Source: Halichondria panicea (Eukaryota > Porifera > Demospongiae > Suberitida > Halichondriidae). From it: DNA of 64,000 nucleotides. Positions 1-64,000 of the stretch are shown piece after piece. The position numbers and the translations under genes are program-made. The DNA lies in assembly GCF_963675165.1 (NCBI RefSeq), contig NC_087379.1, positions 1,373,001-1,437,000 of the forward strand. The letters run 5' to 3'. Position 1 is the stretch's first letter. Each line of letters opens with the position of its first letter. Below the pieces are notes generated by a model. That model was not told where the DNA came from. It did no database searches and was given only the letters and a program-made list of their open reading frames with translations.

Positions 1-95
1 GAGATACAAGTCTCAAAGCCAGCAATGCAGTGACCTCGAGAACAAGCCGCTCATGATATCGAGGCTAGTACAAGAGCAAGACTTTTGATTGTATC

Positions 96-132
96 TTAGC
101 CTCGATTCCAGGCCGGCCTTGAATCGAGGCTA
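96..132. repeat. Short foldback (TTAGCCTCGATTC arms)
   Basis: The arms TTAGCCTCGATTC and GAATCGAGGCTAA flank a short GC-rich loop. Related arms (CTAGCCTCG..CCCAGGC) recur at 50.58-50.76 kb, so this is a repeat family rather than a chance hairpin. Confidence 0.7.
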
Positions 133-1449
133 ATTGTATCTCTGCTTCTGAGCAAAATTGGCGAAAATAAAATTTGACCCCCCCTGAAAAATAACGTTTT
201 AAACTGATCGATAGACACTAAAAACTAGGCTTGAAGTAGTCTGCAAGAGAAGTTTGGATAAATCCAATTAGTGAGCTTAATTAGCTAAGGTTGAGTGGTT
301 CCAGCCTCCTCTGGCGCAGCGGGGTCCAATTTGGGGGATCGACTAAGTTCACCCAAGTTGATGAGGATCACGTGATACTGATCGACCTTTGTCCTCCTCA
401 CAACATTAATTTATGCAAGGAAACTTCAGTGATTCAATAACTAATACCTACACATGCTTATAAGTTATACACTGTAGATAATTAAGCCTATGCAATTATT
501 ATTGCATGCTATAGCTATAATTATGGATGCATTACTACAGAGTTGGAGAGTGCAGAGTTGGCCTATACTATGAAGGCTACTTGCAGTTGATGACATAATC
601 TTGGACTGATATTATACACTAATTAGTGAGACAGCATCAAGCATACAAGCATGCACAGTATCAATATTTGGTATAAACTATTGAACGGTTGTGCACAATG
701 CAAGCACTGCTCAAAAAACAAATGCCAAAAGTGACAAACAAGGAAAGATGGACAATAAACTCTGAGACAATTATTGAATAAACAGAGCAGTAATGTACAG
801 TAATATATAAGCGTAATAAGACTCTTTCACTCTGCAGGTCCCTACTTGTAGCAGTCAGGCGAAGATATCTGGGAAAAGAAAAATGTGGTCAACTTATGAT
901 ACTCCTTTTCTGTTGACAGACATGCACACAACATTAATAGATTGCCAATTAACATTAATGTATGGTCAACATTAAAGAAAGAGTGCAAACATGCTCGGCT
1001 ACAAGGTACAAAAAAAACATGAAAACTACCCAGTACTCCCATCAGGCCCACAGATGTGTATACTATACTGACTGTCATAATTGTTATAAAAGTGCATAAA
1101 CCAGCATAATTCTCACCCCAAAAATGTGCCTATTATACTGTAATTTATCGGACACTTAACGTGCTCTATATCAGATCTGTTCCAATTATACCTGGACAAT
1201 TTTCAAAATAATTGCTGTCCGATAAATTAGAACATTATGTCATAATTTATACGGTAGTATAATTATAATTAATAGTATAGTGCAATATGGAACTAATAGC
1301 ACAAGTATAACAAGCAATGGCATGCAAGGCTACTAATTGCACGAGATGCCGTAGCCGAGTACTATTAGTGCTTGTTTTATGAATGCCTTATCACGAGTAT
1401 AACCATACTAATCGTGTATGATTAAGTTTTTTGACGTTATGAAAACAAT

Positions 1450-1510
1450 ACGTTGTCATTAACAGCGTGCAATTACTTGACAGGTAATTGTACGCTGTCA
1501 ATGACAACGT
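1450..1510. repeat. Foldback, ~25-bp arms
   Basis: The arm ACGTTGTCATTAACAGCGTG reappears inverted as CGCTGTCAATGACAACGT after a 7-base spacer. No coding capacity; a likely MITE core or hairpin. Confidence 0.7.
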
Positions 1511-2496
1511 GCAATATTACTGTACTGGATGTGATACGGGATTAATTGCTGTACACTCTCCATGCAGTCGCTAATAGCACATCATACGATTATGATTGAA
1601 ATAATACCAGCATATTCTACCAACCCCTATACCGTAAGCTAGCCCAGTAACTCCATACACACCCTGAAGAGTATACCTGCATGGGCATGTGAACATAATT
1701 TCAGCCGGGGTATTTTATAATGAGATGGCCAAGATTGTGGTGGAAACTGAGTGGGAGAGATAATTATGTCATGTGTACTATAATGTCGCCATGCTTCCGC
1801 TTTCCAGCTGTGTTTTGCTACCCTTAAGGTTCACTGCAAGAAAATGGAAACTACTGGTTACTGGGATATCTACGCAGCAGCTAACTTGATGAAGGCTACA
1901 TCTTCTCGGTAAGCCGGCAACCAGACAGCCAATGTTACCACTGATTCATTGGATTTGCTATTGACCCGTTAGATATTTCCCACCAAAGGGATACTATACA
2001 TGCATATAATACTATATAGAGCTCAAATACTTTGGAATGCCACTTTGCCCCTTCTATACACAGAGAAAAGAGGTGTGCTGTTTTAGACCCTGAGCGTGTG
2101 CTATATTAGCACCGTGGTGTGCTAAACAGTGATTCAGCACACTACATGTACTGTTTTGTAGGCATATAGCACAGCCTACGGGTTGTATTGGTGTGCTTTT
2201 TCATGGCTTGTATTTTTGATGTTCGATTAATGTGCTAAATGGACTGTGCTAAATGTAATGGGTGTGCTGAAACAGGTAAACATGCTAATTAAACACAGTA
2301 GTGTGCTGTTTTCAGTACCAAATAAGGGCATGCAGTACAACAGATGTGCCACTGCAGCTGCATAGCAACAAACATTTTTTTTTATTTGCTGTTCTTGCAA
2401 AGAAGAAAAGAAGTTGAGTTTAGACATGGTTTGAGAGCTGTTTGACAAAACTGTGGAACTATAGGTGAGTTTCCCTCAACATGCTGAACAATGCTG

Positions 2497-2761
2497 TACA
2501 ATGTAATTGCACAGCTATTGTATAATAATTATTGTACCAGGGTGTCATACAGTACACAGGGAAGCATCTGTACAATGTAATTGCACAGCTATTGTATTGT
2601 ACCAGGTGTCGTACAGTACACAGGGGGAGTCGCATCTGCACAATGTAATTGCACAGCTATTGTATTGTACCAGGTGTCATACAGTACACAGGGGAGCATC
2701 TGTACAATGTAATTGCACAGCTATTGTATAATAATTATTGTACAGTACACAGGGGGAGTAT
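2497..2761. repeat. Tandem repeat, 4 copies of ~62-73 bp
   Basis: The unit begins with CTGTACAATGTAATTGCACAG and ends with CAGTACACAGGGGGAG. Copies differ by a few substitutions and by presence of an ATAATAATTATT insert. The short frames crossing it on both strands are by-products of the repeat. Confidence 0.9.
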
Positions 2762-3019
2762 CCCCCCTGGCGAAAGCGACTAAATACAGGAATATGTCCA
2801 ACGTCGACCTTTGAACCATACATATAAAATACGCGTTTTAGTGGTAAAAAACGTTATTAATTTTTTTCTTCAGAGCAGATGAGCGCTAGCTATAGCTAGG
2901 GCCTGGGGCCAGGGAGAGCAGACTGCAGTCGCTGCTAGCCTCCTTGTGGTGAACCATGTATCCTCTACTATATCTATGGCACAAGTAAGGTATAGTCTAT
3001 ACATATTAAGAGGCACACT

Positions 3020-3820
3020 CAGGGGCGTTTCTAGAGATTGAAGCAGGAGGGTGCTCAAAAGTACAGAAAAAAATGGAACCGCGCGCATAGCGTGCGCGAT
3101 TTTACGCCCCTGCATTTATTGCGGCGTATCTTTCATACATCCAGCTCCTCCCCCATGCAGCCTTGCAGCAAAAAAGTACAGCACACTGCCCAAGAAAAGA
3201 GCGGCTCCTACTATTCTCCTCTAGAGCTTCTCTCTTCCATTCTAGTTCTGTTACTATGTTACTAGACAAAGCATCTAGCTACAATAAATTTTCTGTGTAT
3301 CTTCTTGTAAATGACAATATAATGTATAATGTTGTAGTTTGTAGCCCAAAGTAATCTATAGTACCGGTACTATAGCTCATAGTTCCCTGCTAAATACACT
3401 CAAATGGGATCTAATGCATGCATAGCGTGATAATAAGACATAATTATGAGTCAGTCATCTTGTAGGATCTCCATGCACTATTCTTCTGGGGTACATCCTA
3501 GCAAACTGGTCAATCACAATGGGGATGTCCAGTCATTCTAGTGTTAGTCATTGCTTCTCAGTATCTCTCAGTGGAGCAAGAGGTGACTGGGATAGTGCAG
3601 AGGATTTATTATGCATGCAATTAGCAACAACATTGGAATGGCAATACATGTACTGATTGCACATGCTCAATTGGGCGTGGTCATGACTTGTAATCGTTGT
3701 GTCAATGAGATAGAGCTGCACAGTTAGCTAGCTAGCTACTGAGTGATACGATTAATTAGGTTGTCTGGGAGGACAGGGGGGTGCTCAAGCCCCCAAAGCC
3801 CCCCATTGTACACGCCACTG
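3020..3820. mobile_element. hAT-like non-autonomous element (CAGGGGCGT...ACGCCACTG)
   Basis: The left end CAGGGGCGTTTCTAG and right end TACACGCCACTG match the CAGNGGCGTA-type termini of animal hAT-derived MITEs. Both ends are followed by a similar GGGGTGCTCAA stretch. No transposase exon is visible. Target-site duplication is not clear. Confidence 0.55.
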
Positions 3821-3895
3821 ACACTTGCGTGCATATGGGAAGGACAAGCAGGCATACTAGGCTAAAATGAAGGCATTGGAGGAGTGTCAGAAGCA

Positions 3896-6800
3896 TGCAG
3901 AGAGAGAAGATTGATATGGAAAGAGACGCTGAGAAACAGCTGAGGGAACTGACACAGCTGAGGGAAAAGTTTGAGGTGCTGATGGAGTATAATTATATAT
4001 AATTAGAGCATGAATATAGAGGCAATTACTTAGCATTCATTTTCATAACCTGAAAATCAAATTTTGAATGAGTGCCTGCATGCTATACGCTTCAGGATTA
4101 TCGTCGGAGGAGCTGGCTGGATCAATTGGAAAGAGAATTAACGAGAGGTTGTGACAGATATGCGTCACACAGATGAGGGAGGAGGATAAGATGAGACGTC
4201 TCAATGAGGTTTGTACCATGCTTGAATCACAATGAAAAGATGGTACCGTACCCTCGCGAAAATACGCCCACCCTTTTCTGCAAGAAGTCTAGGCTTTTAG
4301 GAGACTGGGCGTTTAATCGCGAACGGCGAGTTTTCATTCGAATATACGCCCACCCGCGGCCTCAAATCGAGGTTTACACTTTGCTATGCCTACATATATA
4401 GTATGAACATTTTATATACAACAACAATGTTAAACTAATGCATGAGTATGATTAAAGCATGACAAGAGAATGAACATGAAGAAGTGGACTCTGACTCTAT
4501 TCGTTGCTTGTTGATGTTAGATGTAGCAGAAACTTCTCGAAGGATGGTAGGTCATACTCCTACAGAGCAGCTATCAGGTACTTTGTTTCAGAAAACCATG
4601 CAAGGCAAGGTAACCTGCAAAATTAGCGTGTGTGATAACTTTCTTGGACTTTGCGTTTTCCTTTCTCAGCATATAGGACTACTTGTTCCCTGCATATACA
4701 TCTTCAGGGGCAAACAGATCCATACAGAGAAACTGATCTTGGTCCAGCAATGAGTATAGTCTTACTATAGTACTACTACCTAAAACTTCCTTTCTTCACT
4801 AAAATTAATAGTAAACATGTGGTACATGGTATTCAGCTACTGCGCATGCTCAACTTATTCTGGGTGGGCTTATAATCGAGTGAAAATACCCTCGTGTAAG
4901 AACTTCGAAGCAAAAGAGGGGATGGGCGTTTATTCAAGATGGGCTTATTTTCGCGAGGGTACGGTATGTGTTCCCACTCACAATTTTTGATCGGACGTGA
5001 TTTTTATGCACTTCCCCCACTATAATAAAAATATGATTTTGCAGTTTTATATATAGCCTAGTATGCTTTTTAATCCAAAAGGCCTCGTAAATGAATTCAG
5101 CGTAACTTTTTAGACAACAGACAGTACTTTCAACGGAGGATCATGCAGGGGCTTATACATTGGCAACACTATAATTGCTATTACAAGTCCATGCCCAATT
5201 GCAGGATCGTAGCCAGGATTTTTTGGAAGAGGGGGCAAAACCTATGAGCCGCGCAGCGCCGAAATTTTGACCAGAAGCCACGCCTCTTAATTATGACGTC
5301 ATAGTTGATTTCTTGGGTGTGGCCTGATGTTTAGAAAGCTAGTTTAGCGAACTGTCTATAGATTTAGACCAGAATAGCTCACAGTTTAGGGACTAAATCG
5401 TTTTGCTTGCCTACTAGCTAGCTAACTGCAGCAAGATTGGGAAGAAAGGGAGTGCTCAGCAAGATAATCAGCTACACTAACCTGAGCTGAGTAGTAGAGA
5501 TCCAGAAAAAGGGGGGGCATTTTCCCCCTTTGCCACCCCCTGCCTACGCCACTGAATTGAGATGAGCAATCAGGATTTGAAATAATAATTATGACAATTA
5601 TCAATAAAAGTAGTAATCACAACAATACATTATGACTTTCTGTATAGTTGGAGAAGTGTTGGCAAAGGTACAATGAGCATTCCCGGCAGGTGAAGGAAGA
5701 GGAAGAAGCACAGAGAGCCTGGGATATGCAAGAAAGAGAGAAGCGGATAAGAAAGAGAGAGAAATTCCTCCAAGTTCTCAAAAAGAGGGATGAAGGTGAA
5801 TTTCTTTCAGTCTAAAATTTGTCTGTCAATCTAGTGCCTTTGCTGGCTATAGTATTGTCTGTTGCATACAACACTGTTACTGTAATTGCCAGTGGCTTGA
5901 TTGCCTCAGTGTTCCTATACCTATGTTTACTATAATGACTCTAATCCTCCCCTTATTTTCACAAAGTGTCTGATACCTGAAAGACCCCATAATTATGAAG
6001 TTACATGCATGTATAATTATTATTTGCCACCTTATAGTGCAATTTGTTTCTCTATACTTCAGAGCTCCAAGAAAAACTGCATGAGGAGAACCACCAACAA
6101 GCAGAGCAACTCAAAGAACAGGCAGACTATCTAGAAAAGAGAAAGCAAATGGTGGTAGAGAACGAAGTGTTAAAGTGGAAGAAGGGCTTTCAGAGGAAGC
6201 AGGAGAACTGGAGTAACGTTGTCAGCCAACACAGAGAGGCTATGTAAGGCTAAGTATTATGTTAAAGTGTTTATACATGTAGCTGTACAACACAGTCACC
6301 TATGCATGCATGCAGGGAGACTGGAACACTTGACCTTAGCGGTCACTAATTGTATTTCCAAACTTCTTTACTTCAAGCGTATAATACATAGACTCTATAG
6401 GTTTAGTGCCTGTAAAGCTTAGAACGTTATTTTGGCAGGGGGGCTCAGTTGAATCAGAAGCAGAGATACAAGTATATACGTTTAGTGTACACACACATGC
6501 AGCATTTGACAACCCCCTCCTATAATTATGTGTACTTAGCATCAACCTCCCTCCTTTCACCTCCTATGCACCCACCCACACATCTCCCACACCCATGCAG
6601 GAAGAAGAGACAAGAGAAGCATTTGGAGGAGCTGTTCGATCGCAACCATCTCCCCTCAGTCACCACACGATGCACTCGCAATTTTCGAAAGTTTGGTGGT
6701 TCCTCGAGACCAGGTACTATGGAGAAATCATACCCTCCCCAATCCACTACTGTCAGATTTACTACCAAGCCAAGAGTACATTTTGTTGAAGTGAGTGCAG

Positions 6801-7643
6801 TCACCAGTATACTAATGGCATCGTGGGCTATAATTATAAGATAAAATTATACTGCATGTAAAACATTGTAATAATTCTATTCCAACAGAAAGGGTTGCTC
6901 CTGCACTATCCTATTCAATTCACACTACACATTTTTCTTCTATACAAGGTCATGTATGTACATGTATACGTATACCGTATGCCTGTATAAATCGAGGGTA
7001 CAAAGTAGTTTTCGCTGATTAAGCATGCATCTACCACGAATATTTATACCCATGAATTTAATATTACAATTAAATCTGCTAAAACTTTTCGAACGGCCAT
7101 TCCACGAAATTTTATACCCTCGAAATAATTATACCCACTATACGGTATGTACTGTCGTTATGGGATACCAAGCAATGCATACAATTATAAAGTAAATCTG
7201 TTTCTTTCTTATAATAATTATACACGCACTGTCAGGCATCTCTACCTAATGAGAGTGCTATGAAGGATGGTGGTGTGAGACAATCACGCGGCGATAATCA
7301 GATCATATCCAAACAGGAAGAGACGCGTCCATTGGAGGGTGGTGGTGGTGCGGATACAAGCAAGAGGGGTAACACAGCCGATCTCGATCACAACGACTCG
7401 TATGATATTCATCTGGAGAGAAGTCGAAAATGGAGCAAGACCGACAGTGATGGAATCCAGCAAAGTGATCTGTCTCCCGTACTGGATAAGAATGGGTGTG
7501 CGGGGAGTAAGACAAGCCTTGTCCGAGATGACGTTAGTCTGTTGTCACATGACGTTAGTTTGCTGAGTCAGCAGAAGAGTACAGCCTCTGATCTGATTGG
7601 ACGCGTACTGGATAAAGCGACTGTCAAGGTTGCAGATCGATAA
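3896..7643 (+). CDS. Coiled-coil protein (unknown), 5' end uncertain
   Basis: Four exons join with fully consistent phases: 5648-5795, 6063-6243, 6601-6790 and 7236-7643 (stop TAA). They encode about 308 residues. The first two are Glu/Lys/Arg/Gln-rich and heptad-like (QEREKRIRKREKFLQ; KLHEENHQQAEQL), so a long coiled coil is likely. The third ends in a basic segment (TRNFRKFGG). The last is hydrophilic, with Gly, Ser and Asp runs and two VSLLSHD/VSLLSQ repeats. Two more upstream pieces read as coiled coil: about 3899-3985 (AEKQLRELTQLREKFE) and 4096-4208 (MREEDKMRRLNE). They do not join cleanly: 4096-4208 has an in-frame stop in the middle, and the donor after 3985 is in the wrong phase. The 5' half is therefore either mis-modelled or decaying. 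A 0.7-kb element sits 36 bases after the 4208 donor. I do not recognise the family; a cytoskeletal or ciliary coiled-coil protein is possible. Confidence 0.6.
4244..4966. mobile_element. MITE with TACCGTACCCTCGCGAAAATA ends
   Basis: Inverted termini TACCGTACCCTCGCGAAAATA and TTTTCGCGAGGGTACGGTA bound a 0.72-kb unit inside an intron of the coiled-coil gene. Both ends carry a second conserved block (GGGCGTTTATTC-like). No transposase frame is seen. It belongs to a TACCGTA-ended group found at least four times in this window. Confidence 0.8.
5202..5554. mobile_element. hAT-like MITE, copy 1 (TAGCCAGGATTTTTTGG...CCTACGCCACTG)
   Basis: About 350 bp ending TGCCTACGCCACTG. A second copy at 16142-16502 matches it closely along the whole length, including the shared block GCCACGCCTCTTAATTATGA. 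It lies in an intron of the coiled-coil gene. Confidence 0.75.
6971..7148. mobile_element. MITE with TATACCGTAT ends
   Basis: The left end TATACCGTATGCCTGTATAA and right end CCACTATACGGTAT are inverted. Internal arms AATCGAGGGTA and TACCCTCGAAAT also pair. It lies in the last intron of the coiled-coil gene. Confidence 0.7.
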
Positions 7644-7795
7644 GTGGAGTGGACAATTGAACATTGTTTGTGTGTATTAACTGCTTATAATTATAGGGCG
7701 CGTTGTAATGATCGGAATAATTCATTTTGAGAAAGCTTTTATACACAATTCCTACCACAGTGGTAAAGTGGGCATGCACACACATTATACATGTA

Positions 7796-7990
7796 ATCGA
7801 AATACAGCCATAATCAATGGCAGAGCTACGAAAAAAGAGCACACTGAATAATTATACTATAATATACTTATACTATGCTAGCTAAGTATTTTTGTCGAAA
7901 TACCAGCCATTATCAATGGCAGAGCTACGAAAAAAGAGCACACTATACTATACTTACACTATGCTAGCTAAGTATTTTTGTTGTTCTCCA
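7796..7990. repeat. Tandem duplication, ~100 bp x2
   Basis: The block CAATGGCAGAGCTACGAAAA...ACTATGCTAGCTAAGTATTTTTGT occurs twice in direct order with small indels. It lies in the 0.4-kb spacer between the convergent coiled-coil and Roc-COR genes, which otherwise shows nothing coding. Confidence 0.8.
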
Positions 7991-8035
7991 TGCAATAATT
8001 ATACTGTGACAGTATAATAGTCTCACAAATCTCTA

Positions 8036-11000
8036 TCAGGTTAATTTAGACTCTATTTCTTGGGCAAAGTCTCCACGGTCAATGACAGGAGACTTGAGTA
8101 CATCGATCAGTGCTTGCAGTGTGGGGGCGGGGGTGGATCGTGTCAACCATTGCTCCAGTAGTTTAGTGAAACAGTCATCACACTCATTCGGACAGTCCCT
8201 CTTGATAGCCTGAACACAACAGTGTACGTGGTGAATTAATATGGACATCAAACACTATGAACGTTTGAGATTATAAAGATGAATATTGCATGATGAAAAT
8301 GACAATCTTGTAAAAATTAATTACTCCATGTACTAACTGGTCATGCATGACTGTAATAGCCACTGGGTTGTTCGTAAACAATTTTATTACTACAAGTCAG
8401 TACACACAGTACACTACACACTCACATCTAGTGTTCCCTCTTTGATGCCCAATTGCACTCCCACAAAACGCCATTTTGCTTTAGCCTCCCATGCAGGCAG
8501 CTGCCCTCACTACTCTCAGGTGACAATCCACATTCAGGGGCTCTGTATGGAGAAGTAAAACACATCATTATCATGAGCACAATAAATAAGCAACGCACAC
8601 CACTATACACACAGTAACTCAGTACGTGTAAGGAAGTGTAAGTGCAATAATGTAATAGTACGTATACACACACACACTATGCATATCACTGTAGGGTAAC
8701 GTATTGTAGGTTCACCTTTGGGGTTGAGACGGCAAATATCAGGAGAAGTGGTAGCTTTTTCATTTTCCTGCAATTAGAAATCAAATAATTATCACTTGTG
8801 CTCCAAAGCAATGTGTAGTAGTACTGATGTAGTTTGACCACTTTATAATCTTGCAAACCTTAATGCTTGTTGCTATGTCTTCACGGCCAATAGTAGGAGA
8901 CTTAAGTGCTCTAACAACAGCAGACCAGGAGGGGGGAGGAGAGGAGCGCTTCACCCAGTGTGTCAGCATAGCCTCAAAGCATGGCTCAACCCATCGATAG
9001 TCCTTCTCAATACTCTGCATATACGTCAAACATGGACAGCCGTATTAATCTAAGAAACCCATGAGCTGCTAGGACGGGGGTAATAGTCTCACCTTCCTAG
9101 TATCGTAGTCAATGTCCAGTTCTATAGCCAGGCTGTACCAGTCAGAGCGTATCTCTTTGATCACTTCCTTTACATCAGCAAACAGCTGATCAGTTTCAGA
9201 GCCGGAGGCGTCCTCTGTTTACGAAAAAATAATGTGTACTCGTGGATAATGGGAAATGCAATCAATCTCATTGAAAACAATGCAGTAATTAATAACACAA
9301 CTTTAGCACCAGCTAAACAGTGAAATTGAGGAAAAATGGTATAATTATATAGGTAAAAAGATCACACAAACGCACACATCATTCAGGCTCTAATAACTCT
9401 TACCAACACTCTCTTTCAGTTCTTTCAGGCAGTGGTACACTGTAAAAAAAGACTTCTGGTTCTGAGAAATCTCGCAACTGATAAAATCATTGAAGTAACT
9501 ACGTGACGTGGCTTTGAATTCCAATTCGTTTTCAGTCCCTCTAAGTTTGGGTCTTCTCTTGCTCCACTCGAAGGAAAGGTTCTTTTCCTTCACATCTTGG
9601 TCAGAAGCAAAGGGCAGGGCAAGGAGGAAAACATCACTTTCCATGCTGACTTCCTGCATAAAATAAAAACAATAAAATTTGTTGGATCACTCCGCTAGCG
9701 CAATTAGTAAGTTCACTTACTTCTGCAAACCAGCATTTTTGGTCGGGCCTCACACAATTGCAAGTAAAATTCGGAAACACTCCTGTTTTGAGGAGGCAGA
9801 GCTTGGAACAATTTTCCTGTTTGCCGCAGTAGCAGTCGAAAGCGATAATCGGAGTGAGGAGAGGGCTGATGTCCTTCATGACAAAGACGACGGTTGAGAG
9901 GACGTAAGAACAAAGCTCGTGCATCGTATACTTCCTGTTCTGTCGAATAACCCGTATCTCGTAGCAATCGACGTGAGCAATCAGGGTAACAAAATGTTTG
10001 GCAGATTCGTCAATATGAAAGGAGACGAGGTTTCTCTTAACTGAAGAATCAACAAGTTTCCAAGTCATACCCAGAATGCCTTCGCCTTTACCCCCTCTTG
10101 AGATCAATTCACTGATCATGGCACAGAATATTCCAATGGGAACGCATTGAGGTTCGAATGTGATCTTGATAGGAGAAGGCGTGTCAATGCCAGTGGGGGG
10201 TGGTTTTGTTAGTTCCTCAGGAGATGCACACTTTAGAATAGCGGGGATGAAGTATGCTGTTTCAACCTTATCTGTGGTATGGCCTTCCTTCACTGTTGCG
10301 ATCTTGGCTAAAAGGTTGGAATGCTCGAGTAGTATGAGCAGCTTCTCGACAGGAATCAACTGGCCTTCCTTGCTTTCCTCTGAAATGCATTTAGTGATCG
10401 TCTTCAGTGAGAACAGTCCCCTGAGTGTCCAATTCTCTCTTACATATTCCGTGAATAGAATACCGCTTTCTTTGGAATGGAGCTCCAGTAGCGGCTTGAC
10501 AACGAGAGCACTGAGGCTGTTGAATACCACCTGGGGTTGCAAATGACAAACTCCTCAAAATAACCATCTTTGATGTCTGGACGATAGATCAGAGCTCCGA
10601 CAAACCGATCTAGGTACCAAATAGTGAATCGAACTTCCTCATCACTCATCTCCAATGCCTCGGTACCGATACGAATGCAGTCTTTCATAGAAACAATGTC
10701 ATAGTCCCTTAGTACAACTCCCAACAAAAGCTGTTGTGGGCGAATTCGAAGCTTGGCATCTTTGAAAAAGCTACTGATCATGCCTTGAAGATGCTCACAA
10801 AAAAGATCAATATCAGAACCAGTGCCTTCATAGTTGTTGACAGCTAAGAACTTCTTATTGTCTTTCTGGGTAGGAAGTAACTTCTTAAATTTGCTGGTAA
10901 TTGTGCACATGGCTTCACTTTTCTCGTCCAACTTTTGGTTTAAACGATCTTCGACTTTTTTCTTGAAAGCATCTGATCTGAGGTGCTGGCTGATTGTTTG

Positions 11001-13300
11001 CTTAATGGCAGCCATTTCTTGTTCAGTGACTTTTGGCTGCTCATTACTCTTCTTTTGGGAATCCTGAGGCAAAATGAGCCTAATCGCTTTCTTGTGTTCA
11101 GCAGTGGTACTATCGCTCTTGCTGGCAGTGGTACTATCACTCTTGTCGGCAGTGGTGCTATCACTCTTGTCGGCGGTGGTACTATCGCTCTTGCTGGCGA
11201 TGGTACTAACGGTCTTGCTGGCAGTGGTACCATCGCTCTTGTCGGCAGTGGTACTAAAGCTCTTGTCGGCAGTGCTACTATCGCTCTTGCTGGCAGTGGT
11301 CTTGTTGGCAGTGGTACTATCACTCTTGCTGGCAGTGGTATTATCGCTCTTGTCGGCAGTGGTGCTATCGCTCTTGTCGGCGGTGGTACTATCGCTCTTG
11401 CTGGTGATGGTACTAACGGTCTTGCTGGCAGTGGTACCATCGCTCTTGTCGGCAGTGGTACTATAGCTTTTGTCGGCAGTGGTGCTATCACTCTTGTCGG
11501 CGGTGGTACTATCGCTCTTGCTGGCGATGGTACTAACGGTCTTGCTGGCAGTGGTACCATCGCTCTTGTCGGCAGTGGTACTAAAGCTCTTGTCGGCAGT
11601 GCTACTATCGCTCTTGCTGGCAGTGGTCTTGTTGGCAGTGGTACTATCACTCTTGCTGGCAGTGGTATTATCGCTCTTGTCGGCAGTGGTGCTATCGCTC
11701 TTGTCGGCGGTGGTACTATCGCTCTTGCTGGTGATGGTACTAACGGTCTTGCTGGCAGTGGTACCATCGCTCTTGTCGGCAGTGGTACTATAGCTCTTGT
11801 CGGCAGTGGTACTATCGCTCTTGCTGGCAGTGGTCTTGTTGGCAGTGGTACTATCACTCTTGCTGGCAGTGGTATTATCGCTCTTGTCGGCAGTGGTGCT
11901 ATCGCTCTTGTCGGCGGTGGTACTATCGCTCTTGCTGGCGATGGTACTAACGGTCTTGCTGGCAGTGGTACCATCGCTCTTGTCGGCAGTGGTACTATCG
12001 CTCTTGCTGGCAGTGGTCTTGTTGGCAGTGATACTATCCCTCTTGCTGGCAGTGGTTTTGTTGGCAGTGGTACTATCACTCTTGCTGGCAGTGGTATTAT
12101 CGCTCTTGTCGGCAGTGGTGCTATCGCTCTTGTCGGCGGTGGTACTATCGCTCTTGCTGGTGATGGTACTAACGGTCTTGCTGGCAGTGGTACCATCGCT
12201 CTTGTCGGCAGTGGTACTATAGCTCTTGTCGGCAGTGGTACTATCGCTCTTGCTGGCAGTGGTACTATCGCTCTTGTTTGAAGCTTTTCTCGAATCACAC
12301 AATATATTGTACAGCAGATCCACCTTGATTTGCATTGCAAGTTCATCCTTGAAAGTACCTATGAGCGCAGCAATAGGCTCAGCGGAGCCCAGCTTGCCCA
12401 GTTTAGAGCACAGCTCTCTGTCAATATCTGTGTCAATCTTGGTATAGTGGCTGATAGCTGAGAGGATTTGAGAAAGTGTTTCTCTGTTAGTGTACGTTGA
12501 ATCGTACGGTGTGATCTTGTCATTTTCTCGTTCGTAGGATACTTGACATATATCGTCGAGGTCTTTGTCCAGTCGAAAGAATGCCAGGAAAATCCCTGCC
12601 CCTCTGCTTAGAAATGGAAACATCTCCATGAACCCAGGCTGTCCTCCTATATCAACAAGATTGATTAGAACTGTGTTCTGCAGACTTTCTTTGTAATCTT
12701 TTGAGCCCCCTACAATCTCACGGAGTCTTTTGACAACCATGGGAACATCGATAGCAGTCACAGATACTCTCACAGCTTCTTTTCTTTCGGGTGGCACAGT
12801 TTTTGTTGAAATCGTTTTTGCTTCAGTAGCTCTTTCATCGCTCTGCTTGAGAGGTTGCTTCTCTTCATCAGTAGTTTCCTTTGAAGGATTAGTTGAAGGG
12901 AGAGATGCTTGTGATCCCTCCTCAGCCGGACTAGTGCTGTCAGTTCTGTCCTTACTAAATTTAGAGGACATTAGGTAAGAAAATATAAGCTGTGTTTCTT
13001 CGTTCAGATCTTTAGATCTTTGAAATTTAATTTTTCCAGATGATAAGTCCACAAAGGCCAATGCTTGTGTACACTCAGCAAGAAATGTGCTGCAACGTTT
13101 TCTTTGGTCTTCGGGCAGCTCAGACAGGTTAGTAATTGATCCAACAAGCCTCTTTCGAGTGGTCGTTTTGCCAATACCCGAGGGACCGATAAAATGCATC
13201 TTGAGATACTGAAGCTCAATAGTGTTCTTTTTGTCGGACATCAGCTCATCTAGTTTTCGAAGGTACCGTTGGTCCTGAATACTGGATGTCTGAATACTGG
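8036..13300 (-). CDS. Roc-COR GTPase with two C-terminal death domains; 5' end not found
   Basis: The large exon (13300 down to 9721) starts in a Roc GTPase domain: P-loop GPSGIGKTTT, G3 DIGGQPGF, and G4-like IGTFKDEL. A 1.2-kb Ser/Thr/Asp/Lys repeat follows, then the end of Roc (FLAVNNYEGTGSDI) and a COR domain. COR normally dimerises and couples the GTPase to downstream domains. Further exons are 9653-9404, 9214-9093, 9014-8859, 8767-8716, 8542-8426 and 8219-8036 (stop). The 9214-8859 pair encodes one DD and the 8542-8036 pair a second. Two frame breaks are visible. One is in COR near 10527, where a run of four Cs should be five to keep the conserved 'NPQVVFNS' reading. The other is a 4-base GCCT excess in the second DD near 8482. 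Either the gene is decaying or the assembly has small errors. An exon candidate near 13.85-13.92 kb (MDSEEFSS...) does not fit in phase. By family knowledge this is a ROCO-type signalling protein; its partner is unknown. Confidence 0.8.
11100..12290 (-). repeat. Coding minisatellite: 24-bp unit encoding SDSTTADK
   Basis: About 50 variants of an 8-residue unit (SDSTTADK, SDNTTASK, SDSTTANK, SDGTTASK, TVSTITSK) keep the frame throughout. A higher-order period is visible: the variant encoding TVSTI recurs at about 11.20, 11.41, 11.53, 11.74, 11.94 and 12.17 kb, so spacings are about 207, 120, 207, 207 and 222 bp. The unit has no stop in several frames, so long frames on both strands (for example + 10983-12281) are by-products. 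It inserts a hydrophilic, disordered loop between G4 and G5 of the Roc domain. Confidence 0.9.
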
Positions 13301-15137
13301 CTGTAAAAAAAAAAATCATAAATTGCAGCAGCAGTATAATTATAGCCTTGCTTCTACTTTGTGGATTAGCAAACAGAGTTAATGAAGCCTGTTGCAGTAT
13401 ATATCTTCAGAATATATATTGGAGTCCTTACTATACAGTACAGAAGAGGTAATTAGTTTATTTTCTACGAAATTGTTGACAATGAACGAATTAGAAAAGC
13501 TACCATCTGATGGCTCGACAAATGATACTCAAGCATAGATCTCTCCGGTGTAGAAGTTTTGAAGTGTTCTGTCAACCAAGAATAAAAAAGGGGTCTGCAA
13601 AGAGGTCAGAGTTCACAATGGCTGCTGCTTCCAGCTTTGAAGCTCTTTTCTGACCGGCTCTTGTAGCTAATAAAAAGCTAGCGCAAGCTATAGGCTAATT
13701 CAAATTTTTCAGAGCCTCCAAGTATATAGCTTAGCTGATATAAATGATGTAAAAGGAGTACAAAAACATGCATGGAAATGAGATAAACGGCTTAGTGATA
13801 AGATAAATTTCAGCATGTACATGTTTTAGTATTAGACTCACCACCAGCATAGGGCATAGAGTTACTACAGTTGTAGGGATGCTACTAAACTCTTCACTGT
13901 CCATTTCACAAAACTAAATTAGTCAGTAAGGTCACAAGTACAGTGCAGCCACGTGTCTATACCTGTACTTTTACATTCTGACAGATAATTATTAATACGG
14001 AGAAAACCGTTTACTTGGAGGCTCAGACTGTAGTTAGATTAATACTCTGAAGAGACTGCAACAGCCTTCACTGTAAGTAAAAGTAGTTAAAACTCGATAC
14101 TTGCAAATCCATGAAGCAAAATCCAAGAGATTATGGCCTATACAAGCTGTTAGTTTCGTCGCATTGCGCATGCAGTTACAGCTGGAATACACACACACAC
14201 ACACAGTCAGCTTTACTGCATTTCTCGTGTGGCTACGCCTTGAGGCATAACTACATTATACACATAAGTAAGGATTTAGATACCAAGGCTATTAAAGGTC
14301 ACTGTGATTATAGATTTTACCACAACTTCATCTATTGCAATTATGAGCGCTTGCATGTATACCGTATAGCGGGTTATTTTCGTATGGTGGAAATGTTTGT
14401 ATCTTTCGTTTTGAGGTCATCCTAAATTAAAACTGCGAAATTATTCTAGGTTCCAACGTCACTATCTTGAGCTGACGAATATTAATTTAGAATTCGAAAT
14501 AATTATGTAATTGGATAGTTCATTCAGAAATATGTACCAGCAAAACTTAACCGCAATAATAATTATACTGGACAGGGGCGTATAGCTTAGGGGTTTCTTA
14601 GTTTCCCAGAAACCTCCTTGCTTGCTGAATGAAGCTGATCATGTGTGCATGCGCAATAATGGTTGGAGAATTAGTTATTGACCAATTGACCATGCAAGAG
14701 TATGATATTTGGCCTATTACTAGTTCAGTTTATGCAATCCAAGATAAGAAACCAGATTGTCAAGCCCTATACTGCTCAATCTCCAGACTGTACAGTTTCA
14801 CCACAATCTCAGCCACCAACCTCAGAGCTCATGCCAGCACTGATCCTGGTAGACGTCTATATAGCACGAAATTAATGACATATTGGTACTTGCAGCTAAG
14901 GTAAGCTAGAGAGTGAAGAGAATTTACGGCTTATCAAAATGCTTCCTCCAGCAGCCATAAGGCGTGTAACCAGTCTAATTAATGGGCATGTAACAAGAAG
15001 TAGGCATGGTCTCTCAAATTTATCGTGGCGCAGTACCTTCTTCCTTCAGAAATCCCTTTTGTTAATGTCTAGCTACAGTATGCATGGGGATCTAAATAAT
15101 GAAATGGGTGCAATGTGACTACTCAATCAATGTAAAG
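13301..15137. other. Spacer without a supported gene
   Basis: It may hold missing 5' exons of the Roc-COR gene and 3' exons of copy D, but none could be joined in phase. A single TACCGTA-type element end (ACCGTATAGCGGGTTATTTTCG) is at 14360-14382. Short frames such as 14111-14425 and 14629-14904 have no splice or domain support. Confidence 0.5.
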
Positions 15138-16141
15138 CTATAATAGTGAATGTGTGTCCACACCGTAAATCTCCTGTAGAAAATCAAGATCACGCTTTGA
15201 AGGCCCATCAGCATAACTTAAATGTCTCTTGTGAATCCCTCTTAAAACTGTCTTTTCTTCTTCACTGAGGTTTCCATCAGCCTCAACTTCTGATAGATTT
15301 GTGTGCTCTTCATTCTTAAGCCAGTTCACGTCAAACCTGTATATATACACATCATCATTATTGACATGCATGCATGTAATTGCTACACGGTGCCATAATT
15401 ATACTTACCAGTAGTGCATGATACTGTCTGGATCGTACTCTGGCTTAAACGTGGCATCTTGTGACCGCTCTTCCAACATTTCTCTTTCAAAATTCACGTT
15501 CTTCATTCGAGAATCCGCTTTCATTTTTCTCACATCCAGCAAGCTGTCCGCTACCTCCCAGAAGTCAGGACTCTGGTGTTCGTGGCACAGACCAAGGGCA
15601 TGGCCAAATTGATGCATTACAAGAAATTTCTGCATATTGGGATCTAGACCTTTTAATGAAAAGATCATTGTGGGCTTAGATATATCTTGAACGGTCATCG
15701 CTTGGCTTCCAACCTTTGCCCAACATGAGCCACTAGCTGTGCCAAACATGAATTCAGAATGTAGATATTATATTTTAGTACCTTCAAATTTGACTCTGAT
15801 GTCAGCTTTATCTGCCCTATCAGTCTTCTTAAAGATTGGAATATTGGGAAATTATTTTGGATTCCAAGCCTCAGCCCAAGAGAGGATATTATCGATGTTG
15901 AGCACACCATACTCACACTCCCACTTTTCCTGCTCAAGAATATCGGGATTGAGAAAGTAGACATACAGGACGTCCCTCCCAGTCCAGAAGTTGACATAAG
16001 AATCAACTCCTTTCTGGTTAGCATCACTTAAGCCGTCTTCACCCAACAAGTCTGTGCGAGTTGAAATCTGGTGGAACAAATAGAAGCTAATTACTCTCAG
16101 CAAACTTGCGCACACGCACGCGCACATGCAGACACACATAC

Positions 16142-16502
16142 CAGGAGCGTATATAGCCAGGATTTTTTGGAAGAGAGGCAAAAGTATCAGCCACACAGCG
16201 CCGAAATTTTGACCGGAAGCCACGCCTCTTAATTATGACGTCATAATCTATTTCTCTATAGTTGGGTGTGGCCTGATGTTTAGAAAGCTAGTTTAGCAAA
16301 GAACAAGAACTGTCTATAGATTTAGACCAGAGTTTAGGGACTAAATCGTTTTGCTTGCCTACTAGCTAGCTAACTGCAGCAAGATTGGGAAGAAAGGGAG
16401 TGCTCAGCAAGATAATCAGCTACACTAACCTGAGCTGAGTAGTAGAGATCCAGACAAAGGGGGGGCATTTGCCCCCTTTGCCACCCCCTGCCTACGCCAC
16501 TG
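16142..16502. mobile_element. hAT-like MITE, copy 2
   Basis: It is near-identical in order and sequence to 5202-5554, sharing TAGCCAGGATTTTTTGGAAG, GCCACGCCTCTTAATTATGA and the CCTACGCCACTG end. It lies in the intron just upstream of the first protease exon of copy D. CA-rich flanks make the target duplication unreadable. Confidence 0.75.
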
Positions 16503-19371
16503 CATACACACACACATGCACTATACTATCTATTTATTTTGACTAAAGCCTGCAGGAGCTAATTCTAAGAACCCAAATTGGAGGTTATTAATTTACATAC
16601 ATGGACCAACCCACCCATGCAGTTACTATAGTTTTCAGAACATGTACAGCCAAGCCAACTTAAAGTATTACAGTAACCATGCAACGTCGAGTCCAAGATA
16701 AGTTTGACCTCAATGGCTTGCAGTAATTATTCAGCGCATGGCTCCAATGTACATGTGAATGCTTTATAATTCAGTGTATACTGTGGCTTTAAGTGCAACG
16801 GATGATTGGGGAGGGTTGGGAAAACCCATCTTCTCGACTCTCAAGGTTGGGCGTCTGTTTGTTTTTCTATTCCTATATATATATATAATATAATTATTAT
16901 GGTTTTGTGTTGTCTGCTCCTTTGTTCTTCTGCATGCATGGTGTACTGTAGTCCCCTAACTATTAGAAATTAATAGTGCAGAGCTTTTTACATTTTCTAA
17001 GCCCAATCAGTATATAGACACTGTGATAGACTATGTAAAAATAACCTAGCTTTATAGACACAAGTATACGTATAGGATTCCATACAGTAACTGAAAATAT
17101 TCTGCTGGCCATGAAGGCTAGATTCCAACCATCGTAAATAATTAGAAGCTTTCTGTTTGATTGGGAGGGTATGCGATTGACAATCTTTGCCCACCCCTAC
17201 CTTTGTATACCCTTCAAACACACACACACACATACATGCCTCCTGCGCATGCGTACCGAGGCATAATTATAATGAACTTACTTGAGGTTCAGATTGTTGG
17301 TTAGACTTAACACTCTCATGAGGGGGGACCTACAATAATACAAAACCAATGCATGAAACCAAGATAATTCGTGCATGCAAATATTGAATCCTATACATGC
17401 AGACACCAGACCTACAAATCTTTGTACTATATAGATAAGCACAATATGAGGGTGGTAACTTCCCAATATTATGATTTACATTAGCACCACTTTCCCCTTT
17501 TATGAAAACACACAACACGCAGATTATAACACGGTTTTAGAGGTCAAATTGAGACACACAAGCAGATACCAGTAATGAGCAACTGACTGTAATTTCTACC
17601 TTTAGTACCAACAGTATTAACTTGAAACTAGTACTGCCACAAGATAGAAATTACTAGGGGCTTTCTTTTTTGCCAGGTATTCGTTTATTATACCGGCATC
17701 TGCTTGTGTGTCTCCATTTTCACTTGAAAAATTTTCATTCCTCTAATGTTATAATCTGTGATTTGCATGATAAAGGGGAAAAGATCTAAAATGCTGACTG
17801 CATGACTCTTTAACTCTATATAGACGGACATAAAGGGTGTACTCACATTCTGAGCCAGGTACTGGCAGACTTGAGCAGCTACTTCTGTTCTATTTAACTT
17901 CAGTAGCAGCTCCATCAGTGCTCTGTATGTTGCCATGGATGGACGGTATTGCTTCCATAACCTCAAGCACCTCACCATGGCTGTCTGAGTATCGTATTGA
18001 AGGAAGGTAGTTCTCACATCATGTTGTTCAGCGGCACTCAGACCCATTGCTGCAGAGTAGAGCTTCACACTGTCGAAATAGGTAGCTATGACTGGAAGTT
18101 CATTACCAGGGATCACCTGATCAAGTTGGACGGTATCGACATGGTACTTGTCCATCAACTCTTGCAGATCAACTCCTCCCACATCAGAGGCTGTGCCTGC
18201 AAGGTGTACTTAATGTCTTATTTACCCTATATATAGTTTACACCAGATTATTTTTGTGTTTACATTCATTGGACCATGCAGTTAAAATTACTTTCCCATC
18301 TTATCTCTGCCCCACGATATGTACAATGATACCAATGACAACAGAACTCTTAAAACTGCATAGCCAGCTGAGTATTACACTCAAAGCGGTCGTTATTATC
18401 GTCTAGCTTCATCCCTAGGTGGGTTTAGTGCATTACTTGCCTCCACAAACGGTGCCCCTGAGGTATACACCTGGTAGCTTATAGAGAGGCTCGCTATACT
18501 CAAGAAAATTAATTCAACTCTAAGGCTATTGTGATTCTAACATTGACGTATTGACATTACGTCTATATATTGCATTTAATAAGGCATTGAATGTGAGCTA
18601 GAGTGCTGTCTTCAAATGTGACCATACAAAATTTTTATGACCAACAATTGTAAATTAGCTCCAACAAATTATGTCAGTACGTTATTACCATCTCTATAAT
18701 AATAACTTATTTTCCTGTTTATTTTACCTAAGTTCTTTTGGTCAGGAAACGCAATTTTTAAGATGGCTTCCTCGACTTTTGGACAGAGGTTTTCAAGTTC
18801 CACAGGCTCTGATCTGAGAGCTTTCAGGAAAGTGTCGAGGTGGCAGTCAGGACTGCTTTGAAACCACTTCTGCAACATTGCACTGAAACACTCTCCAACG
18901 TCCGATGGATTGTTTTTCCGAATGGAGTCCAAATCAAACACAGACATAATATTTAGACTGATGCCAATTTTAAACCACATGTTCTTTCCTTGCTTATACG
19001 CAGCGTCATGCAGAGCGTTGAAGTACGGCTTGTCCGAGGGGGAGAGTTTGACTGTGTAATGAATAATACGTAGTTCAACTGGCTTATTCATACGTATATA
19101 TAGAGTATGAATAATTGCTATAATAATTAATCAAGGAATAAGTTTTATAATATAATCTCGGAGAGGGTGGTACATTAGCTGTATATATAAACTCTGGTGA
19201 AATCTCAAGGGAATTAGCAATAGACATGGTCCCATGGATACCAACACTGACATAAACACCTTTATCTTATAACACATTCGTACAACAACACCTAATAACA
19301 CAACAACTATAGGCTCAGTGTCTAAGCAATCTACCAAGCCTATATATTATAGCAGCTCATGCATGAGCCGG

Positions 19372-19843
19372 GGAAACACGAAAAAGCGTGGAAACAAGAA
19401 ATCCGGCGAAAGCATAACTCTGATCCGTTACAACGTCATTCACACGTACAGTGAACTTTTTAGTTTTCCTTAGTGGTTTTCTCAGCCAATCATAGCTTGT
19501 AGTGCAATTCCCTATATATTACATTGACATAATGATCATTGAATGATCGTGCATTTGTGCAAGCTATATTAGTGTTTGAGTTTTGTAGTAGTATAGTGTG
19601 GAGCACAGGCATTCACAGTCCTCCACCCATGCATGTTGACATAATTAGAAGCGACTAATAAATAAATATTATGGTGGATCGATGGAGCTGCATTGTATAT
19701 TATTATGCACCACAATGTCTTTGAACACAGCCTATAATTACAATTCGTAATTAAATGTAGCAACACTAGCTGTACAATGTTCATGACGTTGGAATTATGC
19801 GCTCTCGCCGGATTTCTTGTTTCCACGCTTTTTTGCTGTGTTT
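19372..19843. mobile_element. MITE with ~40-bp inverted ends
   Basis: The left arm GCGTGGAAACAAGAAATCCG and right arm CGGATTTCTTGTTTCCACGC are perfect over 20 bases and extend on both sides. The 0.47-kb body has no frame of note. It lies in the copy D intron before DD1. Confidence 0.85.
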
Positions 19844-21440
19844 GCCAATCCTAGCAACTTTTTCATTGTAAAAGTACAATATTCAAATGCGGTAATGTGT
19901 TTCTATGCACTAACTCACTTCGCCCGTAGGAAGGCGGTGGGGGTGGCTGACCTGAGGCTGATCCAGGAGAGTTTACATGTGCGTGAAAGACAGACAGACA
20001 TTATAGTGTAGCTTTACTTACTGTTAGTGGTCTGAGAGGATGATACTCCCTAAAAGTACACAATGTGAATAATGGTTTTGTGAAATGCATGGACACATGC
20101 ACTGTACACATTTTATGTTCATTAGATATTTCTCTGAAGCTACTAGCGTCATCGTGACATTTAAGGTTTCACCCTAGCTCCTCCTTCTAGCGGCATAAAA
20201 TGCCATGCACCACTATCAACCCTTTCCCCTCATAATATCACAATGCCAGACGTTAGATTCTCCACACTGTTTGGAGATGCTCCCTAACATAGAAAACAAA
20301 TCTTATAAAGACCTTCGATTACTTAAACATCATTAAGACAAAATTGAGTGTTGACGTTTCAACTTAATTTGTATGGATGATACAACACCTAAATTATACT
20401 CTGTAGAGAGAAGAGTTGCAGTCTATTTGTGTTGCATGAGGTTGACTTATATAATAATGTTGTCATAACTTTGCACTGAAATTCTTGTCTTCTATCTACA
20501 GCTAATAAGCTTGAACCAGCTACAAGTTAGCATTTTCCATGTAAAAGTCCCTGGCATACTTGTCAACCACATATAGCATAAATGAAGCCATAATTGACCA
20601 CATAACTTCCTGGGGCCTGAACTCAACGCAAATAATTCTCACCTCGACTTGAAGGTACTTCTCTGACTTCAGCCCTCTCCTAAATAATAGGGTGTGTACA
20701 CTATAGTATAGATATCTGCAATGCTAACGAACATTCACTATTGATAGTATAGCATGTTTTATATGCAGTTTTAGTACGTACATTTATTTGAGGTTAGGTG
20801 CACAATTACCCTGGACTCAAATAAGACCTGATCATCATTCACAACCACCATAGCCTAGCTTGTACAAGCTGATTTTTGTCTAATGTGAAAAACTATAGAA
20901 TAATCTTCTGAAGGGAAGTGTCCTTGGAGGCAATGATTGTATCTTTGGCACATTCTTTTTTACCTCAGCGCGGGCCTCCTTCGCAAGTTTAGTGAGCAAA
21001 ACTTGTCCTTCAGAGGTGATTCCCATAATATCTCGTTTCCAAGTGTCTTCTGTTGTGAGCGGAAACAACTTGCCCAAGAATCCATTTGCTAAAGGATACA
21101 AGATCAGACACAGTTATAGTAGTTATTATATACACACATGATCAATGTTTGTCTAACTACCTACCATCCACCAATTTTATTGTTCTATTGTTCTATGCAT
21201 TATAGTTATATCTCTGTGCACATGCATGCACCTGAAGTACATCTATACGATAGACAATGTTAATTTGTGCACATTAGTCAACTGAGACGAGCCACAAATC
21301 TAGATACTTCGTATAGGAAGTTTTAGATCATCTACAAATACTTAAATGTACCTATATAGCTACGTAACGCTCAAACCATAATAGCTTAGATGCATCATGG
21401 AATACATGCATGGATCCATGACTTGTTAACAAGTATAGGA

Positions 21441-21576
21441 TATACCACACCTAAGAGGAGGATATGCACCCACATATCCTCCGCTAACGTGGTTACTCCG
21501 AGGCGGAGCCGAGGGGTATGTAACCATGGTAGCGGAGGATATATAGGGTGCATATCCTTCGAGTAGGTGTGGCATA
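21441..21576. mobile_element. Foldback MITE, ~135 bp
   Basis: The arms ACCACACCTAAGAGGAGGAT..GCACCC and GGGTGCATATCC..GTAGGTGTGG pair. The centre GGTTACTCCGAGGCGGAGCC is itself a hairpin. It lies in copy D intron 1. Confidence 0.75.
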
Positions 21577-22503
21577 TCTGACTTATACCACGTGACCGCA
21601 GCACTAAAAAGGACCTCCCCCTAGCAACAATTCAATCGCGATGCAGACTGCAAAAAAGAACAAGACTATGCCGGATTTTGCAGCCGTCAAAGAGCTAGTT
21701 GAGCAACATGTTGACTCCTATACAGATGCTCAAGAGTTTCCCTGGTACAAGCGTTGACCATTCAACGTCCCTTACTGGAGTTTCAAGCTCTTCTTGGATA
21801 AAATGTATCTAAACCGCGGCCATGGACTCTAGCCATCTTGTTGGAGAGCACCTTCCGTGTTTCTGCCGTCGCTTTGAGTCTTAGTACCGTCAAGCATGGC
21901 CCTTTTCTCTTCGCTTACTTTTTTAACAAATGAAAAAACTAAAAAACAACTTGAAAAACTGTGCATGCCTGGGGCTGTATGCTAATATTCTATATATCCT
22001 ACAGCTGTTAACCAATGAGATCAATTTGTGGTGACGTAAGTGTGGTATAATTCCGAGTGAAGCGATGTTATGTTTGGGTCCTATTAGAGATTATTGTGGT
22101 GGGGTGTGGTTGAAGTCGAGGCAAAAGGAGCTCTTTATATACTTGACATGTGTATAGGCTTTGATACTCAGCGTGGAGTCTAACTCTTGGCAAGGACGTC
22201 GGCTCATAGTCTCAGACCTCAACAACAGCCATATTATACAAAAGTGGCTAAACCTAAAAGATCTATAATAATTATTATACTACTGAGCAAGATATTGTAT
22301 ATGATTCCCGCAATGAAATTAAGTCATTAATTACTATAATTAGCGTTAAGTGTGTGCCCTCTATTCGATTCTATAGGCTGCCTGCAATCAAGGCTATACT
22401 GGCTTTATTGGAAGCCGCTATAATTATGGCTTGACTATAATAGCCACTAGACTGTAGATACATAGAAAACCTAAAGCCAGGTCATAATTTTATAAGCTAT
22501 AGC

Positions 22504-22791
22504 CAGTGGCGTAGGCAGAGGGGGGCTGACGGGGCTAGAGCCCCCCCCCTTTTGTGTTTCATCAACTCCAAACCAGCTTGAATCACCTTGATCTGTCAAT
22601 CTATTCTGCACTGCATGCGTAGTTACTAGAATGATGTCATTCGATGGAAATGTGGGCAGGGTCATCTACTGCGCATGCTTACTGCTGATGAAAAGTTATG
22701 ACTTTTTTTTTAGGTAAAATTCCAAGCTATTCAGCACCTGCTAAATGGATATTTGAGCCCTGCCCTTCCCAAAATCCTGGCTACGCCACTG
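22504..22791. mobile_element. hAT-like MITE (CAGTGGCGTAGGCAG...CTGGCTACGCCACTG)
   Basis: Terminal inverted repeats CAGTGGCGTAG and CTACGCCACTG bound 288 bp without a coding frame. Ends resemble the 5.2- and 16.1-kb elements, but the body differs. It lies in copy D intron 1. Confidence 0.75.
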
Positions 22792-23399
22792 ATAGCTATG
22801 TTCCTCGTTTTATTGTGCTCACTGAGTGTATAGTAATACTAATCAATAACAACCTCCCACCCTCACTCCATGCTTTTACTATGTCAAGTTAGGGAAACAT
22901 ATCAAGTGAGTGGAGACCTGATCTTATAATTTATCCACTGATCACAATTTCCAGGTCTTTCTCTCCCAGCCCTCTCTCCCTAAGCCACTCCATTAGCTCC
23001 TCAGTTGACATGTCAAGGTGAACATTTCCTCTTGACTGTTCAGCCATGATGGTAGATCTACCAGCAAATTGTGTGTGTTACAATGCCTAGCCCCTAAGTT
23101 GCTGTTTGAAAGGTCAGCCCATGCATAAAATTATTTATGCATGGTCAATCCCTTGGTTACAGGAACCACACATATTCATTCACAATGCATTGTTTATCAA
23201 AGAAACATTGATCTAAGCATTCACATCAGAATAACCCAACTCATGGATCAGTATGTTAAATTACATTGCATTGATGAGCAAAGGCAATGTTAATTGGAGG
23301 GCACACACGAAACACAACCAATGTTGTTCAGGTCTATCATCATCTATAGCCTATCACAAAATTGCATGCACATTGAAATAAAAAAAGGTGATTTTAGAT

Positions 23400-26300
23400 T
23401 TAACACTGTTCTGTTGTGAAAGCAGTTTTAGGAGCAGCCACTGAACCTGACTCATGCCAGCACTCATTCAGGTAGGTGTCCCAGGAGAACGAGCGATGAT
23501 ACCCTGAGGGGACAGAGAGAAGGAGAGAGGTAATTGCATGCATTAGATAGAATACACCTTTTTACTGGGCATGATAATTATTATCTTCTAGCGTGATTGA
23601 AATATGCATGTACGTATTTACTTGAAGAAAATACTTTGGTAGGTATTCATTAATTGCTATTCCATGGACACTGATTAAGATCACAGGGCAAATAGATTCA
23701 CCATTGGGAATTTGCAGGTGGTGGTGGTGAGAGGCACACCAGCCGATGGGATGGATGTCAGGAGTGGTAGGATCACACCAGTAGTCGTACTTTGAGGACC
23801 AACCATCAAAGTGAATCAGTAGCTGGCCGTTCTTGACTTCAGTGATGGTGGCCACACACACCATTGTCGGATTCTTCCTGTCCTTGGCTTCTAGCTTCAT
23901 GCCTGCCTTGAACTGATTAACAACACTGGATTGTGGTGATTTGGCTACGGGAGTATGGACCTGCAGTAAACAAAAATCCTTCGTAAAACAAAATGATGAA
24001 TCTAATACTGGTCATATACAATAGCATAAGATAGGATCTGTTGATATAGTGTAAACATTTGAGCAGCTACAATTGTGTGCATGCATGTCGTGAGAAAATA
24101 TCGTGTTCTCTTGCATTTAAAAAACTTGTCAATACATTCCATGATAAACATTGGACCCAGTGTATATTAAAAAGACAATTGGCATGCAATGGTTGACAGC
24201 ACACCAATGCATACACTCACATCTGAGAACAGGTGGCTAGGAGCAGCAGTGGACGCAGTACTGGAGAGATAGTCCGTCCAATCAAAAGAGCCGGAGTGAC
24301 CTGAAGAGAACAAAACAATCATCTGACTAACACCTATATGCAGTGTGTACAGTGCATGTGTACGGTACTATAGTCTCGTGGGCCATACCTCAAAAACTGA
24401 TACTACGTATGGTGACTAGCCAGGTTTTTGTGTCGAGTTTTGGAATTTCGAAACGATGGCATTTCAAGAATTTCCACACAAAAATGTACCTCAAACATTC
24501 AAAAGGGGCGTGGTTTACATCGTCCGCCATCGCTAAAAGTTGACAAGCTACACTCTGAGCTACACATGCAGTCACTCTATACTAACTGTATAAGTGTTGG
24601 TTGTACAAACATGCACTCTAGACTATTGCTTTCTTGAATATCTAGCTGACGGATAGCTGCAGTCAAGAGTGAAAAGAAAGAATAGGGAGCCTGCAAAACT
24701 ATGATATAGGCCCTAAATGTGTGGAAATTATAGCAATAGACAACGTTTTTCTTGTATGTGCATGCAGCTCTACAGATCTAGATCTACAATAATATTATTA
24801 TTGTTGTGTATCAATCATCTGTCTTGATATAATTATTATGTTTACATGATAGCTTCTTCCATTTTTCAGTCGCTGTAGAGTAGTGTCTATAATTCTACTA
24901 CTTCTGTGGAGAAAGGCTGTGGGTTTTTGTACACGGTTAATGCAGGATGCAATAACTAAATTCCACTGCGACACAAAAACCTGGCTATGTATATATAGTA
25001 TCCGTTTTTGAAGTATGGCTCGCGAGACTATATATGTTTACGGCGAGGGGGTTGAAGGTGATGTCCCTGTGCCTGACACCAGCCAATGGGATGGATGTCA
25101 GGAGTGGTAGGATCACACCAGTAGTCATAAGCGTTAGTCCATCCGTCAAAGTGGATCAATAATTTGCCATTATTCACTTCGGTGATGGTGGCCACACACA
25201 CCATTGTCGGATTCTTCCTGTCCTTGGCTTCTAGCTTCATGCCTGGCTTGAACTGATTAACAACACTGGATTGTGGTGACTTGGCTACGGGAGTATGGAC
25301 CTGCAATAAACAAAAATCCGAACACTTAATAACAAAATTCTGAGTCTTATACGTATAATGTTGTACCGACAGACCCTATCTATGCAATACGTATACAGTG
25401 TAGAACATTTGAGCAGCGATAACATTGCTACATGTACGTATGTGTATTGAATATCATAGAGAAAAACGTTATCTTCCATTAAAAAAACTTGTCAATTTAC
25501 ATTCCGTGGTAAACATTTGCATGAACTCTGTCCCGTGTATATGTATTGTCTAATTGGTATCGCATTGCAATGGTTGACCAATGTATACACTCACATCTGA
25601 GAACAAGTGACTAGGAGCAGCAGTGGACGTAGTACTGGAGAGATAGTCCATCCAATCAAAGGAGCCAGAGTGATCTGAGCGGAACAAATTGACTTATAGC
25701 ACCTATATGCAGTGTGTACAGTGTTTACGGTGAGGGGGTTGAAGGGGATGTCCCTGTGCCTGACACCAGCCGATGGGATGGATGTCAGGAGTGGTAGGAT
25801 CACACCAGTAGTCGTACTTTGAGGTCCAACCATCAAAATGGATCAGTAGCTGGCCGTTCTTGACTTCACTGATGGTGGCCACACACACCATTGTCGGATT
25901 CTTCCTGTCCTTGGCTTCTAGTTTCATGCCTGCCTTGAATTGTAAGCTACACGACACTTGCGATGGCGGGGTTGAAACTGCTCTTTGGTCCTGAAAATAA
26001 TCACCACTTTGTCAAATTCATATGTACAAAAAGTATACTCGTACCTTTGTGAACAGGTCATCTGGAGCTGCAGTTGCTGACTGGCTCTTCAAATAGCGGC
26101 TCCAATCAAAACTCTCCATGTATCCTGCAGACAGGAAACAGCAAATTAATTGTCAGTAAACCTCCATAATTACTAGAAATTTCAACATCAAATCAAACAG
26201 CTAGGTACCTTTTGGGGGGTTGATTTGTCTCCCGTTCGCCTGACACCAGCCGCTAGGGTGTATGTCATTGGATATCGGTTTGCACCAGTAGTCATACTTT

Positions 26301-28148
26301 GAGGTCCAACTGTCAAACTTGATTAGTAGCTGTCCATCCTTGATGTCTTTGATTGTTGCCACGCAAATCACGGTTGGGTGGAGCCTGTCCTTAGCCTCTA
26401 GCTTCATGCCGATCTGGAAGCCATTTAAAGTAGCTCCCGCAGACGGTTTGACGGAGATACGACGACCATCGGCTGAGATTTGCTCCTGTGCGTGTGTGTG
26501 CTTGTGTGTGTTAGGCGAAGGAGATGTGTGTGTGTGTGGGGGGGCGGGTGTGTGTGTGTGGTGTGTCGTGGATTGGATCTATAAGGGGTGGGTAGGAAGT
26601 AACTGCTTGTACGTACCTCCTTGAAGAGATGTGCTGGTGCTGGGTTAACCCTTTCACTTGCCAGATACTCACTCCACTTGAACTGATCGATACATCTATA
26701 CCCTATGAAGAAGTCAGAAAAAACCATGCATAAATTGCTGCTTACCTAGTGGAGGGGTCACTCTTTTCCCGTTCTTTCCGCTCCACATTGGAGGGTGTAT
26801 GTCAGTGGAGCCAGCATCACACCAGAAGTTCCACTCCTCCCCCCATCCATCATAGTGCACCAACACCTTCCCTCTACTGACCTCCTTAATGGTAGCCACA
26901 CACATGACCGAGGGTTTAGTCGTATCCTTAGCCTCCACTCGCATGCCGGGGGAGAAGAGGAGACTCTCGGGACCAGCCAGCTGACCCTGGAGGGCGGGGG
27001 GGATGATAATTTAAGGCACTTTTCCTATCAAAAGATGCATCAAACTACAAAACCACATCGACAAACCCTAGAGCATAATTATGTGATAATTGACACATTT
27101 AATTTGGTAATCTTATGCTCTTTTTATGTCTGGGAATGTTGCAGGTAGTACACTAATCGTCCATATACCATCCAAGCAGCACTAGCTGACTGACCTCTGA
27201 GAACAGATGATCTCCAGCTGCCTCCGACTGAGTCTCAGTGAGATAGGAGGACCAACCGTCCCACTCCTGATCTGTATACACACGTAACCTTAGTTACTAT
27301 AACACAAAGCATTCGCTAAAGAAATGACAAAGCAGCTAGTACCTCACAATTATACTAATAGTTTGACTCCATACGGGACCAAAGTAGACAAAACAATTAC
27401 TGCATGTACATGTATTTAAAAGCATGTAAGGTAACACCATTTGCAGGAAACTCACTGAGAGGTTTCTGCAGATCCCAGCTGTATTTCTGACACCATCCGG
27501 ATGGATGGAGCTCCACTGAGTTCCGGGAGCACCAGTAGTTGTACTCCGGACCCCAACCATCAAAGTGGACCATCAGCTCATCAGCTGAAGGTGTGTAATT
27601 ATAACACTGCATGACGTATCTATTCATGTAATGAGTAAAATTTAATACCATCAACACCACTACTAGTCCATGCGAACATTTCAGCCTTAAAACAATGGTT
27701 CGGGGAGGGGGACTCTTTCAGCTGGCATAACTTTAATTCCGTAGATCTACTGTATGCATGCAATATCAATGATTTTATGACTTTATGGATGCTTAGAAAG
27801 ATATACTTTTCATCAAAGTTCACATTCGAGAGATAAAAGTATTTGCCATATATACCATTATAGCCCATAGTCAAGGCCGCAAAACAAATCATAGCCCCAA
27901 CGAAAATTTCGCATCAATTAAGTTCAGAAAATCATATCAAAATGTTAGCATTGGATTGGTGTTAAAATTAATGTTCAAAAATAGTGCCCCCATAAATTTG
28001 AAATTTAAATATTAAATGTTTGCGACCTCTGGAAAATAACTGACATTATCACTCACCATTCCTGTCCATGACGGTAGCCACACACACAAAGTAAGGGAAC
28101 CTCCTGTCCACAGACTCCAGTTTCATACCAACCTTGAAGTTCTCCCGT
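23400..28148 (-). CDS. Six-MBT-repeat protein; 5' exons not found
   Basis: Alternating 'arm' and 'core' exons encode six malignant-brain-tumour repeats. Core positions: repeat 1 at 28148-28050 plus about 27590-27470, then about 26987-26745, 26490-26210, 25990-25730, 25301-25045 and 23958-23690. Arm exons (SFDWxxYL..AAPxHLF) lie between them at about 27270, 26704, 26123, 25676, 24303 and 23503-23400, the last ending in a stop. Cores carry the family marks MKLEAKD, VCVATI, HFDGW..YDYWC and DIHPxGWC; MBT repeats bind mono- or di-methylated lysine in an aromatic cage, and the cage-type Phe/Trp/Tyr are present. Known animal proteins have two to four MBT repeats (L3MBTL three, SFMBT/MBTD1 four), so six is long. 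Repeats 4-6 are nearly identical in sequence and intron layout, hence recently duplicated. The protein ends with an arm that has no core, as if a seventh repeat were cut off. A nuclear chromatin reader is the likely role. Confidence 0.85.
24369..25032. mobile_element. MITE inside the MBT gene (TATAGTCTCG ends)
   Basis: Ends TATAGTCTCGTGGGCCATAC and GTATGGCTCGCGAGACTATA are inverted, and a second pair (GCCAGGTTTTTGTGTCG / CGACACAAAAACCTGGC) follows inside. It sits in the intron after MBT repeat 5, only a few bases beyond the donor GTAAAC. The matching intron after repeat 4 lacks it and shows the empty site (GTACAGTGTTTACGG). Confidence 0.85.
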
Positions 28149-29102
28149 GTCTTGTCTGACAGGAACAAAAGACATAAAATGAATTATTGTAATGTAACGG
28201 GTCTCACTGAATGAACTAGCAACTAGCAATAGTAATAGATATAGTTTTGTGGAATCCAAGTCTTATATAGCCTCTACACAGGCTCTCCTTTTTCTTTTTT
28301 CTGTTCTTTATCACAATCGTTCAATAAGATAAAATACTGTATTAATCATTCAATGAGATAAAATACGGTATTAATTGGAGGAATAAAGAAAGAAATAGAC
28401 GTAGAGTTAGGAAAAAGGAGAGCCTATATCGGGAAGTCGCGTGAGGGTAGAAGGGTGGTAGAAGGGTGAAAATGAGCGTGGGCATGCTGAGCTAGAGATG
28501 TTGGACTGCACGCAGATATATATCTATGACTAATAAAACTTTGCCTAGCTAGCTGGACATGGACTTGGAACTGGAAGTTTGCAGGCACTATAGCTAGGCT
28601 ATACCTTAGGCTTAGCTAGATGATCTACTAGTCTAGATTGTTCAGATTCTATCAGACTATCACCTTTTCTTGTGTCTTTCTACATGCTAGTATAGATCAA
28701 GAATAGCTTAGTCATCATTATCATGTAGCAGGTAGCTACTGCCACCAGAGCTGGCCACGCTGGTTCTCTGATCTGACTTGCAGCACAGCTTGGTGCCGGT
28801 GCGGCCGGTGGTTGTCTACGTCTCAGTGCAGTCTTATTAACTCTGAATGCGTGGGAGAATACCTTACGTCACGATTGTGGGATACATATCGCCCACGTTC
28901 ATAAAAATCCTTGTGGATCACGCGATTTCCTAAACTAGCTTTATACTTTTTCTTAACTGTACGCCCATTTCTTTCTTTGCTGCCTCACTATGTCTTTCAT
29001 GGATTATGGATGAACAGTGACAACAGTAATAAAAAGTAAGGCCTGGGAACGAGGCTAGTCTTATACACGTAGCAGCACACGTAGCTTTGCAATATAATTA
29101 TA
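28149..29102. other. Spacer between MBT and TIR genes
   Basis: It probably holds the first MBT exon(s) and promoter on the minus strand, since the 28148 exon has an upstream acceptor, but no start exon could be fixed. A foldback lies at 28280-28425; the rest shows nothing coding. Confidence 0.5.
28280..28425. mobile_element. Foldback MITE (AGGCTCTCCTTTTTC ends)
   Basis: Perfect 15-base inverted ends AGGCTCTCCTTTTTC and GAAAAAGGAGAGCCT bound 146 bp. The interior has an imperfect direct repeat, TCAATAAGATAAAATAC / TCAATGAGATAAAATAC. Confidence 0.8.
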
Positions 29103-30840
29103 CTATAAAGCAAAAGCAAAAGAAAAATACTGAAGCGTTAGAAATTGGTAAATATCACATCGTTCTAACTCACTCGGAGTTGGCTCAGCTTCTCCACCAT
29201 CAACTGACTCTCCGGGAGGGAACAGCTGTCTATATTGAGGGGGAAACTCCTGAGAAATACCCGGGGACACGCCTAATGCATTCGGGGGAGGTTGTGGGGG
29301 GTAGCCAGGATATCCACTTGTGGGGGGTGGGTAGTACTGTCCTGGGGGGTACTGCATGGGGGGCACATACCCACCAGAGGGGCTAGTGTAGTATCCACCA
29401 GGATATGGCTGGCCATGGGGAGACGGGGAGTAACCTGGGTGGTGGGTGTACTGTGCTGGATGTGGGGGTGTGGTGTACGGAGCAGGAGGCGTGGTTTGTG
29501 GATAGCCCGGGTTAGCTGGTGACGGTGGGTACGTCGGAGTGTATCCAGTGGGTGTGGTCTGCGTGTAGCCGGGGTTAGCTGGTGACGGTGGGTACGTAGG
29601 AGAATATCCAGTGGGTGTGGTCTGCGTGTAGCTGGGGTTAGCTGGTGACGAGGGGAGGGGGCATGGTGCCGAGTACCCAGGGTTTGGAGAAGAGGGGCGT
29701 GGCGGGGCAGAGGGGGTCACTTGAAGCTGCGACACTGAAGGGGGAAAATGTTTGTCATTAAACTGCCACTTGATACGCCTAACATGTATGGCTATAATGA
29801 CCACAAAGAGACCATATTTACACACAACAATGTATATCATATTCATGTGTGGTGGGAGGGCCAATCTAACTTACACAACATGCACAGAATGTGTGAGTGA
29901 TATTGCAGTGCACACTAAATGTCTCAACACTGACAAGAGTTCACTTACTTTTGTTGAGAAGGGCGCCATCCAGTCCTGCCCCCTCTACTACTGGGCCTAG
30001 ACCTGTAAGAATAATTATGCACAACAGTAAAAGAGAGCCTGTTTACAAGTATTTGCAGTTCTTTATTAATTATACATCTATGTTCTGCAATAAGTGGCAC
30101 CATAATTAATGAGCTCTTTCAAGTTTGCTTGGCTTGACATGTTCATTTGCTCATAACAGTACAAAAATTAAGGTGTTCAGTAATAATTATTAGGCTGACA
30201 TAATTACTATTTGCCTGCCTGCATGGCAACCAATAAGCACCACTTCCTATCATCATGACAACACTTTAAGTGGGGCAAACAATTATACACAATTAACACC
30301 ACAACACAAACAAACTGACCATGCTCCTTCATTCCAGTGATGAGCTTGGTCAACGAGGTTTGATAATCGTCATAGCCAGGGCGAAACATAGTCCAGTTGA
30401 TACCAGAGACAACATACTTAACTCCTCTAGCTCTTTCAGTGCCACTAAAGTCCACGTTCTCCACAATAACAGGGAAGATGTGCTTCTGGTCACCATTAGC
30501 TGTGTACAGCTCGCTCTTGCAGTATCGAGACATGATGTACTTGTTAGAGATGACTGCAATAAGAGCTTGGCATTTGTCCAGGCCCGTTCCTATGGCGGCA
30601 TGCCAGTCACAGCCTGCTGTAATGTCCTCTGTATCAAGCCACACTGAGAAACTGGAAGTCGGTAAGGGTAAAATAAACACTAGCCTGAACCACCACATTG
30701 TAATAAGCCAGTGCTTGACTCCTGCCCTGGCCCTACAGACTGAATGCTCACCCATTTGCTTGTAGGTCATACTTCAGCTGCTTGACAAAGGAGATAACCT
30801 CAGGCTCTCGGCCATAGCTCAAAAACAGTTCTTTGGCCAT
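29103..30840 (-). CDS. TIR-domain protein with Pro/Tyr-rich tail (unit A, intact)
   Basis: Four exons (30840-30752, 30651-30320, 30002-29949 and about 29734-29103) join in phase to give about 368 residues. Residues 1-140 are a TIR domain starting MAKELFLSYGREPEV. It shows the box-2-like WLDTEDITAGCDW and the helix SRYCKSEL, whose Glu stands where TIR NAD hydrolases (SARM1, plant TIRs) keep the catalytic Glu. The last ~210 residues are a low-complexity PxYP/GY tail with repeats such as SPANPGYTQTTPTGY, similar in style to annexin-like or WW-ligand tails. No signal peptide or membrane segment is seen, so it is likely cytosolic. The start lies about 250 bp from the start of protease copy A on the other strand. 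NAD cleavage is inferred from one residue and not established; a pure adaptor is the alternative. Confidence 0.85.
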
Positions 30841-31088
30841 GTTTCCTTGTTTCCTGTCCACTCATGGAATATCAACAAAGACGTGCAGGCAAAGCCGACC
30901 CACCCCCTTATTACTGATTAGGTCAGACAGAAACAAAAGGGAAGCCCCAGGTAAATCATACCACTAAACCTCAAATGAATAGTCCCAGGGAATACTCCCA
31001 CCTTCTATTATATTATTCGCCCTCTTTATAAACAAAAGCTGTTATAGTATAGCTAGTTTTATACCTATAGAGCTAGCTACATTGAGTT
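30841..31088. promoter_or_regulatory. Shared bidirectional promoter of the TIR and protease-A genes
   Basis: The two start codons face away from each other across 248 bp. The block is recognisable in unit C (about 45226-45462) and more weakly in B (about 38411-38631). The lines AATAGTCCCAGGGAA and CCCACCTTCTATTAT are shared by A and C. TATA-like CTTTATAAAC lies ~60 bp before the protease start. Co-regulation of both genes is inference. Confidence 0.5.
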
Positions 31089-34000
31089 ATGGATGACACT
31101 GCTCTAGTACTTCTTGACAGGGCTGAAGATAGAAAAGAAGAGGTTGAGATTACTAAAAGTATTGATACCCTTATATTTCGCATTGAAGACACATTTGAGC
31201 TTGAGAGAGGCAGCATCTCTCACCTGCAGATATGGAGTAAGAAGTTTAATGACTACAAAAATTTGAAAAAATTCGAGGAAGTGGAAGATGGATGCAAGAT
31301 AAATGCAGTGCCAATGGTGAGCGTAATGATCAAAGGCTTGCAGATCTAGTTACCAGGGTTTGTAAAACTACAAATGCTCAGACACATACGATTATTGTCT
31401 AGAGTACTCCTGTTATCGTACATGTAGTCTATCTTGAATACTGCAGACTTATAGATATAAATTGCTTTATCTCATTGTAGCCAGAGACTAATAGATATAA
31501 ATTGCTTTATCTCATTGTAGCCAGACATCAAAATTTACATTAATTATACTATATATAGTCTGTTGAAACTCGCAAGCCTTCACTGTTGCACGGCGAACAG
31601 TAGACTGGTGTAGAATCTCGTGTCGCACAAGTCAGTATATCAGATAAGATGATTTTAGGTGGCTGGGATTTTTGTGACGTTGTGATACTTAGACCACAAA
31701 ACTACTTATACACAACAAGTATGCTATATATAGTGCTGTGTTAGTACATGTCGTTTTCGTGACGTTGACGTTGACGATACAGTAGTTATACTCAAGTTTA
31801 TAACTTGCATGCTGGTAGTGAGCATCACGTGCATCCAATCTCACTATATCAATGATCTTGTGGTAACCGCATGCGGTCTAGCCACTTTAAATATCGTGGC
31901 AAACGTTGCACGAGTCTCTACACAGAGAGTGTCCGGTCTCTTTTTCGCATGTAAAAGTGCTGACTTCCAAATCTAGTAAATACAAGTAATAATCAATATA
32001 CTGACGATATTATTGATACCCATGCAGGATACAAACCCACCACACCCTATTAGCTTAAAACTGGAGTGATGAGTGACGAATTCCAGTGCTGTATAGCCTC
32101 AGGGTAGAATCCAAGTAATAATCCTTGAAATTTGATCCTTGAAAAATTAGCAATAGGTTTATAACGTCATGCCCTCGTGCTGCAAGACTCTTGCCCTCGG
32201 GTTCGAGTTGTATTGTTATTAGTTGTATATCCCTTGTATATCAGATAACTATATATAAGTATATGCGTGCAAGTATAGAGTATATAGTAAGATATACAAC
32301 CCCTTTGAAAGTCTGCAGTATCCCAGCCATACTGTACCAAAACTGAATAATTGGTCGTCTGTAATACTATATAGCATCTCTGAGACGCTAACGGAGAAAA
32401 TCGCAGACCTCCATCCCTTATCCAACCTTATAAATCCTAGAGTAGAACCCTATAGTTATTGCATGCATGCATGTATATATACACTGTCTTTATCAGCATA
32501 ATTGCAGAGGAAACAAGAGTCTGACCTGCCAACTCAGTCTCCAGTTTCCCCTGGCATGACTGAAGGGCCCCTAGTTTCACCAACCTTGGTAAGCTAAGCA
32601 AGTATTTGTATAGGAAATGCCCATGCATGCTTTACTTTACATACTTACAGACATACTGCACGGACTCATTAGGTGAAGACGAAGATGAAGCCTTGAGTGA
32701 TCATGATGCTAAACAGGAAGGTGCTAGCGGCTTTGCTCTAAAAACCAACATCTGGCCAGCTGGGAAGGACGTCCTGTTTGTCCACTTCTTCAATCCCGAG
32801 ATTCTTGAGCAGAAAAAATGGAAGTGTGAGTATGGTGTGCTCAACATCGATAATATCCTCTCTTGGGCTGGGGCTTGGAATACCAAGAAGTGTCCCAATA
32901 TTCCAACCTTTAAGAAGACGGATAGGCCAGATAGGGCTGACATCAGAGTCAAGTTTGAAGGTATAATATACATGGCTGTACTAAATATGAATCCATGCAT
33001 TGTTTGGCATATATATAGGTGGTACATGTTGGTCCAAGGTTGGAAGGAAAGCGACGACCGTTCAAGATATATCTGAGCCCACAATGATCCTTTCACTAAA
33101 AGGTCTAGACCCCAAAATGCAGAAATTTCTTGTCATGCATGAGTTTGGCCATGCCCTTGGTCTGTTCCACGAACACCAGCGTTCTGACTTCTGGGAGGTA
33201 GCAGAAAACTTGCTGGATATGAGGAAAATGAGAAGAGATCCTCGAATGAAGAACGTGAAGTTTGACAGAGATATGTTGGAAAAGCAGTCACAAGATGCCA
33301 CGGTGATGACGCCAGAGTACGATCCAGACAGTATCATGCACTACTGGTAATATCGCCATCTTTATGTTAATTCACATATGCATGCAAGTGTTATACTGTA
33401 TATAGGTGGTTATTATGCCTCGGTGCGCATGCGCAAGGGAGGTATACGCTATAGTGTGCGTGCGTGCGTGTCTGTCTGTCTGTCTGTCTGTGTAGACTGC
33501 TACAGCTGCTCAAGAATCAATGAGGTTCAAGTAAGAGTTTCTATAGGCTTCTAGTCATGTTTTCTTGGATTTTAATTCGTGGATTTGCAAAATAATGCTT
33601 TGTTCTCGAGTTATGCCTATACTTGGAATGCCATTGCAGCCTTTTCGGAAGCGCACGTAATCAAACTTGTTTACCGAGTGTTGCTACTCTACTTAGTAGT
33701 TAGCTCTGCACTAGAACGCTAGCTATTGGTAGCTGTAAGAGTGAGAAGAGAGCTGCAAGGCTCTGCTGATGATTAATTTTAGACCTGAACTTTGGCATCG
33801 ATTATTTTTAACAACACTCATGGTCGATCATTACCCACTTTTTGAGTTTGCTGCTGCATGCAAATCTTTATGTTATGTAGCTTTGGCATGCACCGAGGCA
33901 TCAGCACCTGTGGTGCTTTATTTTCGAGGCACTACATTTTCGAGGTTTTCGAGGATTGACTCAAAACACTAGTGCCTTGAAAATTGGTATTACTGTAGGG

Positions 34001-36540
34001 GTGTGGTCATTTGAACCGCTATCCTCGAAAATGTTTTGTTTGGGCAATCCGTGAATATTTAGTGCAACCCGCTCTACGGTATAGGTTTGACGTAAAATGG
34101 CTTATGAAGAAAAAACACAAGAATCTATCAAAAGTGGAGGCTGATGGAAGTGTCAGTGAAGAAGAAAAGGCTGTTTTGAGAGGAATTCACAAGAGACATC
34201 TGAGTTGTGCTGATGGGCCTTCAGAGAAAGATCTTGATTTTCTACAAGAGAACTACGGTATGTCCCATGCATTGACAATTAAAGCTTTATCCATTAAATT
34301 GCGTTTTTAGGAGGAGTGTCATCCTCCCCGACCACAACCAGTAAGTTATAAACTACAAGTAAAAGTTTTTTGAAAGATATATACACTATACTGTCTGTCT
34401 TTCTTTTACGCACATGTATAGACTCCCCTAGATCAGCCTCAGGTCAGCCACCCCCACCGCCAGCTGCACCTTCCCACGGGCGAAGTGAGTGGATTCAATT
34501 ATAGTGCACAGAAATATGTTATGTTTTACCATCACCACTCACTAGCAAACATCTCCATTAGCTTCTGAGATTACACTAATTCCTAATGCTATAGGAACTT
34601 ACCCTATTAGTATATATAAAAGAGGAAGAGAAATTGGCAACAGTGCCAATTCAGTGCATGTGATGAATTTACATTGAATCTGCAGTACAGCCTCGAAAAC
34701 TATCCGCCTTAATTACGTCCTATAAACGAGGCTATTTTTCCGGGTAACTCGCTCAAAATACATTGTAAGAAAGTTGTGATTAATTCCTCGAGAGACATCA
34801 TCTTGTTCAGCAATTTTTAACGTGCCCATCATGTGAGCCACGTGTAGTACAGTCACTACTTGCTAATGACTGACCATACCTAAGTAATTAAAAAACGACA
34901 TCCAGTAAAGTTATAAGCATGCTACAATAGGTATAGACCTATGAATGTAAGTCAACACAGTGCATAATTATTATGGCTCAATCATGTAGTCTGTGCAACT
35001 CACTTACTGTGTGTAGAAGCCATCAGCTTGGCTAGCCACCATGCATCTAGAGCTTTGGCTTGACTTGAGTTGCACATAATTATACTGCATGATCGAGCCA
35101 TAATATTTGCTTTTATTATGCAAGCTTTGGCTTATTGACAGAGCCTCGATTAAACCGCGGGTAAATCGGATCTTACTACTTCCGTTACCAATCCCTCTAA
35201 CTTCCTCTTCTATATATATCTATGATTAATGTTCATACGTATACGTATGTTGTGTTGTTTGTTCAATGTGTTATTGTAAAAATGATTGTGGGACATCATG
35301 CACTCCTGCATAGACAGCTGTCTCATGTTTCTGTGACATCATGCACTCCTGCATAGACAGCTGTCTCATGTTTCTGTGACATCATGCACTCCTGCATAGA
35401 CAGCTGTCTCATGTTTCTGTGACATCATGCACTCCTGCATAGACAGCTGTCTCATGTTTCTGTGACATCATGCACTCCTGCATAGACAGCTGTCTCATGT
35501 TTCTGTGACATCATGCACTCCTGCATAGACAGCTGTCTCATGTTTCTGGGGTTTTGTATGGCATATTTGCTGCTTGCGCAATTACCAATTCCTCAGAAGT
35601 GAGTTTGACACTGCACCACAGCGCACTAGGCTGTGTGCACCATCTGTCCACACTTTCCAGGGGTGATTAGATCTCATTCATTGGTAGATATCAAATTGAA
35701 TAAAACAATCATAAATTATAGTATAGTACTTGCTATACATCCATGCATGTAGTTATTCATTTTTACAGTCAAACTCTCCAACTCTGACAAGCCGTACCAC
35801 AAAACACTGTATGAAGTCGCGTACACACAAGGAAAGAACAAGTGGTATAGCATTGGCTTAGGTCTGGGTTTGTCTGCGTCTGATTTGGTGTCCATTCAGA
35901 AAAGCTGTCAGTCGGACGTTGGAGATTGTTTTCGTGCAATGTTACTGAAGTGGTTCGAAAGCAGTTCTGACTGTTATCTTGACAGTTTCCTGAGTGTTCT
36001 CAGATCAAAGCCTGTGGATCTAGGCAACCTTTGCTCAGAAGTCGAGGAAGCCATCTTAAAAATTGCCTTTCCTGAGCAAGGTAAGATCGGCAAAACATAA
36101 TACGTGCATTCACTTGGCCTGGTGTAGAGGCAGAGGAGGTACGACACGTACGTGTGCCTTGATTTTGCAATTAGCCTCTGCAATAATGTTGAGCGTGGGT
36201 GTAATTATGCCTCGATTATCCGCCCACGCTAAACGCTATTGCAGTGGCTAATTGCTAAATCGAGGCATGCGTGTCGTACCTCTTCTGGTGTAGAGGGGAG
36301 GCACTCACCCCGGCTATAGGGCTTATTTCTGATTGAATCAGTGTCACTGTGGCCTGATTTTTTGTACACTGTAATTTACAATAATGTTCAGGTCATAATA
36401 CAAGTCACATTTAAGAAATGTTTTTATGACCATAATATACAAGCAAAAGGTGGTATTCAAATGTAGAGTTAGAGACATGTGTGCACAATAATTATGGTAT
36501 CCTAATTGCAGTTGCCAAGAAACCACGAATGTACCACTGA
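31089..36540 (+). CDS. Copy A: PB1-like / metzincin protease / death domain
   Basis: Exons 31089-31316, 32508-32588, 32651-32960, 33019-33346, 34085-34257, 34311-34340, 34422-34484, 35769-36080 and 36512-36540 give 517 residues. Order: ubiquitin-fold, possibly PB1-like module (about 1-76), linker, protease (about 105-315), conserved tail (WLMKKKHKNLS... IHKRH), Pro-rich linker, DD (about 405-505), basic end VAKKPRMYH. The active site reads HEFGHALGLFHEHQRSDFW and the Met-turn SIMHYW, as in metzincins of astacin/matrixin type: three His bind zinc and Glu is the base. A Cys-Trp-Ser (CWSKVG) start to the catalytic core and DIRVKFEG before it also match that family. No signal peptide is present, unlike secreted astacins, so a cytosolic protease recruited through DD contacts is inferred. 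The ~690-bp insertion in intron 4 ends directly at the acceptor of exon 5. Confidence 0.85.
33392..34083. mobile_element. Insertion in copy A intron 4 (TACGGTATA end)
   Basis: Intron 4 is 738 bp in A but 68 bp in B and 52 bp in C. The extra DNA ends CTCTACGGTATAG exactly at the exon 5 acceptor and begins near TATACTGTATATAGG, resembling the TACCGTA-ended MITE group. Internal TTTTCGAGG-type arms are present. It also carries a CATGCGCAAGGGAGG block seen inverted near 17.24 kb, so it may be composite. Confidence 0.5.
34966..35107. mobile_element. Foldback MITE in copy A intron 7
   Basis: Inverted ends ATTATTATGGCTCAATCATG and CATGATCGAGCCATAATAT with inner arms GTGCAACTCA / GAGTTGCAC bound about 140 bp. 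It is absent from the same intron of copies B and C. Confidence 0.7.
35290..35548. repeat. 43-bp minisatellite, 6 near-perfect copies
   Basis: The unit GTGACATCATGCACTCCTGC + ATAGACAGCTGTCTCATGTTTCT repeats six times with almost no differences, in intron 7 of copy A. Its centre AGACAGCTGTCT is a palindrome containing the E-box CAGCTG. The same intron of copy C has only one partial copy (about 48724-48747). Confidence 0.95.
36131..36287. mobile_element. hAT-like foldback MITE (CAGAGGAGGTACGACA ends), copy 1
   Basis: The 157-bp element is palindromic for most of its length and starts CAGAGGAGGTACGACA. It is flanked by a clean direct repeat GTGTAGAGG (36122-36130 and 36288-36296), so TSD length is 8-9 bases, as for hAT elements. 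It lies in the last intron of copy A. Two relatives are at 42.04 and 43.40 kb. Confidence 0.9.
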
Positions 36541-37117
36541 GCAGAACTTAACTAGCTAGCCTAATTATTAAGTAGAAGTACTGATATTTTACAGAATAGT
36601 TACTTAAATCTTTATTTTTGATAACCCACAATCTTTTATAATTATGTGTTTATATACGTGAATGCCTTTATAATGTTTCCATGCAATGCATCCCATCTCT
36701 GCATTGCAATGTCAATTAGGCCAGGCAAAGTACATCAATAATTTTTCGGCTGCTTCTGCTCTAAGCCTAAACATAGAAAGTAGTCTCGAATACCGGCCTT
36801 AACCTAAAAAACTTGAGGCGAGTATTCGAGACTAAATAGAAAGGGCATTGGAAAGTAGATATATACGTACTACTAAGTTAATTTGCTTTGAGTTCAACCT
36901 GGGACTTCTATATTCAGGCGCCGCCACCCTCTACCGTTGCCCGGGAATCAAGCCTCTTCACAGTTTTGTTCAATTCCACCAGCTCCAATCAGATTGCATT
37001 GAATTATCCTCAAGTGGATTGATCACACCCACTCAACTTTACCACATGTGAATTTTTTCACACGTTGGATTGAGTGACCAACACCACTTTAATAAAATGA
37101 TATTCATTGCTATGGCT

Positions 37118-38385
37118 GGCCATGGGGAGACGGGGAGTAATCTGGGTGTTGGGCACGGAGCAGGAAGCGTGGTATGTCGGAGAATATCCAGTGGGTGTAG
37201 CTGGGGTTAGCTGGTGACGAGCATGGCGCCGAGTACCCAGGGTTTGGAGAAGAGAGGGCGTGGCGGGGCAGAGGGGGTCACTTGAAGCTGTGACACTGGA
37301 GGGAGGAGAATATTTGGAATTAAACTGCTACTTGATACGCCTAGCATGTATGGCCAGGGTGTCTTACAGGATTTTGAAGTAGAGGGGGGAAATGAGAAAA
37401 GTAACCAGCTAAAAAAAGGTCAACTGTTATTTCAATACCCAGCTATGGACACTCAGTCATAATTGAAAGGGGGGGAAATTGGAGCTAGGAGGGGGATATC
37501 CCCCCTCTCCCCCCCTGCATGACACCCTGATGGCTATAATGACCACAAAGAGATCATATTTACACACAACAATGTATATCATTTCATGTGTGGTGGGAGG
37601 GCCAATCTTAATAATTTGCAGTGCACACTAAGTGTCCCAACAATGACAGAGTTCACTTACTTTTGTTGAAAGAAGGGCATCATCCATGCAGTCCTGTCCC
37701 CTCTACTACTACCTGTAAGAATAATTATGCATAACAGTAAAAAAGAGCCTGTTTACAAGTATTTGTAGTTCTTAATAGATTATACACCCTGCAATAAGTG
37801 GCACCATAATAAATGAGCTCTTTCAAGTTTGCTTGGCTTGTTCATTTGCTCATAACAGTACAAAATTAAGGTGTTCAGTAATAATTATTAGGCTGACATA
37901 CGTAATTACTATTCGTCATAGCCAGGGCGAAACATATAGTCCAGTTGATACCAGAGACAACATACTTAACTCTTCTAGCTCTTTCAGTACCACTAAAGTC
38001 CACATTCTCCACAATAACTGGGAAGGTGTGCTTCTGGTCGCCATTAGCTGTGTACAGCTCGCTCTTGCAGTATCGAGACATGATGTACTTGTTTGAGATG
38101 ACTGCGATAAGAGCTTGGCATTTGTCCAGGCCCGTTCCTATGACGGCATGCCAGTCACAACCTGCTGTAATTTCCTCTGTATCAAGCCAGACTGAGAAAC
38201 TGGAAGTGTAAGGGTAAAAGAACCACAACATCATAATATGACCATTCATTGTTAAATATTAATTAAAGTCAGTGACCCCTGGCATGGCATGGCAGCCCTA
38301 TACTATCCTAAGCTCAGCCATTTGCTTGCAGGTCATACTTGAGCTGTTTGAAAAAGGAGACAACCTCAGGCTCTCGGCCATAGCT
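37118..38385 (-). pseudogene. Decayed TIR gene of unit B
   Basis: This stretch aligns with the intact unit A TIR gene. The TIR core (WLDTEEITAGCDW ... SRYCKSELYTAN) still reads well at about 38206-37930. The start codon region has changed (no ATG), the donor after the first exon reads GG|CTGAGC instead of GG|GTGAGC, and the 3' end of the TIR exon is truncated. The Pro/Tyr tail exon is reduced to fragments (37118-37280). A 175-bp element interrupts the intron at 37355-37529. The gene is very unlikely to make a whole protein. Confidence 0.85.
37355..37529. mobile_element. MITE with CAGGGTGTC...GACACCCTG ends and 5-bp TSD
   Basis: Inverted ends CAGGGTGTCTTACAGG and CCTGCATGACACCCTG bound 175 bp. 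The sequence ATGGC is present on both sides (37350-37354 and 37530-37534). The unit A paralog at about 29786 has one uninterrupted GTATGGCTATAATG, i.e. the empty site. Confidence 0.95.
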
Positions 38386-38631
38386 CAGAAACAGCTTGTT
38401 TTCCAAATATCACTGAGTGTCTACATTTACGTATTGTTCTTTGGGCAAAAGCTTGTGGGAGTTCAGACCCACCCCTTAGCTTATTAGGCTAGAACAAGGG
38501 AAGCCCCAGGGAAAGCACCCAGAAAGCACACGTAGGTCTACTACGTACGTACATGTATAGATCTCTTCTGAGTACTGTTAATAGTCAGCGTACAGTGCAA
38601 AGACAAGAGGGAGAAGCTCAAGCTCAATCTC

Positions 38632-41600
38632 ATGGCTAAACTTGTCCTCGTAGCTATTGGAGGGCGAAAAAGAAAAGTTTCTTTTACTGGCTCTAGTTTG
38701 AAAGAGCTCAATGAAGCTATAGAGAATGAGTTTGCAGACTGTATTCCAAACTGTTGCAGAAACTCTCATTTGCAAATTTTTGACAAAGATTTTGAGGAAT
38801 ATGTGGATCTCACAGATGTGTCTGAAGTAGAAAACAAGTGCAAGCTAAGCGTTGTGTTGCAGGAGGTGAAGTTGGTTACTGATGTAAACTAAAACAATCA
38901 TCAACATTATACCCTTTTCAGGACGGCGTGGAAGAACAAGAATCACCGGTCATGGTAGATCTATAAGCAGCAATCGAAAGCATCCATATAATTATTACTT
39001 TACATAGAATTATTTACAGGTTCCGTACTGTACGGACTCATTGGGTGAAGACGAAGCTAAAGCCTCGGGTGATACTAACCAGGCAGGAGCTGGAGCTGGT
39101 GCTCTAAAAACCAACATCTGGACTGGGAAGAACGTCCTGTATGTCCACTTTCTCAATCCCGATATTCTTAAACAGGAAAACTGGAAATGCGGTAGAGCTG
39201 TACTAAACATCGAGAATATCCTCGCTTGGGCTGCCGCTTGGAATACCAAGAAGTGTCTCAGTATTCCAATCTTTGAGAATATGGATAGGGCAGATAGTGC
39301 TGACATCCGAGTCAAATTTGAAGGTACTAAATTAATATAATATTCTGAATCTATGCAATGTTTGGCACAGGTTGTACATGTTGGTCCATGGTTGGAAGCC
39401 AAGCGATGACTGTTCAAGATATATCTGAGCCCACAATGATCCTTTCACTAAAAGGTCTAGACCCCAAAATGCAGAAATTTCTTGTCATGCATGAGTTTGG
39501 CCATGCCCTTGGTCTGTTTCACGAGCACCAGCGTTCTGATTTCTGGAAGGTAGCGAACAGCTTGCTGGATGTGAGAAAAATGAAAAATGATCCTCGAATG
39601 AAGAATGTGAAGTTTGACAGAGATATTTTGGAAAAGCAACCACAAGATGCCATGGTGATGACGCCAGAGTACGATCCAGACAGTATCATGCACTACTGGC
39701 AAGTACAATAATACAGTGTTACAGTAGCAATTGAAATTTATGTTCACAACCATGATGATGTCATAGGTTTGACGTGAACTGGCTTAAGAATACGAAGCAC
39801 AAGAGTCTGTCAAAATTTGAGGCTGATGGCAGTCTCAGTGAAGACCAAAAGAATGTTCTGAGAGGGGTTCACAAGAGACATTTGAGTTATGCTGATAGTC
39901 CTTCGCATAAAGATCTTGATTTTCTGCAGGAGATTTACGGTGTGTCCATCCACAAAATCATAGGTTCCATGCAGTATACCGTATAGCGCGAAATGTTCGA
40001 GGGGCTTAATTTTCGCGGATTTCGTGGGTTAGAATTCTATACGAAAATTAAGTCCACGAAAATTGTTCTTTAATTAGAATTACCTGCTATCGTGCAAATA
40101 TTTAAAGGCGTGGCTTCCGGTAAGCAGTCATTCCGCGAACATTGTGCAACGAAATGGTTTTTAGAGGCCAATCCACGAAATATAAGTGCCTCGAAAATTT
40201 CGCGCTATACGGTATACATTTTGTACTTTTTAGGAGGAGTGTCACCCTCTCCGACCACAAGCAGTAAGTATATACTACAGAACTATATGTAAAAAATACT
40301 ATTTGTCCTTCTTTCACGCACATGTATAGACTCCCCTGGATCAGCCTCAGGTCAGCCACCCTCACTGCCAGCAGCACCTTCCTACGGGCGAAGTGAGTGC
40401 ATGGGTTCATATAGTACACAGAATAATTATACTAGCAAACACTATAGCTGCTAATATAGGCTGATTATTCCTAAACCGCTTATAGTACGTATTATTATTA
40501 TTGTGTGGATGGTTGTAGTCGTGGTGTTATTAGGCTTTACCAACGCTTCTGATTGCTTGATTTAGAGTAACACAGACAACAAGGGTTTTGTATGGCATCT
40601 GCAATTCACCATATTATAGTATGGTCTGTCCACATTTCTCAGGGGTACATATAGATCTATGGTAGCTATATTAATTACTGCGTAGCGCGCAGCAGGGGTA
40701 TAGAGTGATTGGTGTATGTGTGGACACAAAAATAAGCTGTTTGTTTGTTGAGTGAACTAGAGGACTGCTTTAACTGCTAATGAAACAGTATAATAGAGTC
40801 TAGTTATGGTTGAAACTTGTGCTATCTTTGAAGGCGACAAAAACACTGTTTTCTAAAATCAATCCATGTTTCTGTTTGGAGTCTTAGTACCGTCAAGCAC
40901 TTCTCTTTACATACTTTCCGGCTTGATTGAACTGCATGTGCATGCCTGGGGCTGTATGTTATTTTATCCTACAGCTGTTGACAATTAGTGGTAAATTAAG
41001 TGTGGTATGCAGATAGATCTACATGTATGCTCATGTGGAGTACAAGTCAATCTGCTTATAGCTACATTCATGGATTAATTCATGCATTCATCATTTCACA
41101 GTTAAACTTACCTCTGACAAGCGTTACTTCAATGCTCTGTATAATGCTGCTTATGAGAAAGGAAAGAGCAAGTGGGACGACATTGGTACTAGTCTGAATT
41201 TATCTCCATACGATTTGACGTCCATTCGGGAAAACAATTTGGATAATGGAAAACGATTCCGTGCTGTGCTGTTGAAGTGGTTTGAAAGCTGTCCTAACTG
41301 CTATCTTGACACTTTCCTTGATGCTCTGAAAACAAAGACTGTGGGCCTAACCAACTGCTGTCAAGAAGTCGAGGAAGCCGTCTTAAGAATTGAGCAAACA
41401 ATTGAGCAAGAGAACGCAGGTAACAATAGAAAGAAATATACAAGCTCAACATAATAATAGAGGAACGATAATTATATATATACACTGAGGCATAATACAT
41501 GCATTTACAATGTTTGGTCATGCATGCACATTAGGTATATCGCATGTAGCAAATGGTGGACCACGAGGTATGCAAGTACTATAATAATTTACACGATATA

Positions 41601-41653
41601 ATTACGGGTATTGGTATTCTATAATTGCAGATGCCAAGAAAGCACGAAGGTGA
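38632..41653 (+). CDS. Copy B: PB1-like / metzincin protease / death domain
   Basis: Exons 38632-38865, 38922-38954, 39020-39323, 39371-39698, 39767-39939, 40234-40263, 40330-40392, 41102-41419, 41535-41567 and 41631-41653 give 512 residues. The N-terminal module starts MAKLVLVAIGGRKRKVSF and is the clearest of the three (LQIFDKDFEEYVDL), supporting a ubiquitin-like/PB1-like fold. It has diverged strongly from A and C, while the protease exons stay very similar, so the N-terminus may differ in partner choice. The active site HEFGHALGLFHEHQRSDFW and SIMHYW are whole. The DD (KRYFNALYNAAYEKGKSKW...) and end DAKKARR follow. The intron after the Met-turn exon uses a GC donor (CTG|GCAAGT). An extra exon GISHVANGGPR is shared in position with copy C. 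Confidence 0.85.
39975..40216. mobile_element. MITE in copy B intron 5 (TATACCGTATAGCGCGAAA ends)
   Basis: The inverted ends TATACCGTATAGCGCGAAAT and TTTCGCGCTATACGGTATA are near-perfect. The same intron is 53 bp in A and 46 bp in C but 294 bp here, the excess being this element, so it inserted after the triplication. Confidence 0.9.
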
Positions 41654-42037
41654 ATGTGTCAAAACCTCAAACATAACTGATACATACAGTATAACTTAAT
41701 TTTTTCCTGATACAGTTATATATAGGCTACAGAGTCTATATTTTTGATAACCCACAAACTTTTTATACGTTTATACATGTACATGAATTCTTCTATTACA
41801 GTAAACTCTCGCTATTCCGGCTCTCTGAAGTACGGCCACCTCTATAATTATATATACCGGCCAGGCCATTTATTTTAGCTGATTGCTAGCTAGATGCTTA
41901 TACTGCACAAAACGCAGCCACTTGCTATAAAGTATTCACTGGTCGGTATTGGCTGCCTCAACTAGGTTTTCAATGTACTTTTATTACTGTCAGATATGAC
42001 GTTTTGGGTGTGGTTTGGAAGATTATACAGGAATAAC

Positions 42038-42178
42038 CAGAGGAGGTCCGACAGGCGCGGTGCAGCTCAAGCAATTAGCCTCTGATTACTCTCAGCAAAA
42101 ACATACGACGTGGGCGGATAATTATTGTTAATTGCCTGAGCTGCACCGCGCCTGTCGTACCTCCTCTGAGGATGAGCA
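42038..42178. mobile_element. hAT-like foldback MITE, copy 2
   Basis: Ends CAGAGGAGGTCCGACAGG and CCTGTCGTACCTCCTCTG, with long inner arms (GCGCGGTGCAGCTCA). Same family as 36131-36287. Flanking direct repeat is not evident here, perhaps eroded. Confidence 0.85.
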
Positions 42179-42379
42179 ATCAGAGTAACAAGTATAAAAT
42201 AACAATAGCACACATAGTAAACGGGAATTCCTATATATATGTTTCTAAGTGCATGTTGGTAGTTCATGGTGATTGTTGTGGTCTTGACTCATCCAGTCCT
42301 GCATGAGGAGGGACACAAGAGTAATGTACTTGCAAACCTTGTGCACTATATAATTATATACTTGCAGTTAATACCTATA

Positions 42380-42601
42380 TACCGTACGGGTAGAAAATTT
42401 CGAGGTGTTTTTAATTTCGCGTTTTTCGTGGGTGGCTGCAGAACACGAAAATTAAAACCCGCGAAAGGCTTTGTTTACGCATGCGAGATAGTGACACACC
42501 CTAACTCCACGAAATTTACTACCCGCGAAATTTTCCAAATAAGACAGAATATTGAATTGCACGAAAATTTAAACCCTCGAAATTTTCTACCCGTACGGTA
42601 G
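42380..42601. mobile_element. MITE with TACCGTACGGGTAGAAAATT ends
   Basis: Inverted ends CCGTACGGGTAGAAAATTTC and GAAATTTTCTACCCGTACGG bound about 220 bp with inner TTTTCGTG arms. Related to the other TACCGTA-ended elements. Confidence 0.9.
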
Positions 42602-43291
42602 TACATTTTGTAGTTGCAAACACTGGAATGCTGTAATTAGTACAATTCACTATTGCAAGGCACTATACCCCTTTACCGGTCAAAATGTTGTAAATTTTAC
42701 AACAACAATCTGGGAGGGAGCGTGCTATCAACTTGTGAATATTGGATTCTGTGGCAGATTGGATAGTATCATGAATGCGATTATCCTTTGATGTTCTGCT
42801 GAGCTGTTCAATTAGGACACTTAAAAAAAAAAAAAGTTTAAAACAAGCTATACAGCATGTAGGACTGAGTAGTATCCATTGGTAGACCCTCTGGACTATC
42901 TTGGTAGCCATAGAATATTTTCGAAGAGGAAGCAGCAAGCCATTTGTGTACACAGGCACTTCACAAGTGGACACAAGCTCTACAATAGTCTACATGCTTG
43001 CTAAGCAGCTTAGTTGACCAGAGTGCAGCTTTTAAAGGCCACACATACTTCCATCGAGGCAGCAGCAAGGCATAAAATCGATGGTTAGTTTGTGCACAGC
43101 CATTGACCCACGCCCATCTCTACAAGCCATAGCCAGGGGGCGGAGATAACATCAAGCTAATTTGGTGGGTTGGGCTCAGATGCAAACTAAAGTGATGGAA
43201 CTGTTCCAGATTTTCCAGATTGTGTGCGGCTGAACGGGAAAGGGATACTGACGAGCTTGTCAAAAAGTTAAGCGCCAATGATCAGAGTATA

Positions 43292-43632
43292 CAGTATAGA
43301 ACCTCGATTATCCAGACTCCAGAGGCAGGCCGGATAACTGAATAGATAAACCACGCCTTGATCCACCCACTTAATTGATAAACAGCAGTGCCACATCAGA
43401 GGATGTACGACATGCGTGCCTCGATTAGGCTAATTGCCTCTGCAATAACCTTGAGCGTCGGCGTAATTATGCTAAACATTATTGCAGAGGCAATTAGGCT
43501 AATCGAGGCACGCGTGTCGTACCTCCTCTGGTGCTACATGGTTGTCTGCGTATGCTTGTCTCCATAGTAACAGCTGCATGTGCATGCACATTAATTAAAC
43601 AATTGCCAAGCCGGATAATTGAGGTTCTACTG
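43292..43632. mobile_element. pogo/Tigger-like MITE, interrupted by a second MITE
   Basis: Ends CAGTATAGAACCTCGATTATCC and GGATAATTGAGGTTCTACTG match the typical CAGTAGAACCTCGATTATCC termini of pogo/Tigger elements (written in parts). No transposase remains. The 43397-43530 element is nested in it. Confidence 0.8.
43397..43530. mobile_element. hAT-like foldback MITE, copy 3 (nested)
   Basis: The 134-bp palindrome CAGAGGATGTACGACATGCG ... GTCGTACCTCCTCTG is flanked by GTGCCACAT (left) and GTGCTACAT (right), a slightly eroded 8-9 base target duplication. It lies inside the pogo-like element, which is therefore older. Confidence 0.9.
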
Positions 43633-43654
43633 TTAGTGTATATCAGGTAACTCA

Positions 43655-44116
43655 CTACGTTGTTATATGCTTGACACAAGCTTTGTGAATGCTACGAACT
43701 GCCTTTCCGTCCTCAATCTTTTTAGCAATTTCCACTAATTGACCAAAGTAGCTGACGATTTCGATGGATTGTCAAAATCGATACTTTTATTTTTCCATTT
43801 CAGTCTTTGGGCACTGTAGAAGTCTCTTGGATCATTATCGATTTCGTCTATATCAGCACGACTGAGGCCCAGCTTGTGCTTGTGTTTGTTGTATCCAGTA
43901 ATCTCAGTAGACAACTGGCTCCATCCGAGCACTCTTAATTGACTCAACTGAGTTGCAGTCACTGTCGTCTCATGTTATTGAACTGTATAAAACAATAATA
44001 CATTCTAAAAATAACAACGCACATGACAAGTACTATAGCTATTAAAATAAGTACACTGTCCGATATACCTGAGTCCGTGGTTGTGTGTGGAGTGGCTAGT
44101 TGAGTCACTGCAGTAC
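43655..44116 (-). pseudogene. Small membrane death-domain gene, probably broken
   Basis: A 48-base exon (TAVTQLATPHTTT) joins in phase to a strongly hydrophobic segment (VLILIAIVLVMCVVIF), a single transmembrane helix. A DD follows in another frame: LGWSQLSTEITGY ... LGLSRADIDEIDND ... RLKWKNK, then LVEIAKKIEDGKAV after a second frame change near 43740. At least two frame breaks separate TM, DD start and DD end, unless short introns are missed. It occupies the place held by the Pro/Tyr tail exon in unit A, next to DNA homologous to the TIR gene intron. A membrane adaptor with a cytoplasmic DD is the likely ancestral form. Confidence 0.55.
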
Positions 44117-44779
44117 CTGTGAGGATGATAATCACTAACATATGTACATGTACATGGCTATAATGACCATGCACAAAGAGATCATATTTACCCACAACAA
44201 TGTATATCATATTCATGTGTGGTGGGAGGGCCAATCTTCACTTATTACTTTACAACACATGCACAGAATGTGTGAATGATAATTTGCAGTGCACTAGGGA
44301 TGGCGGCGATTATGCAAGCATAATTTTGAGAATAATAGGCAGCTTGGAGCATAAGGAATTATGCGGGAAAAACGGTAGAGTGGGTGGGAATAATTATGCA
44401 ACGTGGCTAGCATTCTAAATGAAGATTGTTATATTGTACTCGCAGCTAGCTAGCCTTACCGGTAAAGACAGACCATGCATAGATATACAGTACAGTAGAC
44501 TACTAGCACTTAATTTATATAGAATCTGAAGAAAATAGTACAGCCATATATATCCCAACACAACAGACACTGAACCTACTGAAGCCCCAACCCCCAAAGT
44601 AGAGACATAGCTATCAATGCTGGATCAACTCAAGACAATTCGTTTGGTGATCATGCAGCAAGACAATGCTCTTCAGGAATAATTATGTGCATATTATAAT
44701 ATTATGTATAGAGACTTTGCAATTATCAAAATATGATTTTTAATGTGATTTTAATGAAGAATAATTTAATGGGCTGAAA

Positions 44780-45225
44780 CACTGAGACAACATACTTAAC
44801 TCCACTAGCTCTTTCAGTACCACTGAAGTCTACATTCTCCACAATAACTGGGAAGATGTGCTTCTGGTCGCCATTATAGCTGTGTACAACTCACTCTTGC
44901 AGTATCGAGACATGATGTACTTGTTAGAGATGACTGCGATAAGAGCTTTGCATTTGTCCAGGCCCGTTCCTATGGCGGCATGCCAGTCACAGCCTGCTGT
45001 AATGTCCTCTGTATCAAGCCACACTGAGAAACTGGAAGTGTAAGGGTAAAATAAACACTAGAATCACCACATTCAGGGCATTGTATTCAAGTCAGTGACC
45101 CCTGCATGGCATGGCATCAGCCCTACTATCCTAAGCTCACCCATTTGCTTGCAGGTCATATACTTGGAGCTGTTTGACAAAGGGGACAACCTCAGGCTCT
45201 CAGCCATGCAGCCATAGCTCAAAAA
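44780..45225 (-). pseudogene. Decayed TIR gene of unit C
   Basis: The TIR core (WLDTEDITAGCDW ... SRYCKSEL) is easily read at about 45025-44860 but is followed by a frame change in the block encoding 'TANGDQ'. Exon 1 has insertions (TGCATGGC, TAT), and the last third of the domain plus the Pro/Tyr tail are missing. DNA of the last TIR intron survives at about 44140-44300. The gene has lost function while the adjacent protease stays whole. Confidence 0.85.
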
Positions 45226-45462
45226 CAGTTATGTGTTTGCTTGTTTCCCGCCCCTCTCTCATGAATATATAATATCAACAAAGACGTGCAATGTGCAGGT
45301 TGACACGTCACCCCCTTATAGGGAAGCCCCAGGGAAATCATACCACTAAACGAATAGTCCCAGGGAAGACCCCCACCTTCTATTATTTTCCCCTTTTTAA
45401 TATAAACAAAGCTGTTAGTAGAGCTAGTTTCGTAGCTAGTTTTATATTAGCTAGATTGAGTT

Positions 45463-48400
45463 ATGGATGATACTGCTCTAGTACTTCTTGACAGGGCTGA
45501 AGATGGAAAAGAAGAGGTTGAGATTACTAAAAGTATTGGTACCCTTATAGTTCACATTGAAGACACATTTAAGCTTGAGAGAGGCAGCATCTCTCACCTG
45601 CAGATATGGAGTGAGAAGTTTAATGACTACAAAAATTTGAAAAAATTTGAGGAGGTACGAGATGGATGCAAGATAAATGCAGTGCCAATGGTGAGCGTAA
45701 TGATCAAAGGCTTACAGATCTAGTTAATACCAGGGTTTCGTAAAACTACAAATGCTCAGACACATGCATATACGATTATCGTCTGGAGTACTCCTGTTAT
45801 CGTACATGTATAGTCTTAATTGATTGTAGTCAGATTTATAGATATAAATTGATTGTAGTCAGATTAAGTGTATATATACTATATATATATATATATATAG
45901 TCTGTTGAAACTTGCAAGTCGTCACTGTTGCACGGTGAACAGTAAACTGGTCAAACTCTGTGTAGAATCTCGCGTTGCACAGTCAGTATCAGATAAGATG
46001 ATTTTAGGTGGCTGGGGTTTTTGTGACGTTGTGATACTTAGACCACAAAACTATACTTATACACATATATAGTGCTGTGTTAGTACGTGCCGTGTTATAA
46101 CTTCAAGTTTATAACTTGCATGCTGGTAGTGAGCATCACGTGCATCCAATGTCGCTATATCAATGATCTTGTGGTAACCGCATGCGGTCTAGCCACTTGA
46201 GTTGCCACAAATATATCGTGGCAAACGTTACACGAGTCTCTACACGGAGAGTGTATGCCTATATATGCAGTGTCTTTTTTGCATGCAAAAGTGCTGACTT
46301 CCAAGTCTATATAGTAAATACAAGTAATAATCAATATCACTGCATGATGATATTGATACCAAGATACAACAAAACCACCCACCACCCTATTAGCTTACAT
46401 TGCTTGTTGCATGCATGCATGTTTGAGCAAAAGATCAAAGAAACCACAGTGCAAATATATATGGCATATTGCACAGTGAAGCCAGGCACAATAAGCTAAC
46501 AAGTCACCGCAGTGCAATAATTATGCCATAATTATATTTGCACATGCAGCCAGAAAGCTTGGTCAAAAGTTGGAATGAGCTCTTTTATATTGTTCCTATA
46601 TACAATAACTATAATAAATTATAAGAAACTGGAGTGCATTATAATTGATGTGTGATGGTGAATTCCAATGCCGTATATATAGGAGCCAATTTTAAGTAAT
46701 GATCCTTGAAATTTGATCCTAGAAGTTAGCAATAGGTTTATAACGTCATGCATGCATGCCCTCGTGCTGCAAGACTAATACAACTCTTGCCCTCGGGCTC
46801 GAGTTGTATAGTTATTATAGTTGTATATATATACTGTACATCCCTTGTATCAGATAACTTAAACCCATATAATAAGTGTAATTATATAGAGTAGCAAGAT
46901 ATACATCCCCTTTGAGTTGTGTGAAAGTCTGCAGTATCCCGGCCAGACTGTACCAGAACTGAATATATCCAATTGGTTGTCTATAATACTGTGTATATAT
47001 ATAGCATCTCTGAGAAAGAATTGTCTTATCCAACCATATAAATCTTAGAGTAGAACCCTATATGGCCTATTACTATAGATACTGCATGCATGCATGCATT
47101 TTACTATAGCTGCATGTCTTTATTAACTTAATTGCAGAGGAAACAAGACCAGCCAATTGCAACAACTCATCCAGTTCCCCCTGGCATGCCCCTGGCACCA
47201 ACCTTGGTAAGCTAAGCAAGTATTTGTATAGGAAATGCCCATGCATGCTTTACTTTACATGCTTACAGACATTCTGCACGGACTCGTTGGGTGAAGACGA
47301 AGATGAAGCCTCGAGTGATGCTAGCCAGGAAGGAGCTAGCGGCTTTGCTCTAAAAACCAACATCTGGACTGGGAAGGACGTCCTGTTTGTCCTCTTCCTC
47401 AATCCAGAGATTCTTGAGCAGGAAAAATGGAAGTGTGAAGGATCTGTACTAAACATCGGTAATATCCTCGCTTGGGCTGAGGCTTGGAATACCAACAAGT
47501 GTCCCAATATTCCAACCTTTAAGAAGACGGAGAGGCCAGAGAGAGCTCACATCAGAGTCAAGTTTGCAGGTACATAATCTATAATCTATAAATTAATATT
47601 TTACAATGTTAATTGGCACAGGTGGTACATGTGCGTCCAAGGTTGGAAGGCAAGCGACGACTGTTGGAGATGTATCTAAGCCCACAATGACCCTTTCACT
47701 AAAAGGTCTAGACCCCAACATGCAGAAATTTCTTGTCGTGCATGAGTTTGGCCATGCCCTTGGTCTGGAACACGAGCATCAGCGTTCTGACTTCTGGAAG
47801 GTAGCGGACAGCTTGTTAGATGTGGGAAAAATGAGAAACGATCCTCAAATGAAGAATGTGAAGTTTGACAAAGATATGTTGGAAAATCAGTCACAAGATG
47901 CCATGGTGACGACACCAAAGTACGATCCAGACAGTATCATGCACTACTGGTAATATCGCCATCTTTATGTTAATTCACATATGCATGCAAGCGATATATA
48001 GGTTTAACGTAAACTGGCTTATGAAGAAAGAACACAAGAATCTATCAAAAGTGGAGGCTGATGGAAGTCTCAGTGAAGATGAAAAGGCTATTTTGAGAGG
48101 GATTCACAAAAGACATCGGAGTTGTGCTGACAGGCCTTCAAAGAAAGATCTTGATTTTCTACAGGAGAACTACGGTATGTCCATGCATTCACAAAGCTTT
48201 ATCCACGTTATTAATTATAGAAGGAGTGTCATCCTCTCCGACCACAACTACTATAGGTACAGTGAAATGTTTTACTTGAAAGATATATATACTCTATACT
48301 CTTTCACGCACACGTATAGTCTCTCCTGTATCAGCCTCAGGTCAGCCACCCTCACTGCCAGCAGCACCTTCCTACGGGCGAAGTGAGTGGAATCAAACTA

Positions 48401-49511
48401 GTGCACAGAAATGTTATGTTTTACAATCAAGCCTATACTCACTAGCAAACATCTCTACTAGGTTCTACTAATTATTAAGACTTGGTAAGAGATCGATTAT
48501 AGTCTATTTCCTAATGCTAATATAGGAACTGACCCCATGCAGCTATACATAAACGAGGCTATTTTGCCGGGTAACTTGCTCAAATACGAAAGTTGTGTTT
48601 AATTCCTCGAAACATCATCTTGTTCAGCAATTTTTAACGTGCCCAGTCTGCATGTGAGCTACCTGTAGTATACTTGCTAATGACTGACCATATGCATGCA
48701 CACCTTAGTAAAACTGGTAGCATAAGACAGCTGTCTCATGTTTCTGGAGTTTTTTGTATATATGGCCTGGCCCCTTCCTACGCCACTGCACATGTGCATA
48801 GCTACATAACATCCATGCATGTGCATGTATTCATATTCACAGTCCAACTCTCTCCCTCTGACAAGCTGTACTTCAACACTCTACATGACGCTGCGTATAA
48901 TGGAAGGGGCATGTGGCATAACATCGGTATTCGTCTGGGTTTGTCTGAATTTGATTTGGACGCCATTCAGACAAACAATCTTTCAAAGGTTGAAGGTTGT
49001 TACCGTGCAATGCTGTTGAAGTGGTTTCAAAGCAGTCCTAACTGCTACCTTGACATTTTTCTGAGTGCTCTCAAATCAGAGAATGTGGGTCTGCTCCACC
49101 TGTACTCAAAAGTCGAGGAAGCCATCTTAAAAATTGCCTTTCCTGGGCAAGGTAACAATAGAAAAAGATCGGCAAAACGTATGTACTTTTAGGAGCAATA
49201 ATTATAAGCATATTCACTTGGCCTGGTAAAGGGGAGGCGCAAGGAGTCATACGAATATCAGTTACATGCATGTATACTGCTCATGCACCCCCAGGGCTTA
49301 TTTCAATGTCACTGTTGTGTGGCCTGATTTTTGTACATGTCATAAAATACAAGTCACCTAAATATTCTGATCTCACAATGTTTCTATGACCACCTTAGGT
49401 ATGCCGGAGGATCAAGCAAAAGGTGGACCACGAGGTATTCAATGTACTAGACACATGTGTGCACAATAATATGATATCCTAATTGCAGTTGCCAAGAAAC
49501 CACGAATGTGA
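45463..49511 (+). CDS. Copy C: PB1-like / metzincin protease / death domain
   Basis: Exons 45463-45690, 47138-47206, 47269-47569, 47622-47949, 48002-48174, 48221-48256, 48320-48382, 48843-49151, 49399-49434 and 49489-49511 give 521 residues. Layout and splice phases equal those of A and B. The N-terminal module is nearly identical to A (MDDTALVLLDRAEDGKEEVE). The active site HEFGHALGLEHEHQRSDFW and SIMHYW are whole. The catalytic-core start reads GTCASKVG where A, B, F, G and H have CWS, so the Trp is lost. The DD reads KLYFNTLHDAAYNGRGMWHN. An extra small exon (MPEDQAKGGPR) precedes the basic end VAKKPRM. Confidence 0.85.
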
Positions 49512-50181
49512 TGCCATACCGCTGAGCAGAACTTAACTAGCTAGCTAGCCTATTGCCAGACGTAGATAAATCTTTATTTTTGATATTAACCCACACTGAG
49601 CCCTTCTATATAATAAAAATTATGTGAATGCCTTTACATAATACATATAATTATATATAATTTTAGAAAATGCTTGTAGTAATACTGCAATCTGATAGGT
49701 CACTGAGAGGTCCATTATTTCACTTATGGACCTGAGGTCTTCTAAGTAGGTCTATTATACTGATTATGCCTACAGGCAAGATGATGTCAAGATTAACTTG
49801 TATGGAACATGGCAACATCACACAGTTTATGTTGAAGTCATAGTAACGATGATACAGTGCATCATTAAAAATTAAATTTTTTTTAAGTTTTGCGTTCTGC
49901 AGTGCCGTTTTGCAGCTTTTATCTCTCTCTTGCAGCTACAATAGCTAGTGCTCTAGTGCAGAGCTAACTACTATGACAATAGCAACTTTTTATTTGCAAT
50001 GCGTGATTCTCAAGAAACAGAAACTGCCTTCATCAATGTGAGTTTTTTTATGTAGACTAGCCAGAGCAAAGCTTTAACGTTGCTTGAGGCTTGTAGAAAC
50101 TCTTGGTTTCAGAGTCTTCTTTGTGTTAATATAGCCTAGCTTGCTTAGCACTATTCTAAACCAGTTATAGGCCTCGTCAAC

Positions 50182-50284
50182 GGTCACTATGGAGTTTTGA
50201 GACCCTCAGGCCCTTAGTAGCACCCTCGCTACGCTCGAGATGCTACAGCCTCGGGCCTTCAGGTCTCAAAACCCCATAGAGACC
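50182..50284. repeat. Foldback (GGTCACTATGGAGTTTTGAG arms)
   Basis: Arms CTATGGAGTTTTGAGACC and GGTCTCAAAACCCCATAG enclose a loop that itself folds (CACCCTCGCTACGCTCGAGA). The style matches 54449-54583. Confidence 0.8.
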
Positions 50285-50580
50285 TTGGACTCAGTCTATA
50301 ACTATTATATATGCAATGCATTCCATCTCTGCATTGCAATGTCAATTAGGCCAGGCAAAGTAGATTAGTAGTTTTTTGGCTGCTTCACTCAAGCCTTCCC
50401 CCTAAATTTCATTATTCGGGCGTGGTGTAGTCTCGAATAACCTAGCAGGTCGAGACTACGTAGAAAGGGCATTGGGGCATTGGAAACGTGAATTAGTAGA
50501 TAAGTATCTGAGTCTATATCCTAAACACAACACAGTTGAAAGTGCGCCCCCCCACCCCAAAATATAGAGTAGATGGTATG

Positions 50581-50760
50581 CTAGCCTCGGTCCCAGGCCG
50601 ATTTTTTTTGCCGACCTAGCGTTCAATTGGAGACGGATCAGCCTGGGGTCGAGGCTAATGGTATGCATGATCAAGAGTTCCTCTTGGCCCGGTAAGCTGA
50701 AACTAGCCTCGACCCCAGGCAGATTTGTTTCCAATTGAACGCTAGGTCTGCCAGAGGCTA
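50581..50760. repeat. Compound inverted repeat (CTAGCCTCG..CCCAGGC)
   Basis: The block TTCAATTGGAGAC..GGATCAGCCTGGGGTCGAGGCTA pairs with TAGCCTCGACCCCAGGCAGA..TCCAATTGAACGCTAGGTC. Related to the short foldback at 96-132. Confidence 0.75.
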
Positions 50761-51020
50761 ACCTAAAAGAAAGAGAAGGACAAGATGATTAATGATTTCA
50801 TTAAAAGTGACCCTGTTGACCTTGGCTTACCTCCTGTCCTCCTCTCAGTTGGGCCAACTTGAAACCTGAAACCTCCTCTAGATGGGCGTGACCAGCGGGC
50901 GGCTTAGAATCGGAGCAAAAAACATAGGCGTGTTCACTCCTCCTACAGGTCTAGCAGCACTTGCACTCAAGAAAGTGTATAGACCTACGTCTACGTACAT
51001 AGCTTCACTTTTATAATAGT

Positions 51021-52692
<1,672 letters not shown>

Positions 52693-52863
52693 CATTATTA
52701 TTTTTTTAGCTTTTTGTGAATCAGATATTCCTGCATTTCAACCAGAGAATACGCAGCTAAGCTAGGGTTTGTTTTTCTGACGACCCTTTCCTCACTATAA
52801 AATACATTTTAGTTGGGCGTGACTAACTGGAGGTATCACAACTTTTAATACATACGTACGTAC

Positions 52864-55800
52864 ATGGCGACTACAATTCAAGAGAAGAGACCTAGGAGTG
52901 GGTTGTTTCACAAACAAATGTCCACAGAGGAGCTGGTTTCTTGGCTGAGGGAGGAAGGCCTTGGACATAAGGACTGTGACATAATATTGGGTGGGTATGG
53001 CTCCAGCTAGCTCAGAGTAGAAATGACTATAATGACTATAATTATATTGTAGACAATGGATTTACTGGTACATCGTTTCTTCTTCTGGAGAAAAACGTAG
53101 TGAAAGAGTTGGGTATCAAGATGGGTGGTCAGATCATGATCACTAAGCTCAAGAAAATGGTAATTTGTGTGTATGTGTGGAAAGATAATTAGGAAAATCA
53201 TTTTGTGTGTAGACTAGATGGTGCTGTATGTACATGGAGCTGGCTATAGTTGTTTCGATTTCGATATAATGTGTACTCTGTGTTTCCAGGCTGAGGAGAT
53301 ATGCGCTGAGGTAGATGATCGATTGACCTTTGATACTCACTCGACCGTCCCAAATGATGATGTGAGTTGAAATATGATATGAGTTGAAATATGATGTTTG
53401 TTATTGTAATCCCATTCATTTTTTCCTACCCTCGGCCTCAGGGTCGTGTGGTGGTGCCTCCTGCTAGTACACTGATCATCAATGATATCAGAGAGAGCTC
53501 ACCCACTGGGGGGACCAGCACTAGTGGGGTCCAGGTGAGAGGAATGTGTGTGTGTACACTGGGGGGACCAGCACTAGTGGGGTCCAGGTGAGAGGAGTGT
53601 GTGTGTGTACACTGGGGGGACCAGTACTAGTGGGGTCCAGGTGAGAGGAGTGTGTGTGTGTACACTGGGGGGACCAGCACTAGTGGGGTCCAGGTGAGAG
53701 GAGTGTGTGTGTGCACTGGGGGGACCAGTACTAGTGGGGTCCAGGTGAGAGGAGTGTGTGTGCACTGGGGGGACTAGTACTAGTGGGGTCCAGGTGAGAG
53801 GAGTGTGTGTGTGTACACTGGGGGGACCAGTACTAGTGGGGTCCAGGTGAGAGGAGTGTGTGTGTGTACACTGGGGGGACCAGCACTAGTGGGGTCCAGG
53901 TGAGAGGAGTGTGTGTACACTGGGGGGACCAGCACTAGTGGGGTCCAGGTGAGAGGAGTGTGTGTACACTGGGGGGACCAGTACTAGTGGGGTCCAGGTG
54001 AGAGGAGTGTGTGTGCACTGGGGGGACCAGTACTAGTGGGGTCCAGGTGAGAGGAGTGTGTGTGTGCACTGGGGGGACCAGTACTAGTGGGGTCCAGGTG
54101 AGAGGAGTGTGTGTGCACTGGGGGGACCAGTACTAGTGGGGTCCAGGTGAGAGGAGTGTGTGTGCACTGGGGGGACCAGTACTAGTGGGGTCCATGTGAG
54201 AGGAGTGTGTGTACACTGGGGGGACCAGTACTAGTGGGGTCCAGGTGAGAGGAGTGTGTGTGTGTACACTGGGGGGACCAGTACTAGTGGGGCCCAGGTG
54301 AGAGGAGTGTGTGTGTACACTGGGGGGACCAGTACTAGTGGGGTCCAGGTGAGAGGAGTGTGTGTGCACTCCCCGACCAGTACTAGTGGGGTCCATGTGA
54401 GAAGTGTGTGTGTACAGTGACCTTCCTATTACCATGCATTAAATAATAGTTAGACACTGTTTTGGAGGTGTCTATGGGATTCAGAAGCCCAAAGGCACTG
54501 ATTTAGTATCCCGAGCGTAGCGAGGGTACTAAAGTGGCTGAGGGCTTCTAAATCACATGGACACCGACAAAACAGTGTCTAACTCATTTAGATAGTAGTG
54601 CGCATGCGCAAACTGCTTGACTACAATACAATTACTTGACAACGGAATACTAGGTATACTAAGTAAATTTGCAGGTATACTAAGTCCCATAGTATACCTG
54701 CTCTGAGGCACTTTTCCCATGTACTTCCCATGTAGATCTTATCAACTAGTGTCTAACTATAGCTAGTATAGCACTGATTGTATTATGACTCTTGTTGTAG
54801 GAGATGAGAGACCCTCAAGAGTCACCCACCAGGCAGCAGGGAGAAGAAGATGTGAGTGAGTGGGGACGGTTGCATTTAATAACTGATTAACAACAGCATT
54901 GAAATAGTTACTTTACTCTGACTTACTCTGGTATGTAGGTGACGAGAGAGCCAGTGTCTCGAGTACAGTCTAGTGGAGACGTGAGCAATGGCATTGTCTT
55001 AGTTACAGACTTAACTTTTTTCTTTCTTCCTACAGGGCTTCAGAGAAGAAGATGAGGTAAATAAAAGTCGTACTTTTACACTACTAATGCACTGTATGCA
55101 TACGTTACCTCAAGAGCTTGTCCTACCCATTATGATTTCGTATCACAATCTAATACCAGCAAATCCCCCGCCACACAGGCTCCTGTGTACTGCACCCAAG
55201 GCCTTGAGTCGGGCACTAGTGTGTTCTCCTTTGATCACACTGTGCACATGTACCGCAATAAGATATGGGCCGGGAGAGAGCTACTCAAAGTGACTTTTCT
55301 GAACCCTGACGTTCTCAACAGTTGGGGACTCACTAGAGACAATATCCTCGACTGGGCCAAGGTCTGGGACGTTGAAAATGAGAAAGTACCAACGTTCACT
55401 TGTTCCAAAGCAAAAGGAGACATTCGAGTGAAGTTGTCTGGTACGTATTGTAGTGCGGAGTGTAGTTAGTTCAGTACAGTCTCTGTTTGAAGGGAAATTG
55501 CGTTCCATGTATCAAAAAACCCTTTCAGTAAAGGCTCGAATAACTTATTTTTATGTTTGCAATCATACATGTATATACTTCCACAGACACTGAGGGATGC
55601 TGGTCAGCAGTGGGCATGGATGCAGAGAAGATTCAACCAGTAACTGATCCGACCATGGTCCTCAATCTCAGAGGACTACCAGCGCACCTCCAGAGGAGTC
55701 TGGTCATCCACGAGTTTGGACATGCCTTGGGGCTCGATCACGAGCACCAGCGCTCTGACTTCTGGGACGTTATGGGCGGCTATTTCGATAAAAAGAGGAT

Positions 55801-57201
55801 CCCTCAAGAACAATACACGAGGGTAGTCAAGAAATCTGATGCAGTGGATAAGGACAGAGTGTTGGAGTACAATCCCAACAGCATCATGCACTACTGGTGA
55901 GTGTGGGATTTGACCCATGCAACCCTATATGGATCTTAAAGACTATTTATTAATCCAATTTTACTACGTTTACGGAGTTGCGTACTCTTCCTAACGACTC
56001 TTGACGGTACGTGTACACACACATGTACGCATATATATAGATTTTGTACTTGCAATTCTTACATGACTGTAATTAACCACGCTGTTTTGAATGTTGTTTA
56101 GAGATGTGGGCCATTTACGCACGTAGAATGACACACTCATATCACAATGCCTGTACGTGGTCTGTACTCTGGTACTGTCACTGTGTATCCTAATTTTACA
56201 TGCTTAATTGAGCAATGTGGTGGTGTGTGTATGTTCACTGCTGCTCTTTATTAAATGAATTGTCAAGGTTTGATCTTGCTTGGTTGGAGAATCCTCGTCA
56301 CCGTATCCATGGTAACATTGAGGGTGACAACACACTGTCACCGACAGACAAACGATACCTTCTTGGAGTGCACAAGAGACAGGGAGAGGGCAAACTACCC
56401 AGTGACCCCTCAACCATCGACAAGCAATATCTAGTGGACATTTATGGTAGGTATATTGCTGGGCAATTTTCAGGCAATTTCCAAGAGCAAATTTTAGGGG
56501 GAGGCATGTTCGTACTTTGGCATTTAAAATTCCAAGAGAGGGCAAACCAAATCCAAACGGGGGGCAAAAGCCTGGTATAACATTTGTGTATTTTCAACAC
56601 CTCATTGTAGCCACTGTTGGTATCTGCCAAGGGTGACTGCCTATTGTAGCAGTATGTACTTGACACCATTACACCTCCAATACAGTTAACGATGAGCTGA
56701 GACAAGTGTCATCACCTGTGCCTCGACGAAAGGCAAGACAGTTGTCTCCTGCTACAAACACAAGACCCAACACTACCACTAGAGCAGCTCCAAGAAACCC
56801 TCAGTACAACAGTATTGATAAAACCGGTATGCATATACATGTACGTACGTTTGATTGGTTGTGCACTTATCTAGTCGTATGAGGTAAAGCTACAAAGTTG
56901 ATTCTTGTTTATTTCTGTAGACTCTGTTTTGCAAGTGAATGTCCACAAACAAGAGATTCTGAACACTATTTGGGATGTCCGTGCCCAGTGGAGAGTGATT
57001 GGTGCATATCTGGGCTTGTCGGTCGGTGAACTGGATGCAATACACGCTAACTCCAGTGACTACCTCAATAATGTCCTAGTGTCATGGATCACTCAAGGGA
57101 ACAAGTACATTGAAGAGTTACTGGTCGTGCTCCGGTCCTCAGCAGTGGGCAGGGCTGACCTCGCTGAGAAAATAGAGACCCTGAGGATTTTTAAACGCTA
57201 G
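52864..57201 (+). CDS. Gene F: SAM - metzincin protease - death domain
   Basis: Twelve exons: 52864-52990, 53053-53159, 53290-53361, 53442-53534, 54801-54851, 54939-54980, 55036-55056, 55179-55440, 55587-55896, 56268-56446, 56686-56826, 56921-57201; 561 residues. SAM (about 15-78; STEELVSWLREEGLGHKDC ... LGIKMGGQIMITKL) is split by the same phase-1 intron as in D, E and H. An acidic, variable linker made of small exons follows. The protease has DIRVKLSD, GCWSAVGMDAEKI, HEFGHALGLDHEHQRSDFW and SIMHYW, all key residues present. The tail (GVHKRQG...DPSTIDKQY), a basic Thr/Pro linker and a DD (IWDVRAQWRVIGAYLGLSVG) complete it. This is the most complete member with a SAM domain. Intron 4 holds an 18-copy minisatellite that repeats the donor of exon 53442-53534. 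The gene seems whole. Confidence 0.9.
53499..54416 (+). repeat. Minisatellite, ~18 copies of ~50 bp, each with a splice-donor-like junction
   Basis: The unit is ACTGGGGGGACCAGTACTAG + TGGGGTCCAGGTGAGAGGAG + a TGTG run. The first copy is the last part of the real exon ending GTCCAG|GTGAGAGG; the following copies repeat exon end, donor and first intron bases. Copies differ mainly in TG-run length and in CAC/TAC variants. Confidence 0.95.
54449..54583. mobile_element. Foldback MITE (GTTAGACACTGTTTTG ends)
   Basis: Perfect 16-base inverted ends GTTAGACACTGTTTTG and CAAAACAGTGTCTAAC bound 135 bp. The middle CCGAGCGTAGCGAGGGTACT resembles the loop of the 50.2-kb foldback. It lies in gene F intron 4. 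Confidence 0.9.
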
Positions 57202-57379
57202 TAATCTTTTGTTTTCTGTGGTGTGTGAGTGTTGGAATTGTCTATCTGTGCAATGTGCATGTTATTGACTGAAGACAGGGGGGTGAATTTTATAATCCGG
57301 GGGTTTAATGCAACAACTGAGATGGGCGTGGCTGGTAAGACTTGCTTGCTTGCTTGTTTGTCTTGGAAGTGAATGTATA

Positions 57380-59209
57380 ATGGCGTTGAGAACTCTAGAC
57401 CTGTCACCAGGAGAGGTATGTATAGGTGTGTGTTACAGTGTATGTATAATAATTATACTGAGACTGACTACATGCATACATGCATGCCCGGCTGCTTTAC
57501 AGCTAATAATTATACTAATGATCTGCTTGCATGATTCGAAAGGGATCGCCATCAGCGCACGAACCAGGTGGCTGAATTTTGTTCAATATAGGAGTACTTT
57601 TTTAGACTTTTATTTGTGGTTGAGGAGTAATTTATCATTCTGTTATTGGTTAATTAATGAGCATTTATATCTTCTATCGCTGTATCTCATGCAGCTGCCT
57701 AGTGACTCTAATGGAGATGTGGAGGAGGCTTGTCGTAGACAGGTGAGACTCCACACACAATCACATTCTGACGTATATGTGCTTATATACAAGGGCTAGC
57801 AGTTGATACAAAAATATAATAATTATACTTCCAACTGTTACTAAATTGTTTGTCCCAAAAGTGAGCTGCAAAGCGCAGCAGAGCTAGCTTAATAATTACA
57901 TTTCGATAATTATGTGTTCATTAAGTACTCCACAATATACATTATCTCGATCTTGTTAATGCTTCTACACCTATACAGTCGATTCCAATGTGCCCCTTAT
58001 CGCCACATTCTGACGATGAAGGTGATCAGTCTACAGATAGTGGTGAGGCAGCTGCTGTGGTTGTGAAGAAGAAGATTTGGAAGGAGAGAGAGCAGCTTAA
58101 TGTGCTCTTCATGAAACCTGAGGTTCTAGAGGGCTGGGGCATTGGAGTAACTCCCCAGATAATCTTGGAATGGGCTGGTGTCTGGAGGCGAGACAGTAAC
58201 AGCAAAGTGCCAATGTTTAAACAAACCACAAGCACCAGGCGTGCGGATATACGAGTGGAATTCTCAGGTATTATAATAGTACTTATAGCTGCACCTCACG
58301 CAATTCATAAATTTATTTAAGAGCCAGTTTTCCAGGTACCTTGTGCAAACGTACTGTGATTGTGCAAACTGTGATTGATTGAGCTATTTTTATTTCAGAC
58401 GAAGGCGGCTGCTGGTCGATGATCGGGAAGCGTGCAGAATCAGTTAAAAAGCCTGCTCCGACAATGATGCTAAATCTCTCCAATGACTACTGTGCCGATG
58501 AGCAGGGAAAGAGGAGTCTAGTCATCCACGAGTTTGGACATGCCTTGGGCCTTGATCACGAACACCAGCGCTCCGATTTCTGGGACGCGGTGGAACCTTA
58601 TTTTGACGTCACACGAATGAAGGATGATTCTCGTGTTTCTGATGCTCACTCTGAAAAGGATATGTCGTCGTTCGGAAAAGATTGGTTCAAGAAAAGATAT
58701 GGTGAGAGAAATGGAATCAGACGATTTTTCGGAATCAAGAAGAAATCCCAGGAGCAGAAAGTGGAAATGTCAGAGTATGATTCAGACAGCATCATGCACT
58801 ACAGGCGAGTTTGGTGATATTGCTCGTATTCACAGTATGCAGTGTATAGGGCCACCCTTTAGGCCAATAGAGGTTGTAATAAAGATGTGGCCTGCTAACA
58901 CAGATCAAACACATGTCATGAGGCCCATTAACCTAGCTGGTTGATTATATAGAGGGGGCTTGAAGTTGTGGTGTAGTAATAAAATGACCATGATTATTAT
59001 TGTGTTACTTGATTTGCAGTTTTGATGTTGACTGGTTCAAGGATCATCGTCTTCGTCGCAAACAGAGTCTGAAAGCAATTCCCGACACAGAGATAGATCC
59101 AAAGGTTAAGACGTACCTCATGGGAGTTCACAAGAGGCACAACCGTATGTCTAGGGACCCCTCCAGTACTGATCTGGCTTCCTTGGAGAGTGCTTACGAT
59201 AGTAAGTAG
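57380..59209 (+). CDS. Gene G: metzincin protease without SAM or death domain
   Basis: Exons 57380-57415, 57695-57742, 57979-58267, 58399-58804 and 59020-59209 give 322 residues. A short N-terminus (MALRTLDLSPGE) replaces SAM/PB1. The protease is whole: DIRVEFSD, GCWSMIGKRAES, HEFGHALGLDHEHQRSDFW, SIMHY. A basic insertion of about 20 residues (RYGERNGIRRFFGIKKK) precedes the Met-turn and is longer than in its sisters. The intron after the Met-turn uses a GC donor (TACAG|GCGAGT), giving SIMHYS instead of SIMHYW. The frame ends at YDSK after the conserved tail; no DD exon follows before the convergent gene H. The start is 178 bp after the stop of gene F. It could be a free catalytic unit or lack a DD lost recently. 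Confidence 0.8.
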
Positions 59210-60026
59210 AGTACGGTATATTACTAGAATATTTTGTTGGTGAAAAACCTTTGCGAATGAGCCAAATCAGCAGAAAATTTGGCAATCAACTATTGCGTTC
59301 TGGCAAGAATCGTGTGTATTTACTAGGAAGGAGTAATTTAGGTTTTGTGGATTTTATTGATCAACCCTCGCAAAGTTCGATGCTCGCAAAACATTATAGT
59401 AATACATATGGTACATGTAAATTAACTTCAATGACGGGTTTTTATTCCCGTGCAGGTTGAGTGCTGCTTCTCAGGCTGAACAAACTGCTGGATTATTTGT
59501 ATGTGAATTACTGCTAAGGCTAGAGTGCTTATTAGTAATTGTTTTTTTTTTATATCAGTGTACATGCAGGTATGTGTCTGTTAGAGCCAGAGTGCTCCTT
59601 GTTTAGTTGCTATGAACCTAGGGATATCGATATAATATAGTACAGGCAATAATAATAATTAAGTGCACGCATGCTTTTATTATGGAGGTGCATGCAATCA
59701 ATTATGCCATTAATCATGGGTCCTGGTTGCAATTGTAAGATGTAAAAACTGCTAGTAAGTATAATTATAAAAACGTACATGTATATACAAGACTTATATA
59801 AAATTAATTGTGATAATTATATACATCTAGTTAGTAAAAATGTTAGCACCTGCACTCTATAAAATGTAGCCAATCTTTGTGCTCAGATCATAATTATCAC
59901 TTATATATTCATTAAAACACACAACTTCATTTTGATGTAAAACAAGACAAAATACTCAAAAAATAACGGCAAGTCAGTTAATTAACACTGGGATAAAGTT
60001 CTGCAGCTTTGCATAGGCCAGGTGCA
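59210..60026. other. Convergent spacer between genes G and H
   Basis: Both genes end here, so 3' UTRs are expected. A likely MITE lies at 59216-59405 (ends GTATATTACTAGAATATTTTG / CAAAACATTATAGTAATAC). Nothing coding is supported in the rest. Confidence 0.5.
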
Positions 60027-63000
60027 TCACTTGGTAACTGAATTAAGAAGAAATAACACAATAATAAGTGTGAGGTGGGTATACAATTGGCACAGCTTAC
60101 GATAGGCATCTTTCAGAAATTGTATATCAATTGATGATGGGTGTTTGGCATAGTCGTTGTGCCTCTTGTGGATACCCCTCAAATACATCTTCTCCTTGTC
60201 TGAGAGTTTAGGGTCATGGTCTAACGTTCTCCTATGACGAAGTCGTGGGTCTTTCAGCCAGTCCTTGTCAAACCTGTGTATATATATATACATGCAGCGA
60301 AGCATTGTTACTACACAGTACAGTGTTATAGATGTCATACATGTATAGAAAAATTGTAGAGAAGGAAGCTCTTCATGAATATAGGGGGAAACTCATCCAA
60401 GCAAATAAGGGTCATGGAAAAATGCATACATGCAAGTATTAACAATGCTCAAAGCTAGCACCTCACACATCCAGAGCTGTTTCATTGTTATTTCTGACAT
60501 ATACATGTACAGTAGACACACACACACTCACCAGTAGTGCATTATGCTGTCTGCGTCATATTCAGACAACTTTCCCTTTTCCTTCTTCTTGAGCCAGTCG
60601 TTACCGAACGCAGCCTTTCCTTTCACGGATGAGTAGTCTCCTGTGCGTGAGTCGTGCCCCATAGCTTCAACGTTCAAATGTTTCTCAACCACATCCCAGA
60701 AATCGGAGCGTTGGTGTTCGTGCTCGAGCCCCAAGACATGCCCAAATTCATGGATGACCAGATGCTTTTGAAAATCTTGAGGGAAGCCTTTGAGGTTAAA
60801 TACCAAGGTTGGTTCCTTGGAATCTTTAACTTTCTGTGCATCCATACCCACCTTCGACCAGCAACCACCCGTCTCTGCAATATCATCATAAAAGCATAAT
60901 TGTGGAAGAAGTTAATAATTATGTATAAGAGAAGAAGTTAGCATACCTGAGAACAGAACACGTATATCTGCTCTCTTGGCAGATTCATTCACAATGAATT
61001 CTGGAATGGCATCGCACTGATTCCAGGCATCATTAGCCCACTCCAATACCATACTGATAGACATGGACTTTTTACTAAATCCATGTCCACTCTTCCACGA
61101 CTCGAGAACGGAAGGGTTTAAGAAATGCACTTTCAGAACTTCTCTCCCCTTCCACAGCTTCTGAGTACGGACATAAGCAGCTGCTGCACCCTGTGTCCCA
61201 ACACAGTCAGCGTCTGTTTCTTCCTCTGGTAGCTCCGGAGGTCCCATGCAGCGTGGTGTCGTCTGTATCAAGATAACTACATGACATTTTCAGTGTTAAA
61301 TTCGATGAAAAGATGAATACAAATATGACTTACTCCCAAAGTATATAATTTATATAACACGGTTTTTGTCACAAAATTATGCTTTCCTGGGGCTACAAAG
61401 CTCAAGTAACAATTATGATTACGCCAAACACAAAATGCTCACAGTTTTTGAAACTGTTTGGGTACAAAACTGCAAGTTCTACACGTGCACTTACTGGTTT
61501 GTACTGTGGACCAACTTCTCCTGTTTCCATCTCCTCCGAATCCTGCAAGTTATAGTTAAACAATGGCCTCGAGTGGTATATTTGATTTACACGCGAGAGT
61601 AATCTGATAAACCACGAGGCGCAGCCGAGTTGGTTTATCTGATTACTCGAGCGTGTAAAGCAAATATACCACGAGAGGCCATAGTTTAACTGGCTTGTAC
61701 TATGTTTAGAACTGTACTACTATGTTTAGCTACTTCCTGTCATGCTTCTTCAATGAATATGCTTATAACTACTGTTTGCCGTCACTGTTGCTATAGCTAT
61801 GCAATGAATTTGCTATTTTTTTAAAAAGCGATGGCTGATTCAAGCAAGCGTCTATGATTCAAGCAAGCAATTGTGAAGGCTGTGTTTCTGCATCTTTATA
61901 GAAGGCACTTCAAGAAAGTACACTGGTGCTACTTGTCTACAAAGAGTGCAAATGTACCCCAAAATATCATTCCACAAGCCTACTGTACTGGCCCAGTGCA
62001 GTGCAGTCTCTTTAGTCTGAGAAACACTTGGCAGTCTGGACCCTTCTTACTGCTCCTGGTCCCATGCAGCAATGTAATAAGCAGGTTGTGACAACCAATG
62101 TTGAAAGTTGAAAAAAAGCAACACAAACAAACCAGTATCGTTCGATTCACGATCACGGAGTTCTTCCAAATTTGCCTCCTTTTTGGAACTATTCATCGCT
62201 CGAACTTGGCTCTTTTTATGTTGACTAAAATCATTAGTATAGTAGTCTGTTTTGTATTGAATTCTCTCTAACTCTAATATTGCTAATATTGATTGAATTG
62301 AGTAGTGTGTCATTGTTTTAATTGAAACAGTGTGTCAATTTTGTTGCAAAGGTGGGATACTGTATTCAGTTCTAGCTGTACATGTAGTTTGACCACAAGC
62401 CATGGTATATGGCTGTTATACACTAGGGTATAACAGCCATATACCATGGCTGTGGTCAGACAGGTTGTATAAGTAGTATAAACTACAACTGAAGCCTTTG
62501 ATCTTTGGTGCAACCATAGTACAACATACAATACACCATATCACATTTATTTTTATTACCGAGTAATACAATTCCTGAACATACGTACTCAATAATCTCT
62601 TAATTAAATGGTGTGGTCCAGCCTGACCATGGAAATACTTACCACTAATTTGAGCAATATTTCCTGGCCCACTTGTCCGAGGCCCATATCTTGGCAGTCC
62701 TCTTTCGTCAACAATACGACAGATTCTGGAGTGACTTCTTCGGCTGCAAAAATACATTGTTTAATAGTACAAATGTATACAACACATTCGATACCAGCTA
62801 GAACTTAGCTTTATGCTTACTGCAGGCCGTAACTTAACTAGGCTTACTGCACAGCCTGGCAGCATTAAACTAGATAACCAATATCAGTTCTTACAGCTCT
62901 CACGACCTAGACTCACAAGCAGTCACTGTTGCAGGCTAACTGTTCGCCTGCAACAGTGACGGCTTGCTAGTCTACTCACGACCAGCTAAATGAATTTATA

Positions 63001-63106
63001 ATCTAGCTTCATACATACCTTTCAGAGTTTGACAGTCCTCTTGGCTCAGTCCCATCTCTTTCAGCCGCTCTACAAGATCATCTGTTGACGGCTGCTTCAA
63101 CGCCAT
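60027..63106 (-). CDS. Gene H: SAM - metzincin protease, no death domain
   Basis: Exons 63106-63019, 62743-62643, 61542-61495, 61262-60947, 60874-60532, 60273-60101 and 60037-60027 give 359 residues. SAM (STDDLVERLKEMGLSQEDCQ ... QDMGLGQVGQEILLKL) has the shared phase-1 intron. The protease shows FLNPSVLESW, ADIRVLFS, GCWSKVGMDAQKV, HEFGHVLGLEHEHQRSDFW and SIMHYW. The tail is FDKDWLKDPRLRHRR ... IHKRHNDYAKHPSSIDIQFL, and the last exon adds only LTK before the stop. No DD exon is seen. A linker exon near 62.16-62.22 kb (KKEANLEELRDRES) is possible but out of phase. It runs convergent to G and in tandem with gene I, whose stop is 205 bp upstream of its start. Confidence 0.85.
61556..61689. mobile_element. 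Foldback MITE in gene H intron
   Basis: The arms TTAAACAATGGCCTCGAGTG..TATATTTG and CAAATATACCACGAGAGGCC..TTTAA pair over most of the 134 bp, with a loop ACCACGAGGCGCAGCCGAGT. Confidence 0.85.
62390..62458. repeat. Near-perfect hairpin, ~32-bp arms
   Basis: TGACCACAAGCCATGGTATA..GGCTGTTATAC pairs with GTATAACAGCC..TATACCATGGCTGTGGTCA across a 6-base loop. It lies in gene H intron 2. Confidence 0.95.
62910..62972. repeat. Foldback (CAAGC..GTCACTGTTGCAGGC arms)
   Basis: Arms GCAGTCACTGTTGCAGGC and GCCTGCAACAGTGACGGC surround TAACTGTTC. A half copy (CACTGTTGCACGGCGAACAG) is found at about 31580 and 45920 in the first introns of copies A and C. Confidence 0.85.
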
Positions 63107-63310
63107 TGCTGGATTTTAGTCTGTTATAGACTATGACTCCGCCCAACTAGATTTACAAGCAACGCCCTGTTTCACGCCCATCTACTATAATAGATCTATG
63201 GAGGTTTGTCTCTAAGAATAACATACCAGTACAAAACACACACAGCTAAACAAACAAAATATACACATGCATTTCATATAAGCTTCTATAATTATCCTGT
63301 TTTTGTTTTC

Positions 63311-64000
63311 TCAAAGGCCGAGATCTTTTCTTTTTTGTTCATCATCAATTCCCAAAATCTCGTCAGCTATATCGTCCTTACTCACAGTAAGTGATCTGAG
63401 AGCATCAATCAGCTGGTTTGTTTTTGCCTTGCCTGTGTGCATCCACTTTTTCAGCACGTCCTCATACTTGTCTTCAACGTTGTGATAGTTAGTGTTGATT
63501 GCCTCAATGTCACCTTCTGTAAGCCCCAACTCTCTACCTATCATCTTCCATTTACTGCGAGCTTCCCAAGTTGCATTTATGATATGTCGTAAATGCACAT
63601 TTATTTTCAGGGTAACTCCACCTATACAGAGTTAGTACATGGTAATATTAAGTCAAGGAAGCATTGTATATACGTGTCCTTACCAACAGTGGATGGTTCT
63701 TTTCGTGTTACTAAAGTATCGAAATTCTCAGGAGCAATGAACTTCTTGCCTGTAGTGAATGTTAATACATAATTAATTATTAGACTGCTATTATATCACT
63801 CAGCTCACCATAAGCCTCCACTAGTGCCTTGTAGTCATTCTTTGAAGGGTGCTTGAGCAGTTGGCCTCCCTGGCTTCTCTTAACAATGCCCTTGAGATAC
63901 TTCTTCTCTTTGGTAGTCAGTGAGGTGTCACTCCCAATGGATTCTGCAGAACGATGTGCTTTATCTCGTATCCATTTCACTTTGAACCTATTGTGATAAT
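63311..64000 (-). CDS. Gene I: 3' end of a further metzincin-type gene with death domain (runs off window)
   Basis: Exons 63987-63809, 63749-63684 and 63621-63311 join in phase. The first matches the conserved tail that follows the protease Met-turn in all sisters (FKVKWIRDK ... LTTKEKKYLKGIVKRSQ ... HPSKNDYKALVEAYG), and its acceptor expects the same phase-2 junction after TG. The last exon is a full DD (LRHIINATWEARSKWKMIGR ... LIDALRSLTVSKDDIADEIL) and stop. The HExxH exon should lie just beyond base 64000. Confidence 0.8.

What the first reader, a model, noticed from the sequence alone, without database searches (positions are those of the whole stretch)
15138..64000. A gene family of intracellular metzincin proteases fused to SAM, PB1-like and death domains
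Seven HExxH-class catalytic exons (copies A, B, C, F, G, H plus dead D), and an eighth gene cut by the window edge, share one protease core. The core is HEFGHALGL-x-HEHQRSDFW with Met-turn SIMHYW. In A, B, C, F and D it is spliced in phase to death-fold or SAM/PB1-like modules. Secreted astacins and matrixins have signal peptides and propeptides; none is seen here. Death-domain recruitment of a protease is the known logic of caspase activation, but a metzincin in that role is not something I know as described. I infer a death-fold-controlled zinc protease system, perhaps for immunity or cell death, with TIR, DD-DD and Roc-COR-DD genes alongside.
Basis: partly seen in the sequence, partly recalled or inferred. 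Interest (0 to 1): 0.92.

Follow-up and report, generated by a model that had tools for sequence, protein, structure and literature searches.

The report
Death-domain-fused zinc protease gene family
This animal genome carries a large family of genes that appear to join a bacterial-type zinc protease to the protein-docking domains used in cell-death signalling, with a conserved cysteine that probably keeps the enzyme off until it is recruited; if confirmed, it would be a death-signalling protease unrelated to caspases.

Summary
The core observation holds. Six intact HExxHxxGxxH exons (A, B, C, F, G, H) and a dead one (D) lie in the window, and an eighth gene (I) is cut by its edge. Predicted genes A, B, C, F, H and I read in frame with matching intron phases. 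At least 47 copies exist in the genome; I read 33, and 30 keep the zinc motif. The N-terminal module is SAM (F, H) or a probable ubiquitin-like fold (A, B, C, I; PB1 unproven). Eighteen of 33 copies have a death-domain exon downstream on the same strand; in gene I it follows across introns of 59 and 62 bases.

Two corrections. (1) A prosegment is probably present: a short linker carries one cysteine in 30 of 30 zinc-intact copies read; the two His-to-Gln copies lack it. Myroilysin, the nearest solved structure by sequence, uses a cysteine switch. (2) The core is not a typical animal astacin: it groups with bacterial proteases (98/95), and one clade with seven canonical astacins of this genome is rejected (p-AU 0.0007).

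Best reading: a latent cytosolic metzincin recruited by death-fold partners. Splicing, activity, location and function are unshown.

The parts
31089..31316 (+). Gene A exon 1: N-terminal ubiquitin-like/PB1-like module with start codon; in-frame TGA just upstream, no CAG/TAG acceptor between
32651..32960 (+). Gene A exon 2: Cys linker (TYCTDS) and N-terminal part of protease
33019..33346 (+). Gene A exon 3: catalytic core HEFGHALGLFHEH ... SIMHY
34085..34257 (+). Gene A exon 4: C-terminal part of protease
35769..36080 (+). Gene A death-domain exon (by similarity to C and others; no Pfam Death match at E <= 0.05)
38632..38865 (+). Gene B exon 1: N-terminal ubiquitin-like/PB1-like module (154-base intron to exon 2)
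39020..39323 (+). Gene B exon 2: Cys linker and protease N part
39371..39698 (+). Gene B exon 3: catalytic core (GC donor)
39767..39939 (+). Gene B exon 4
41102..41419 (+). Gene B death-domain exon (Pfam Death 21.9 bits, just under the cut-off 22.6)
45463..45690 (+). Gene C exon 1: N-terminal ubiquitin-like/PB1-like module
47269..47569 (+). Gene C exon 2: Cys linker and protease N part
47622..47949 (+). Gene C exon 3: catalytic core
48002..48174 (+). Gene C exon 4
48843..49151 (+). Gene C death-domain exon (Pfam Death 17.6 bits, under the cut-off)
52918..53159 (+). Gene F SAM domain in two exons (52918-52990, 53053-53159); SAM_2 24.5 bits, over the cut-off 20.5
55179..55440 (+). Gene F exon 2: Cys linker and protease N part (small exon 55036-55056 before it)
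55587..55896 (+). Gene F exon 3: catalytic core
56268..56446 (+). Gene F exon 4 (AAG acceptor)
56921..57201 (+). Gene F death-domain exon with stop codon; Pfam Death 25.4 bits, over the cut-off
57979..59201 (+). Gene G: exons 57979-58267, 58399-58804, 59020-59201; protease only, no N module or death domain found
60101..63106 (-). Gene H: SAM 63106-63019 + 62743-62643 (Pfam SAM under cut-off), protease exons 61262-60947, 60874-60532, 60273-60101; no death domain found
63311..63987 (-). Gene I (eighth gene, rest in L029): exon 4 63987-63809, linker exon 63749-63684, death-domain exon 63621-63311 with stop; introns 59 and 62 bases; Pfam Death 44.6 bits
15162..15986 (-). Copy D: zinc His-to-Gln, linker Cys absent, in-frame stop in exon 2; no death domain downstream
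18756..19052 (-). Orphan death-domain exon of the A/B/C subtype, upstream of D

Best explanation
A multigene family of cytosolic, latent zinc proteases controlled by death-fold docking. Shown at DNA level (predicted exons, no transcripts): an N-terminal interaction module (ubiquitin-like or SAM; in some contig-C1 copies possibly a death fold), a short linker with one conserved cysteine, a bacterial-type metzincin domain with intact zinc motif, and in many copies a C-terminal death domain. Inferred: the linker cysteine caps the zinc and keeps the enzyme off (cysteine switch, as in bacterial myroilysin). The N module and death domain bring several copies onto a death-fold platform, and crowding lets them cut each other's linker, or lets the cysteine be oxidised, which frees the zinc and starts cleavage of host or invader proteins, leading to defence or cell death. 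Substrates and platform partners are unknown.
For: Fusion: phases 0-1-2-1 at homologous junctions in the models, 154-base intron between module and protease in B, 59- and 62-base introns before the death domain in I; same exon order in two copies on another contig (L024, L025); N-terminal exon of A found only beside protease copies, 6 of 6. Cytosolic: start codon on the module; in A, C and I no CAG/TAG acceptor lies between the upstream in-frame stop and the ATG; no membrane-length hydrophobic stretch in 6 of 6 models. Active: 30 of 33 copies read keep HExxHxxGxxH. Latency: linker Cys in 30 of 30 zinc-intact copies read, 13 of 13 clusters below 60% identity, the only invariant linker column apart from the W that opens the catalytic domain; absent in both His-to-Gln copies; a Cys 26-50 residues upstream of the catalytic domain in 56 of 69 placeable bacterial relatives against about 19% expected from composition. 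Nearest solved structure by sequence is myroilysin, E 6.8e-16; [quoted passage not shown] also PMC9629494).
Against: No transcript was available, so no splice junction is proven; A, B and C have 0.7-1.5 kb between exon 4 and the death domain. G and H lack a death domain, and 15 of 33 copies read have none downstream within 5 kb. The death domains of A, B and C do not reach Pfam's cut-off. dN/dS between copies is often 0.4-1.0 in exon 3, so constraint is weak to moderate. Linkers were cut by hand, and in several C1 and C7 copies the splice junction is not clear. B begins with a short hydrophobic run as strong as some bacterial leaders. D and L031 are close relatives, so the joint loss of Cys and zinc ligand is one event. 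The bacterial Cys count is inflated by related strains. L018 keeps the motif but its exon 3 is split over two frames. Nothing ties the family to infection or cell death.
Confidence: 0.5

Rival explanations
1. Annotation artefact: protease genes and death-domain genes are separate neighbours that were duplicated together.
For: The genome is full of death-domain exons (503 candidates; 148 matches from the 150 scored); two strong A/B/C-subtype death domains sit on contig C5, where no family copy was found; in A-C the gap is 0.7-1.5 kb.
Against: Phase match at the modelled junctions, introns of 59 and 62 bases in I and 154 bases in B, same order at loci on another contig, N-terminal exon of A found only beside protease copies.
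Confidence: 0.1
2. Inactive or decoy role: the protease domain is a scaffold or bait for microbial proteins, not a working enzyme.
For: D and L031 lack a zinc ligand; L031 shows no stop in the parts of exons 2 and 3 read; the family evolves fast; the core resembles bacterial proteases, including a weak match to the effector model LegP (E 8e-8, far under its cut-off).
Against: 30 of 33 copies read keep the zinc motif; the linker Cys is kept where the zinc site is kept.
Confidence: 0.15
3. Cytosolic protease with a housekeeping or developmental task (for example turnover of SAM or death-fold assemblies), not defence or cell death.
For: No expression or infection data either way.
Against: At least 47 copies, clusters, different N-terminal modules, dead copies and TIR neighbours look like a conflict-type family, as described for Amphimedon death-fold families (PMC8195603, section read).
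Confidence: 0.2
4. Secreted astacin-like enzymes whose signal exon was missed.
For: In B, F and H a CAG/TAG acceptor lies between the upstream stop and the ATG; B begins with a short hydrophobic run, mean hydropathy 2.17 over ten residues, like some bacterial leaders.
Against: A, C and I have no such acceptor; B's run is followed at once by GRKRK and aligns with the first strand of the module in the other copies; SAM and death domains are cytosolic modules by established knowledge.
Confidence: 0.05

Closest known systems
Myroilysin and other bacterial M12A/astacin-like proteases (Pseudomonas, Variovorax, Accumulibacter homologues found here)
   Same: Catalytic core (E 6.8e-16 to myroilysin; tree branch 98/95); Cys 26-50 residues upstream of the catalytic domain in 56 of 69 placeable
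   Different: The bacterial proteins were not scanned for extra domains; no death-fold fusion was noticed. Myroilysin is described as secreted (abstract start of PMC4377995 in the listing)
Animal astacins (M12A): astacin, meprin, BMP1/tolloid
   Same: HExxHxxGxxHE and SxMHY signature; Pfam Astacin over cut-off
   Different: Those are described with signal peptide, propeptide, aspartate switch and extracellular partners (PMC9848320 and PMC9629494 passages); this core lies outside seven canonical astacins of the same genome (p-AU 0.0007)
Death-fold-controlled caspases and the DD-paracaspase MALT1 (recalled)
   Same: Protease joined to a death-fold docking domain
   Different: Zinc metzincin, not a cysteine protease; order module-protease-DD
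Amphimedon death-domain/TRADD-N expansions with caspase, PNPase or HD effectors (PMC8195603)
   Same: Lineage expansion, death folds plus variable effector domains
   Different: No metzincin effector named in the section and passages I read; TRADD-N was not tested here

Membership tests
Astacin (M12A) catalytic domain | HExxHxxGxxH zinc motif and SxMHY Met-turn; Pfam PF01400 over 22.5 bits | tested here: met
   7 of 7 models match Astacin (bits printed over cut-off for A, B exon 3 and G exon 3)
Animal secreted astacins | Signal peptide | tested here: not met
   a hydropathy scan and not a trained predictor: no leader-like N-terminus in 5 of 6 models; B starts with a short hydrophobic run read as the first strand of its module
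Animal secreted astacins | Aspartate-switch propeptide | tested here: inconclusive
   30 linkers: a Cys is invariant, no Asp is; the exact propeptide motif was not searched
Animal secreted astacins | Shared clade with this genome's canonical astacins | tested here: not met
   p-AU 0.0007; 7 of 98 PF01400 matches used as the canonical set; their secretion was assumed, not tested
Cysteine-switch metzincins (myroilysin type) | Conserved Cys in a segment upstream of the catalytic domain | tested here: met
Cysteine-switch metzincins (myroilysin type) | That Cys binds the catalytic zinc and is removed on activation | not testable with these tools
   needs structure or assay
Death domain (PF00531) | Match over the curated cut-off | tested here: met
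   2 of 5: I 44.6 and F 25.4 bits over 22.6; B 21.9 and C 17.6 under; A none at E <= 0.05. Profile of all models hits FADD at E 4.4e-4
SAM | Match over the curated cut-off | tested here: met
   F 24.5 bits over 20.5; H 13.4 under; L030 copy 21.0 over
PB1 | Recognisable PB1 sequence or fold | tested here: inconclusive
   no Pfam PB1 hit; model pLDDT 52 with strand-strand-helix start; best solved match BILBO1 N-terminal domain E 0.005, which I recall as ubiquitin-like
Death-fold-recruited protease (caspase logic) | Recruitment through the death domain activates the protease | not testable with these tools
   needs binding and activity assays

The most novel reading that the evidence does not exclude
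An animal captured a cysteine-switch metzincin of bacterial kind and rebuilt it into a caspase-independent executioner: interchangeable N-terminal oligomerisation modules plus a C-terminal death domain gather latent enzymes on death-fold platforms, where proximity opens the cysteine switch and triggers zinc-dependent cell death or pathogen cleavage.
Probability: 0.33. Interest if true: 0.92.

Novelty: new variant of a known kind. Interest (0 to 1): 0.77.

Why it matters
Death-fold recruitment is, as I recall, the classic control of caspases. A large animal family that puts a zinc metzincin in that place, with a built-in latency residue, would show that this logic is not tied to one protease fold. 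It would also be an intracellular branch of the astacin-like proteases, which a 2023 review describes as extracellular (PMC9848320, passages including parts of the abstract), and a case of a bacterial-type protease used in animal signalling. The cysteine gives a single-residue test.

Tried and rejected
Kinship with this genome's canonical astacins was tested and rejected. Caveats: 27 of 74 extracted bacterial proteins and 7 of 98 PF01400 matches were used; fungi, oomycetes and other animals were not available; the bacterial set was found with patterns taken from the query; the root is midpoint only.

PB1 identity: Pfam, PDB profile searches and an AlphaFold model were tried; all weak. The exon 3 model reached pLDDT 71.5 but covers only part of the domain, and I draw nothing from it.

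PADLOC gave nothing for 7 models. NCBIfam gave weak matches to AbsR1 and LegP, far below their cut-offs. Four relatives in viral contigs were found and not followed.

TIR as a fixed partner of the family was rejected: matches at E <= 1e-8 lie at A, B and C and at two distant places (C9, C10), and none was found beside the other copies read.

An N-terminal death domain in the C1 copies (L015, L020) is suggested by eye and by a Fas match at E 0.009 but not by Pfam; left open.

Papers: nine searches of the held library bore on this question; one search was on myroilysin. No listed title or abstract start reports a metzincin fused to a death domain, but some lists were cut (20 of 32, 10 of 55, 12 of 35) and most listed papers were not opened. 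I read one whole section plus passages of PMC8195603, and passages of PMC9848320, PMC9629494, PMC12909245, PMC11797021 and PMC3482391. Most subscription papers, and supplements, were not seen, so earlier description is possible.
Full report
What was checked. The window is C3:1373001-1437000 of an unnamed 131 Mb genome in 39 contigs. The metzincin signature was found in six intact exons and one with HQ in place of HE. Of six direct-repeat families of 200 bases or more, five are these exons, the module, death-domain and TIR exons (D2-D6); D1 is a tandem array at 11 kb.

Gene structure. The models share one plan. An N-terminal module ends in phase 0. Exon 2 begins with a short linker and holds the first part of the protease (ending phase 1). 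Exon 3 carries the zinc helix and Met-turn (ending phase 2). Exon 4 ends the protease (phase 1) and joins a death-domain exon, in gene I through a small linker exon. Genes A, B, C, F, H and I read through without a stop; G reads through exons 2-4. B and G use GC donors, F's exon 4 an AAG acceptor. The joins are hand-made predictions: no transcript was available. The strongest are gene I, with introns of 59 and 62 bases between exon 4, linker exon and death domain, and gene B, with 154 bases between module and protease.

Domains. Pfam Astacin matches 7 of 7 models. Death is over cut-off in 2 of the 5 death-domain exons (I, F), just under in B, under in C and not seen in A; A's exon is 59% identical to C's. 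A profile of the models finds FADD at E 4.4e-4. SAM is over cut-off in F, under in H. The module of A, B, I and J, scanned, has no Pfam match that reaches a cut-off; the nearest solved chain is the BILBO1 N-terminal domain, E 0.005, and the AlphaFold model is poor (pLDDT 52). Ubiquitin-like is my best guess; PB1 is not shown.

Replication in the genome. Two tblastn searches gave 56 and 52 matches. In one search, 47 of 56 have E <= 5.8e-8, on nine contigs; the nine weaker ones include canonical astacins. Fifteen of the 47 lie within about 100 kb around the window. A limit on fetched letters allowed me to read 33 of the 47. Of the 33, 30 have the full zinc motif (34 hits, because the exon of L018 is split over two frames); D and L031 have His-to-Gln and L026 is a fragment without it. 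Eighteen of 33 have a death-domain exon downstream on the same strand within 5 kb (home-made profile, i-E <= 0.003; I added); 15 have none that I found. L027 and L028 have one upstream instead, and L023 has two on each side. L024 and L025 on contig C6 repeat the whole order module, ex2, ex3, ex4, death domain. The module of A is found in 6 places and 6 of 6 are just upstream of a protease copy on the same strand. The death-domain subtype of A, B and C has 10 strong matches (E <= 5.6e-26), 7 downstream of a copy on the same strand, 2 on contig C5 away from any copy and 1 orphan near D: so that subtype is used elsewhere too.

Cytosolic location. The start codon stands on the N module. In A, C and I no CAG or TAG acceptor lies between the upstream in-frame stop and the ATG; B, F and H have one or more. 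No membrane-length hydrophobic stretch occurs in 6 of 6 models. B starts with a short hydrophobic run (mean 2.17 over ten residues, as high as some bacterial leaders used as yardstick), which I read as the first strand of its module. This was a simple hydropathy scan.

The cysteine. Exon 2 opens with a linker of 30-39 residues (15 in L021). Its sequence varies freely, but one cysteine stands near its start in each zinc-intact copy read: 30 of 30, and 13 of 13 after clustering below 60% identity. I cut the linkers by hand; in several C1 and C7 copies the junction itself is unclear. L026, a fragment, was left out (its nearest such Cys lies 46 residues away). D and L031, the two copies with a lost zinc ligand, read STRTDLLGED after the predicted junction and have no cysteine there; they are close relatives, so this counts once. 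Among bacterial relatives 56 of 69 that could be placed (of 74 extracted from 75 loci) have a cysteine 26-50 residues before the catalytic domain, against about 19% by composition; many are related strains. Myroilysin is the nearest solved structure by sequence and uses a cysteine to block its zinc (PMC9629494, passages). I therefore read the linker as a short prosegment.

Origin of the core. A tree of 7 family members, 7 canonical astacins of the same genome and 27 bacterial proteins separates the family plus 21 bacteria from the canonical astacins plus 6 bacteria (98/95). Holding family and canonical astacins together is rejected, p-AU 0.0007, with one long bacterial row left out. Several Pseudomonas relatives begin without a leader and carry an N-terminal cysteine. 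Direction and age of any transfer are not shown; a 2023 review proposes that bacterial astacins came from animals (PMC9848320, passage of the abstract).

Evolution. Pairwise dN/dS (pairs with dS under 1.2) is mostly 0.25-0.5 in exon 4, 0.4-0.8 in the death domain, 0.5-0.65 in the module and 0.3-1.1 in exon 3; it exceeds 1.5 for D and L031 in exons 3 and 4 and for L024 and L025 in the module, at very low dS. Constraint is present but loose.

Mechanism. Shown: the anatomy above, as predicted from DNA. Inferred from established knowledge of caspases and cysteine-switch metzincins: death-fold docking concentrates latent enzymes, linker cleavage or oxidation frees the zinc. Not shown: splicing, location, activity, partners, substrates, link to immunity or death.

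Known or new. In the held library, nine searches on this question listed no paper whose title or abstract start describes a metzincin joined to a death domain; several lists were cut and most papers were not opened. The nearest is the account of Amphimedon death-fold expansions with caspase, PNPase and HD effectors (PMC8195603, section read). Protein databases with domain architectures were out of reach.

Noticed in passing
30345-30653, 37902-38201, 44744-45033 (-): Three TIR-domain exons lie on the opposite strand just upstream of genes A, B and C, so each TIR gene is probably head to head with a protease gene and may share its promoter (first TIR exon not identified). The SRYCKSEL stretch keeps the Glu that I recall as catalytic in TIR NADases. 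The third copy is split over two frames.
   Followed up: partly
10443-13406 (-): A 988-codon open frame holds a P-loop-like stretch (GPSGIGKTT, by eye) and overlaps a tandem array of mostly 24-base spacing that is open in several frames; no Pfam match at E <= 0.01.
   Followed up: no
53.5-54.5 kb: A long stretch of short repeats, seen in the translations, lies inside the predicted intron of gene F between the SAM exons and the protease.
   Followed up: no
23565-26578 (-): MBT-repeat exons (Pfam MBT 106 and 95 bits for the two scanned), an ordinary chromatin gene that points to an animal genome.
   Followed up: partly
L014/L018 and L015/L019 (contig C1): Very similar pairs of family copies, apparently recent segmental duplicates; L018 has a split exon 3.
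   Followed up: no
L021 1-1423: A tyrosine-recombinase-like frame (by eye) upstream of a family copy, perhaps a mobile element.
   Followed up: no
L039, L058, L071 and similar (Pseudomonas): Leaderless bacterial relatives of about 240-250 residues with an N-terminal Cys and a KRSVG-like basic site just before the catalytic domain, suggesting a cleavable cysteine-switch prosegment.
   Followed up: partly
NCBIfam NF050131: The model named beta-glucuronidase AbsR1 matches these zinc proteases over the catalytic region (best E 8.6e-14, far under its cut-off); the name may not fit the fold.
   Followed up: no
17691-18209 (-): A second, different death-domain exon (Pfam 23.0 bits) between the orphan death domain and copy D.
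   Followed up: partly
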